Assembly (NCBI GenBank): GCA_030386875.1
Contig: CM059577.1
Span: 24,811,038 to 24,875,037 of the forward strand
Direction of reading: 5' to 3'
From: Morinoia aosen
Taxonomy: Eukaryota; Arthropoda; Malacostraca; Amphipoda; Talitridae
Length of the DNA: 64,000 bases
Shown: in pieces, positions 1-64,000 of the stretch
Layout of the letters: each line of letters starts with the position of its first letter
Numbering within the stretch: position 1 is the stretch's first letter
Notes under the pieces: generated by a model
What the model was told of the DNA's origin: nothing
Database searches by the model: none
What the model saw: only the letters and a program-made list of their open reading frames with translations
Position numbers and translations under genes: made by a program

Positions 1-1517
1 CCGTACCAATGCGAAGAAATGATTGCCGTACCACTGCGAAGAAATGATTGCCGTACCACTGCGAAGAAATGATTGCCGTACCAATGCGAAGAAATGATTG
101 CCGTACCACTGCGAAGAAATGATTGCCGTACCACTGCGAAGAAATGATTGCCGTACCAATGCGAAGAAATGATTGCCGTACCACTGCGAAGAAATGATTG
201 CCGTACCAATGCGAAGAAATGATTGCCGTACCAATGCGAAGAAATGATTGCCGTACCAATGCGAAGAAATGATTGCCGTACCACTGCGAAGAAATGATTG
301 CCGTACCACTGCGAAGAAATGATTGCCGTACCAATGCGAAGAAATGTTTGCCGTACCAATGCGAAGAAATGATTGCCGTACCAATGCGAAGAAATGATTG
401 CCGTACCAATGCGAAGAAATGTTTGCCGTACCAATGCGAAGAAATGATTGCCGTACCACTGCGAAGAAATGTTTGCCGTACCAATGCGAAGAAATGATTG
501 CCGTACCACTGCGAAGAAATGATTGCCGTACCAATGCGAAGAAATGTTTGCCGTACCAATGCGAAGAAATGATTGCCGTACCACTGCGAAGAAATGATTG
601 CCGTACCACTGCGAAGAAATGTTTGCCGTACCACTGCGAAGAAATGATTGCCGTACCACTGCGAAGAAATGATTGCCGTACCACTGCGAAGAAATGTTTG
701 CCGTACCACTGCGAAGAAATGATTGCCGTACCACTGCGAAGAAATGATTGCCGTACCACTGCGAAGAAATGATTGCCGTACCACTGCGAAGAAATGATTG
801 CCGTACCACTGCGAAGAAATGATTGCCGTACCAATGCGAAGAAATGATTGCCGTACCAATGCGAAGAAATGATTGCCGTACCACTGCGAAGAAATGATTG
901 CCGTACCACTGCGAAGAAATGATTGCCGTACCACTGCGAAGAAATGATTGCCGTACCACTGCGAAGAAATGATTGCCGTACCACTGCGAAGAAATGTTTG
1001 CCGTACCACTGCGAAGAAATGATTGCCGTACCACTGCGAAGAAATGATTGCCGTACCACTGCGAAGAAATGATTGCCGTACCAATGCGAAGAAATGTTTG
1101 CCGTACCAATGCGAAGAAATGATTGCCGTACCACTGCGAAGAAATGATTGCCGTACCACTGCGAAGAAATGTTTGCCGTACCAATGCGAAGAAATGATTG
1201 CCGTACCACTGCGAAGAAATGTTTGCCGTACCAATGCGAAGAAATGTTTGCCGTACCAATGCGAAGAAATGATTGCCGTACCACTGCGAAGAAATGTTTG
1301 CCGTACCAATGCGAAGAAATGATTGCCGTACCAATGCGAAGAAATGATTGCCGTACCACTGCGAAGAAATGATTGCCGTACCAATGCGAAGAAATGATTG
1401 CCGTACCAATGCGAAGAAATGATTGCCGTACCACTGCGAAGAAATGTTTGCCGTACCAATGCGAAGAAATGATTGCCGTACCAATGCGAAGAAATGATTG
1501 CCGTACCAATGCGAAGG
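1..1517. repeat. 25-bp minisatellite, about 60 copies, runs off the left edge
   Basis: The unit has the core GCGAAGAAATGATTGCCGTA and repeats head to tail with a strict 25-bp period. Copies differ mainly at two places, CCAATG/CCACTG and GATTG/GTTTG, which change independently along the array. At its right end the array passes without a break into a transposase remnant. Read on the minus strand the unit begins CGGCAATCATTTCTTCGC, the same stretch of the transposase (Arg-Gln-Ser) seen in the second remnant near 28.9 kb. The array therefore seems to have grown from a transposon coding segment. Small open frames inside it are only by-products of the repeat. Confidence 0.97.
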
Positions 1518-1693
1518 AATGATTGCTGGACACTTGGGAAGACACCAGGAGTTTCAGCAATTCTCACGCATCAATAGTCCCGCTGATGCGTTCTCCCACG
1601 CACGGGACTGGGGTTTCGTACACTAGACTCTTTAAGCGTCCATAGAGATATAAGTCTAAGGGCGTCATGCCAGGAGACCTGGGGGGCCAAGAG
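1503..1693 (-). pseudogene. C-terminal remnant of a DDE-type transposase
   Basis: On the minus strand, from 1693 downwards, the translation reads SWPPRSPGMTPLDLYLYGRL and then KSLVYETP. This is the family pattern W-P-P-R-S-P-D-L-T-P-L-D around the last catalytic acidic residue of insect-type IS630/Tc1/mariner-related transposases. After a frameshift near 1590 the frame continues as IAETPGVFPSVQQSFL, the usual C-terminal segment. The Asp of SPDL is Gly here and the frame is broken, so the copy is dead. The normal C-terminal end is replaced by the 25-bp array. Confidence 0.8.
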
Positions 1694-2390
1694 ATTGATC
1701 GGTTGCGACACTTCAAGTGTTTGTTAATTTTGAACTAAATATTTTTGGATACCACTCCATGTATTGAATTATGATCACTCATCTCGGTAGAACCTTAGGT
1801 GAAAGTTTGTACAAACAATTCAGAAACATACTGTAGATATGTAATATTTATGAGTTATATCCAACTATCAAATATTTTCATTTAAAAAATGAAAATCTAC
1901 GTTATTTAATAACGACTTCTACAATGATCTTGATATTCTGCACGAATAAATGGAAATACACGGTAATTCAAGTGTCATAACTGTAAAATAAGTCGTATCT
2001 TTTTCTTCATTACAGTGCATTATGCTTTTACAATGGTATTTCAGATTAACTAAGAGTAACTGCTTCTGATCCCTCAAATTACATATATAAATAATCCTAA
2101 ATTACAGTACACGGTAGTAAACAGTTTCAGAATACGTAAAAGCGAGTGAGTTTAAAATATATATAACGTTTTCCCTTTATGAGGTAATCATTTGGCTCGA
2201 ATAATTTAGAGCCAATATTGCTTATCCTGGTAAAATAATTAGAAAAGGAAGCCATCTTGAGTCAATACTGGCAATAATCCCAAAAGAATACGCGGCGGTA
2301 TGTCCTAATCAAGGTCGAAATTGCCAGTTTTACATCAATGATTGTAAAATTGGAGCAACTGAAAAGGCTTGTACAACATGATATTTGCAA
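1694..2390. other. AT-rich spacer with no recognised gene
   Basis: No coding-like composition, no transposase or reverse-transcriptase motif and no tandem repeat could be seen between the transposase remnant and the 15-bp array. Confidence 0.6.
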
Positions 2391-2566
2391 TCATTGCAGT
2401 GCACACAAATCTGTATTATGTGTACTTGTATCTAGCAAGCCAGTATCATGTACATCGGTCTCGAATGTACCTGCATCATGTACACCCGTTTCAAATATGC
2501 CTGTATCATGTATACCTGATTCAGGTATACCTGTATAATGTATGCCTGTACCAAATATATCAGGAA
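2391..2566. repeat. 15-bp/30-bp decayed minisatellite, left part
   Basis: Repeated motifs of the form TGTATCATGTATACCTG and TTCAGGTATACCTG follow each other with a base period of 15 bp, often as 30-bp pairs. The same motif returns at 3467-3525 on the far side of the mariner remnant, so both parts are probably one array split by the element. Confidence 0.75.
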
Positions 2567-3460
2567 GTATCATCAGCCTGTCCGTTTTCCTGTTGTAACA
2601 AACTTGAAGCTCATCGCAGCAGTACCCATAAGACAATTGAGCTCTAAACTTCATGTGAGTGCAGTGACAATTCAACGTCACCTAAGTAAAGAAGCTGGGA
2701 AAGAAACCAAAACTTAGGAAGTGGGTTTCTTATGACTTCTCCGCTGTTAATCGTCAGCAGCGCGTGGACGTCTTAGCATCTTTGCATTCCCGCCAGCTGC
2801 TAGAATCTTTTCTAGGTAAAATTGTTACCGGAGATGAAAAGTGGATTATATTCTGAAATGTTAAACGTAAACATCAATGGCTAGATCGACACGCAAAACC
2901 GCAACCACAACCAAAACCAGGACTTGATCCGAAAAAAATCTTGTTGTGTGTCTGGTGGGATATGAGTGGAATTATTCACTACGATCTTCTTGGAAACAAC
3001 CAAACACTACAGAACTGAACTGTTGCAAGCACTAAATACCGCTTTTAAAAAGAAGCGCCCAGCTTTGGTCAATCGAAAGGGCGTCATCCTTCAGCATGAC
3101 AATGCGCGTCCGCATACAGCACGAATGTTTAGGAAACAATTGAGGCGCTGAATTGGGAAACATTGATGCATCCGCCTTATTCTCCCGATATTGCTCCTTC
3201 AGACTTCTATCTCTTCAGTAGTATCGACAATCATCTTAGAGGAAAACTTTGAAAGTCTAAAATAACACTGAAAATGAATTGCAGGTCTGTTTTGATTCAT
3301 AAGCCAAAGATATCTATGAAGGAGACATTGAAAAATTGGTTAGTAGGTGGTCATAAGTTGTTACTAACGATGTAGAATATGTTGTTGAATAAATGAATGT
3401 TACTTGATCTATTTTTACTCTCCTCATCATACTAGTAAAAACCTGACAGAACTTATAGCA
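2567..3460 (+). mobile_element. 5'-truncated mariner-family element
   Basis: The plus strand shows the mariner transposase (DD34D) in broken frames: SSKLHVSAVTIQRHLS, then after a frameshift near 2692 LGKKPKLRKWVSYDF, then the hallmark VTGDEKWII at about 2825-2855. Next come KKILLCVWWDMSG, VILQHDNARPHTA with the second catalytic Asp, and HPPYSPDIAPSDFYLF with the third. The end is YEGDIEKLVSRW and VTNDVEYVVE before TAA at 3390-3392. Stops and frameshifts make it inactive. About the first 70-80 codons and the left terminal repeat are missing; near 3430-3460 is a possible right terminal repeat (AACCTGACAGAACTTATAG). Confidence 0.9.
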
Positions 3461-3466
3461 CGATCT

Positions 3467-3525
3467 GAAGCCTGTATGTATACCTGTTTCAAGTATACCT
3501 GTTTCAGGTATACCTGTATCAAGTC
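3467..3525. repeat. 15-bp minisatellite, right part
   Basis: About three and a half copies of ATACCTGTTTCAAGT with small changes. It matches the motif left of the mariner remnant. Confidence 0.75.
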
Positions 3526-3928
3526 ATACTTTCTAGTTTTATGTATCTACATAAATATAATTTGGGCACAATATTTGAATTGAAATTAACTCGTGATTTT
3601 TCATACATGGGTTTATAATTTTATATCATGTAATGTTTGAAGTTTGTCCGTAGGTTCATTATGATATTTGGAATATCATTGAACGATATATCGGGTAGAA
3701 TATTGGTGTTGAATGATGGGTGGTGTGTGACAAGAAATAATCAGACATACTTTAATATCAGAGAAATTCTAAAGAATACTTTGGCATATATTGTATTCAT
3801 AAAAGTTGGTATGATCAGAAAGTGACCAATGAGAATCATTGGGAATTGCAAGCCATTTTAACGGGTGTTCTGCGATTTGTAGGAAGAAGAGTCAAGTATT
3901 TCTGTGATTAAGGGGTTTCTCTTCAATA
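3526..3928. other. Spacer, no recognised gene
   Basis: AT-rich. One open frame of 62 codons (3637-3825) has no recognisable motif and low-complexity composition; I do not call it a gene. Confidence 0.5.
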
Positions 3929-6293
3929 GTTTAGGAAGCCCGGCCTAAAAGAGGCTTCAATATTTTAGGAAGCACGGCTTAAAAGAGGCTTCAATATTTT
4001 AGGAAGCCCGGCTTACAAGAGGCTTCAATAGTTTAGGAAGCCCGGCCTAAAAGAGGCTTCAATATTTTAGGAAGCACGGCTTAAAAGAGGCTTCAATATT
4101 TTAGGAAGCCCGGCTTACAAGAGGCTTCAATATTTTAGGAAGCCCGGCTTAAAAAAGGCTTCAATATTTTAGGAAGCCCGGCTTAAAAAAGGCTTCAATA
4201 TTTTAGGAAGCCCGGCTTACAAGAGGCTTCAATATTTTAGGAAGCCCGGCCTAAAAGAGGCTTCAATATTTTAGGAAGCACGGCTTAAAAGAGGCTTCAA
4301 TATTTTAGGAAGCCCGGCCTAAAAGAGGCTTCAATATTTTAGGAAGCCCGGCCTAAAAGAGGCTTCAATATTTTAGGAAGCACGGCTTAAAAAAGGCTTC
4401 AATATTTTAGGAAGCCCGGCCTAAAAGAGGCTTCAATATTTTAGGAAGCACGGCTTAAAAGAGGCTTCAATATTTTAGGAAGCCCGGCCTAAAAGAGGCT
4501 TCAATATTTTAGGACGCCCGGCTTACAAGAGGCTTCAATAGTTTAGGACGCCCGGCTTACAAGAGGCTTCAATATTTTAGGAAGCCCGGCTTAAAAGAGG
4601 CTTCAATATTTTAGGAAGCCCGGCTTAAAAGAGGCTTCAATAGTTTAGGAAGCCCGGCCTAAAAGAGGCTTCAATAGTTTAGGAAGCCCGGCTTAAAAGA
4701 GGCTTCAATAGTTTAGGAAGCCCGGCCTAAAAGAGGCTTCAATAGTTTAGGACGCCCGGCTTACAAGAGGCTTCAATATTTTAGGAAGCCCGGCTTAAAA
4801 GAGGCTTCAATATTTTAGGAAGCCCGGCTTAAAAGAGGCTTCAATAGTTTAGGAAGCCCGGCTTAAAAGAGGCTTCAATATTTTAGGAAGCCCGGCCTAA
4901 AAGAGGCTTCAATAGTTTAGGAAGCACGGCTTAAAAGAGGCTTCAATATTTTAGGAAGCCCGGCCTAAAAGAGGCTTCAATATTTTAGGAAGCCCGGCTT
5001 ACAAGAGGCTTCAATAGTTTAGGAAGCCCGGCCTAAAAGAGGCTTCAATAGTTTAGGAAGCACGGCTTACAAGAGGCTTCAATAGTTTAGGAAGCCCGGC
5101 CTAAAAGAGGCTTCAATAGTTTAGGAAGCACGGCTTACAAGAGGCTTCAATAGTTTAGGAAGCCCGGCCTAAAAGAGGCTTCAATAGTTTAGGAAGCACG
5201 GCTTACAAGAGGCTTCAATAGTTTAGGAAGCCCGGCCTAAAAGAGGCTTCAATAGTTTAGGAAGCCCGGCTTACAAGAGGCTTCAATAGTTTAGGAAGCC
5301 CGGCCTAAAAGAGGCTTCAATAGTTTAGGAAGCACGGCTTACAAGAGGCTTCAATAGTTTAGGAAGCCCGGCCTAAAAGAGGCTTCAATAGTTTAGGAAG
5401 CCCGGCTTAAAAGAGGCTTCAATAGTTTAGGAAGCCCGGCCTAAAAGAGGCTTCAATATTTTAGGAAGCCCGGCCTAAAAGAGGCTTCAATAGTTTAGGA
5501 AGCCCGGCTTAAAAGAGGCTTCAATATTTTAGGAAGCCCGGCCTAAAAGAGGCTTCAATATTTTAGGAAGCCCGGCTTACAAGAGGCTTCAATAGTTTAG
5601 GAAGCCCGGCCTAAAAGAGGCTTCAATAGTTTAGGAAGCACGGCTTACAAGAGGCTTCAATAGTTTAGGAAGCCCGGCCTAAAAGAGGCTTCAATAGTTT
5701 AGGAAGCACGGCTTACAAGAGGCTTCAATAGTTTAGGAAGCACGGCTTAAAAGAGGCTTCAATAGTTTAGGAAGCCCGGCCTAAAAGAGGCTTCAATAGT
5801 TTAGGAAGCCCGGCTTACAAGAGGCTTCAATAGTTTAGGAAGCCCGGCTTAAAAGAGGCTTCAATAGTTTAGGAAGCACGGCTTACAAGAGGCTTCAATA
5901 GTTTAGGAAGCCCGGCCTAAAAGAGGCTTCAATAGTTTAGGAAGCACGGCTTACAAGAGGCTTCAATAGTTTAGGAAGCCCGGCCTAAAAGAGGCTTCAA
6001 TAGTTTAGGAAGCCCGGCCTAAAAGAGGCTTCAATAGTTTAGGAAGCCCGGCTTACAAGAGGCTTCAATAGTTTAGGAAGCACGGCTTAAAAGAGGCTTC
6101 AATAGTTTAGGAAGCCCGGCTTACAAGAGGCTTCAATAGTTTAGGAAGCACGGCTTAAAAGAGGCTTCAATATTTTAGGACGCCCGGCTTACAAGAGGCT
6201 TCAATAGTTTAGGAAGCCCGGCTTAAAAGAGGCTTCAATATTTTAGGAAGTCCGGCTTAAAAGAGGCTTCAATATTTTAGAAAGCTCGGCTTA
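3929..6293. repeat. 34-bp minisatellite, about 69 copies
   Basis: The unit contains AGGAAGCCCGGCTTAAAAG and GAGGCTTCAATATTTT. Variants occur at several positions (CCCGG/CACGG, TTAAAAG/CTAAAAG/TTACAAG, ATTTT/AGTTT, GAAGC/GACGC) and change in blocks, with ATTTT commoner at the left and AGTTT commoner in the middle. Each unit has two inverted symmetries, AAGCC-C-GGCTT and GGCTTC(10)GAAGCC, so a single strand could fold into a row of hairpins. No open frame of note. Confidence 0.97.
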
Positions 6294-7376
6294 TGTTCAT
6301 GTGACAGGAGGTTTAGGTTGATGTAATAGGTAGATGAACACAATGAAAATATACTTGCGCAATTAGAGGGTTTCTCGCTACAGAAGTTGACGTTTCATGT
6401 AAGCCATGGAAGAAACTTATTCCTGAGATAGGTGGCTCCCAAACCCCCAGAAGACATTTTCTGTAGGGTACAGGAGAAACATATCACTGAAAAAGATGGT
6501 TTTCTTTACTTAAGTAGATATTTCGTGAATAACATATAGAAGAAGCATATTCCTGAAACAGAGGGTATCCTCATGCGTTAAATCGGTTACTGGACATGTG
6601 ATTTTAACACAACGATAAAATTTACCCTGACACCACTTTTCTAACCCTTTAAAAAGTTGCTGTGAATTTTTTCAAGCGTTGCCGCCCAAGAGGCTGATTT
6701 GTTTTGGAATTTTTCTCTTTAAAAAAGCTGGGGAAGAAACATATCTATGAAGAAGTATTGTCCTTCAATGTTCGAAGAGGTAACATGCTCCTGTGCTAGA
6801 GGGCTTATTCTTAGATGAATAAGCCCTCAACTATGAATTAACTATGAAACCGCCTGACATTCATAGTTAACTTTACTCTTTTTTTAACTTTTTAGTGACA
6901 CGATTAGTTCCAAGTCAAAAACTTTGAACGACCTGTAAAAACAATGAAATAACTCATCTCAATTTTGTTGCAGGACGTTGATTTTCAGAGGCATCGTGCG
7001 AGGTTAAAGTAGAACTACAATGAATACTGAAAAGTAGCGCACCAACAACATTAGTACGAGTACTCTGATATTACTTTTAGATTTAGTACGTTACGAAGAA
7101 GATATTTGCGGACTCAAATAATAACGAGAAAAATTTAAAAACATAGCTTAATATTTATTCATTTATACCGAGCATAGATTAGACACAAACAAAGTTCAAA
7201 AGCTTAAAAGGCTATGAACGGGATCAAAATAATGAGAAATACATTCAATGATAAAGAAAAATTTGATATATTGAAATTTCCCTAACAGTTTTTCAAAAGG
7301 TTTTTGAGCAATGACCGGATGAAATTACACTTTACTTTAAATATTTAGAACGCTATAAATTAGGTAGATAATTAAA
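6294..7376. other. Upstream region of the potassium channel gene
   Basis: Between 6360 and 6790 a loose motif (GAAGAAACATATTCCTGA-like, then GAGGGT) recurs at irregular spacing and looks like a decayed array. Two hairpins lie at 6799-6828 and 6838-6870. The last 500 bases before the start codon are AT-rich. No TATA box can be assigned with confidence: TATAAAT at about 7355 is only about 16 bases from the ATG. Confidence 0.5.
6799..6870. other. Two adjacent perfect hairpins
   Basis: GAGGGCTTATTC at 6799-6810 pairs with GAATAAGCCCTC at 6817-6828 (12-bp stem, 6-base loop). TTAACTATGAA at 6838-6848 pairs with TTCATAGTTAA at 6860-6870 (11-bp stem). No T-run follows and no coding region is close, so this is not called a terminator. 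Confidence 0.7.
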
Positions 7377-8043
7377 ATGGAGGGCAGCGCGACATCCAGC
7401 AATGTCGCTTTGACCAACGCTCGGCAAGAAGGCAACAGAAGAAGCACGAAGTGTTGCACCAAATTTGTTTCCATTTTGTGCTCGAACCTCGGGGTTTGTT
7501 TCCTTGTGCTAGTGTACACAGGTCTCGGGGCTGTGTTGTTCACATCCCTGGAGGGTCAGAATCAGTCCCACCACAGAAGTTTGCCAGTCACACACCCCGT
7601 ATCTCCGGAGTCCCCCTCTGCGGACGCCGCAGAAGCCGACGCCGGCAGAAAACCTTCCTCAGTTGACACGGCACCGAAATCAGAAACTCTACGGAAAATG
7701 AACCTCGTATCTGGGGAGCCAACAGACAAAACAGCGGCGGCGGCGGCGGTGATAGGAGGCGAATTTGACACTCAGATGCTGCGACACCAGACGGTGGAGA
7801 GGCTGTGGAGCATAACGGAGTCCCTGAACATCCTGTACCGCGAGAACTGGACGCGTGTCGTGGAGAAGGAGCTCAGGAGGTACAGCGAGGAGCTGCTCAC
7901 CTCCCTCATCAGGCAGCACAACCTGGCGGACGAGGCTGCTGCGTCCAGGAAGCGGCACGAGGACGACGCACAGGAGCAGTTCAAGGAGCAGTGGACTTTT
8001 GCTGGGTCTTTTCTTTACAGTCTCACCGTCATCACCACCATCG
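7377..8043 (+). CDS. K2P channel exon 1
   Basis: Encodes the N-terminus, M1, the outer loop and the start of pore 1, ending inside the glycine codon of TTIG (phase 1). The donor is ATCG|GTGAGT. A GCG run gives five alanines near residue 120. The exon end and donor are the first unit of a 22-bp array. Confidence 0.92.
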
Positions 8044-11000
8044 GTGAGTCGCGTCACCACCATCGGTGAGTTGTGTTACCGCCATCGGTGAGTTGCGTCA
8101 CCACCATCGGTGAGTTGCGTCACCACTATCGATGAGTTGCGTCTCTACATCGGTGAGTTGCGTCACCACCATCGGTGAGTTGAGTCACCACCATCGGTGA
8201 GGTGAGAGGTGATATCACCACTGGTAAGCCATCATGTAATCTACCTGCGGTAGATCAATAGTCAGCGGAGGATTGATGCAATAAATCAATGTTAGTCACT
8301 AAGGCCTGGTTGAGACAGGCGGCAATCAGTAGACGACGGCCTTCAGAGTACATAGATGTGAGATCTTTAGCAGAGTAGACAGGAGCCATCAAGAAGAGTA
8401 GATGGCAGCATCAAGTAGAAGCCAAGTTCGCATCAAGTAAAACACACGCAGGCCACCGAATGAAGCAATGCATAATAATAATTACCGTGGGATAACACCT
8501 CATGTAAGCGCTGACACCCAACTGTGGTGGGTAGTACAATGTAATCATTTGCTGCAAAGCATTCAAATTCTTTTCTGGGCTTAAAAATTGCAATCATTCT
8601 ACTCAATTGCAGTTCCACTACACGTCCAATGCCCTCACACTATTCCACTATATGTAGAATCCCTACACAATACTTCATTAAATACATCGAATCTCCACAC
8701 AATATTCCACCATACGTCGAATACCCACACAATATTCCACCATACGTCGAATACCCACTCGTGATAGACAGGCGTAAATATCCCGTGCGTGTACCAATTT
8801 AAAAGCGTCTAATGCATAAACAAATATTTCAAGGTTTTTCAAGTATTGAACTGATACAGCTACAGGCCACATACGAACAATTCAACTCATCAGTAAATTG
8901 AACATTATCATCATACACGTAGTCCCACTCATGAGAGTGAATACAATGCTCAGGCAAACCGATCATGCATTCAGTGCTCGTTGTTTTATTGTTTTGTGTA
9001 CAGCCCGGTGTTGTGTGCAGCACGGTGTTGTGTACAGGACGGTGTTGTGTACTGCACTGTGCTGTATACAGCACCGTGTTGTGTACAGCACGGTGTTGTG
9101 TACAGCACGGTGTTGTGTGCAGCACAATGGTGTGTACAGCACCGTTTTGTGTAAAGCACGGTGTTGTGCACAGCACGGTGTTGTGTACAGCACCGTGTTT
9201 TGTTGAGCACGGTATTGTGTACAGCGGGGTGTTGTGTACAGCACGGTGTTGTGAGCAGCACAATGTTGTGTACAGCACGGTGTTGTGTACAGCACGGTGT
9301 TGTGAACAGCTCGGTGTTGTGAGCAGCACAATGTTGTGTACAGCACGGTGTTGTGTACAGCACGGTGTTGTGTACTGCACGGTGTTGCTTACAGCAAGGT
9401 AGTTTGAATAAAAAAGCACCATGTACAACAGCGTATTTCACGCACAATCGTTGCTATATATGTACTACGGCAATAGATTGCTTTCACATTGTTCATTTTA
9501 TGGAATTCAAAAAACCTCTGAAAACCTCTGAAATAAACCTCTGAAATTCAGTGCTACATGTCACGCTCTGTTTAAACATTGTAATGCACAGAGTAGATTT
9601 AGAAAAGTTTTACCCTATGTTTTCTGCGAGACGAAAGAGCAGAGATTGACAATTTAGAAGACGCCGCTGATTCATTTCTCCGTAACTGCGGGATGTATTT
9701 ATCAGTGCGAGAAGCTCCTCTGGCGCCATAGAAAACAGTGAAGGCGGCAAAGTGATTGTGTAGAGAAACTCCTACTCAACGGGGCTTGCTCTGCTCTCAA
9801 GTTGAAATCTGAAATATTACTGTAATTTTGAAGTAAAATACGTTTATTGATTAGCGGTGTTTTTTAAATAATTTGTTTAGAAAGTTCGCACTCACGCATC
9901 TTTACGCTGCGCAGGCTACGGAGCTGTGGCGCCGCAGACAGCGCTGGGTAGAGTGGCCACCATCATATATGCTCTGCTGGGCATCCCCCTCATGCTGCTC
10001 TACCTCTCCTCTGTCGGTAGGTGCTGGTAGAGTTACCATGCTGCTCTACCTTTCCTGTGTCGGTAGGTGCTGGTAGAGTTACCATACTGCTCTACCTCTC
10101 TTATGTCGGTAGGTGCAGGTAGAGTAGTTACAATGCTGCTCTACCTTTCCTGTGTCGGTAGGTGCAGGTAGAGTAACAACGATACTTTACATCTGTTTGT
10201 CCTAGGTGCTTCTTGTGAAGTTATTGATGAATGTGCGCAATGTTCATCCCTTAGGTTATAGTATTTACACTGTTTTTTAATGGAGCGAACTTCATATGAT
10301 CTTTACTGTTTTTTTTGAAGGAGAGAACTTTACAGGATCTGCATTGTTTTTACTGGAAATAACTTCATAGAATCTGCGTTGTTTCTTAATGCAACGAATT
10401 TTATAGGTTCTGTATTTTTTTAAAAAAACGAATTCCATACGTTTTACATTGTTTTTTCTTGGAACGAAGTTCATAGAATCTACATTGTTATTTACAGCAA
10501 CGAACTCTAGAGAATCTACGTTTCCTTAAAGTATCGAACTTTATATGCTTAAAAAGTTTAAGAAATTTATTTACCACGAGCGATACAGCAGTAGATTGTA
10601 TCTCATGTCTAGTACAATGGACACATTTGAGTAAAGCTACTTGTGGGCCCGAATAAGCTCAGTGAATTTTAGAGCATCGTATCAACGCTATTTTAAGGCG
10701 TGTAGTTATGTTCAACCAAATTTATATAACCTAGGGGGCATACTAGACTGATCAATAAGTAGGTTCTCTCATGATTCGATGCCTGATTTTTACAAAAATA
10801 GTTAATATGGGCTAGATGGGAACAGTATATTCTATAAAATGATTAGCAGCAGACTTAAGATCTACGTCGTAAATTATGGTAAATTACATTATCAAGATGT
10901 CATGTAGCAAAAGCAAATTTGACTTGAAAACCTTATCTGATTAATATTTCGATAGGAAGAGGGATTCAAGATTCGTTTTGAAAGCTTTGTAAGAACTTTT

Positions 11001-14000
11001 CCTTGGATCTCAGCAGGGATTGCCTTCCAATTCTTAGTTCCAATGAAGAGGATACTGGTGACCAAAATTTTAAATAATAAGGAAGTATGAAGTTGCTTCT
11101 ATTTCTGGTTAAATTCTCATGATGGCCAGTTTGTGCAGTTAATAATTTTTTGAGTTCTCTGTCGCCATCATCAGTCGGTATTCTATAAATAAAATTGCAC
11201 ATGGAGAGCTCGTAGAGATCCAAAAGCTCAAGTACTTCTAAACTTTTGAATGAATCATTTGTGTGAGCAATATATTCTAACTTCTTTACCTCTCTAAAGG
11301 CTCTTTTCTACAGCCCAAAGAGAAAATTGGCTTTATTTTCATCCATTCCGTGCCAAGCTTCTATTCCGGATTGAAGATATGTTGAAATGATCGTTCGATA
11401 GAGTATTTTTAAAGCTTCTTCAGGCAGTATATTTTTTACTTCATGAAAAATTCCAACGGATTTTGATAATTTAGTACTGAAATGTGCAATATGCTCTTTG
11501 AATATTAGATCTTTATCTAGTATAATGCCCAAGAACTTACAGGAGTTGGCTTCTTCAATTTCATCATCACCAATCTTAATGAATGGTATGAGACACATTT
11601 CTCTTGTAGGAGATTATAATGTATCTTTTCTTATCATTATTGAAACTTATTTTATTAGCTATAAGCCACTTTGAATCCTTTTGAAGCTCATTATTTAAGC
11701 TCTTCGCAATTGAAATTGGAGTTTCATTTGAAAGAGCCGGATAGAGCGTGCTGTCGTCGGTAACAAGTACGAATTTGAAAAATGAAGAAGATTTAACTAT
11801 ATCGTCGACAAAGATCAAAAAGAGGAGAGCCCCAAGGACTGACACTTGTGGTACTCGATGTCTGATTGTCAGCAGTTCCGATTGTGCATCGTCAATGCCA
11901 ACATATTGCTTTCGATTTGTTAGGTATGATATGAACCAGTCATGTGCATCTCCTCTAATACCATAACAGTGTAGTTTCGATTGTAAAATGTTATTGTCCA
12001 TGCAATCGAATGCTTTTCATAAGTCAAGAAACACGGAGAAAACACGCTTTCTATCATTTATATTTGAGTAAAGGTATTGTAAATGATGTAATACAGCCTG
12101 TTTTGTCTATTTTTTTTTAACGAAAGCCTTATTGTTTATCGTAGAGAAAAGATTTTTGTTCAAATTAAGAATATACTTTTTATGCACAATTTTCTCGAAT
12201 ATTTTGCCAATAATTGGTAGTACAGAGACAGGTTTGAAATTATTAATGCAATTTGTATCACCATTTTTAGAAATAGGGTTCACTCTGGTAATCTTGGGAG
12301 AGTTCGGGAAAATACTCTGGAAAAGTGACTGGTTAATAATATATTAGATATACACGGTGCTATTATATCAGCTTTGGCCTTAAGAACATTAGCCGAGTCT
12401 TTAATCAGCTTGATTTATTTTTCAAGTTGTTTATGCACGCAATTGCATCGGAAGAATTAGTTGGCGTAAAAAATAAGAGTTGTGTTCATGGAGATGGTCC
12501 ATGTATTCCAAGTGGTCTGTAGGTTCACTAGAAATACTATCATTTATATTTTTGCATATGTTTACAAAACTGTTGTTAACACAGTTGCAATATCCTTTTT
12601 CTCATGATATTTTACATTGTCTTGAACAATGGTGACAATTGTTTTCGTAGCATTATTATTCAGTTTATAGCACAAATTAAGCTGGCGCCAAGTTTTTTAT
12701 ATTAGTTTTGTATTCAGTAAATTTGTGCCTACAGTGTTTTATGTCCGTTGCTCGTATTTGATTTTTCACATGATTCGTTGATCTGTTACACATTTCTCTA
12801 GATTTTCGTCTTTCATAGAGTAAGGCTAGGTACGCTTGACGTTTCTTTATATTGATCCCGATTTCTGCAGTAATCCATAGCTTTTGTCTGTTTTCCGGTG
12901 TGATTGTGCGAGTGATGAATGATTGGACAACATTGATTGTATGCAGTCGTTATAATTTCAGTTAAGTTTAGTATTGCTTGATCAATGTTAGTTGCATTAT
13001 TGTCTAGTTGATAGATACCAATTTATGGCTTTGATTCTTCTAGAACAGTTTGCATTATTCCCAGCTTAAATTTGTTTACACAACTATATGAGTAAGTTTC
13101 AGCCTGTGGGTTGGGAACAGAATTATAGACATTTTTCTTGATGAGAAACACTGGGAAATGATCAGATAAGTCGGAAGTTATTATTGCTGTTAGAGAATCA
13201 TTTTGATCTACCGCAAAAATGTCATTGAGCAGCGTAGCAGATTCTGGTGACACACGTGTAGGTTTCGTGTTTTTTTCAGAGCTTTCATATTTTAAAAGAT
13301 CATAATTGAAATCCCTGCAGATTATTATGTCTTTGTAAAGAAACTTGTTAAACTGAACTATAATCCTTTGAAGCTCATTCAGGAAAGATACCGGACAGGC
13401 TGTTGAAGTCCTTTGCACAGTTCCTGGTATAATTCGTTTAACATTTTTCGTTGGTTCAATAAATAGAGTTTCAATATGATTACGATTCAGTATTGCACTT
13501 ACAATGATTCTCAAAGCTATATTTTTAGATATGTACGTACTGAACCCTCCGCCACGTTTATTATTATTACGTAGTGAATGATTTCCATAATACTCGTAGT
13601 TTTCATTTAAATCATGTCTTTAGTTGAGTCATCCAACCAACTATTGGTAACGCTAAGACCGTCAAAGTTAGAGTTTAGCTCAATGATAGTACAATATATT
13701 GTATCTATTTTAGGATAAAGTGACCTACAGTTCCAACATCATAGCGGAAAATCATTGCAGGTTGTTCTCATTGATTCATTGAACTTCTTAATGTTAATAT
13801 AGTCACAGTTTCTAGTTTCATTTAGGTTTGGAGACAGTCTGTTCAAATGATTGAGATCTGGGTCAATTTCCTCAAGTATATGAACATGGTCATTCATAAA
13901 AATTAATAAACTCTAAGTAATATGCAACATAGAAAAAAATAAATACAAATTAAGGAAAAAAGTAAAGAAATTTCTACTTAAAACTAAACGAAAAGCAAAT

Positions 14001-17000
14001 AAAAACACACATGGATTATTAGCCTTCAGTCTAGTGCGATTTCATGAGGATTACACTCGCTCAGTCCATGAGGGAGTTTCATTTAGGTTAAGGGTTCATA
14101 AATTGCTCTTAAGGCTGTCATACCGACTGGTATCCGCATATAACATATATGATGTTACAAAAGACTAAATGGATTTAAATTAAAGTGACAGTGACATTAT
14201 TTAACATTAACATTAAGACCTTGAATTTTTAAATTATTCGCAGATTTAGCAGCATAGGTGGTGACACACAAATTAAGCCTGACCAGTAAATCTGATAAAA
14301 GCCTTCGAAAAAAAAGAAAAAAAAACATTTTAGTAAGTAGAAAAGCAAAGTTACAAGTTTGACGCGGGTGCCTTGGAAAGAAAAAAAGGGATTCTAGCAG
14401 AAAATGAAGAGAAATCTTGTGGGTAGAAATCGAAATGATATAAAATCCAGTACGTCAGTCTGTAAAAATATTAATTAATTTAACTTCTTTTGAGAATTTG
14501 CCGACATTTTACAGTAAACGGATCAAGCTCTTCGGGTGACATGATTGCTTGAGGGCTTGGAGTTGCGTCTCGAGGATTTTTTGTAGAGAAGACGTTGATA
14601 TTGTCATCCAAACTTTATACAATTCCTATTTGGAAATTTTAATTTGGCCGATCTTAGAGTGTTTATAATATTAGCTCTTGAAGGTATGAGATATTCATTT
14701 ACGTAGAATTTCGGTTTAATCACACGGCAAGCTGTCAAAACGTTTTGCTTCTTTTCGTACTGTCTTAGTCAGACTCCGTCATAGTCCAAAAGTATTGTTT
14801 CTTCTATCGTCCTTTCCAGGTGCAGGTTTCTTCCCCAGTCTATTCTCTATAGTAATGTCAGAGTTATTTAGTTTGATGTTGATTTCGTCCTTCAGGAGTT
14901 TGCAAACTGTTTCTTTACAGTTTCCGCCTTCACGTGAAGGCGGTAGATCTCCAGAAATAACCGGGGTGCGTTTTGTGTTTAGTAACTCTTCACGTTCTTC
15001 TTTTCTTTCTATATGTAAACTGTCAAAAGCGTTTTCACCCCACAATTAAAATGCATCGTCCATGAAATTGTGTTATCTCTTATAATTATTATTACATTTT
15101 CGCCAGTTTTCGTGAACACTGCTCAAATTTTCGAAACCACAAAAGTCCATCTTGGCCATATCTATGACGTAAAATATCAGAAATTGGACGATTGGTAGGA
15201 AACCTAATTTTTAGTATAAAATGAAACACAAGGGTCACAATAAAAATCATCTATTTGCACTCAGACCAGCTGGTTTCGACTTTTCGTTTTCAATGAATGC
15301 TTCTGAAACAAAAGGACAAAAAAATTTTTTACACAATCAAAATTACAAAGTATTCGAAAAAACACTTGCAACACTTCATAGGAAATTTACATGGGTCCTT
15401 GATAAAAAAATATATAAAAAACCGAAAACTAAACTAAATCATTGGGTGTACAGGGGCACGGCAATTTGATCGGTGTTGAGCTGCGGTCTATGTTTGGTTA
15501 TATAAAGGGATTCTAAAATTCTAATATCTGACTCCTGAGCTGATCCTATGATTTCAAAATTATCTATTGAGAACGAATGATTGGTCTGTTCACAATGATG
15601 TCTGGGAGGAGAATGCGGCAAGGATGCTAGAGGCCGGTTTGTTCTGAAGGAACGGCCTATGTGTTGAAAAAATCTGATTTTCGACTGTTTCTGAGTGCTT
15701 CCGATATAAGAACTCTGGCAAGTTCCGCACGTATTTTTATAGACAATATTCGAAAGCAATTCAGAGGGCAGCCTATCTTTATACCTAAAGAATTTTTTAA
15801 TTTGGAAGTCATTCTTTAAAGCAAAAATAAAGTCAATCTGGGGTAAAATTTAGAAAGTAATTTCCTGAAATACCTAATCATTTCTTCAGATGAGGGGCCT
15901 ATGTAAGGAAGCTAATATGTACACTTACATTTACTTACTGTGCACAAGGTTTGTTTCTGACGAGAAAATATATTGCATAAAAAATCACGGACAAGCCTGT
16001 CAAATAAACCGTGTGGATAGCCGTTGTCAGAAAAAAAAGATTTAAAAAAATCTAATTCGGAAGAAAAGTTGGAGTATGAGGAGGATAGGTTATATGCACG
16101 ATGGAGAAGGGTCGTGTGAACAGACCAATCATTCGTTCTCAATAGATAATTTTGAAATCATAGGATCAGCTCAGGAGTCAGATATTAGAATTTTAGAATC
16201 CCTTTATATAACCAAACATAGACCGCAGCTCAACACCGATCAAATTGCCGTGCCCCTGTACACCCAATGATTTAGTTTAGTTTTCGGTTTTTTATATATT
16301 TTTTTATCAAGGACCCATGTAAATTTCCTATGAAGTGTTGCAAGTGTTTTTTCGAATACTTTGTAATTTTGATTGTATAAAAATTTTTTTTGTCCTTTTG
16401 TTTCAGAAGCATTCATTGACAATGAAAAGTCGAAACCAGCTGGTCTGAGTGCAAATAGATGATTTTTATTGTAACCCTTGTGTTTCTTTTTATACTAAAA
16501 ATTAGGTTTCCTACCAATCGTCCAATTTCTGATATTTTACGTCATAGATATGGCCACGATGGACTTTTGTGGTTTCGAAAATTATTATTACATGTATCAT
16601 CAAATGTAGATTAAACAACATGAGGAGTACATTACCCTCAATCATTTCTTTTCGACTAGTGACATGGGTATTACAATACTCGTGTGTGTGTGTAGCATCT
16701 AAGTGTACCAACTTTAAGATATTTTAAAAACCAATGATGGTACTTTTGTACCATCTATATTAGAAATAAACTGTTTTTCTTATCTTTCTTTTCTTTCCTA
16801 ATCGGCCTAGACGGGAGACTAGGCTATTAATTTTGTTATTATGATCTTTTATAATTTTCTTTTGACCAGATTCTTTCTTCGTTCTTGTTTAGATCAACGT
16901 TTTTCAGGTTACTAATTTTGCTTTGAAATTTTTTCATTACTGAGTTGACGCGACCAATTAAGATGGAGATTACTTGCTTACTCTGTTTTGGCAATTTTTC

Positions 17001-19372
17001 TACGTCAGGATATGAACAGAACTTAAACGTACCCTCACCGCTGCTACTGCTTGTTTAGTTCCCGCCATTTTGGAGTAAGGGAAACCTTCGCTAATTTTTT
17101 GAAGAGACAAGGATTGTGTGCTTTTTATGAGGGAATATTACTTTTTTGTTTGATGTTTTATGATTATGGTTAGATGAAATTTATTCATAGTTGCACATGG
17201 TTGGAGTGGGCACTGTTTTGAGTTAGAAATGCATTTTCCCTAACAAATTCAGGCACTATGTTTTAGTGCAAAACAAGGAGCGTCCTCACGGCACAAGACT
17301 CTGTATCTACGTACATTGACACTGCATCTAATATCTACATTTTTTATTAACGAGCTTCATAGGATCTACATTGTTTTTATAAGAACGAACTTTAAGGAAT
17401 CTACGTTGTTTTCAAAGAACTGATATTTTCTCGCTAAGATCATATCCTTCTCGTCATTAGAGAAGAATGGTAACGTTTCGTTGATTGCAGGTGACCTTCT
17501 CTCGCGCGGCCTGAAGTGCGTGTGGGGGCGCGTGTGCCGCTGCCGGTCCTCCAAACCGCGTGCCAAACTCGCCACGCCCCCTCCCCCACTCTCCCTCAGC
17601 CCTCCTTACTCCCACTCACACAAATTCAAGGTATTATCATTTAAAATATGAGTTGAGTTAGTATATAAGCTTATATAAATTAATACGTAATGTATAATTA
17701 TATCCGTCAGTCCTCCGTACTCCCACTCACTCAAATTCAAGGTATTATCAATTACAATTTGAGTTCAGTTAATATATAAGCTTGTTTAAATTAATGCGTA
17801 ATGTATACTTATCTCCGTCTCCTCCGTACTCCCACTCACTCAAATTCAAGGTATTATCAATTATAATTTGAGTTCAGTTAATATACAGGGTGTTTCAGAA
17901 CAAGAGGTTCAAAATTCTGTACTAAGTAGAAAATGGCCATATAAACACTTTTGTTTTGAAGTTTTGAAATTTGCCGGAAATGTTTTTTTTTGAGATATTA
18001 GCTGTTTATTGTTTTAAAGGATGAAACTTAATGACACAATTACTCGCAATATTTATTTTGAATTTACGTTACAAACACTTCTAATATATGAGAGTTTGAA
18101 GTAATAAAATTTAGTTTTAGTAATACAGCATTTGGTAAAAAAGTTTCAGCAAGAGCCTTGTTTATGTTACACCCATTGAATCTGAGAAAGATCCCGTGGC
18201 CAGAATTGCAGTAGCTGCTGGTGAGATTTCTGAAATGCCAGACGTGTTCGCTATATCCGGCAGTCGTTAAGGCTAAGATTTGAAAAGTGCATTGATGTAG
18301 GGAACACCTTTTGAAAAATTTGTGTAAAGTAAATTTGAAATAAATATTGCGAGTAATTGTGTCATTAAATTTCATCCTTGAAAACAATAAACAACTAATA
18401 TCTTAAAAACCCGAATTTTTTTCGGAAAATTTCATTGAAGAATAAGTATTTAGTGACCATTTTCTACTTGGTGGGCAATTTTGTACCTCATGTTCTGAAA
18501 CACCCTTATAGCTAATGAAAATTTCATTTGATTATAGTATTATTAGATTTCATAAAATTTATCTTTCTTCCAAATTTTGTTATACTGAATTTCGTAAAAA
18601 TAATTAAATCAAATTAACTTGATTTAGTCAAAAATAATTATTTACTTTCAGGAGCTAGGTGCATTCAGCTCCGAGTAAACCATTTGCATCAAATGAGATT
18701 CTGACTTCCTTTATTTTCACTAAATATCGGAAAATAATGAAATAGCGTTTATTTTTTTTTAAATTTTTAAGAAACTGTACAGTCAACCATATAATGCTCG
18801 ACCTAGAACAGATTGAATATTCAACTGTGAACTAAATCAAAATTGTCAGACATACTTTGAGGAGGACCGAATCTAAACTTCTGGACTCAATTTTGAATTT
18901 CGACACCGGATCATTTCAAATTTTTGGCTTACCTATCATTTCTTAAACTGATCCGCTCTTCCAGAATGGTGGGTGTCCTCCGGATTGCAATAACCCGGAC
19001 CACGCACCTATCCCTGTCACGTTGTGCATGGTGATCATGGTCATCTACATTTGTGGAGGCGCCGCCATCTTTGCCAGAAGCCAAGGCTGGTCATACCTGG
19101 ATGCTCTGTACTTCTGCTTCGGTTCCCTGACCACCATCGGCTTCGGAGACCTCATGCCCTCCAGAAACCCTCAAGACACAGCCGACGCCCAGCTGCGGCT
19201 CATCGGAGTTTCTTTTTACCTTCTGATAGGCATGGCGTTGATCGCCACTTGTTTCAACCTGATGCAGGAGCAAGTTACGAGTCGAGGCAGTAATTCTGTG
19301 GTCACCAGAAAGCTAAGTGGGCTTGTCACTACCCAAACTCCTCATCACCGCTTCCATTTGGACGACACCTGA
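7377..19372 (+). CDS. Two-pore-domain (K2P/TWIK-like) potassium channel gene, four coding exons
   Basis: Coding exons are 7377-8043, 9915-10016, 17491-17630 and 18965-19372, joining in phase to 438 codons. The product is a plasma-membrane background potassium channel; two subunits normally pair to build one pore. Visible order: cytoplasmic N-terminus, M1 (about residues 30-58, CFLVLVYTGLGAVLF), a long outer loop with a polar helical stretch and an NWT glycosylation site, pore 1 TTIGYG, M2 (ATIIYALLGIPLMLLYLSSVG), a basic inner loop, M3 (MVIMVIYICGGAAIF), pore 2 TTIGFGD, and M4 (GVSFYLLIGMALIATCFNLM). Both selectivity filters are intact. The ATG at 7377 lies in AAAATGG, with an in-frame TAG 12 bases upstream. 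The K2P subfamily is not certain, so no symbol is given. The frame remains open after the TGA (see the extension). Confidence 0.93.
8031..8210 (+). repeat. 22-bp tandem array seeded at the exon 1 donor site
   Basis: Eight units share the core CACCATCGGTGAGTTGCGT with a 22-bp period. The first unit is the real exon 1/intron 1 border. The bases before GGTGAG are the exon bases for Thr-Ile-Gly, so each unit copies exon end, donor and a little intron. Six copies keep GGTGAGT, one has GATGAGT and the last has GGTGAGG. The unit is not a multiple of three and carries TGA inside GTGAGT, so use of a later donor would shift or end the frame except after three units. Confidence 0.93.
8636..8765. repeat. 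Short 30-bp array in K2P intron 1
   Basis: About four copies of a unit with CACACAATATTCCACCATA and CGTCGAATACC, the earlier copies more diverged. Confidence 0.75.
8985..9405. repeat. 17-bp minisatellite in K2P intron 1, about 24 copies
   Basis: The unit is GTTGTGTACAGCACGGT with scattered changes. All open frames in this stretch on both strands (for example 8829-9447) are Cys/Val or Thr/His/Cys repeats caused by the unit and are not genes. Confidence 0.93.
9915..10016 (+). CDS. K2P channel exon 2
   Basis: Starts after CGCAG and ends at TGTCG|GTAGGT, phase 1 to phase 1. It encodes GYGAVAPQTALGR of pore 1 and the whole of M2 to LLYLSSV. Confidence 0.92.
9992..10205 (+). repeat. 46-bp tandem array seeded at the exon 2 donor site
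   Basis: Four clear copies and a worn fifth. Each has about 25 bases of exon 2 end (ATGCTGCTCTACCT...TGTCG) followed by GTAGGTGCTGGTAGAGT from the intron. Periods are 46, 46 and about 49 bp. Four copies keep TGTCG|GTAGGT. The first is the real border. Confidence 0.93.
10262..10550. repeat. Decayed array of about 35-40-bp units in K2P intron 2, left part
   Basis: Seven to eight copies of GAACTTCATAGAATCTAC followed by ATTGTTTTT and a short linker, well diverged. Two more copies lie at 17335-17410 beyond the transposon block. Confidence 0.75.
11308..12001 (-). pseudogene. LINE reverse transcriptase domain, broken
   Basis: Two overlapping open pieces (11576-12001 and 11308-11598) carry HDWFISYLTNRKQYV, then the VPQVSVLG block (usually VPQGSVLG) and VTDDSTLY. 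The normal F/Y-A-D-D catalytic box has become VTDD, so this copy would not polymerise even without its frame breaks. Confidence 0.85.
13023..13620 (-). pseudogene. LINE endonuclease domain, broken
   Basis: The 163-codon open stretch carries DIIICRDFNYDLL (GDFN box with Gly to Arg) and TSDLSDHFPVFL (SDH box). The frame can be followed upstream to about 13.6 kb through RGGGFSTYISKN. Confidence 0.82.
14590..15048 (-). pseudogene. LINE ORF1 fragment
   Basis: An 88-codon open piece (14779-15045) with CKETVCKLLKDEINIKLNN and RLGKKPAPGKDDRR is followed, after a frame change, by VLTACRVIKPKFYVNEYLIP. The pattern fits nucleic-acid-binding ORF1 proteins of arthropod LINEs; assignment is by pattern only. 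Confidence 0.65.
15127..16582. mobile_element. Inverted pair of Penelope-like element 3' ends
   Basis: The minus-strand copy carries the end of the reverse transcriptase (LLHRAYNLSSSYSNFSSELD, NGYPHGLFDRLVRDFL, 15912-16142), TYIGPSSEEMIRYFRKLL in another frame, FFRYKDRLPSELLSNIVYKN, and a GIY-YIG nuclease domain (CGTCQSSYIGSTQK, then SDIRILESLYITKHRPQLN; 15439-15759). Its 3' part from 15594 to 15127 is repeated in inverted orientation at 16115-16582, where the plus strand encodes the same SDIRILESLYITKHRPQLN. The arms are about 467 bp, nearly identical, with about 520 bp between them. Frames are interrupted. It lies in intron 2 of the channel gene, next to the LINE. Confidence 0.88.
16583..17334. 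other. Intron sequence, no recognised feature
   Basis: AT-rich intron 2 sequence right of the Penelope pair. The first 100 bases may still belong to the element. A short complementary pair GGTAC/GTACC at about 16740 is all that stands out. Confidence 0.5.
17335..17410. repeat. Intron 2 decayed array, right part
   Basis: Two copies of the same motif as at 10262-10550 (AGCTTCATAGGATCTACATT and GAACTTTAAGGAATCTACG), each with a GTTTT run. The two parts are separated by 6.8 kb filled largely by transposons. Confidence 0.7.
17491..17630 (+). CDS. K2P channel exon 3
   Basis: Follows TTGATTGCAG and ends TTCAAG|GTATTA, phase 1 to phase 0. It encodes GDLLSRGLKCVWGRVCRCR, the usual K2P sequence just after M2, then a proline/serine-rich inner loop. 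GC content is far above the surroundings. Confidence 0.9.
17601..17886 (+). repeat. About 110-bp tandem array seeded at the exon 3 donor site
   Basis: Three copies start at 17601, 17712 and 17821. Each begins with the last 30 exon bases (CCTCCGTACTCCCACTCAC...AAATTCAAG), then the donor GTATTATCA and about 75 intron bases including ATATAAGCTT. The second copy follows CCGTCAG, a weak acceptor-like end, so it might act as a small alternative exon. Confidence 0.92.
17887..18506. mobile_element. Foldback/MITE-like element with long terminal inverted repeats
   Basis: The left end AGGGTGTTTCAGAAC and right end GTTCTGAAACACCCT are perfect inverted copies, and similarity extends inward for about 190 bp with gaps (TAGAAAATGG / CCATTTTCTA; GATGAAACTTAATGACACAA / its complement near 18350). 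The middle 200 bp show no transposase. Flanks are TATAC and TATAG, so a TA or TATA target duplication is possible. It sits in intron 3, directly after the donor array. The 107-codon minus frame inside is not recognised and is not called. Confidence 0.85.
18965..19372 (+). CDS. K2P channel exon 4
   Basis: Follows CTCTTCCAG in phase 0 and runs to TGA at 19370-19372. It starts NGGCPPDCNNPDHAPIPVTL, then M3, pore helix 2 with LTTIGFGDLMP and M4, and a short cytoplasmic tail ending HHRFHLDDT. M3, pore 2 and M4 in a single exon leave no doubt about the family. Confidence 0.93.
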   Translation, partial: NGGCPPDCNNPDHAPIPVTLCMVIMVIYICGGAAIFARSQGWSYLDALYFCFGSLTTIGFGDLMPSRNPQDTADAQLRLIGVSFYLLIGMALIATCFNLMQEQVTSRGSNSVVTRKLSGLVTTQTPHHRFHLDDT

Positions 19373-19684
19373 CACTTGGAGACCATGGCCTTGTTTACCT
19401 ACAGCGGGGCAGGGGCCACTGGAGGGTGCCAGCACATCGCGCCTCCCAAAAGATTACCCAACAGCCCCAGTAAGTTGTCGCTGAACAGTCCCCCTGATTG
19501 GACGTCTTGTGGTGCCACTGATCCGTCGTTTTCGTCGTTGCGGAAGGAAAATCACACTCTGAAGCCTGTTCCGCCCCCGAAAGTCCCCTCGGCGACGTCG
19601 TCGTTGACTAGACCAAAGAAGTCGGTCACCATCTGCGATACTGCGCATGTTGGGCCAATGTGCGCCTCGCCTTCCCCTGAATAG
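19373..19684 (+). CDS. Possible readthrough extension of the K2P channel, 103 codons
   Basis: After the TGA (context ACC TGA CAC) the same frame stays open for 103 codons until TAG at 19682-19684. The base composition and codon use are those of the exon, with many C/G third positions, and drop to AT-rich right after the TAG. The translation is a Pro/Ser/Thr-rich tail (KRLPNSPSKLSLNSP, PVPPPKVPSATSSL) with a basic RPKKSVT stretch, as expected of a cytoplasmic channel tail. TGA followed by C is a leaky stop context in known readthrough cases. Other explanations: an error or polymorphism at the TGA, or an unseen small intron around the stop. Confidence 0.6.
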   Translation, partial: HLETMALFTYSGAGATGGCQHIAPPKRLPNSPSKLSLNSPPDWTSCGATDPSFSSLRKENHTLKPVPPPKVPSATSSLTRPKKSVTICDTAHVGPMCASPSPE

Positions 19685-21209
19685 AAGCAAACCATCATAT
19701 CCGTATGTGAGAGAAATATGATGACAAATACATTTTCTTTTTAAAATGTTCAGGAACTGAGTAAATGTTCAGTTTCGGAATTTGGGAGAAATTAGCCTTG
19801 CGAGCTGTTGCTACAGTCAGTGTTTTCTTATGATGGTCCACTGATTGGTCTACTATGTATTTGATCATGCCCCTATGTTCAATTATATCTTTAATATATT
19901 GATACACAATTCTAGTTTCACGTAACATAGCAGGGGCTAAAAACCCCGTAGTGATAATTAGGTCTGGCTTTCTCATGCAATATAGGCTAATAGTGAAAAG
20001 CAGCAGAGATCTTCTAGGTAGTTATAGAATATGACTTTTGTATCAAGAAATGTTTGAAGCTTTCTGGCATGAGGTTGTTTTTCTGTCATGAATCAATTCT
20101 CCATAATGAGCAGTTTTTTACCTCAAGGTGTTGGCTGGTTAGAGAAAAACTAAATGAACACAAGTAGCAAAATTGAGCCACGGGGATATAGCAGAACTAC
20201 GTAGATAAAGCGTATTATTAGAAACAGAACTGACACAGTTCCTAGTGTGATCTCCTATACTAAAACTCAGCTGTGGCACTGAAATAGCTTATTTCGGAAC
20301 TGTTTGGTGCAGTAATTTTCCAGTAGTTCAAATTACATGTTTCAGGGAACATTTGTACAAAATGTGTTATGAAAACATAATGAATGTATTTGTAATGCGA
20401 ACATAAGGGTCTCCCGCTTAAAATATTGTGGAGACCCCAGAAGGTACATGTTCGGGGTTCTTGCCTTTTGAGAGTACTCGAAATAATCATTCATGTCAGG
20501 AGGCACTGCTGATAGTGTGCACACGTTGAAAGCTTTCACGAATTATTTCTGTCATGATAGAAGCATGTTGTGCCATTCGATTTTTTATTTTTTTAGGGGA
20601 AATACGCGGATCAAAAAACATGACTGAAGACCAATGGTCAAAGATATGGTGAAAAGCATGCCAGCCCGTACGTTATTTTGTAGAAAATGCAATATTTTTG
20701 GATATTCTTCATACATTGTGTTCAAAAGAGCAGAACAACTGTGAGTAGTGCATCTTTTTCAGTGATCAGAAGTCGGATCGAAACTTGTACTATCTAACTT
20801 TTCAGAATCAATATCTCTGAGTTTGGTAGCCTAGTGCAGAGGCTATACTTAGGCAGCGAATATCATAGATGCTCCGATGAAAAGTTACACTGGGTTTACC
20901 AATACCTCTACAACTCATACAATTGTTGGTTATTTAACACATTTCTGCCGCTCTCAATACGAATTTCATTTATTTACTTGAACGATAACTTCACTACTAT
21001 GATTTATCGTTGCATCGTTATCCAGCGTAAGTTGCGAATTCTAATACATTGCCCTGAATTCCTCAATCATAGAACTTTATATACAGTTTAGGACTGTTTA
21101 TCATGAAATTGTTTCCTACGTCACGGCACACGAGACTGGAATGATTACCGTCGGATGAGACTTTAATAATTGTGAGTGTACAGTCGTGATCAGAGGACAC
21201 TGTTGAAGC
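19685..21209. other. Downstream of the channel gene, no further gene seen
   Basis: AT-rich. Open frames of up to 93 codons (for example 19695-19976 minus) lack recognisable motifs. A clear AATAAA soon after the channel end was not found. Confidence 0.5.
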
Positions 21210-22140
21210 CAGCTGAGCAAAATAAGTTGTCGTAGTTTGCTACCGTTGAGTTCAGCTGGGCAAGCTATGATGATGAAGTTTGCTGTCGTTGAGTACAGCT
21301 GGGCAAGATACGATGTCGCAGTTTGCTGCCGTTGAGTTCAGCTGGGCAAGATCTGATGTCGCAGTTTGCTGCCGTTGAGTTCAGTTGGGCAAGATGCGAT
21401 GTTGTAGTTTGCTGCCGTTGAGTTCAGCTGGGCAAGATGCGATGTTGTAGTTTGCTGCCGTTGAGTTCAGCTGGGCAAGATGCGATGTCGTAGTTTGCTG
21501 CCGTTGAGTTCAGCTGGGCAAGATGCGATGTCGTAGTTTGCTGCCGTTGAGTACAGCTGAGCAAGATATGATGTCGCAGTTTGCTGCCGTTGAGTTCAGC
21601 TGGGCAAGATGCGATGTCGTAGTTTGCTGCCGTTGAGTACAGCTGAGCAAGATATGATGTCGCAGTTTGCTGCCGTTGAGTTCAGCTGGGCAAGATGCGA
21701 TGTCGTAGTTTGCTGCCGTTGAGTACAGCTGAGCAAGATATGATGTCGCAGTTTGCTGCCGTTGAGTTCAGCTGGGCAAGATGCGATGTCGTAGTTTGCT
21801 GCCGTTGAGTACAGCTGGGCAAGATGCGATGTCGTAGTTTGCTGCCGTTGAGTACAGCTGGGCAAGATGCGATGTCGCAGTTTGCTGCCGTTGAGTACAG
21901 CTGGGCAAGATGCGATGTCGCAATTTGCTGCCGTTGAGTACAGCTGGGCAAGATGCGATGTCGCAGTTTGCTGCCGTTGAGTTCAGCTGGGCAAGATGCG
22001 ATGTCGTAGTTTGCTGCCGTTGAGTACAGCTGGGCAAGATGCGATGTCGCAGTTTGCTGCCGTTGAGTACAGCTGGGCAAGATGCGATGTCGTAGTTTGC
22101 TGCCGTTGAGTACAGCTGAGCAAGATATGATGTAGTAAGT
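21210..22140. repeat. 43-bp minisatellite, about 21 copies
   Basis: The unit contains AGCTGGGCAAGATGCGATG and AGTTTGCTGCCGTTGAGT. Variants TGGGCAAGATGCG / TGAGCAAGATATG and CGTAG / CGCAG recur in alternating patterns. No exon is seen at either border. Minus-strand open frames (SCTQRQQTTTSHLAQL repeats) arise from the unit. Confidence 0.96.
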
Positions 22141-23394
22141 TCTGGGTGCTACTCGATCACAAGTTTCTGCGGAAATTTGTAACTGCAGAAAAAAGTGCAC
22201 TTCACAGCTTCATAGAAATGTTTACCGTGTCTGAAAGAGTTTCATGGGTTTTGATAACAGTAAAAATAAGAGCTAATTACACTAGTCAGGTAGTTGTGGT
22301 GTATCTGATTAATACTTCTCTATAATTTAAAAAGAATTGACTTCATCCTTAAAATTATAATAATTGGCATGTATTTCCACAGTTTTTTGTACATAACGTG
22401 AGTTGGCAACTGTACATAGAACAATATTTATCTTCATAGCCTATTGTACTAAAATAGTAATTTATTCTGCTGTTTTTATCACTCATTTCGTTACAAATAC
22501 CAACCGTTTTACTGTTCTGGCCACTATTTCCCTAAGTTTTGAAATTTATTTGCCACCTATTTTTCTAATTTCACATTGTATTTTAGGATAAATTTGTCGC
22601 TTATTCTGTTAGTTTTGCTTCAAATTTATGAATTAATTCGTGGTCAATTTGGACGATTTTGTTGTCTAGTTAGTTTTTGTGGCCGATGTTAATTTTCATT
22701 AGCCACCATTTTACTGCTCGAAGATTTAGAGTTGAACCTTTGATCAAGTTTTTTCTCGAAAATACTGAAAGTGCTCGTTATCGATATGTATTTGTGTATG
22801 TATTGTATATTTTCCTGCATACGTGGTTGATTTCTGTTGTTTTTCTCCAAATGGTTGAAGGAAATCCCTGTGCACAAACTAGCGTAGTGATTAGTAAAAA
22901 AACATACGAAATGTTCCGAAACAAAAATATCGTGCTATCCTGAAATTATTTAATCATCTAAATCGCTCTTCAGAAACCGGGATTCAATTTTAATCCATGA
23001 TTGAACTTGGAATATATTTACCTGAAGTGTAAACATTAACGTTAATTAAAATACGTTAATTAAAAGAGCGCCAGCTATCGCTCATGAATTTTTCATCTTA
23101 ATTTAGGCTTTACAAGGTGTGTCTTAACATTCTCGTAAAATTTTCAAATATGCGCGATATATAATTTTTCACGTTTCGTTAGAATTCCGCAAAAATTTCA
23201 GTGTCTTAAGGAACGTTTGGCGGCATTAGCTTTTTGTTCCTCCTTTTCCTGAATCATTAACTTTTTAAGCGATATACTTGTTGATCAACATCAATTCTAA
23301 CTTTTGCTAACACTACTCTCACACCCACTCTGTTCCTGCGTTTCCAACACTAAGAAGTTTTGCATTTCAGAACCTAACAGCATTTGACATCTAA
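22141..23394. other. AT-rich spacer, nothing recognised
   Basis: No repeat, transposon motif or coding-like stretch could be supported. Open frames up to 88 codons are hydrophobic and AT-driven. Confidence 0.5.
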
Positions 23395-23702
23395 CGAAAG
23401 ACCGAGATATGCCGAGTTACACCAAGATATACTGAAATATGGCAAGATGTACTTAAGTAAGCCAAGATATTCAATGATATGCCCTTACATACAACTACAT
23501 GAAAACATTTTAAAAAATGTTCCAAATATACCGATATATGCCACGACATACGAGTTTTGCCAATATACGAATAATAATAACAAGACTTACCAAGATAAGG
23601 CAAGATATGCAAAGACATTCCAAGATATAAAATATGTACGAAGATATGCCAAGATAGATTGAGACGCACCGAAAAATACCAAGATGTATCATGATATACG
23701 AA
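23395..23702. repeat. Decayed short-unit array (CCAAGATATRC-like)
   Basis: About twenty degenerate copies of a 13-16-bp motif such as CCAAGATATGC and CCAAGATATAC. Confidence 0.65.
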
Positions 23703-24899
23703 TATGAAAAGACAATGTTGGTGGTAGCTGACGATTGAGAAAGGTATTCAAGACGCTGGTTAGCTATTTCCACCTGATGTTTTGCGATAAATTTTCGTTT
23801 GGCGCAGTTTGCAAGCGACATTTGCTGATTATGTGGGAATGTTTGCATAGAAAATATAGTCAGAAGCTCAACGTGCAGGAACAGGCACAGAATTTCAGAG
23901 GAATGTAGCGAGTGAATGAGAAGTTATAATGGACAGTGAAGATAAATGGACTCGTATTTGTGTAGAGTCGCTCGCAGGAGATTTTTTATACCGACGCTAA
24001 ACCGTTTGTTAATTTTAACTTTGGAGAACTTCAGAATGCAAATCGAGGTTCTCTCCACAGAACATCGGAAGTTGGTCCAAGTGGCAAAATAGCGCTGGTA
24101 AATCATGCATCACTGTGGAGAAAATCACACAGGAACAATGTATATCCAAATGTGCAGAATGATAATATCACATACTCCAGCAGTAATTTCTTCCCATAGT
24201 GTAGCGTGTACATTTTGTGTATATTTATATATAATGCTTGCGTTCCTCGGGAGGTTTAATTGCTATGGTTTAATTCATTATAATTAACTTACACTTCGAA
24301 GAGACCACCTTGGAATGTTATTGGTCCCACTTGTGTCAACTTTTTCACGTGAGCGGATTTTTTAAAACATAAATATGTATATATGCATGTCTGGAAGTAT
24401 TTTTTGGTGTATTTCTGTTTTTGGTAATATTAATATCACAATACATGAATATTTTCAAACCGATCATCTCAGTAAAGTTTATTCATGGATAATTTCGTAG
24501 AAACAATGAAGAATGGCGTTGAAGTAAGAAAAAACTGTATGATGCCAATAAATTTTCATCATTATTATTCATTGTTACATTTTTATCTTAACAATTAACA
24601 TTATTGAAGTGTATGTCGTAGCTTAAGCTGCGTGAACGTAAATGGGATTTTTTTACCAAGGTTATAGAGGTATTTAATATTCAGTTCTCATTTGCCAATA
24701 TTGGCGTGAAGTTATACAGCGCGCTTCGGTTGTACGGATACTTTTGTTTGTTCGGTTATTCTTATAATAATGTAGAATTTTGACATAATGTTCGCCTGGA
24801 GCATCATATAGTGTGGGCGTTTGACAGAAGAACTCAGTCTCACTGTAGCAAAAATGGCTGTGGAGCTGCTAGGGCACAGCTTATATAAGACCCTATTTT

Positions 24900-25065
24900 A
24901 AATCTGTCGTGCTGCAATGTTACTTTACTTTATGTCAGTATGTACTTGATTATGTCCTGTATTAAAGTTACTTTACTTTACGTCTTTTTGTAATCATGTC
25001 ATGTTGTAAAGGTACTTTACGTCATTTCGTAGATCTGTCATGTTGTGAAGTTGTATTTCGTGTAT
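24900..25065. repeat. Decayed array of about 40-50-bp units
   Basis: Three to four diverged copies of GTTACTTTACTTTACGTC followed by a TGTCATGTTGTAAAG-like part. Confidence 0.6.
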
Positions 25066-26595
25066 TACATCACCGTATCACGTTCTGATGTAAAAGTAAG
25101 TACATGTGTGCGTGCATACTCACATGTGCGTGTAAGTGAAAATAGCAACACGTACACGAAAAAAATACCAACGTGCACATATACTGCAACACATCCAATA
25201 ACTCATGTCACATCCGGATAATACATACATTTGATATATCCGGGAATTACTACCATGAATCATGTCTTCAACGTATACTAAAATCCTTAAATAACGATGT
25301 GGTCTTACCATTGTTAATGACTGATAAATACTGTTAACAACTGATATTTCACGGGTGTAGGATTTGTGCTACTGCTGTTTGGGCTGCAAAGGCTTAACCA
25401 AACGGCAAAAACAGCCACAAAAACAACACTTAACCATAAAATAACACGCAATAACAACCCTTATTGTTACAAACTAGCTGAGTGTTTCATGTTAAAAACT
25501 ACCTTTAAAAAACTCGTCGCCAAAAATTCATCAAAACCGATACCTACTTTTTTTTTCGATTTCCACAATATCTCGAGCCCTACACACCCGTTTCTACACA
25601 CGTAGCTGAGTCTTAATTAATTTTTAATTAATTTTCCTCAACTGAACCACTTCATTCATAATCCTTTATTAAAAGTTCCTTGCTTAACTCTCAAGCATGT
25701 ACCCTCAAGCGCATTAAATCCACGACAGGTACCATAAAATCGCACAAATGTATGCAACTCAGCGTAAGTATTCAGCAATTGCATTTCACATATTATTGAA
25801 GTATCGACTTATTTTATATGAATTTCTCATGAAATTGAATACAAGTTCCTCTCTGTTGCTATTAAGGCATTGAATTTTTCAATGCCATTCAGTTGCGAAT
25901 TTTTCCCTGTAATTTGCAGGTAAACCTGGTTATATAGTTTGGTTTTGTATTTTGTCTCGCGGTTTGTTCATCAATTTGTATATTTACGCGAGCAGATTTG
26001 CATAAGTAAATTTCTATTATTTTTCAATAGTTCTCTTCAATAGTTCCCACGTAACTCTTTTTTTCCAGCCATGATTCCGTACTGATGAAAAATTCTTTAC
26101 CATCATTACTTCATTGTAAATATATAGTGTAACTCAATTTTTCCTTAATTGGTTTGTTTTTTCATTAGATATTCTCTCTGTCGTGCAAACAGACGCATTG
26201 TATCTGAATCCATGTACTCAAACTGAAGTATTTCCTTAACCACAATTTTTCCCTAATTTCGCATAAATCGAATTCTTTCAGTTGACACCGAAAATTTTTT
26301 TTGGAAACAATTTTTAGATGTGCATTGAAGATATCTATTTTAATTATAAATGTACATAGAGGTTACTGATAGTAGTCTAATTCCTTATACTATAATAGGA
26401 TCATATTTTCCCTACTATCATGAGCGTAGGATATAAGAATTTCTGAACCAAATTTGTTGAGATTAGAATACCTTGTGTTGTGATGCCATGCGAGGTAAAA
26501 CATCTAATCTTCTTTGCGTTTCAATCTAATCCGTCCACGAAAAACTTCAGCCAAAAAAACTAAAAATAATTCCCGAAGATATTTTCAAATACCCA

Positions 26596-26626
26596 ATAGC
26601 GTATATATATATACATATATATATAC

Positions 26627-26659
<33 letters not shown>

Positions 26660-26668
26660 AAATATATG
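26596..26668. repeat. TA/CA-rich microsatellite
   Basis: Runs of (AT)n broken by single C residues. Confidence 0.9.
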
Positions 26669-28882
26669 GATAATTTCTATATTACATATATCATAGTATA
26701 GTATAAATATCCACGAGTGTAGGACGTGTGTCAATGCTACAAGCCCTACATTGAATATCATAAAATGATATTCTAGAAAAACAAAAGGACGGTTGTTCTC
26801 CCACAACGATTGTTCTCTGTTAAACTATACGACATATTTGAAGAGCGAAAACTCATGTCGCGAAAATGACAATATCTGGTTAGAACCTCATTACATATGG
26901 ACCGCCATCTTCGCGTTCGTGTACTTACATTGTTGATTAATATATTTGAGATGTGAGTAGTATAGAAAATGTCTGTCTCAAAACATCTTTCCTGAAATTT
27001 ACATTTGACATCAACAGCAGTTATACTCGTACAGCCTATAAAATATTTTTTTTTATCTGAATTTCAAAACAACTCATTTTTTACAGCAATAATTTACTAA
27101 CACGCACACCTCCTTTTTATGAAATTTTGTGATTTATTTATAATGTTCATTCTATACATTTTTATTCGACAAAATGGCGTGTGGTAATATCGAGTACCAA
27201 TAATAATTGATAGAAATTAACGATAAAAATCAATCTGAATGAAGCAGTTCTTGAATATTTGACAAACACGATTTTCATTTAATGATCTTTCTCTCTCGTG
27301 AAATGAAAGTGACTGTAATTCGACACGGTACTCTGGTATTTTCACATTGAATGATATTAGTAATACTGTTTCGATAAAAATTGGCTATCGAAAATAAATA
27401 AAAAAAATTAAATTTTAAATTCGAGAAAAATTTATGTTAGAAAAGGTAATGATTATTGAAAATTAGTGTTTTCGTTGCGTGAGAAATCGTTATGTTTAAC
27501 TAATCATCTAATATATGCATTGGAAGTTTGAAAGCATGAAAATAATTTTAGTAAGTCTTAATTTCAAATTCATTCTTTAGACCTGAAACAATTATTGTGC
27601 AACAGCGAAGAAATAACAACAATATATTTCTGGAAACCTTAAAAAACCTTAAGTATGTTGTGAGATATGTGGAAAAAGTAACTAATACCTAATCACAAAA
27701 ATCAATGAAATACTTCTGAAATTTGTGTGCATGTAAGTTTGCAGGAGTTCAAACACGACAAAGAAAATTTAGCTTAGTTTGGCAAAGAAAGTTTATTGTA
27801 TAATTGCGTGAACATCTCAATATTTGATCCGAATATTTTGATAAAAAATAACCATTCCCAAAATTGTGGCGGTTGTCAAAAAAAATTCACCAATACGAGT
27901 ATATAGTTTTATTCGACTCTAAGCGTTCAGTTTTTTGAGAAAAAAAAACAGAAATAAAAGAAGTATTGTGAAACGTGGTTCAATTTTAAAAATTTGAAAA
28001 AGAAATTCAAAAACAATGGAAATTTTCCAAAGAATTAATTATGAAATTTAGGATTTTACAAGAACTCCATCTGCATGGGCAATCGATAAATGGTTAGATT
28101 TAATGTTCAACATTTGTTGAGTATAAACTAAACAGGATTTCACAACTTGAAATTCATTGAGAAGTTTTAAGTTCCAACTATAAACTGGTAACCAAATAAT
28201 ACCGACAACGAATGTTCTAACTGGTACATAACAAACTATTTAATGGGGCGGTCGGAAAAACTATTAAAAATTCTGTAAAGATTAAAAACACGAGCAGTAA
28301 AGCTTAATTTTGTGCACATAAATTTCATAGATAGATTTAGAGACATTCATGAGAAATAATTATATATCTGTGAACGTTTATTATTTGAATCATAATAATG
28401 AATTACATCCTTTACGAACAACAAAGCCTAAGAATAACAATGTGGAATCATCATAGTTTATTACTGATAAAAACGAAACTAATTATGTTTTTCGCGATAT
28501 CTTTAAATCCGTTTGTTAAAATTGCTAACAAGCATAAATGAAATGCTTTCTCAAACTGTTTGTCGGATTTTTAATGAAATGATATCATAGAAAAATGTGT
28601 ACACGATTGCTCAGTTGATTCTCGGTGAGAACATGGAGTACCCTTAAAAAACGAATTCTCTTGTAAGCGAAAGAAGCTTCTTTTTGAAAAGTAAAGAGAA
28701 ACACTACCTACGCATAGGGAATCCATACCCTCATAATAAGGAATAGGTAGGATTGGTACAGAGAGAAGAGATAGTTCCGGGAGAGGGAATATATGCTGCT
28801 CAAATACAACCGAATAAATAACGACAAATTACCTAAATTGCCTAATCACCGAAGAAATAGATTTTCAAATTAGGTTGGATAG

Positions 28883-29115
28883 TTACAAAAGATGCTCAAC
28901 ATTAAGTCTATCTGTTGCGATGCAGGCGCTCAAACTCCGGTGCGATGATTGCCGGACGCGGTCGAAGACACCAGGAATTTCCCGAATTCTTGCAGAGGCT
29001 TCTTTTATTCTATCGATGAGGATTTTTTTCTGGAAAAAATCGGTGTTTCGTACCTCAAACTCTTCAAATGTTCCTAGATGTAGAAATCTAGGGGCTTAAT
29101 ATCAGGAGACCTTAA
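28883..29115 (-). pseudogene. Second C-terminal transposase remnant, same family as at 1.5 kb
   Basis: The minus strand reads RIKEASARIREIPGVFDRVR, then QSSHRSLSACIATDRLNVE and HLL before TAA at 28883-28885. This is the natural C-terminal end of the DDE transposase whose broken relative lies at 1503-1693. Upstream, PRFLHLGTFEEFEVRNTD corresponds to the LDFYLWG...VY part in a worn form. It shows what the 25-bp array at the left edge replaced. Confidence 0.78.
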
Positions 29116-31224
29116 CATTCATGGGGAAATTTCAAGCTTTGAAACTCTTAAATGAAACATTAAAGACCACACGATCGTCGAGTAAAAAGTATTTATTTCA
29201 ACAACCCCAACCTGATGTTGAAGTTTGTTCAATAAAATGCCATTCACCCTATACAAAGCAGCATACATTATACAGAGTAAAAACCATCAGTTATTTGAGA
29301 AGGAAATAAATAAGATAGCACTGAATGATAACGATGATGAAAGATAAACATTACCTGATGGAATTGACACAATACTATTATATCATTCCGAAATAAGTTG
29401 GTAGAAGGATATTCAATAAAATGATATAAATTACAAAGGAAATTCAATAAGCATGAAGCAAGCAAGTAAAATAATCTTTAAAAAATTATAAGCTACATTA
29501 ATAAAGTATCTCATTACCATGATTTAGTGTGAACTGAAAATTCACTTTGCGTAACTAAATTGAAAATATTTCGTGATAATGAAAAACTGATACGGATTTG
29601 TAAATAAAACGCAGATAAAGCTTCCTTTACTAGAAATATATTTAAAAAAAACTTTCTAACCTTCAGTCCGAGCACAACAAATCATTCTAATTTGAACGTA
29701 CCCATTCATTTTGATATCGTTGAAATAAAATTCACATGCGAATTTAAGAAGATTATAAAGAAATTAATTCACTCGACCAAGCTTGCAAAAGTCATGTTCT
29801 CATATACATACAATATCCCAAATAAAGGAGGGGGAAATTATGTGTTCGATGTTCTAGCAAAGAAGCTGATAACATTTCAATAGATTTGCATTAACTTAAA
29901 AATGTTAGAGAAAATGTTAAATGATTAACGCTTTCATGGCTAGGAATAGTTGGGCGGGATGGAAAAGTAACCTTCAATGGTAAAAGTTGGGCAGGCATTG
30001 GTATTCCAAAAAATGTCAATTCGATAATATGAATGTTGCAATCGATAAAACCTTGAATGAATTATATTATAATTCTAAAAAGATCATGTTGGAATAAGTA
30101 AACTTGCTAGCGACAGGGTTTATCGGGAAATCAATATTAGAATTGGTTAGAATCACAAATAAGACATCATTCCGTTACGAGATGAGTAAGAGTATCAAAT
30201 GTTGATGATCAATGACAGGCTGTTTTAATTGATTTGCAAGAATACAAATATCAAGAAATTAACTACAATCTAACAGTAATTGGCACCTTTAGTAAATAGT
30301 ATGAACGAAGCCCATTAGTAAAATGATTGATAAGCAAATCAAATTTTTCTCTCCAAAACTTTTATCGAATGAATTTCTCTTCAAATCCGAACTGAAGAAA
30401 GCTTATAATTTCTAAATAAATCTACATAAAAATTATACAAGAAATATAAAAACAATGATTCGTTAGAAAATAAAACGATAGCTCAAGTTGTGTAGAACAA
30501 TTCAAGAGAACATTAAAACTGGAATGTGAAAGTATTTTACTCGTACAAAATTAAAAAATGAGTTAACTAACTTTTTATTTGATTTAAGAGTTTTGAAATT
30601 TTTGGGTTTTGTAAGGAAGCATAGAAATAGGTATGTCAAAATTTGTGAACCCAGGTAATTCGGAAGTCAAGTTATGTTTGGAAATGCATGAAGGAATTTA
30701 GCCAAAGAATTATGTAAAAATCGGTTTTAAAGCTTCCGAATGAGCAGCTGAATTATTAGGAGCATAAATGAGGCAAAATTTTAAGAATAATCAGAGTATG
30801 ATAAAATCAATTACCAATAAATGCTAAATTTAATTGGTCGTCAGCTCGAACGTGATAGAACAATAAAAACATACAAAAAAATAAAAGTTTGCTTAAAGCA
30901 GCAGAACATTATATAAAACTACTGTAGTGTGCACGGCCCGTCAAAAATGATGGGATTCCATGCCTTTCTTGAACAAATTTTTCAGATGTGAATGACAAAC
31001 AAATATATCCATCCTAACAGTACCAGAGATAAAAAATATTCCTGTACTTATGCACTGGTGAAGCTCGTATCTCAGATACGGTCATTATGACTATCCTTAT
31101 GAGCGTGACAGAGAAATGGAAAAAGCGGACTCCAAGCAAATAAACCAAGGGTATTATTAGGTAGGAGCAGGATCCGTGGAAATTCCACGGGCAATGTCAT
31201 CGTTAAAGCTAGGTGGACCCGTAA
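29116..31224. other. AT-rich spacer, nothing recognised
   Basis: No supported gene or element. CCGTGGAA-A-TTCCACGG at about 31170 is a small perfect dyad. Confidence 0.5.
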
Positions 31225-31346
31225 AAAAATTCCGTCAACACTACCTAACCTATGCTAAGGTAACCTATCCTGACCCCACATGTCCTAACCTTTCCTATTC
31301 TAACCTATCCTAACCAAACCTATCCTAATCGAACCTATCCTGATAA
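31225..31346. repeat. CCTAACCTATCC-type simple array
   Basis: About ten imperfect 10-bp copies (CCTAACCTAT, CCTAACCAAACCTATCCTAA). It resembles the arthropod telomere word CCTAA but is irregular and internal. Confidence 0.75.
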
Positions 31347-31619
31347 AATGTCGAACAAATCAATGCATGTAAAGGCGATCTTTCAGTGTTACACTGAGGA
31401 ATTTGGCATCCATGATACCGCAAACTCAGATGAAACATACATCCTATGTTTCTTTAGAAGAGGACACCAAACAAATGTGTAAAGAAATATATAAGTGAAC
31501 ACACATCGGGTATTATTAGGTTAGATAACACAGAACACAAAAGCTAGTTCTGCTGTTGAATCAAAAAGAACAGCAAGTCAATCGAGGGGATCACGTTCTG
31601 ATTCAAATTCTGAATCATG

Positions 31620-31915
31620 TGATGCACCAAGTCGTGAACCAAGTCGTGAACCAAGTCGTGAACCAAGTCGTGAACCAGTCGTGAACCAGTCGTGAACCAA
31701 GTTGTGAACCAGGTCGTGAACCAAGTCGTAAGCCAATCTTTGAACCAAGCCTTGAACCAAGTCGTGAACCAAGTCGTAAACTAAGTCGTGAACCAAGTCG
31801 TGAACCAAGTCGTGAACCAAGTCGTAAGCCAAGCTTTGAACCAAGCCTTGAACCAAGTTGTGAATCAAGGCGTAAACTAAGTCGTGAACCAAGTCCTGGA
31901 CCAAATGTTCAACCG
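31620..31915. repeat. 12-bp minisatellite, about 24 copies
   Basis: The unit is AAGTCGTGAACC with small changes (AAGCCTTGAACC, AAGTCGTAAGCC). The 118-codon minus frame over it (LVHDLVHDL repeats) comes from the unit and is not a gene. Confidence 0.93.
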
Positions 31916-33204
31916 TGTTATGAGCCAAGTTCAATTATAAATATTCCAGTAGAATTTACAATCCATGCATTTTTTTGCGTTTTGAAGAGCTGCTGGTATA
32001 CCTACTCCTACCTCCGTTCCTTCACCTCTTCTTCGATGAATAGCTTATAAAAATGATGCAAAAGAGGTTTTTGCTTCCGATATTTCTGGATTTAGAATCG
32101 TTGTTAGGTCCTTCCTTCAATGGTATTATGAAATAACATCAGATATTTTTCTGTAATTCAAATGTTAAAAAGACATATGTTTGCAATGAGTTATAGGTTT
32201 TTACTCTTGAAAGGATTATGGAAAATTTATCAGGGAAAAAATAACGATTTAAATAAACGGAATCGCAAAAAATAGTAAATGCCAGCACAGAAACTAATAC
32301 CACGATCAATTTTACTCAAGCTGTAAAAATTCAATAAAATAAATTGTTCGAATTTTTTGTTGGTTGGATTTGATATTTATCCTTCGCGTCTCAGCTTTGA
32401 TGAGAATAATAGTAAATTTTATCATAAATTGAATGAGGTAGAAAATTTCTTTTTAATACTAGCAGGCTTCTATGAAACGGAAAGTTTTAATGAATTTATT
32501 CAGACATAATCACAAGGTTTCGTTTAATTTGGAGCGAGGACTTATACTCTAAAATGTGTTTTTCATTCACATTCAGTAAACGTTCATTTCAATATAAAAA
32601 ATTCTGAAAAACCTTTTAAACAATTTGGATAAGTTATTTTAGAAAGTTTTCGAGAACATTGAATAACAAAAATACTTAATATTATGTCTGTGTACGTAAT
32701 ACAAGTCGTTGTAGTGTAATTAACAGATTATACCTGAACCGTAAAGCAATATTTTCTACACGTTCTTTCCTAACCTTCCAGGTTATAAAATTTTAGAAAA
32801 TTAAAACAACAATATCTTAAATACTTACGGTGAAGAAATAATAGTTGGATTGCATTTAAGATAAAAAATTGAGAAAATACTGACAAATTTAAAAAAAAAC
32901 ATGCTTAACAGTGGAATGAAACTATTAAAATGAATGTATCATCTCAAAAGGTTCAAACTCATGACAATGAACCACGAAATGAAGCTAATTTGAGTCGTGA
33001 ACATAATAATTTCAGAATCCTATACAGAATTAAAATTAGTTTCGATAAATTTTTAAAAGTTTCACTTCCGTGAAGGGAGTTCTGAACTATTACATCACTA
33101 TGATCTTTAGACCTCTCCCATTGCCAGCAGACCACTTAAACCACCAGTAGACCACCTCCCTCTCAGTAGACCCCCACCATCACCACCAGAAAACCAACAT
33201 CACC
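31916..33204. other. AT-rich spacer, nothing recognised
   Basis: No gene or element supported. At the right end, 33110-33200, is a CCACCA/AGTAGACC-rich stretch that has a direct counterpart at 34330-34365. Confidence 0.5.
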
Positions 33205-34334
33205 ACTACACCTTTTTCAATTCAAATTAATCCAAGTGTAGTTCAATTTAATCCAAGTCAAGTTCAATTTAATCTGAGTCAAGTTCAAATTAATCCAAGT
33301 CAAGTTCAAATTAAAAATTAGTTGAGTTAAAAATGACGTAATAATTTGTTAATTTGAGTTTTTTCGTAAAATATGTATCTAGTGGATGTGATGAGCAAAA
33401 CTGGTTTCGAGGATTTATTTACACTCATAGATATTTAATCACGTGAAATTCCACTTTATCACATATATGAAATCAAATACATGCTAGTACAAAATATTAT
33501 CATTGGACGATTTGTAGATATAATCTTTAAAATAAATATACAAGTGCGATTCACTGAGTACTAATGTACGATTCCGTTTGATTACAATTTATAGTTGTAC
33601 ATTACAACCCAGATACATTCCTGCATTAGCAATATAAATGTTGCCATCCATTCTAATTCCGTATTAGTCTTTGTGAAGAAATGTAGGATCCACTTACAAT
33701 ACACAATAATAACACAAGGAACAATGTTTCTAACTTAATGCTGATTTTATTTGTGTGTGTTCACAATTTATTTTTCGAGTATAATACTTTTAAGACTTCA
33801 ATTACTTTTGTAATAATCATTTTATGAATATTTAAGTCTTGAAAGTAGTACTCAGTGAATCGCACTTGTATATTTCTTCTGAAGATTAAACCTACATATC
33901 GTCCAATGATAATATTTTGTACTTGCATGTATTTGATTTCATATATGTGATAAAGTGGAATTTCACGAGTATAAATATCTATGAGTGTAAATAAATCCTC
34001 GAAACCAGTTTTGCTCATCACATCCACTAGATACATATTTTACGAAAAAAACTCAAATTAACAAATTATTACGTCATTTTTAACTCAACTAAGGATTGGA
34101 TTAATTTGATCTTGACTTGGATTAATTTGAACTTGACTCGGATTAATTTGAACTTGACTCTGATTAATTTGAACTTGACTCGGATTAATTTGAACTTGAC
34201 TTGGAATAATTTGAACTTGACTTGGATTAAATTGAACTTGACTCGGATTAAATTGAACTTGACTCGGATTAAATTGAACTTGACTTGGATAAAATTGAAC
34301 TTGACTTAGATTAATTTGAAGTGAAAAAGGTTTA
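33205..34334. repeat. Large inverted repeat with minisatellite tips
   Basis: The left arm 33205-33561 and right arm 33848-34334 are inverted copies around a 286-bp spacer. Matching landmarks include GTATCTAGTGGATGTGATGA near 33373 and its complement near 34020, and AGTGCGATTCACTGAGTAC near 33543 and its complement near 33850. The outer part of each arm is a 21-bp array (AATTAATCCAAGTCAAGTT): about four to five copies at the left and ten to eleven at the right. No transposase is present. Confidence 0.9.
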
Positions 34335-34383
34335 GTAGACCACCAATACCACCACCAGACCGCATCCAGCTCTTTGCGCCCAA

Positions 34384-34403
34384 GTGGGACGAATTCGTCC
34401 CAC
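34384..34403. other. Perfect 20-bp palindrome
   Basis: GTGGGACGAATTCGTCCCAC reads the same on both strands. Nothing next to it explains it. Confidence 0.85.
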
Positions 34404-34675
34404 AAAAATACGAAGTTATTTTGCACTAAATTGCACGCAGAGCTTCTAGCAAGTGCATGTGACGACTTAGGTGCATGATATCTTCAAGCAAAGTTCAGTC
34501 TTAGTTCAGTTTTGCGCGCGATGCTTAATTTATTGAACAAACTTTGTGTGTGTGCGACGTGTAGTTCGCAGCACTCGTAAAGATCGTGCAAAGAATTCTA
34601 GGCGTGAAGGGCTAGTATTAGTGCTCCAGCTCGCAGATAAGGGGTACTCGGGGTCGCCTAAGGTATCCATGATAC

Positions 34676-34753
34676 CGTAGTTTGGGCGAGCGTTAGCTCC
34701 CAGCCGTGCGAGGACGGCGCCCTCGTTGCTGGGGTCCCACGGCCCCCACAGGT
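34676..34753 (-). CDS. Gene D exon 5, lectin domain WxPxxPSN part
   Basis: Follows GTTGCAG and begins in phase 1, giving DLWGPWDPSNEGAVLARL. A donor TACG|GTATCA at 34676 would end it in phase 1 like the other exons, but the frame stays open to TAA at 34530 (GIMDTLGDPEYPLSAS and beyond), so the true end is open. Confidence 0.6.
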
Positions 34754-37700
34754 CTGCAACGCCAGCAGGTAGCAACTTTGTGATTTACTTTGCGCAGTGT
34801 TATCAATGAACAAAAGAACACAAGTTTTGTACCGTTATCTGTTATCAATGAACAAAAGAACACAAGTTTTTATTTGCTCAGTGTTATCCATACATAAAGT
34901 AACGCAAATATCACTTTGGATAATATATTCATTAGTTTATTCATTCATTGATTTACTTTTTTTTCTACGTCTCCACTCTATCATTACTACTGAACACATG
35001 CCCTCTTAGGAAGAGGACAAGAATGATTACACAACTATTCACAAGTTCATAACAATATTGTTGGTGTCTATATATGTCTCTCTGCACGCTCTTTGAATTC
35101 ACCGAATTCATGCACAGTGTATGTTTCACACACAAAATCTTTGATTCAATGAAGCCTTCAACACAAATTTCTTCCAACTCCCATATAAATAGAATGCATG
35201 AGAAAATGGTAACAGAAACGAGCCATTTGGTCCAATCTCAGGTTTTCCTCGAGTCCCGTGCCGTCAGACACCAACCACGCAGAGGCACCAACAAAACTCC
35301 AATTTTCATGCACGATCACCCGTACATCTATGTTAACACAATATCTTTTGACCTGGCCGTTACCCAGAGTGGGTCAGTAGGTCCCTCATCCGTTATTGTC
35401 CCTGTATTCAAATAACCCACTTGCAATCTTATGATTTCTTATCATGTAAACACTTACTAAAAGATAAAGAGGTTCACGACAAATTCTTCTCGAGCTATAA
35501 AATTAACTTCTGTATAAAGGGATAAGCCTAGGTTTTCCTGCAATGATAAATCCCATCTTTCTATTTTAATCACTCTATTTTGTTAAGCTTATTTACCGTG
35601 CTTCATGTACATCAGTAGATTGTTGCGCTGTACACAAGATTTTCTTCTGAATTTCTTCCCACAGTAAAAAAATTAGGGGTGTTTAAAACATGTTATATCG
35701 TTTGAACTACTTTATTTGTTAGATAATTTTTTCATGATTCAATCATGCTCCGTCACTACATTGCTTGTTAATAATTTTAATCAGAAGTAGACGTGTACAC
35801 TCACTGCAACTTGTTATCTAATTCAATAACGGTTTTTCAATAACCTAGAATGGTTTTGCCATTTTTTTGTTGTTTTTTAAGTAATAATTTGCTCATTTTT
35901 ACGTATCAGGTCAGTAAAATTATTTTATTATTATTGATTTGCTACTTTACGCCTAGTGACTTGATGCAATTCACGTCATAATTCATTCATTGATTTCAGA
36001 AACGGGTGTAAAATGAGTTCACATGAAAATTTGCACAATTATTTACATCATTAACTTCGGTCGTAATAGTTCACGGCATACTTCATTAGTTAGTTTACGT
36101 GCTGGTGGGTAAAACTTTTAACGACTTCGTTTGCCAACCGTTTACCCTATTAAACGCATGCTAACAAATATCGTTCAAAACTACTGTTAAATACACAGAT
36201 GTTAGTAAAAAGATCCACACCCTATCTTCACCTTGTTTACCTGATCAACACCAATAATCAGTAATTTGGTCACCGTCGCCTAGCGATTAAATATTCTAGC
36301 TTTCCATGTAAAGGGTCTTCGGTTCAACACCTTGCATTTTACGCCCAGTGTTGCATCCTGCTGGGGAGAGATAGAAGTTAGCTACAATTCCCCGCTCGAC
36401 CTAAATGTCTCAAGTAGGTACTGGCCATTGCGTTCTGACGTCAATCATATGAATAGAATTTGATAAACTGCAGATAATTACCCTGTTGAAATAAAACACC
36501 ATTTTTGTCAGTATCCATCGGTCACCACGACGATTATTGACGCGCTCGTACTATACAATCACACCTACTTGCTCTCAAAAGCGTCAACTTCTGTGACAGA
36601 GTAGTCCAAGTTTCTAAAAAACCTTGTTGCTGAGCTTGCTCAATAAGGAACTTTATTCTGCAATACATTTAGTAGACAAAAAAATATCAGTTAGTTCCAG
36701 TGACTGTTTTTATCACTGTACTTATTTTAAGCTGAATTTAAGCCACCAAAACTGTGGCCCCCCTGGTGTACTAACCTTCACCTACGCTTGCTGAGATGGT
36801 GACACCGTCCAGCCACGTCCATTTGTGGGTGACGACGTCGAGACTCACACCCACCCAATAGTTCAATTCTGTCACCTCCTTGTCGTCGCCCGGAAGGTAA
36901 ACTCTATTTTTCCCATGTAATTGAATTTGTGAACGAACTTCGCATGTAGACTACGTCGTTTGAAGAAATTGTTTCAGGGCTGCCAAAACAACATTGACTT
37001 TGTCCTCTCGGTGTAGAAATACAGCCCATTTCTGTGTGTATACTCAATTTACAACGACAAAATATAAGAGGAACGATTAATTCATTTCCTCTACGGTACA
37101 AATTCGTTCAACTGTTTCACCACTAATCTAGGTATTCAATATCTATTATTGATCTTCTTTAATACTTGTAAATCGTTATTTTCTGCCAAGTTCTCTTTTG
37201 GGCTCCCCTACACGAATCAGAAAATTTAATTTAAAATGAAATATCTTAGATGGCAATATTCTCGAGTTGCCTGCCTCGACCGAATCTGTTTAAGTTTCAT
37301 CCGAATACACCCAGTCGCCAACTGCAGAAAGAGCTTACCGCCACACCAGGCACCAATAACGCACGCATACAATCAGTGCTATAGAGGAACTTCTCAAAAG
37401 CCCTTTTGATCGCTGGAAAGTCTCCTCCTGGCGTCAGGATCTGCGAGCCGAAAGGGCAGGACAAGAGGGCCTTTCTGTAGGGGACCTCGCTGTGGTTGAG
37501 GGCGATGCAGCCCAAGCTTGGGACCTCCGCAAACGGGGCCGAGCAGAGGCGTCCTGAGGGACGGGGGACCGTGTGTGGGATTAGGATAGAGCTCAAATGA
37601 GATCAGATATAGGCTTCCTGAGGGACGGGGGACCGGATGTGAGATTAGGATAGAGCTCAAATGAGATCAGATATAGGCGTCCTGAGAAGCCGAGGTGCGT

Positions 37701-40700
37701 AGACACAACTTTAGGATACATCTCCAACCAAATGTTTGAGTCCTGGAGGGCAGAGTGAGTGTATATTGGATTAGTAAACGCTTTAAGTAGGATGAAATAT
37801 GGACGTCCAGTAAAACGGAGGAACACGTGCAATGAATAAGGATACAACACTAGTGGTAGAAAAAAAATGTATGCGTGGGAGTGACGCGTGTGTCTATAGT
37901 CAAGGAACGACGATAGGCGGAGGACAGACAGACGATTTTTGAAATGAAGAATGACGCTGAAAGCAACTTGTCTCACACCGCATTGAGCCAGGAGTAACAC
38001 CATGTTATTTGGTTCATGTGTATTTGCGAAGGAAGTTCGTCGTGAGGAAGTTTGTATTAGCCCTTTGCTCGATGCCTGATTTGACAGTGTCTAGATACCC
38101 GGAACACTTCATTACGGCTCTTGACACTGAACTCAGGCTCAACAAGTCTGGCTTGATGGAATCAGAGTCTGTGCACGCCTCGGCGTCATGAAGCTCCTGT
38201 CCAACTTTCTGCTCAGTAAACTCGGCTGCGTATTTAGCTCCAAACTTGTTCGTGATTCATCCAGCAGTTTACCTGAAGTTGAAGTCCCATAGTTCGGATT
38301 GCAGCTTTCAGACTGATGGAATTCTGACAGAATGAAGCTGTTATGAAGGCACAACAAAGAAAACTAGCCCTTTGCTAATCTACACATTTCTGAATGAACT
38401 GACGTAATAAATGGCAGTGATTTCTCAATCCCAGATTTTGTACTCACACATTAAAGCAGTAATACATTCGCTAGTTTTTATCGTGCAGAGGTGCGCTCAC
38501 CACTAACTAACTCACGTAAAATTTAGTGTTTTATTTATTTCATGGACGGAATTCTGTATCACTCATGATGGCATAGCAAACAATATTGCATACATGTGAA
38601 GCTTATAATGATGGCATTGTATAAAATATTGCAACTTGCATTCGGTGTTCATAATTATGAAACTTGTCTTCGTTATAGTACGTTACGAAGAAGCCTCTTT
38701 TCGACGTGCGTTACGATAGAACTTCTTTATGTTTGTTTACCGATATAATAGTACCGATGTATCACTTAGTTAGGAAAGAGCATATTAAAATAACAGAAGC
38801 ATTGAATCTATATACACTTAATGCTCAAAATCCGCATAACCTGAAATTTCTGTTAATTTACTCATGCTATACAAAGAGAATTTTCTTACGAATCCAACTA
38901 CATGCTTTTATTTCTTGTAAGTGTATTTGCTCGTCCGCTACAGCTTGCGAAATACCAGCCACTGGCGTCATTACAGGCCAGGTGACGAGTTTGTCAGGGT
39001 CTCCTGAAAACTTGAACTTGGTGACGATAGAAATGCTACTTCTCCCACAGTTCAAAGGTACAGGATTAGCAAATATATTACCCGATAGGGCTTAAAATGA
39101 GCTAAATTTGCTTAGTTTGAAAATTATAACAGAAATAAGATATCAAAATAAAAAATATATATTTTTTTCGGAAAAAATACCAAAATTTAACGTATAAAAA
39201 TATAATTCTATTTCAATGTTTTTTAGATAAAACATTAAGCTATCTAAAAAGATGTTGCCCGTACTATAACTTCAAAATTGAAGGAAGAGATGCAGTTAAT
39301 AAAAGGCTCTTCTTTCACTTAAAAAATTTTTTAATATAATAACGAATAAATACATGAGTCCAAAAATTTGTTGGATCACTGTACACCTATGGTGAAAAGT
39401 TCAAAAATATCCGTTGAAAAATGACGTACCTTTTTTCAGCCGAATGGTTTCCTTTAACATAAACCGCTCACAATGAAAGTACTCATGATATTTTTGCTTC
39501 AAATATATTTAGTAAGGCTGCAGCTTAAAAACTTCGAAACATTCTCTCGATCTTCCATTTTACCTCTGTCTCTTGTGCGAAGAACACATACATAGCTGGT
39601 GTACAAAGTTAGTCAGTCATGTGTTATTTAAGATTTCTCGTGTACAAATTTTTTATTTGGTCATCTTCCACTGCGATTTTTGTATTTTTAGTGTGTCTGA
39701 TTTAGCTTGAACATTGAATTTCCAATTTCATCAATGTGACTATCTAAAAATTTTGTATTTATCCTGAAAACGTCAGTAACATCAAAACGTTTCTTTTTAT
39801 GAACAGACAGTGAAATATAATTTTATGTAACATAAGTATAACATAATTTTATAACAGTGTTTTAGTAAATATATCAACAATTTTTTTCGTATTTTAACTT
39901 GTCATGTTCTTGAACACTTTCATAAGGTTGAGAAGTTAGAAAAGAAATGATAAATTATGATAATACTTTATTGCAGATAAGGGTAATGCTTTTCTAGTAC
40001 GAGTCCAGTACATAGATAAAGCTTCTTCATGAGCAATGACGAAGGTAATATCCAAGTGTATCTTACTCATGACAAAGGTCACAACATTTGTTTGCGCAGC
40101 GACGAGGTCAGTGTCGTAGACGACGGAGGTGCGCGAGACGTAACACGCGAACTGCACTCCAAGCTTCACTCCGTCCTCTACGAGGTCCTCTTGTTGAGCC
40201 GTCACGGCAGCACAGCGGGGCTGCGCCAGGCACAGCCGGCGGCAGTCACCTTCAGGCGAGGTAGACTTGGCATCACTCATTGCTTAGACTTGAAACAATG
40301 ATTAAGACTTGAACTTATTAACTAATAATATTGAATTTGGCAATTTACTTTGCTCAGGTGTTGGCTTCACTCCCTCGTTGCTTAGACTTGGTAATAAATT
40401 TGAGTGAAATTTAGATGGAAAACGATGAAAAACTATTTTTTTCATAGCGTAGACAATGTTTTTTGCTATTCGTAATTAATATTTGAAAGAGGATATGTTT
40501 TATATTATTATTTTAAGTCTATTTGAAATAAACTGTACTTTTCGCTTGATTTTGTCAAAAATAATTGAAAATTTGCTAATTTAAATGAAGCAACAATTTA
40601 AAATGTTTTATAACCCCTTGCAGTGCCTTTACAAAGCGCATGTAATACTAGTTCCCGTCTTATGCTTCAGAATTCTTAGATATTTCTTTATCACTAAAAG

Positions 40701-43464
40701 ACTTATATTAACCGAGACGTATTTTCCATGAAACCAATTTCTCAAAATGCGAGACCTCTCTAAAATAAATAACTAAATAACGTTGGCAACCTTCAACATT
40801 ACATCAAAACGCGCGTCTAGCTAATCTGATATGATCACCAGGATTTCAGCCTCATACACAGCTGGGAGCACAAAACTTTGTCATGCGACCCTGAGCTTGT
40901 GTTTATTGCATTGATAGCTCGAAAAGATTTGCTCTGATCGGTAGAGAAAGAATACATTTCAGGTAATGAAGAATATCATACATTGGTTATTTCTCGTTTT
41001 CTTCTTATGTAATAGGTAATATGGAGACTTTATTTGAATATGCAAACCTTCCAAGGTGGGCAGCATTCTTATAACAGAAAGTTGCAAAGAAACAAGTGTA
41101 AAATAAAAGAATAATGAAAGCTCACGTATCTGAATCATTTCTGATGTATTCACTAGATAGCTGTCTATTTAAAAAAGGTATGTAGCTGTTTAGTCTGGTT
41201 ACAGGATGTAGCTGCGTGCTGTAAACTTGTTTTTGTCTAATTCCTCTTGCTAGGACTAGCTGATGCGGTGTAAGCAATACACATGTAAACAAGAGTTCTG
41301 AAACAAAAACATCTTTTGAGAAGCAAAGGATTTGTTGCTTTGGAACACGAGACTAGCTGACTCATTTTAGTTTATTTATAATTTTTTTCCACCTCGCTGA
41401 GATGGATCTTGGAAACTTTGCTAAACTTTTCTCAAGTCCAAAATTGTGTAAAGGGGGCCAGATCACTTTAGCATTAGGCGAATGCTTTGCAGAGCGTCTA
41501 TTGATGTTTATTGCTTTTTACTTACTACTTCAATTTGCATATTTCAGCCTCACTAATACAGATCATGAGAACATCATAACGTTCAAGAATGAGAACATAA
41601 TAACGTTCAACATTGAACTGATATATCATTCGCAATACAGATTACCAAAGTGTGATAAGTTCTAAGCAGATATACATACATCTCGAAGTGAATATTACAT
41701 TGGAGCAATAAAATTCGAACCAAAGCAGATTAGGAAGCTGAAATCAGTTTTAATCGTTTCCTCATCTCCTAAATAAGCATATATAAACTAATGCAAGAAA
41801 AATTAGAAGAATTAATTTCTGGAAAAACTTCTTCTTTGACCAGCACCATTCACGACTTAATTTAAGGGGAGATTCTAACCAGAATGCCGAATTTTCTTGA
41901 GATATTGGGTTTTAGCTGCCAGAGGAAGGGTAAGATGTCAGGTACATCCTGTGAAAAAAAAGAAGTTCGTACGTTCATTGGTTCGCCCGCTACGGGGGTT
42001 TGAAATATGGGGGGGAGGAGAGGGGGAAGTGAAATTTTTATCATGTGACACCTCCCCCTTGGCACTTTCTTCACGGCTTGACGTTGCTATGTCTTCTTCT
42101 ATGTCTCTTTATTACTGTATAATGATTTCAAGGGTCCTAGCTGACCCAATAAAAAATAATAAAATAAAATTGAAATTGTTTATGTATCTTTGTTTACCTG
42201 TTTTGCTTCATTTTCGAGAATCGGAATGTAGCAGTTTCAAAATGCTTCTTCTCCTACAGTGTTTGAGCTACAGTGATGATTTTAGTGTCATTGGATGCAG
42301 AAACCCGTGGGCATTCTAAAAACTAAAAAGCAGTTTGAAAATTCATTTTCCATCGAAAGTTGTGGCGTCATAAAGTATGAAATTTTACGATTTTTTTTTT
42401 AATTTTTCAATTTTTTCAACTTCAAACTGAAGTTTGGAGAATGCAAAGTTAGTTTTTGAAATCTAAAAGTATTTCCGCATACAATGACACTAAAATCCTT
42501 ACTGTAGCTTAAAAACTGTAGGAGGAAAACCCCCAAAACCCCCCCAAACTTAAACTGAAAAACCCCCCAAAAATCTCGTTTTCTATGAATATCTCGTTTT
42601 CTATGGGGAAAATCGCATTTTGTTCACAAAGGCAATTGATTTCAAATTGCATTTCCTATCCGTATACCAAATTTCATTACTGTAGGTTCAATAATAAAGA
42701 AATTTTTTTTAAAAGGGTACTCTTACCTTAATAACGCAAATACTGCGGGAACAAATTTCTTTAATTTTGTTTGAAAGAGCCTTAAAAAAAGGATCTTGAA
42801 ATAATTGAAAGCTTAGATAAAACTGACGCTCAATATAATGAGGCAAGGCAGCATTAAATTTTTTAATTTTTAGCGATATTTTTTTCAATTTGATGTTTTA
42901 GTCAACGATTCGTTAAAAGAAAACCATTTACTGTATTAAGCTAGGAAAGATACAACAAAAATTCTCCAAAATTGAGTTGTTTGTTTTGAAGAGAAATGTC
43001 GGCTTAGGGAGCTATTTTGTGCACAGGATTGTGTACGCAGAACACGGTATAGAGTATATGTAATGCATACATCATGCAGTGTCCCTTGTATACGTGGTAG
43101 TTCATGTAGTACTGATGGTGTAGAGCAGATGGTATGATTAATGACTAGACATTAATGCCAATCAGAACTAGCAGGACTTACACGCGGTGAGATAGTACGA
43201 GTAATTACTGAACACTAACACCAGTCAGAACTAGCAGGACTTACACACGGTGGGATGCTACGAGTAATTACTGAACACTAACACCAGTCAGAACTAGCAG
43301 GACTCACACATGGTGGGATGGTACGAAGGGTCTGTGCCCAGGACCCCATCGACCGTGTAGCCAGGACGCACGGCGTACAGTTCTGCTGCGAGGGGATCCA
43401 CGAGGGATAAAATTACCCCAAGTGCGGGGCATAACCTGAGCGCCACGTTGTGTAGCTGGACCAT
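34676..43464 (-). CDS. Gene D: secreted PAN/apple plus C-type-lectin-like protein, at least five exons
   Basis: Exons on the minus strand: 43308-43464, 40067-40249, 37371-37553, 36782-36901 and 34676-34753; all joins are phase 1 and keep one frame. The product starts with a signal peptide (MVQLHNVALRL, then CPALGVILSLVDPLAA). Next is a cysteine-containing PAN-like module (DCRRLCLAQPRCAAVTAQQE, FACYVSRTSVVYDTD). Then comes a C-type-lectin-like fold: RLCSAPFAEVPSLGCIALNH, KALLSCPFGSQ, YWVGVSLDVVTHKWTWLDG and LWGPWDPSNEGAVLARL. The WxWLDG and WxPxxPSN marks are typical of the family; the expected Cys after PSNEG is replaced and the last cysteines are not found, so the end is uncertain. A role in extracellular sugar or microbe recognition is inference from the domains. 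Confidence 0.72.
34796..34915. repeat. Three-copy array of about 48 bp upstream of gene D exon 5
   Basis: Two near-identical copies of GTTATCAATGAACAAAAGAA plus CACAAGTTTT and a third worn copy. It lies about 40 bp from the acceptor but does not include it. Confidence 0.85.
34916..36261. other. Gene D intron, nothing recognised
   Basis: AT-rich intron between lectin exons 4 and 5. Open frames of 60-113 codons show no motif. Confidence 0.45.
36262..36480 (+). mobile_element. tRNA-related SINE
   Basis: The plus strand has an A-box-like TAGCGATTAAATATTCTAGC at 36281 and a B box GGTTCAACACC at 36321-36331 (consensus GGTTCRANNCC), about 40 bases apart as in tRNA genes. A body with GCTGGGGAGAGATAGAAG follows. 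The tRNA-like part cannot fold into a clean functional tRNA, hence a SINE. Confidence 0.65.
36782..36901 (-). CDS. Gene D exon 4, lectin core
   Basis: 120 bases, phase 1 to 1, encoding YLPGDDKEVTELNYWVGVSL and DVVTHKWTWLDGVTISASV. The donor is GTAG|GTGAAG. The acceptor ATAGAG has a poor pyrimidine tract, so the 5' limit is less sure than the coding match. Confidence 0.72.
37371..37553 (-). CDS. Gene D exon 3, first half of the lectin domain
   Basis: 183 bases, phase 1 to 1. Acceptor CCGTCCCTCAG|GACGCC, donor GATT|GTATGC. It encodes CSAPFAEVPSLGCIALNHSE and KALLSCPFGSQILTPGGDFP and ends RAFEKFLYSTD, the usual opening of C-type lectin folds (Cys-Pro-x-x-Phe, then A-x-x-x-C). Confidence 0.75.
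37540..37850 (-). repeat. About 69-bp tandem array seeded at the exon 3 acceptor site of gene D
   Basis: On the minus strand the acceptor CCCCCGTCCCTCAG|GACGCC occurs at the exon; a near-identical unit lies 69 bp upstream (CCCTCAG|GAAGCC), and a third (TTCTCAG|GACGCC) about 70 bp before that. Two further worn units reach about 37850 with periods near 70-75 bp. Between the acceptors lies TATATCTGATCTCATTTGAG. Confidence 0.88.
37851..38739. other. Gene D intron, no recognised feature
   Basis: Moderate GC between 37.9 and 38.4 kb but no intact exon or protein motif found on either strand. Confidence 0.4.
38740..39830 (+). mobile_element. Worn Penelope-like element tail
   Basis: The plus strand shows EHIKITEALNLYTLNAQNPH, the end of a GIY-YIG domain of the Penelope type. 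Its downstream 1 kb shares words with the tail at 60.7-61.3 kb: CTGCAGCTTA, GTGTCTGAT(T/A)TAGCT and TCAAAACGTTTCTTTTTAT. Both copies have the same orientation. Confidence 0.65.
40067..40249 (-). CDS. Gene D exon 2, PAN/apple-like module
   Basis: 183 bases, phase 1 to 1, with donor ATGA|GTAAGA and acceptor TCGCCTGAAG|GTGACT. It encodes DCRRLCLAQPRCAAVTAQQE and FACYVSRTSVVYDTDLVAAQ. The C-x-x-x-C-x-x-x-x-x-C spacing is that of PAN modules. GC content stands out sharply from the introns. Confidence 0.72.
40280..41861. other. Gene D intron 1, nothing recognised
   Basis: AT-rich; an 87-codon plus frame at 41402-41665 has no recognised motif and no coding-like composition. Confidence 0.45.
41862..42731. 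mobile_element. Possible MITE with TTAA borders and an inner foldback
   Basis: TTAAGGGGAGATTCTAAC at the left and TACTCTTACCTTAA at the right are weak inverted copies, both with TTAA. Inside, TACAGTGTTTGAGCTACAG and TTTTAGTGTCATTG near 42257-42295 recur in inverted form near 42485-42525. No protein motif. Confidence 0.4.
43138..43320 (-). repeat. 63-64-bp tandem array seeded at the exon 1 donor site of gene D
   Basis: On the minus strand the border CATCCCACCATGT|GTGAGTCC is followed by two more units with CACCGTGT|GTAAGTCC and CACCGCGT|GTAAGTCC, joined by GCTAGTTCTGACTGGTGT and TCAGTAATTACTCGTA. All three units keep a good donor; the first is the real one. Confidence 0.92.
43308..43464 (-). 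CDS. Gene D exon 1, signal peptide
   Basis: ATG at 43462-43464 with an in-frame TAG 9 bases upstream. The first 27 residues form a short polar/basic start and a hydrophobic core (LGVILSLV) ending in AA|E, a normal signal-peptidase site. The exon continues ELYAVRPGYTVDGVLGTDPS and ends in phase 1. An alternative reading would start the exon at the preceding TATAG, as an internal exon; the signal peptide argues against this. Confidence 0.65.
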
Positions 43465-43473
43465 TATATTGTC

Positions 43474-44638
43474 CTATAAGTTAGGATCTGCAGAAATTTT
43501 TGAAATTCTATATTTCTAAAATAAGGTGAAAATGAAATTTTAGAAATTCTGGACCGCTCAAATTTTGAAAATTTGTAAAATCTCCATCATTTGAATTGTA
43601 ATTCTTCAACACAACGATTTTGTTTACGGAATATTAAATTAAAGTTCTTACCCTGGAAAATATTTCTTTGCACAGAAATTTTGTTGTTCAAAATTTATTC
43701 CTGTAAAATACTTTCAAAAATCCAGTAGAAAATTCTTTGACAAGGTCATTCATAAAATTATGAGGTTCAATAATTAATACTAAGAGAATTGAAAAAAAAT
43801 TATCAATTGAAATTTTGTCCCACATAATTTCTGCTTCTGAGAATTCAATTTAAAAAATTATGATATTTCTGTTGCAAGAAACTACGCGAAAAGATATTAT
43901 GTGAACTATTCTATAAGAAATTATTATTATTTTCATTAATGCGGTATTATTTTTTTCCAAATTTTTCTTAGATGAAAATATTTCTTACTTTTCAAAATAA
44001 ATATATGAAATGTACAGTAAGTTATTTATTTAGTTTCCACTTAACTAAACAGTCTTACTGTCACGAGAAACTCGTCCCGCCTCCTTGTTAACATTTCATT
44101 AACAAGAAGATCAGGTTTTCGGAATTGAGGGAATGGCAAACCTCCATGACATTACACAATACACAAAATGTGAGGATGTATCAAGAACACAGTCACTAAG
44201 GACAGGGAAAAACAATGATTGTACACTAAAGTTAGAGCTGTACTCACCGATTAGCAGAGACACGACTTACACAGCGCATTTTCTGAGCGCCCTCCGTGGT
44301 GTTACGATCGATCACTTCTAATATTGTGGGGCATGATACACAGGGTAAAATATGCTTAACATTTATGATTTCCAGCTATACGTCATACAAACATCAATGA
44401 GCGTACACACAATGAATGGTATTAGGAATGATGCAAATTAAGTAATGGAATCAAAACAGCAAACGCCAAATGACTTACATCACATAACTATACTGTATGT
44501 TTCGGCTGGCCAGCCTTTCCCCGCATGTTGCTTACACACCCAAACATAACACAAATAAGGCCTAAAATATCTTAGCGCTTCCAGCAGCACGGGATGTGGT
44601 CATTACTTCGACCCTCACGTTCATGAGCAAACACAGCT
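43474..44638. other. Region between genes C and D, nothing recognised
   Basis: AT-rich. It probably holds the gene D promoter, but no TATA or initiator could be assigned. Confidence 0.4.
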
Positions 44639-45040
44639 TCAGTTCAAATAACTGTCCCATGCACAGTTCAAAGAAGGTCTGTTGCCAATCGCTAACTTCG
44701 GAGCTCCCGCTTCAGTATCTTCGCACGTTAATTCCCTTTCCTCCGAGCAGATCACTTCTTCAATAAAATCCTTCACACCTGACAAGACAAAATTTTAACT
44801 TGTTACTTTTTAACGAGTGTCAATGACATTTCCTCAAAATATCTCGATTTTTACATGACTGAATGACAATGAATTGTCGCAATATTTATTTCAACACTAT
44901 TTTTTTATAAGAAACTGTATCTCTTACCCTCCCCTCTAGTGTGGCATCTCCATGTTCCATCAAATGACTTCCACGGTTTGGTATGTTTGGTACATTTCCC
45001 CTCAGTGAACGTGGTAAAGGGAACACGTAAAATTTCCTCT
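44639..45040 (-). CDS. Gene C: last two exons of an unrecognised cysteine-containing protein
   Basis: Exon 44928-45040 follows CACTTGCAG and ends GAGG|GTAAGA. Exon 44639-44778 follows CTTGTCAG and ends at TGA (44639-44641). They join in phase 1 to EILRVPFTTFTEGKCTKHTK, PWKSFDGTWRCHTRGEG, VKDFIEEVICSEERELTC, EDTEAGAPKLAIGNRP and SLNCAWDSYLN. Five cysteines and no membrane segment suggest a secreted protein. I do not recognise the family. Support comes from matching phases, good splice sites and raised GC. Upstream exons were not found between 45.1 and 50.8 kb. Confidence 0.5.
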
Positions 45041-47950
45041 CTGCAAGTGAAACGAGAAAATGTATGAATTGCTGGATTACATTATAGCGTAAACTTTAGT
45101 ATAAATTTTCAATATAGCCACTTTTTCATTATTTCTTTAAGCACCTTTGTTACTGCTAGCACACCCGCGTTTCTTTCTTACACTTCGCGTCACGGCGTCG
45201 ACTGTATAACTGCCTTTTGTTCATCATATGCCCAGCTTATTTTCTTGAGGGTTGTCCGCTCTCTCATATTCGACCTATAGGATTCTTCGGATCTCGACAG
45301 CGACCGCCTACCTCTTTTCTAATTGGTATTGGTTTCGAGAGATTGAATTGGTCCTTTATTTCTTTCTTGGCCTCATTGTTTCCCACGCTCCAGCTCCTTC
45401 GAAACCGTTGGTTTGCCACCTCTCTGGGCTTAAGTGTTTCGATTTATGTTTGACAACAAGGCGACTTTGTTTGCGAATGAGTAGGCATTTTTCCGAACGT
45501 CTAAAGTTTCCAAGGGCTCGCCCGAATGAAAAAAAATTGCTAACACTACAAAATAGACCTCTCCAGAAACAACACAGCGTATGGTCCAAATGTATACAAA
45601 GCCTTTCTCACTACATGTATATTTGTTGGCTTTGCATTAGGGCGATTTTCCTCTGTTCCAAGCAGAAGGACCGCGACGTTCTCGGGTTTCGAAGGGACAA
45701 GTCGGTCTATAAAATCTGTCGTGCTCACACAAGCTGACACACACACAAACATACAGGCATGTTACAATATGTTGTAGCGACCCAACCGCGCTGCTGGAAT
45801 TTACTGAGATATTTCAACGGTATTTCAACGGACAATTTTTTTTTAAGTAAGCACAAAATTTATTACACACAGTTAAAAGATTTATTACACATGATTAAAA
45901 TTTTTCCCTAAATCCTCATTTTAATTCGCAAAAACTGATTATTCTTAACAGATTCTTGACATTACAATAAATTTTTGAACTGAAAAGTTGTCCATGCAAC
46001 ACTTAGTGCTAAGATTTACTTTTTAATTTACTTGTTTTTACGAAACAGACCTGAGCCAAATAAATTTTTTAAGTACTTATTTTATAAAAAATATTCAAGA
46101 AAGCTATTCGCTCTCATTTATTTTATACTCTAGGTATTTTACACAGAAGATTGAGTTTACTTGCGTATTACCTTTTTGATTCCCATATCCGGCCTTGACA
46201 AGCAGATCATTTAAATAGCATATAACACATCCTCAGAAAATTTTCCTCAGTCAAAATTTCCAAATTCTTTAGATCCATATTTTAAATCTATACTTTAATA
46301 AGAGCCGCATCCGTCCGTCTGTCTGTCCGAAGCCAGCCTGCAATGTGTGATGAACGTATCAGTGATACAAGCTCGGCCTCATCAACTCTCGAGAGATTGA
46401 ATTTTTATTTTTTACGGCCATTCTTTCACATCGCCTTCTTTCTCATTTCAAATAAAGGGGGGGGGGACTAGTTCGATATAATGTGAGAATATTAAACATT
46501 ATTTAACGTATTCTGCTGCGATGGGAAATAAAAAGTACTCATTCGTAGCATGTATTTCGTAGCATGCATTCTAGTAAACATGAAATAACATTCAGCTGCA
46601 AATTAAATTTGTCGATAAGAAGTATAGAAGTGTAACTTTAAACGTTTATAACACTAGCCTACCAACGATTTGAATGTCACGCTAACTCCACGGAAATTAA
46701 ACCAAATATTTAACTAACTTCAGCAGTCAACGACTAATGAAAAAACTTTGAAAATCCACGGTAAACACGCCTAATATTTAACTTACTTTGACAACCGCAA
46801 GTTTCATCAACAATACAATATTAGAAAGGCCTTCAAATATCGAGGAAATATTTGGTTGCAAATTGAATTAAACCATCCATCATGTAATAAAATTTATGCA
46901 GGCAGCTTGTTCAAACATTGGTCAGATTTGTTTTCATGCAATAACAACTTATGGTTAATAACTAGAACAGGGCCGTCTGGTTCATTTCTGTTACCTACTG
47001 TTCCAAGACACTAGGTTAAGAAGTCATCAAAAATTCGCATAATTTGAAAATTGTGATAATTATCATTGCGACGCTTTAATTCCGTAGTCACTATAATCAT
47101 CACTGGGACAAGTTAAAAAAACGTTGTTGCAAGCTCAAGAAAATATATTTCCACAAACTATTTTTAGTTGAATTATTGCTATGTGAGCATGGAGTTCATA
47201 TTCAATCGAGAGAAATACTTTTAAATAGAAGTTTATAAGCAATTTATTTTAATTCATTCAATTTGGTTTTGAGACATCATCGAAAGAGGTTCCATATAAA
47301 TTTGCATAAGCTCAAGGTAGTTAAATATAACGTCATTTTGCAGCCATTGCGTACTTTTTATGCCTACAGTTCAGGCAGTACAGGCAGGGACGGAATATCT
47401 AGCAAGATGCAAGCTAAGAAGCAGGCAAGTTACAAACGGTGCATTTTTTTTTGGCGGGGTGACAGGTTTATCTAGTAGAAATCACACATTTAGTGGAATG
47501 TAGTAGATTTTCATTAATTTAGTTCAGTGAGAAGTCACTTTGAGTGTTTTCATGTAATTGAAAAGAATATGGACAATAAAAAAATAAAAATATTTCTACA
47601 GCCGTCGATAATTCCAGTTTGCTATATATTGACTGCAAAGGACATATCGGATTTTACTTATTTTGTGCAATATGTTGTGTCTGCAAAGAAACGGATGCCT
47701 TCTTGTTAATGATTGGGAAATACTTGTAGACTGAAATTCACTAAGTTTGCATAAAAATAAAAAATAAACATTTTAGACGGTAAAACATTATATACAACCT
47801 GTAGCGCCTTTATCATAAAGTAACATTTTTAGGTTAAAATAAGAATTAAGTATAAGTTACTCATGATACTCTCTCGAAGTTGACGATTTCTGGAAGCAGC
47901 TTCGCGCACGTCGTCCCTGCACGACAGCTGCCCAAGAACTGACCTCACGG
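45041..47950. other. Spacer with no recognised gene
   Basis: 45.2-45.75 kb has higher GC and open frames on both strands (up to 161 codons) but no motif. A TATAAA at about 45707 (plus) is isolated. The rest is AT-rich, with a GTCCGTCTGTCTGTCC microsatellite near 46310. Confidence 0.45.
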
Positions 47951-47959
47951 AGCTTGCTT

Positions 47960-48065
47960 AATGCAGTGACCTCATTTGTGTTGCGGCGTACCATCATTGC
48001 GGGCTTATTGTTTATCAATTGTGTTGCGGCGTACCATCATTGCGGGCTTATTGTTTATCAATTGT
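47960..48065. repeat. Perfect two-copy 46-bp duplication
   Basis: GTTGCGGCGTACCATCATTG and GGGCTTATTGTTTATCAATT occur twice in a row without change, so the duplication is recent. Confidence 0.9.
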
Positions 48066-48869
48066 GCGGTTAAAAGCTGAAATTATAATCAGACTTGAAT
48101 TGAATGGTAATTATTATTGCGAAAATCTTTAATACACAACTGTTCGATAAGCCTACGTTATGTTTTCTTCTTTTCATCGAATGTCAGCTCACCACACACA
48201 CTTCACTGCACATCACACCAGAGGTGCGTGACGGACAGTCACATCGATAGGTAAATGCTGGGTCATAAGTGGGACTCATTCTTATGAGTAACTATGCAGA
48301 TCTCTGTAGCTCTTATGTAGCTAATGTTAGATCTTATATATCTGAGTACATGTATGTGTGCTTGATTAGTTAGCCTTTTCTGACTGGAAGCTTTGAGAAA
48401 TTAATGAAAAAACACGCTATAAGTTTCCACTTTTTCGGAAAGTAAATTCAATCAGAATAGGAAAATAGCATAAATTATTTCATACACTTTTATTTTCCTA
48501 ACCCTCCATAGGTGGAAATTCCTGAAAAATGTGATTGTGTCTGTGAGCAAGAAAATAAATTTCATTTCATTCCACATTTTCATTCGACGTACAATGTCGT
48601 AAGGTCCATGGCTTTTTCATTCACTTTCAAATTCCAATCAATTTTCAAATATTAAACTGATGTCCAATTTAGGAATTATTTCCAGTGAACTGAAGATAAT
48701 TTTAACTTTTGCCCATCCTCCATTAAATTTAATGACAAAATTGAAGCTTACTGTATTTAATTGTTTGGAATTTCCGAAGAATTAACCTCAACCTTTAGAA
48801 ATAACACTCAATTGTGACACTAAGCATAAGCAATGGTCATCGCGCTGGTGACGCAAGCAGAGTTTACGT

Positions 48870-49000
48870 AAGTAGTTTACTGACGTCACAGTAACGAACC
48901 AATAGCAGCACTCATATAGCATCTGGTAGCACTGCTACCCCCAAATCTGGCTGCGCTATTGGCCTAACGATATGGCATTTGGTGACGTCATAAAGTTTGC
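48870..49000. promoter_or_regulatory. Candidate regulatory region with paired CRE and CCAAT boxes
   Basis: Perfect CRE palindromes TGACGTCA at 48881-48888 and 48983-48990 enclose CCAAT (48899-48903) and its complement ATTGG (48958-48962), a roughly mirror-like layout. CRE and CCAAT are known animal promoter motifs bound by CREB and NF-Y type factors. No transcript start or gene is visible beside it. Confidence 0.4.
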
Positions 49001-49728
49001 TTGAATTGAAGCGTTTTTATAGGCTAGCCGAACAGTTTGTAATAATTGAGCACCATGTTTAACCCACTCCTGGGAGGTGGAATTGTTGTCTGAACTGAGG
49101 TTAACTTTAAGGTGAGCTTAGGCAATGAATAGCTCAGTTTTATAGCCCAATGTCCTAAATGGGAATCAGCCTATGTATTTATGGATGAATTAAAGAATTA
49201 ATTTTCTGTTAAGTCACTTACATTTAATCACCACTTTTACGCAGTAATAGTCATAAACATAACAGAACAGATACGAAATGTTGTCTGATATAAATTTATT
49301 AAATGAATTTAACTTAAATAAAAACATATCACATGTATACATAATTTTACCAGATAATTTTTCCGACGACAATTTAACCTTCCCTTTACCAATTTTAAGG
49401 TGTAATTCATATGAACTACAGTCTGATTTAATGCCATGATTAAACTGCTTTCGACTAGACTATAATCGGCAAGATATAATAATAATTTTACGGAAACGTT
49501 TCTACCGGGGTCACCAGCGTAACGCCAGTATGGACCCCCTCCCCCAGCAGTAGCCGGGAAACTCTCAGAGATTTCGACTAAGGCAGACTACAGAAAGTTA
49601 CACGATGCTCCAGCATTCCGACACGTCGTACCGAACATACAGCGAGGCTAACAGTAGGTAAGGTTTAATAGTGAATGGTTTTGGCTTGTGAGGTGTCGCA
49701 ATTTCCTAAATTTGACAGGTTCCTCGTA

Positions 49729-49980
49729 TCAGATCATGTCGTACGGATTTATTCTTTGAAGAAAGGTTATTAATTGATCTACGGGCGCATTGTGACCACG
49801 TATGTTGCTTATTGAAGGTGGCTGGCTACCGCCGGAGAAGACTTTAAAACACAGTCGTCGCGTATTTCGCAGCGAGGCGTAGTCGAGTAGAACATGCTGC
49901 AGAGTGAGGCGCGCCCCCAGGCACAGAGGGCAGCCAGGCGGAGGCTCTTGTACCTCACTGTTCATGAGGTTTATCGACAA
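49729..49980 (-). pseudogene. LINE C-terminal fragment with zinc-knuckle-like motif
   Basis: The minus frame GCPLCLGARLTLQHVLLDYA with LITFLQRINPYDMI and a stop matches the pattern CPLC...LTxxHxLxxC at the tail of reverse transcriptases of arthropod LINEs. The final Cys is Tyr here. The upstream polymerase is absent. Confidence 0.7.
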
Positions 49981-50632
49981 GAATTAATAGTTATGTTGTG
50001 AGTTTAGTAGGAGGAATGAGTTTTCATAGAAAAATGTACCAATGAACGATAAGCATCCGAAACAAATCATGGCTTTGGATAAGTTTTTATGCTCTTCCCT
50101 GCTGCATCGGAGTGTTTCTGCAGGTTTTGTTTTATCGTTTATCTGAGGTATGTGAGTAGCAAGTACATAAACGCACAATATTTGTATTAATATCTCGCAC
50201 CGTACGCAGTTTGAAAACTTTTGAGGGTAATAAAACCACAAAACTCGTGTTTATCTTGCACTAACCAATGCAAACCGTTGAAAACTTGTGATGATAAATG
50301 TCGGTGGATTGTTGCAAGCTTGATATTGACTGAATAAAAAGGAATTTGGAGGGGTTCATTGCTGAATTAAACTAATTCTCGTGTAAAATATCGCACTCCT
50401 ACAAACCATCTAATTATCTCTGATGAAATGGAGATTAATAAAATTGTTGATGATAAAAACAGTAGTGTAATACTTCAACAGTAAAACGAACCTCAAGACA
50501 ATAAAATGGCAATTAATTATTCTATTTCATCACGAACAATCAAAATCTAAGCCATTAATGTTATTCAGGAGCAAACTCTTCATACATAAAAGTATTTTAA
50601 GTGAAAATTTTGACAGCATTTCTTCGATGCAA

Positions 50633-50638
50633 TTTATT
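50633..50638 (-). terminator. Possible polyadenylation signal of gene B
   Basis: AATAAA on the minus strand about 205 bases after the gene B stop codon. It is the only such hexamer I noted close to the stop. Confidence 0.35.
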
Positions 50639-50704
50639 TTCAAATTTTCCGAAGCCTTTCACAAGCCATTTTTAAAATCAACGCTGACGTTACGTTGCCC
50701 GGTA

Positions 50705-50805
50705 CAGCTCGCCATGTGCGCCTGCAGTACACGAGGCACTCATGTTCACCACGTGCACCTGCAGTACACGAGGCCATCATGTTCACCATGTGCACCACTC
50801 CAGTA
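50705..50805. repeat. 37-38-bp array, about 2.5 copies, in the 3' part of gene B
   Basis: The unit contains CCTGCAGTACACGAGGC and ATGTTCACCA. It lies just after the gene B stop codon (minus strand). On that strand each unit includes TACTGCAG|GTGCAC. Confidence 0.85.
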
Positions 50806-50842
50806 AACCTGACAGATCGACTGACAGGCTGACTGACAGGCT

Positions 50843-50931
50843 TCAGAGGAAGGCCTGTACTTTGCACAGCGAGATTTCGTTCGCACTCACTTCGTTCTCG
50901 AGGTGAATGTAGCGGAAGGGCGGCACCGTCT
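50843..50931 (-). CDS. Gene B last exon
   Basis: Follows CCACTACAG in phase 1 and encodes [20 protein letters not shown], then LCKVQAFL and TGA at 50843-50845. This is the last strand of the galactose-binding fold. Confidence 0.75.
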
Positions 50932-53900
50932 CTGTAGTGGCAGAGTGGAGGACTTGGGGTGATTGTATAACAGTCGTAGTAAACAATCTCGACGACAAAG
51001 TCATTAAAAAGGATTACGTCCAGAGACTGAATATATTTGCAAGAAATAGAAAATATTCATCCTAGTCAGAAACACTTGACACATGCATCAATGCATCAGG
51101 GAGTGTACACTCACTGAACAAGAGACACACACTCCAGACACACCTGGCACACCCCAGACACACCTGACACACCCCAGACACCCCGGACGCACCTCAGACA
51201 CACCCGACACACCCAAGACACACCCGACACCCCCAGACACACACAACACACCCAAGACACACCCGACACACCCACCAGGGACCGGGTAACTAAGCTTCAA
51301 GTTCGACACAGTTGGGGCGGTGCGGGGCGTGATGCCGACGTAGGCGTCGCTCCTGTTGCCGTACTGTCCGGCCTGCGGTGGCAATAATAATAATTGTGGG
51401 GTGGGAGCGGGCAAATTTGGATACTGAGCCGAGGGTGTTGGTGGCAGCTGGCATTTCTATGCCATGTGAACTCGTGACATTCAAGTTCCGAATGCAAATT
51501 ATGACGTCGCTGGTGTCTAGAATTTTTCTAACCAAAATGAAAAGTAGTCCAAATATTTTTCAGTCGTTAATGATCTGTTTCAACAGATTTGACTTCTTAT
51601 GAAAAATATTTTTGAATTTTCAGTTTATTTGGAGTGTGGCCATGTACGCGGAGAGCGCAAAGCGACACCAGCGACGACACAATTCAGACTTTTTACATGA
51701 CAGTCCACCTTGTGTGTACCTAGTAGTAAATCTGTGCAGTTAATTGAATTCTGCACTTCGTAAATTTGTATACGGGGCAGAGTTTAACCGTTTCATTATA
51801 ATCATGAAATCTCCGGCCCACATCGAGCGGCGCAAGTCCATGAAATCAACGGAAGTGAAACTGACGGTTAAAAATAAGTACCTCAATACCGGATACTGAT
51901 AATATAACTACTGATTACCGGTTACAAAAGTGAGTGCTAAATATCGGATATGATAGTGAGTGCTAAATACCGAGTCACGTCGACCTTCTTTGATACAGGT
52001 TAGTGCCGGCCTTCTTTGATACCGAATACCTACTAATGCACCATTACTACACAGTGCTCACATATTTTAAACTAATTAATTTTGGTATCATATGTATAAA
52101 TCTCCATCACTTCCTCCTACCGAAATGGCCTCGTTCGAAGCTAGAAAGTCATGAAATTTTCTGATTGATTTAAAATGGACGGACAATTTCTACACATTCG
52201 CTTCATGACGCATGCAAATGACGCATCTCCCGACGTGCGCCACGTAAGTCACTCATGTGACTTGCTGTTTACAAAATGACACAACATGCGACACAACATG
52301 CCGAACTGACTAACATGCCCACATGACCAACACACGACACAACATGCCCACTTGCCCACATGAACAACACACGACACAACATGCCCACTTGCCCACATGA
52401 ACAACACACGACACAACATGCCCACTTGCCCACATGAACAACACACGACACAACATGCCCGCTTGCCCACATGACCAACACACGACACAGCATGCCCACT
52501 TGCCCACATGACCAACACACGACACAACATGCTCACTTGCCCACATGACCAACACATGACACAACATGCTCACTTGCCCACATGACCATCACACGACACA
52601 ACATGCCCACTTGCCCACATGACCAACACACGACACAACATGCCCACTTGCCCACATGACCAACACACGACACAACATGCCCACTTGCCCACATGACCAA
52701 CACACGACACAACATGCCCACTTGCCCACATGAACAACATGCCCAACATACCCACACATACCCGGATTGTGATGTTAACAAAGTAGGGCAGCGCTGTCTC
52801 CGCTGGGCCGGTGAGGGCAATGAGGGTGACCGGCCAGGCCCTCTCTAGGTCCACCTTTGCCCAGTTTTGGGCGCTACTAGTCGCCATGCAGTCCCAGCGG
52901 TTGGGCCAGCACCTCGAGCCGTACGTCTGCAACCCCGACGTGTGGGAACATGAGACAGCTGTAGGTGGTATGGGTGTAGCTGTGGGTGGTGGGGGTGTGG
53001 CTGTGGGTTGTGTGGGTGTGGCTGTGGGTTGTGTAGGTGTAGGTGTGGCTGTGGGTTGTGTGGGTGTGGCTGTGGGTTGTGTGGGTGTGGCTGTGGGTTG
53101 TGTGGGTGTGGCTGTGGGCTGTGTGGGTGTGGCTGTGGGTTGTGTGGGTGTGGCTGTGGGTTGTGTGGGTGCAGCTTTAAGTGGTGTGGGTGCAGCTGTG
53201 GGTGGTGGAGGTGTAGCTATGGGTGGTGTGAGTGTAGCTGTTGGTGGAGTGGGTGTAGCTGTGGGTGGTGTGGGTGTAGCTCTCGGTGGTGTAGGTGCAG
53301 CTGTGGGTGGTGTGGGTGTAGCTGTGGGTGGTGTGGGTGTAGCTGTCGGTGGTGTGGGTGTAGCTGTGGGTGGTGGGGGCGTGGCTGTGGGTTGTGTGGG
53401 TGTAGTTATGGGTGGTATGGGTGTAGCTGTGGGTGGTGTGAGTGTAGCTGTCGGTGGTGTGGGTGGAGCTGTGGGTGGTGTGGGTGTAGCTGTGGGTGAT
53501 GTGAGTGTAGCTGTCGGTGGTGTGGGTGTAGCTGTGGGTGGTGTGGGTGTAGATGGGGGTGGTGGGGGTGTGGCTGTGGGTTGTATGGGTGTAGCTGTGG
53601 GTGGTGTGGGTTTAGTTGCGGGTGGTATGAGTGTAGCTGTCGGTGGTGTCGGTGGTGCTGTGGGTGGTGTGGGTGTAGCTGTGGGTGGCATGGGTGTAGT
53701 TGTGGGTGGTGGGGGTGTGGCTGTGGGTTGTGTGGGTGTAGTTGTGGGTGGTGTGGGTGTAGTTGTGGGTGGTGGGGGTTTAGCTGTGGGTTGTGTGGGT
53801 GTAGCTGTGGGTGGTGTGGGCTTAGTTGCGGGTGGTGTGAGTGTAGCTGTGGGTGGTGTGAGTGTAGCTGTGGGTGGTGTGGGTGTAGCTGTGGGTGGTG

Positions 53901-56900
53901 GGGGCGTGGCTGTGGGTTGTGTGGGTGTAGTTATGGGTGGTATGGGTGTAGCTGTGGGTGGTGTGAGTGTAGCTGTCGGTGGTGTGGGTGGAGCTGTGGG
54001 TGGTGTGGGTGTAGCTGTGGGTGATGTGAGTGTAGCTGTCGGTGGTGTGGGTGTAGCTGTGGGTGGTGTGGGTGTAGATGGGGGTGGTGGGGGTGTGGCT
54101 GTGGGTTGTATGGGTGTAGCTGTGGGTGGTGTGGGTTTAGTTGCGGGTGGTATGAGTGTAGCTGTCGGTGGTGTGGGTGGTGCTGTGGGTGGTGTGGGTG
54201 TAGCTGTGGGTGGCATGGGTGTAGTTGTGGGTGGTGGGGGTGTGGCTGTGGGTTGTGTGGGTGTAGTTGTGGGTGGTGTGGGTGTAGTTGTGGGTGGTGG
54301 GGGTTTGGCTGTGGGTTGTGTGGGTGTAGCTGTGGGTGGTGTGGGCTTAGTTGCGGGTGGTGTGAGTGTAGCTGTGGGTGGTGTGAGTGTAGCTGTGGGT
54401 GGTGTGGGTGTAGCTGTGGTTGGTGTGGGTGCAGCTGTGGGTGGTGTGGGTGTAGCTGCGGGTGGTGTGGGTGTAGCTGTTGGTGGTGTGGGTGTAGCTG
54501 TGGGTGGTGTGGGTGTAGCTGTCGGTAGTGTGGGTGCAGCTGTGGGTAGTGTGGGTGTAGCTCTGTGTGGTTGGGGCGTGGCTGTGGGTTGTGTGGGTGT
54601 AGGTGTGGGTGGTGTGGGTGAAGCTGTGGGTAGTGTAAGTGTAGCTGTCGGTGGTGTGGGTGGTGCTGTAGGTGGTGTGGGTGTAGCTGTGGGTGGTGTA
54701 AGTGTAGCTGTCGGAAATGTGGGTGTTGCTGTGGGTGGTGTGGGTGTAGTTTTTGGTGGCGTGGGTGTAGTTGTGGGTGGTGAGGGTTTAGTTGTGGGTG
54801 GTGTGGGTGTAGCTGTCGGTGGTGTGGGTGGTGCTGTGGGTGGTGTGGGTGTGGCTGGGGGTGGTGTGGGTGTAGTTGTGGGTGGTGGAGGCGCGGCTGT
54901 GGGTTGTGTGGGTGTTGTTGTGGGTGGTGTGGGTTTAGTTGTGGGTGGTGTGGGTGTAGCTGTTGGTGGTGTGGGTGGTGCTGTGGGTGGTGTGGGTGTG
55001 GCTGTGGGTGGTGTGGGTGTAGTTGTGGGAGGTTGGGGTGTGGCTGTTGGTTGTGTGGGTGCAGCTGTGGATGGTGTGGGTGCAGCTGTTGGTTGTGTGG
55101 GTGCAGCTGTGGGTGGTTTGGGTGCAGCTGTGGGTGGTTTGGGTTTAGTTGTGGATGGTGTGGGTGTAGCTGTCGGTGGTGTGCGTGTAGCTGTGGGTGG
55201 TGTTGGTGTAGTTGTGGGTGGTGTGGCTTTAGTTGTGGGTGGTGGGGGTGTAGCTGTCAGTGGTGTGGGTGTAGTTGTGGGTGGAGTGGGTATAGCTATG
55301 GGTGGTGGAGGTGTAGCTGTGGGTGGTGTGGATGTAGCTGTGGGTGGTGTGGGTGTAGCTGTGGGTGGTGTGGGTGTAGCTGTGGTTAGTGTGGGTGTAG
55401 CTGGGGGGGTGTGGGTGTAGCTGTGGGTAGTGTGGGTTTAGTTGTGGGTGGTGTGGGTGCAGCTGTCGGTGGTGTGGGTGAAGTTGTAAAGAGTGTGTGT
55501 GCAGCTGTAAGGAGTGTGGGCGCAGCTGTAAGGAGTGTGGGTGCAGCTGTAAGGAGTGTGTGTGCAGCTGTAAGGAGTGTGGGTGCAGTTATGAGTGTGG
55601 ATGCAGCTGCAAGGATTGTGAATGCAGCTGTAAGGAGAGTGGGTGCAGCTGTAAGAAGTGTGGGTGCAGCTGTAAGGAGTGTGGGTGCAGCTGTAAGGAG
55701 TGCGAGTGCAGCTGTAAGGAGTGTGGGTGCAGCTATGAGTGTGGATGCAGCTGAAAGGATTGTGAATGCAGCTGTAAGGAGTGTGGGTGCAGCTGTAAGG
55801 AGTGTGGGTGCAGCTGTAAGGAGTGTGGGTGCAGCTATAAGGAGTGCGGGTGCAGCTGTAAGGAGTGTGGGTGCAGCTGTAAGGAGTGTGGGTGCAGCTA
55901 TAAGGAGTGCGGGTGCAGCTGTAAGGAGTGTGGGTGCAGCTATAAGGAGTGCGGGTGCAGCTGTAAGGAGTGTGGGTGAAGCTGTAAGGAGTGTGGGTGC
56001 AGCTGTAAGGGATGTGGGTGCAGCTGTATGTGGTTTAGATGCAGTTGTAAGGGGTGAGGGTGCAGCTGTAATGAGTGTGGGTGCAGCTGTAGGTGATGTA
56101 ACTACAATACGACTAAAACTATTACTCAACCAATCGAATATAGTAGTATTACAATAATATTATAGTTAACTGCAACTGTCAAAATATGACCCTATAAAAA
56201 TAGACCATGTAAGCTGAAAAAATACTCCTGGAATGCCTTCCACCACCAGTTGGGACATGTAGAATTCCCCAGAACCAACTGGGACATATAGGACTCCCTC
56301 CCCACCGGCTGGTGCATATGGCACTCCCTCACCACCAGCTGATACATATAGGCCTCCCTCACCACCAGCTGGTACATATAGGACTCCCTCACCACCAGAT
56401 GGTACATATAGGACTCTTCCACCACCAGATGATACATATATGACTCCCTCCCCACCGGCTGGTACATATGGTACTCCCTCACCACCAGCTGGTACATATA
56501 GGACTCCCTCACCACCAGCTGGTACATATAGGACTCCCTCACCACCAGCTGGTACATATAGGACTCCCCCACCACCAGATGGTACATATAGGACTCCTCC
56601 ACCACCAGATGGTACATATAGGAGTCCCTCACCACAAGTTGGTACATATAGGACTCCCTCACCACCAACTTGTACATATAGGACTCCTCCACCACCAGAT
56701 GGTACATATAGGACTCCCTCACCACCAGATGGTACATATAGGACTCCCTCACCACCACATGGTTTATATAGGACTCCCTCACCACCAGCTGGTACATATA
56801 GGACTTCCTCACCACCAGATGGTTCATATAGGACTCCCTCACCACCAGCTGGTATATATAGGACTCCCTCACCACCAGATGGTACATATAGGACTCCTCC

Positions 56901-59900
56901 ACCACCAGATGATACATATATGACTCCCTACCCACCGGCTGGTACATATGGTACTCCCTCACCACCAGCTGGTACATATAGGACTCCCTCACCACCAGCT
57001 GGTACATATAGGACTCCCTCACCACCAGATGGTACATATAGGACTCCCTCCCCACCAGATGGTACATATAGGACTCCTCCACCAGCAGATGGTACTTATA
57101 GGACTCCTCCACCACCAGATATGGTACATATAGGACCCCCTCACCACCAGATGGTACATATAGGACTCCTCCACCACCAGATGGTACATATAGGACTCCT
57201 CCACCACCAGATGGTACATATAGGACTTCCTCACCACCAGCTGGTACATATAGGACTCCTCCACCACCATATGGTACATATAGGACTCCCTCACCACCAG
57301 CTGGTACATATAGGACTCCTCCACCACCAGATGGTACATACAGGACTCCCTCACCACCAGATGGTACATATAGGACTCCCTCACCACCAACTGGTACATA
57401 TAGGACTCCTCCACCACCAGCTGGTACATATAGGACTCATACACTACCAGATGGTACATATAGGACTCCCTCACCACCAACTGGTACATATAGGACTCCT
57501 CCACCACCAGCTGGTACATATGGGACTCCTCCACCACCAGATGGTACATATAGGACTCCCTCACCACCAGATGGTACATATAGAACTCCCTCACCACCAG
57601 CTGGTACATATAGGACTCCCTCACCACCAGCTGGTACATATAGGACACCTCCACCACCAGATGGTACATATAGGACTCCCTCACCACCAGATGGTACATA
57701 TAGGACTCCCTCACCACCAGTTGGTACATATAGGACTCCCTCACCACCATCTGGTACATATAGGACTCCCTCACCACCAACTGGTACATATAGGACTCCC
57801 TCACCACCAATTTGTACATATAGGACTCCTCCACCACCAGATGGTACATATAGGACTCCCTTACCACCATCTGGTACATATAGGACTCCCTCACCACCAT
57901 CTGGTACATATAGGACTCCCTCACCACCAGACGGTACATATAGGACTCCCTCACCACCAGTTAGTACATATAGGACTCCCTCACCACCAATTTGTACATA
58001 TAGGACTCCTCCACCACCAGATGGTACATATAGAACTCCCTCACCACCATCTGGTACATATAGGACTCCCTCACCACCAAATGGTACATAAAGGACTCCT
58101 CCACCACCAGATGGTACATATAGGACTTCCTCATTACCAGATGGTACATATAGGACTCCCTCACCACCAGTTGGTACATATAGGACTCCCTTACCACCAA
58201 CTTGTACATATAAGACTCCTCCACCACCAGGTGGTACATATAGGACTCTCTCACCACCAGATGGTACATATAGGACTCCCTCACCACCAGATGGTACATA
58301 TAAGACTCTCTCACCACCAGATGGTACATATAGGACTCCCTCACCACCAGCTGGGACATATGGGACTCCCTCACCACCAGATGGTACATATAGGACTCCC
58401 TCACCACCAGATAGTACATATAGGACCCCCTCACCACCAGCTGGTACAAATAGGACTCCTTCACTACCAGATGGTACATATAGGACTCCCTCACCACCAG
58501 CTGGTACATATAGGACTCCCTCACCACCAAATGGTACATAAAGGACTCCTCCACCACCAGATGGTACATATAGGACTTCCTCATTACCAGATGGTACATA
58601 TAGGACTCCCTCACCACCAGTTGGTACATATAGGACTCCCTTACCACCAACTTGTACATATAGGACTCCTCCACCACCAGGTGGTACATATAGGACTCCC
58701 TCACCACCAGATGGTACATATAAGACTCTCTCACCACCAGATGGTACATATAGGACTCCCTCACCACCAGCTGGGACATATGGGACTCCCTCACCACCAG
58801 ATGGTACATATAGGACTCCCTCACCACCAGATAGTACATATAGGACCCCCTCACCACCAGCTGGTACAAATAGGACTCCTTCACTACCAGATGGTACATA
58901 TAGGACTCCCTCACCACCAGCTGATACATATAGGACTCCCTCACCACCAGACGGTACATATAGAACTCCCTCACCACCAGTTAGTACATATAGGACTCCC
59001 TCACCACCAATTTGTACATATAGGACTCCTCCACCACCAGATGGTACATATAGAACTCCCTCACCACCATCTGGTACATATAGGACTCCCTTACCACCAA
59101 CTGGTACATATAGGACTCCCTCACCACCATCTGGTACATATAGGACTCCCTCACCACCAGACGGTACATATAGAACTCCCTCACCACCAGTTAGTACATA
59201 TAGGACTCCCTCACCACCAATTTGTACATATAGGACTCCTCCACCACCAGATGGTACATATAGAACTCCCTCACCACCATCTGGTACATATAGGACTCCC
59301 TTACCACCAACTGGTACATATAGGACTCCTCCACCACCAGATGGTACATATAGGACTCCCTCATTACCAGATGGTACATATAGGACTCCCTCACCACCAG
59401 TTGGTACATATAGGACTCCCTCACCACCAACTTGTACATATAGGACTCCTCCACCACCAGATGGTACATATAGGACTCTCTCACCACCAGATGGTACATA
59501 TAGGACTCCCTCACCACCAGATGGTACATATAAGACTCTCTCACCACCAGATGGTACATATAGGACTCCCTCACCACCAGCTGGGACATATGGGACTCCC
59601 TCACCACCAGATGGTACATATAGGACTCCCTCACCACCAGATAGTACATATAGGACCCCCTCACCACCAGCTGGTACAAATAGGACTCCTTCACTACCAG
59701 ATGGTACATATAGGACTCCCTCATCACCAGCTGGTACATATAGGACTCCCTCACCACCAGATGGTACATATAGGACCCCCTCACCACCAGATGGTACATA
59801 TAAGACTGCCTCACCACCAGCCGGGCTTGCAATACTCACCAGCACCTCTGCGTCCCTGAAGATCCAGTATTTTCCCCCAGCAGAAACATTTTTCCCCAGC

Positions 59901-62177
59901 GCCACGTCGGTGGGGGATGGGGGGCTGCGCACCTTAGGCCAGTACGAGGGGGTGAGTGGGGGGGGAGAAGTTACCCAGGTGGTAGCCCTCATCCAAGGAG
60001 AACGACCAGAGTTTGCAAACTGAACCTGTGAATAATTTGAAGTCAAGTCAACATTTGAAATCACTTCTTGTAAGCACCATAAAAGTTCGAATCATTCAAA
60101 GTCTGACCTGTGCGGTCAAAAAATATGCTTTTGCCGTTGTTTTTTGTAAAGTGTGTGATAATGATCATTTTGCACGCACCCATAAAATTTTGTGAAATCA
60201 ATAAATAACTCAAAAAGGGGCCCAAAGCATGAATTTAGCCATTGGCCTTTCTTTTTGAAGGCCTTCAATATTGACATTCAAAGGTGAACTTTCATAGTGT
60301 GAAAAATAAACTTTGATTTTCAATTTCTCCTATACACTAGTCGAAATTTATTTGAACTCTTAGATTTTGTACAATGGCGTGAAACAAGCTTTGATGGATT
60401 TGATGTCTGGTTTTCACTCTCTTTCGAATCTGTTTCCATAATCGGTTTCTTGTATTCATTATTTGATTCTTTGATCCCACATTCTACAGACCTAAAGCCG
60501 GTAGAACGCTGTGCATATTCTATGAAAACCAGATGCACAAAAATTATAAAATTGATGATCGAGTCTTTAAGAACACTGTCAAAATTTTTGTTTAGTCAAC
60601 AGATCCGGATATGTCAATGAAAGTCTTAGTGCATTATAAATAACAGGAAAATCAGTGACCTCCCAGTGAAAATTAATGTATCTACATCCAGGGTGAATAA
60701 GCGAGATAGAGCCAGTGTAATATACCAGATTAAATGTGACAGAAAAAAGGTAAGTCTTCTAATAAATGTGTTATATTGGCTTGAGTAGAATGACCCTGAC
60801 GCAAAGATTAACCGCTCATGAATACGAGTACCAAGGTTCTACTTTCAATCATTTCCACATTGACCATAGCTGCCAGCATTCAAATGAAGATCTTAACTCT
60901 AACACAAAAATTTATATAATGTCGTTAAAAAGAGCATATTCAAACAATAGAAGCATTACACTTCCATAAACTTGAACCTGCTCATAATGATAACGCAAAT
61001 GACTTTTTTTGCTTTAAAATTATTTACTAGTACTGCAGCTTAGAAGTCTGGTGCGACCGCTCGTTCGTTCATTTCTCCCCTATCGTTTGTACCATTAACA
61101 TCTATGGTTGTGCAATACTGTTACTTAATCTCGTGTATGCATATTCTTGTCGAACAAACGTTGTCTCTGGTCATTTATATATTTTGTGCTGTGATTTTCA
61201 AATTTCTCACTGTGTCTGATATAGCTCAAGTATTAGACTTGTATTTAATTAATGGACTGAACAGTTTTTCTGTTTATTTTCAGTCTGATGATGATGTTTG
61301 GGCGTCAAAACGTTTCTTTTTATATACATTACAGAGGTATTACATTTTACATATTGACAGTGTTCCAACCAAAAATTTTGAGTGAACTTCTGCTTAATTT
61401 AACACGTGATAAACTTGAACTGTTCAATAAAGTTCAAAAATTGGAAAAGAAATTACTAACAAGTTTTTCCCAGCGCTTTTGTACTGCGCAAGAAAATTGT
61501 TTCAGCTAAAATGACACATGACAAGAACGTCGTAACTTGATGATTATTTTTCAAATACTTTACCACAACTGCACCCGTTTTTAATTGAGAAAATGTTTTC
61601 CTTATGTGCAAATATTTGCGCTTATATTCAAATAATTAAATAAATGTATGTCAAAGATTGGTGTATTACTATGCATATACGAAGCAGGTTGTAGAGTATT
61701 CCATACTTGACCATTCACACTAACACACCTACATACATTCTTGTATTATTAAGCACATTCGTACAAACTCCTTTCAAACTGACCGTTCAAGCCCACGCAC
61801 ATTCGCACAACCACACGCAATTGCACGCGCACCCGAACGCTTCACGTTCGCACCACGTTTAAACGCACGAACGTTCGCATGCACACGCGGAAGTTCGGGC
61901 ACCTAAAGAGGTGGAAAGTTCTTGAAGGATGAAAAGCACCTGAAAAGATAAAGAGCATCTGTAGAGGTGAAGAGTACCTACAGAGGTGATGAGTACCTGC
62001 AGAGGTGGAGTACCTGCAGAGGTGATGAGTACCTGCAGAGGTGAAGAAGGTGCAGTTGGAGAGCTGCCGGCAGAGGAGGAAGCAGTGGATGCGGCCCGAC
62101 ACGCCCCACTGCAGGTTCACCTCCGTCACCGTCGGCACGCACAGCCCCTCGTAGTGAGGCTCCATCGCCAGCTCCAC
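50843..62177 (-). CDS. Gene B: PAN plus fucolectin/F5-8C-type galactose-binding protein, 5' end not in window
   Basis: Minus-strand exons: 62033-62177, 59975-60025, 59840-59924, 52762-52926, 51276-51372 and 50843-50931. The first two give a PAN-like module ([54 protein letters not shown]). The others give about 140 residues of a galactose-binding fold: [67 protein letters not shown] and [20 protein letters not shown], ending QAFL and TGA. The opening NVALGK, the WxKVDL core and the closing LCxVxxF are marks of fucolectin-type (FTP/F5-8C) domains. Phases agree at all joins except between the second and third exons, where one base is in conflict. Extracellular sugar recognition is inferred from the domains. 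Confidence 0.72.
51100..51275 (-). repeat. G/T-rich array (about 20-bp units) seeded at the donor of the 51.3-kb exon
   Basis: On the minus strand the border CCCTG|GTGGGTGTGTCGG runs directly into repeats such as CTGGGGTGTGTCAGGTGTGT and TTGGGTGTGTCGGGTGTGT, about nine units, reaching 51100. The unit resembles the donor and its first intron bases. Confidence 0.8.
51276..51372 (-). CDS. Gene B exon, galactose-binding domain part 3
   Basis: Acceptor TTGCCACCGCAG|GCCGGA, phase 0; donor CCTG|GTGGGT, phase 1. It encodes [19 protein letters not shown] and [13 protein letters not shown]. The joins to the exons on both sides keep the frame. Confidence 0.75.
51373..52274. other. Gene B intron, nothing recognised apart from the array at its start
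   Basis: AT-rich; contains a short loosely repeated stretch (GTGCTAAATACCG-like) near 51.9-52.0 kb. Confidence 0.5.
52275..52761 (-). repeat. 37-bp minisatellite seeded at the donor of the 52.8-kb exon, about 13 copies
   Basis: On the minus strand the donor ATCCGG|GTATGTGTGG leads into GTATGTTGGGCATGTTGTTC and then regular 37-bp units (TGGGCAAGTGGGCATGTTGT, then CGTGTGTTGGTCATG). The first units are shorter variants that start at the donor itself. Open frames over it ([13 protein letters not shown] repeats) are by-products. Confidence 0.88.
52762..52926 (-). CDS. Gene B exon, galactose-binding domain part 2
   Basis: 165 bases, phase 0 to 0 if the acceptor is GTTGCAG at 52927. It encodes [36 protein letters not shown] and [19 protein letters not shown]. 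The frame stays open upstream into the array (SCSHTSGLQ), so an acceptor further out, CCTACAG at 52959, is possible but would be out of phase with the previous exon. Confidence 0.75.
52962..56105. repeat. 21-bp minisatellite, about 150 copies, next to the acceptor of the 52.8-kb exon
   Basis: The plus-strand unit is GTGGGTGTAGCTGTGGGTGG plus T. On the gene's strand it reads CCACACCACCCACAGCTAC: a C-rich pyrimidine tract with a CACAG acceptor-like end in every unit. Left units (52.98-53.17 kb) carry GTGTGGCTGTGGGTTGT. From 55.48 kb the unit changes to GTGGGTGCAGCTGTAAGGAG plus T with the same period. Two copies of a 525-bp block (25 units) lie at about 53380-53904 and 53905-54429. No stop codons occur in most frames, hence the long spurious open frames on both strands. 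Confidence 0.96.
56225..59833 (-). repeat. 30-bp minisatellite, about 120 copies, running from the donor of the 59.8-kb exon
   Basis: The plus-strand unit is GGTACATATAGGACTCCCTC followed by ACCACCAGAT or a variant. On the gene's strand the donor GTGCTG|GTGAGTATTGC is followed within about 15 bases by units containing CATCTGGTG|GTGAGGGAGTC, close to the donor itself. Blocks of ten or more units are repeated almost unchanged (for example near 58.0, 58.5 and 59.2 kb), showing recent larger duplications. Open frames of 300-1139 codons on both strands arise from this unit. Confidence 0.96.
59840..59924 (-). CDS. Gene B exon, galactose-binding domain part 1
   Basis: Donor GTGCTG|GTGAGT in phase 0. 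It encodes [19 protein letters not shown] and RDAEVL, the normal opening of the fold. The acceptor GTGCGCAG at 59925 leaves one base, while the preceding exon would need two; a one-base error in the C-runs CCCCCC/CCCCC at the exon start would solve this. Confidence 0.65.
59975..60025 (-). CDS. Gene B exon, end of the PAN module
   Basis: 51 bases between TTATTCACAG and CTGG|GTAACT, phase 1 to 1. It encodes [16 protein letters not shown], a standard close of a PAN/apple module after the NCTFF exon, with which it is in phase. The intron to the next exon would be only 50 bases. Confidence 0.65.
60026..60639. other. Gene B intron, nothing recognised
   Basis: AT-rich; no further exon or element supported. 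Confidence 0.5.
60640..61340 (+). mobile_element. Penelope-like element remnant with GIY-YIG domain
   Basis: The plus strand encodes [15 protein letters not shown], then in another frame [20 protein letters not shown] and [10 protein letters not shown], the GIY-YIG nuclease of Penelope-like elements. A worn IAEAL-like end follows in a third frame, then a tail with GATGATGATGTTTGGGCGTC. Frames are broken. The tail is related to that at 39.5-39.8 kb. It lies in gene B's intron, opposite in strand. Confidence 0.78.
61740..61870. repeat. CGCAC-rich low-complexity stretch
   Basis: Irregular runs of CGCACATTCGCAC-like words, just before the 19-bp array. Confidence 0.6.
61905..62050 (-). repeat. 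19-bp tandem array seeded at the donor of the PAN exon
   Basis: On the minus strand the exon end ACCTCTGCAG|GTACTC is followed by units of GTACTCATCACCTCTGCAG (19 bp, one of 16-17 bp), about four clear and four worn. Every clear unit holds a pyrimidine stretch, CAG and GT, so each joint could serve as donor or acceptor. The first joint is the real donor. Confidence 0.92.
62033..62177 (-). CDS. Gene B exon, first part of the PAN module
   Basis: Acceptor CTTGCCCGGCAG|GTGGAG in phase 0, donor GCAG|GTACTC in phase 1. It encodes [39 protein letters not shown] and [11 protein letters not shown] content is high against the introns. Earlier exons (signal peptide) were not found up to 64 kb. Confidence 0.72.
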
Positions 62178-63420
62178 CTGCCGGGCAAGGCAGAGACGCT
62201 CATGAGTAGTAGCAAGCATGCACCACCTGCTTCAGCTGCTCGGAGAAGTCACAGATGCTCGTGAGGAATGGCAACCACGCACCGCGTGTTCGCTTTACTT
62301 TCTCGCTTCTTTTCTTTCTGGGTGTGGGCCGAAGTGCTGTCATGCTGAAAAGGAAATTTTCCCCTTTAGGAGTGAGGACCAAAACACTATCGGGATAAGA
62401 ATCATATAACTCTTGCTAGATTAGAATCGTCAAATGAACCGGAAACACTTCAAAAATATTTCTGTTTTTTTTATAAGGAATAACTGCTTTTTAAGATATT
62501 TGTTCTCTATTTCCATGACAAATTTATTGAGAAATATCCGGTAAAATTGCGAAAGATACATCTAGTACAATCCCCAATAGAAAATCTTATCAAATAATTT
62601 TAGATAGTTGTTTCAAACATATTTTTTACCCAGAAAGACTAAAATTATGTGATTTCAAAACCGTCAGTGGTTACTAAATTCAAATATAATAATTGAAATT
62701 CCAAGAAAGTTAATCATTTCTGTCAGTGTTCATGCATCGTCAAAAATGACTCCGAAAGCTCGATCTTCTTGTCACATTTCTGTACATGAGATGTAAATCC
62801 AAACGGTATGAAGAGGAATAAATAAACACAATAATAACTTTCTGACTACTTAAACATCTGGAAGTATGTGGTTAGCGTATGTGCGACAAAAACTCAACTT
62901 CCTCTTTAGTTTTCCTTGCATTAAAACTCCAGGTGCGGACACGAGGCAAATGTCTCCGGCTAAAAAAATTACAAGTCAAAAAAATAAATTTGCAGTCATT
63001 ATAGAGAACTCAGGTGCTCACGTTGCAGTCAGTGTCAGTCTCAGTAAATTAAGATATTATGTAACATGTTTGCGTTTCTATTAATTTATAATTGGAACAG
63101 AACATTTCCTGGTTTGCATTGCTGTTAATTAGAACAGATAGGTCAAGCAAGCCACGAACAAACATTTTGTGCTTTATTATGCACGGTGTGAAAGGTATTT
63201 GAGGAGAGTCATGGTACGTTAATGAACAAGCATATTTTATATTGTCAGAAATTGTCAAATTATATATGTGAGGATATAAAATAATTGCATTAAACTTCCT
63301 AAGCCATTTATCTTATGCAGTCACCTTCAGTGTCAACGACTGGTTCAAAGCAGAATTGGAATCGCGGACACTGTGTGACCTTTATTTATTTTGGACATCA
63401 CCTGACAATGAGGGAACTCA
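62178..63420. other. Intron or upstream sequence, nothing recognised
   Basis: AT-rich after 62.4 kb. Open frames up to 73 codons have no motif. Confidence 0.45.
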
Positions 63421-63424
63421 TAAA

Positions 63425-63750
63425 GTTGTAAAGGTAACGTTCAGTCTCCAATTCTACAAAGCTCCAAGCGCAGTAGAGGCATAAATCTGGCGAGTTTGGA
63501 GGCCACACATCGGTCGTTACCTGATCACGAAGATTATTTGAACACAAGTCTTGTGCTACTGGGCTGGATGAGAGGGCGCTGACTTTTGATGAAATGCGTT
63601 AGGACTTCCAACGCGTACTCCATCATCCCAGGGTGTAAAGACTGCCTCCTGTTACTCGATGTATTCAGCACCAATAAGTTCACGATCGTAAGTAATGAAG
63701 TGAGGAAGCATCGTGGGACCTTTGCTGCTTACCACAACTGAGCTCATCAA
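63425..63750 (-). pseudogene. Broken DDE transposase fragment
   Basis: The minus strand reads KGPTMLPHFITYDRELIGAE, then YIE and a stop, then in another frame SLHPGMMEYALEVLTHF, and later TDVWPPNSPDL. The order PHF...YIE...WPP-SPDL is that of Tc1/mariner-superfamily transposases with the D34-41D catalytic core. Frameshifts and stops make it dead. Confidence 0.65.
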
Positions 63751-63770
63751 GCCGCACGAAATTTATCGTG

Positions 63771-64000
63771 CATCACTCTAGGTACATCACACAGATGTAT
63801 AGTACATCACTCTAGGTACATCACACAGATGTATAGTGCATCACTCTAGGTACATCACACAGATTTATAGTGCATCACTCTAGGTACATCACACAAATGT
63901 TTAGTGCTTCGCTCGAGGTACATCACACAGATGTATAGTGCATCACTCTAGGTACATCACACAGATGTTTAGTGCATCGCTCTAGGTACATCACAAAGAT
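63771..64000. repeat. 34-bp minisatellite, about seven copies, runs off the right edge
   Basis: The unit contains CTCTAGGTACATCACACAGA and TGTATAGTGCATCA, with few changes. It begins about 20 bp from the transposase fragment. Confidence 0.95.

What the first reader, a model, noticed from the sequence alone, without database searches (positions are those of the whole stretch)
8031..62050. Many minisatellites in this window start exactly at splice sites
At least eight donor sites from three genes on both strands (8044, 10017, 17631, 43307, 51275, 52761, 59839, 62032) are the first unit of, or run directly into, a tandem array going into the intron. In the clearest cases the unit contains the last 10-30 exon bases plus the GT donor. 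One acceptor (37554) is repeated the same way. Only about 12 internal donors are visible, so this is far beyond chance. Either splice borders are hot spots for tandem duplication here, or extra donor copies are kept because they help or buffer splicing. I know of no named system that matches.
Basis: partly seen in the sequence, partly recalled or inferred. Interest (0 to 1): 0.93.

Follow-up and report, generated by a model that had tools for sequence, protein, structure and literature searches.

The report
Minisatellites anchored at splice borders
In this animal genome, short DNA repeats often begin right at the edge of an exon, and some are copies of the exon's end with its splice signal, a structure known so far from a few lancelet genes.

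Summary
Of the eight donors named, five (8044, 10017, 17631, 43307, 62032) lie in arrays whose unit contains the exon end plus GT; at the other three (51275, 52761, 59839) an array starts 2-23 bp inside the intron without exon sequence. Acceptor 37554 is confirmed. On my annotation, 5 of 12 donors recur in the intron against 1.5% of window positions, including 3 of 3 in the K2P channel gene. The pattern continues outside the window and in 60 kinase exons of the same genome: 10 of the 18 donor-side arrays that start after the match begin within 100 bp (P = 4e-4), and 4 of 60 donors are copied against 0.7% background (P = 7e-4). A kinesin sample shows no clear excess. 'No named system' is wrong: amphioxus genes have such 'mirages' (PMC3087553). 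Most likely, border-spanning tandem duplications survive because the first copy keeps the exon intact, then expand as ordinary minisatellites. Two results leave room for a splicing role: extra donors mismatch about half as often as the unit (P = 0.003), and donor-side arrays without exon sequence are strongly G/T-skewed on the transcript strand.

The parts
7377..8043 (+). Gene A exon 1, two-pore (K2P) potassium channel; ends ...SLTVITTI(G)
   Evidence: joined exons: Pfam Ion_trans_2 E 9.5e-37; K2P structures E 3.4e-26
8032..8201 (+). Array at donor 8043/8044: 22-bp unit TCACCACCATCG|GTGAGTTGCG, 12 exon bases plus donor, 7.8 copies
9915..10016 (+). Gene A exon 2 (YGAVAPQT...LMLLYLSSVG)
9991..10174 (+). 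Array at donor 10016/10017: 46-bp unit with 26 exon bases plus GTAGGTGC, 3.9 copies
17491..17630 (+). Gene A exon 3
17592..17885 (+). Array at donor 17630/17631: 111-bp unit with 39 exon bases plus GTATTATC, 2.7 copies
18965..19372 (+). Gene A exon 4, second pore; acceptor placed by eye
62033..62177 (-). Gene B exon B1 (PAN-like)
   Evidence: open frame with AG/GT borders; paralogous gene C outside the window, joined exons E 5e-18
61951..62047 (-). Array at donor B1: 19-bp unit CACCTCTGCAG|GTACTCAT, 5.2 copies
59840..59932 (-). Gene B exon B2 ([11 protein letters not shown]...)
56241..59820 (-). 119-copy, 30-bp array starting at base 20 of the intron after donor B2; no exon sequence; donor-like GTGGTGAG in units
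52957..56091 (-). 21-bp arrays filling most of the rest of that intron, ending about 30 bp before acceptor B3; units contain CCACCCACAG
52762..52926 (-). Gene B exon B3
52316..52739 (-). 37-bp array starting at base 23 of the intron after donor B3
51276..51372 (-). Gene B exon B4
   Evidence: phase-compatible with B3 and B5
51127..51274 (-). 9/20-bp GGTGTGTC array starting at donor B4 (GTGGGTGTGTCG)
50859..50931 (-). Gene B exon B5, donor uncertain; nearest array 63 bp away
43308..43385 (-). Gene B exon B6
43128..43326 (-). Array at donor B6: 63-bp unit with about 19 exon bases plus GTAAGT, 3.2 copies
37339..37553 (-). Gene B exon B8 (C-type-lectin-like region); donor 37339 has no array
   Evidence: lectin similarity of the joined region weak, E 0.0034
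37547..37686 (-). Array at acceptor 37553: 64-bp unit with polypyrimidine tract, CAG and about 9 exon bases, 2.2 copies

Best explanation
These are 'mirage'-type minisatellites. (1) A short tandem duplication happens to straddle an exon-intron border; about 20-110 bp are copied, including the last exon bases and the donor, or less often the acceptor. (2) The copy next to the exon keeps the normal exon end, so the normal mRNA can still be made, while the other copies become intron; a similar duplication wholly inside the exon would damage the protein and is lost. (3) The array then expands and shrinks like any variable-number minisatellite. Other border arrays lost, or never had, the exon part and start a few bases inside the intron. 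(4) Borders are enriched because exons here are GC-rich islands in AT-rich introns, and GC-rich exon ends carry more arrays. Shown: exon-to-intron origin of units, border enrichment in the kinase set, copy-number change between duplicate loci, the GC association. Inferred: the duplication mechanism, the selective filter, and normal splicing.
For: Units copy conserved coding sequence, so the exon is the source: the K2P filter ...ITTIG, kinase segments IIYRDLK (L094), CIFAEM (L070) and EVIR (L099) (motif names recalled), and VCGCCEVCRP of an IGFBP-like exon just outside the window. Enrichment in 60 kinase exons: 14 of 22 donor-side arrays start between 60 bp before and 100 bp after the match end; counting only starts after the match end, 10 of 18 fall within 100 of 550 bp (P = 4e-4). 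On the acceptor side 6 of 17 end within 50 bp (P = 0.003; 0.03 under the loosest interval). 0 of 40 arrays lie wholly inside a match. By the formal test 4 of 60 kinase donors are first units against 12 of 1,800 flank positions (P = 7e-4). Exon-end GC is 0.597 with and 0.529 without a donor-side array (14 vs 46, P = 5e-4). Duplicate loci differ in copy number: 15.5 vs 25.5 (L100/L101) and 11.4 vs about 20 (L047/L102). No exon-containing unit was shared between loci among 135 units compared. The corresponding donor in paralogous genes B and C carries unlike units, 19 and 26 bp.
Against: GC content alone does not explain the G/T skew of donor-side arrays without exon sequence (GC skew +0.42 in 17 arrays against +0.06 in 40 array-free donor flanks, P = 3.6e-4), nor the lower mismatch rate of the donor 9-mer within arrays (0.54 of the unit mean, P = 0.003). 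A neutral filter does not by itself predict arrays that start close to, but not across, the donor, and these are the majority in the kinase set. Fourteen apparently unspliced kinase reading frames show no array within 100 bp after the stop codon, which hints that a splice border rather than a coding edge matters (P = 0.06), although most of those frames are also less GC-rich. The kinesin set shows no clear excess.
Confidence: 0.58

Rival explanations
1. Selection keeps the extra donors: repeated 5' splice sites and G/U-rich units act as back-up U1 docking sites or intronic splicing enhancers, so border arrays are retained more often than others.
For: In 11 exon-containing arrays (one locus counted in two copies) the donor 9-mer mismatches at 0.54 of the unit mean, rotation P = 0.0026 (0.0061 after leaving out the duplicate and two arrays of one or two copies); donor GT 0.24 against 0.74 for 38 other GTs. 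In 17 donor-side arrays without exon sequence the best donor-like site is stronger on the sense than the antisense strand (P = 8e-4) and the sense strand is G/T-rich.
Against: Copies within an array are not independent, I chose the consensus units, and single arrays vary (rank fractions 0.03 to 0.77). 46 of 60 kinase donors do without a nearby array. 8 of 11 exon-containing unit lengths are not multiples of three (22, 46, 19, 26, 53, 62, 31, 38 against 111, 63, 42), so use of a later donor would usually shift the frame.
Confidence: 0.2
2. Old-intron model: ancestral introns were short and partly made of arrays; later transposon insertions in the middle lengthened them, leaving arrays near both ends. 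Border enrichment then reflects the age of edge sequence, not a border process.
For: In K2P intron 2 a similar 35-36-bp unit occurs about 240 bp after the donor (10258-10519) and about 70 bp before the acceptor (17349-17420), with transposon-like frames between.
Against: It does not predict units that include exon sequence, nor the drop after 100 bp in the kinase set (14 arrays up to 100 bp, 8 in the next 450), nor the G/T skew that distal arrays lack.
Confidence: 0.12
3. Transcription-linked fragility: G-rich coding strands just after 5' splice sites form R-loops or other structures, and repair of the resulting breaks makes tandem duplications.
For: Sense-strand GC skew +0.42 and TA skew +0.42 in 17 donor-side arrays against +0.06 and +0.18 in array-free flanks and -0.02 and +0.20 in 19 distal arrays; acceptor-side arrays do not share it.
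Against: Exon-containing arrays have no GC skew on average (+0.05, though TA skew is +0.25). The donor motif is itself G/T-rich, so skew may follow from the seed. No break or R-loop data.
Confidence: 0.15
4. Dispersed satellites or introner-like elements inserted at splice sites.
For: None found; inserted elements can also abut splice sites.
Against: Exon-containing units are local copies of the exon end. Of 135 units compared, the shared ones were AT-rich units, the K2P intron-2 unit and one 117-119-bp two-copy unit 10 kb apart. A genome-wide check of the 30-bp unit did not complete.
Confidence: 0.03
5. Chance or mis-called exons.
For: Gene B is supported only by frames, phases and a diverged paralog, not by curated domain hits.
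Against: The K2P gene, the kinase exons and the IGFBP-like exon are solid, and K2P shows the pattern at 3 of 3 donors.
Confidence: 0.02

Closest known systems
'Mirages' of amphioxus (Adh3; globin genes BflGb6, BflGb9; passages of PMC3087553 seen; the original Adh3 paper is cited there and not held)
   Same: Minisatellite-like tandem duplications spanning an exon-intron border, at both 5' and 3' borders, many units with GT/AG signals, length differing between haplotypes, unit lengths 10-72 and 150-160 bp.
   Different: Reported there for a few genes of lancelets. Here it is found in several gene families of a 2-Gb genome of another, unnamed animal, beside a larger class of donor-side, G/T-skewed arrays without exon sequence.
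IFI6 (6-16) minisatellite of humans (Turri 1995, not held; seen as a passage and reference in PMC4526556)
   Same: A minisatellite whose repeat units provide several splice donors at one exon end.
   Different: A single gene whose downstream donors are reported as used; here use is unknown and several genes are involved.
Intron gain by tandem duplication of proto-splice sites (discussed in PMC3087553)
   Same: Tandem copies carrying splice signals at exon borders.
   Different: That model makes new introns inside coding sequence; here existing introns are extended at their edges.

Membership tests
Mirage minisatellites | Repeat unit spans an exon-intron border | tested here: met
   5 of 12 donors in the window; 4 of 60 kinase donors (L070, L082, L094, L099) and L027 by eye; exons of genes C and D outside the window
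Mirage minisatellites | Occurs at both 5' and 3' borders | tested here: met
   Acceptor 37553, weaker score 27: one clear border-spanning case; other acceptor-side arrays mostly only adjoin
Mirage minisatellites | Units carry GT or AG splice signals | tested here: met
Mirage minisatellites | Length differs between alleles or haplotypes | tested here: inconclusive
   Duplicate copies on one contig differ (15.5 vs 25.5 units); whether they are alleles or segmental duplicates is unknown
Mirage minisatellites | Normal splicing is not disturbed | not testable with these tools
   No RNA data
Mirage minisatellites | Somatic length instability (reported at Adh3) | not testable with these tools
   Needs DNA from several tissues
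IFI6-type minisatellite with several used donors | Downstream repeat donors are used in mRNA | not testable with these tools
   No RNA data
Introner-like inserted elements | Same sequence family at many loci | tested here: not met
   No exon-containing unit shared among 135 units from held loci; the genome-wide check did not complete

The most novel reading that the evidence does not exclude
In this genome 5' splice sites are systematic birth sites of minisatellites through a transcription- or splicing-linked process, and the amplified donors are kept as redundant U1 docking sites or splicing enhancers, so a sizeable share of introns begin with a variable array of spare splice signals.
Probability: 0.2. 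Interest if true: 0.85.

Novelty: new member of a known kind. Interest (0 to 1): 0.58.

Why it matters
Mirages were described in a few amphioxus genes and their origin was called unclear (PMC3087553). A genome where they recur in unrelated gene families gives enough cases to test where minisatellites are born, whether a splice site or only a GC-rich exon edge seeds them, and whether spare donors matter for splicing. Such arrays could feed intron lengthening, alternative donors and new exons, and they are a trap for gene annotation: at one locus (L101) an exon end with its donor recurs about two dozen times in the intron.

Tried and rejected
Chance was rejected by the position test and the kinase set. 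Dispersed elements were disfavoured. Pfam and PDB searches gave no firm domain for gene B; a paralog outside the window supports it instead. The kinesin set (20 stretches, 4 of which I read as gene ends) gave arrays of score 50 or more within 100 bp at 3 (L110, L112 and, after a stop codon, L121) and 4 further arrays between 100 and 360 bp (L106, L109, L112, L119): no clear excess. The binomial values for kinase edges (3e-6 and 7e-4) used too narrow an interval for arrays that overlap the match; one search replaces them. One of the 14 kinase arrays (L067) is only at the score threshold. In one search I left out L050 (its donor is unsure) and L027; the skew values were typed, rounded, into. In one search the strand of L032 was flipped by my stop-codon check, as its match holds one stop; read in the listed strand its array starts 20 bp after the match end. 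One search also printed two translations in wrong frames, which I did not use.
Full report
WHAT WAS CHECKED. I fixed exon ends without using the repeats. Gene A, on the + strand, is a two-pore potassium channel: its joined exons match Ion_trans_2 at E = 9.5e-37 and solved K2P channels at E = 3.4e-26. Its internal donors lie after 8043, 10016 and 17630. Gene B, on the - strand, is probably a secreted lectin-like protein, with exons called from open frames, AG/GT borders and matching phases (B7 and B9 by eye). Curated domains do not support it firmly (weak C-type lectin similarity, E = 0.0034), but joined exons of a paralogous gene C, about 14 kb outside the window, align with it at E = 5e-18, 32% identity.

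THE OBSERVATION. Tandem Repeats Finder lists 51 rows. At 51276, 52762 and 59840 the array begins at intron base 2, 23 and 20 and has no exon sequence. The acceptor at 37553 is copied with about 9 exon bases. In a formal test the last 25 exon bases plus 9 intron bases realign into the next 200 bp of intron with score 37 or more at 5 of 12 donors; the other 7 reach at most 17. Of 12 acceptors one reaches 27 and the rest at most 17 (one, A4, was set 7 bp off). Among 11,528 window positions on both strands 1.5% look like a first unit, so 5 of 12 has binomial P = 6e-7. All 3 donors of the K2P gene are positive. Four donors in the window have no array within 50 bp.

DIRECTION. The exon is the source. 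The copied letters encode conserved residues: the channel filter ITTIG, the LMLLYLSSVG segment after it, and elsewhere kinase and IGFBP-like motifs.

OUTSIDE THE WINDOW. Gene C has an exon near 77.8-77.9 kb whose donor is in an array (26-bp unit containing the exon end), with another array ending about 6 bp before its acceptor, and an exon near 82.98-83.14 kb with arrays on both sides. A third exon of gene C (about 79.4-79.6 kb) and the exon near 64.6 kb have none close by; the second K2P exon to the left has none either. Gene D, an IGFBP-like gene (E = 2.1e-6), has a 53-bp unit of 47 exon bases plus GTGAGT in about 13 copies; no exon-copying array is listed at its next exon. Genes B and C carry unlike units at the corresponding donor, which suggests repeated births at the same border, although old arrays diverged beyond recognition cannot be excluded.

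GENOME TEST. The window lies in a genome of 1.99 Gb in 29 contigs. Kinase domains gave 135 matches; 30 were cut as loci. Of the other 105 I took 60, mostly with short open frames and chosen without looking at repeats, and fetched 600 bp on each side. With TRF score at least 50 and period at least 8 there are 40 arrays; none lies wholly inside a match. On the donor side 14 of 22 arrays start between 60 bp before and 100 bp after the match end. Counting only starts after the match end, 10 of 18 fall within the first 100 of 550 bp (P = 4e-4); under a uniform 610-bp interval 14 of 22 gives P = 3e-4. On the acceptor side 6 of 17 arrays that end before the match end within 50 bp of it (P = 0.003); 7 of 18 under the wider interval gives P = 0.03. 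No two of the 60 loci shared 200 bp of similar DNA. By the formal donor test 4 of 60 (L070, L082, L094, L099) are first units, against 12 of 1,800 flank positions (P = 7e-4); so border-spanning units are the minority and border-adjoining arrays the majority. L027, from the other 30 loci, is a further border-spanning case by eye. A second set, 20 kinesin stretches, gave arrays within 100 bp at 2 of about 16 internal donors and one gene end, with 4 more arrays further out: no clear excess. So the excess is real in the larger set, but its strength varies between families or samples, and it is lower than in the window.

WHAT GOES WITH IT. Exon ends with a donor-side array are more GC-rich, 0.597 against 0.529 (14 and 46, P = 5e-4). 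Fourteen apparently unspliced kinase reading frames, two pairs of them near-duplicates, have no array within 100 bp after the stop codon (P = 0.06 against 14 of 60), but these are mostly less GC-rich. Duplicate copies of a locus on one contig differ in copy number. Within 11 exon-containing arrays, one locus counted in two copies, the donor 9-mer has 0.54 of the mean mismatch rate of the unit, P = 0.0026 by rotating the window within each unit; the donor GT has 0.24 against 0.74 for 38 other GTs. Copies are not independent, so I treat this as suggestive. Seventeen donor-side arrays without exon sequence (three from the window) have mean sense-strand GC skew +0.42 and TA skew +0.42; 40 array-free donor flanks have +0.06 and +0.18, 19 distal arrays -0.02 and +0.20. 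Among the seventeen is L082, which the later test counts as a first unit. Ten exon-containing arrays show no GC skew (+0.05) but TA skew +0.25; 12 acceptor-side arrays are not significantly skewed.

HOW IT MOST LIKELY WORKS. A tandem duplication straddling a border leaves one good exon end and one spare copy in the intron, so it escapes the selection that removes duplications inside exons; it then behaves as a minisatellite. GC-rich exon edges in AT-rich introns would supply more seeds. What this does not explain well are the G/T skew, the slower donors and the arrays that adjoin but do not cross the border. These fit either a role of the spare donors in splicing or a transcription-linked fragility after 5' splice sites. 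An age effect may also contribute: in K2P intron 2 a similar unit occurs near both ends with transposon-like frames between, as if a short, array-rich intron had been split by insertions.

WHAT IS KNOWN. Passages of PMC3087553 describe 'mirages' in amphioxus: tandem repeats over exon-intron borders at either end of an exon, with length differences between haplotypes and, at Adh3, somatic instability; RT-PCR suggested that regular splicing is not disturbed, and the mechanism was called unclear. The human IFI6 gene has a minisatellite with several donors (passage and reference in PMC4526556). Nine library searches listed no genome-wide account of mirages; the library lacks most subscription papers. 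I file this as a new member of the mirage kind in a different animal, with wider occurrence.

LIMITS. There is no RNA evidence, no named species and no relative. 'Probably an arthropod' rests on the recalled look of the transposons only. The genome sample is 60 plus 20 exons from two families, and the exon ends there are approximate because they come from profile matches.

Noticed in passing
window 1-1734: A 25-bp array of 61 copies (65 with the left flank) adjoins a minus-strand transposase-like fragment (1567-1734). By eye its unit resembles the next stretch of such a transposase in another frame, so this array may have been born inside transposon coding DNA, away from any splice border.
   Followed up: no
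window 10258-10519 and 17349-17420: A similar 35-36-bp unit lies near both ends of K2P intron 2, with transposon-like frames between, as if one array-rich intron had been split by insertions.
   Followed up: partly
window 33217-33314 and 34096-34320: The same 21-bp unit occurs on opposite strands about 800 bp apart, by eye within a larger inverted repeat.
   Followed up: no
window about 15442-16494: Inverted copies of a reading frame that looks like the endonuclease part of a Penelope-like element (recalled, not searched).
   Followed up: no
L009, window coordinates -13071 to -12661: A second K2P-like exon about 20 kb to the left of gene A, on the same strand, without border arrays.
   Followed up: partly
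G000 contigs C5, C12, C14, C17: Kinase matches often come in pairs on one contig; five pairs compared, 0.5 to 2.7 Mb apart, are about 90 to 100% identical: alleles left in the assembly or segmental duplications.
   Followed up: partly
G000 C24:71002215-71002990: Three tandem copies of kinesin profile positions 53-109 about 300 bp apart on one strand, two of them listed with a 260-aa open frame.
   Followed up: no
window 52927-59839: A 6.9-kb intron of gene B is nearly all tandem repeat: donor-like units next to the donor and CCACCCACAG units next to the acceptor.
   Followed up: partly
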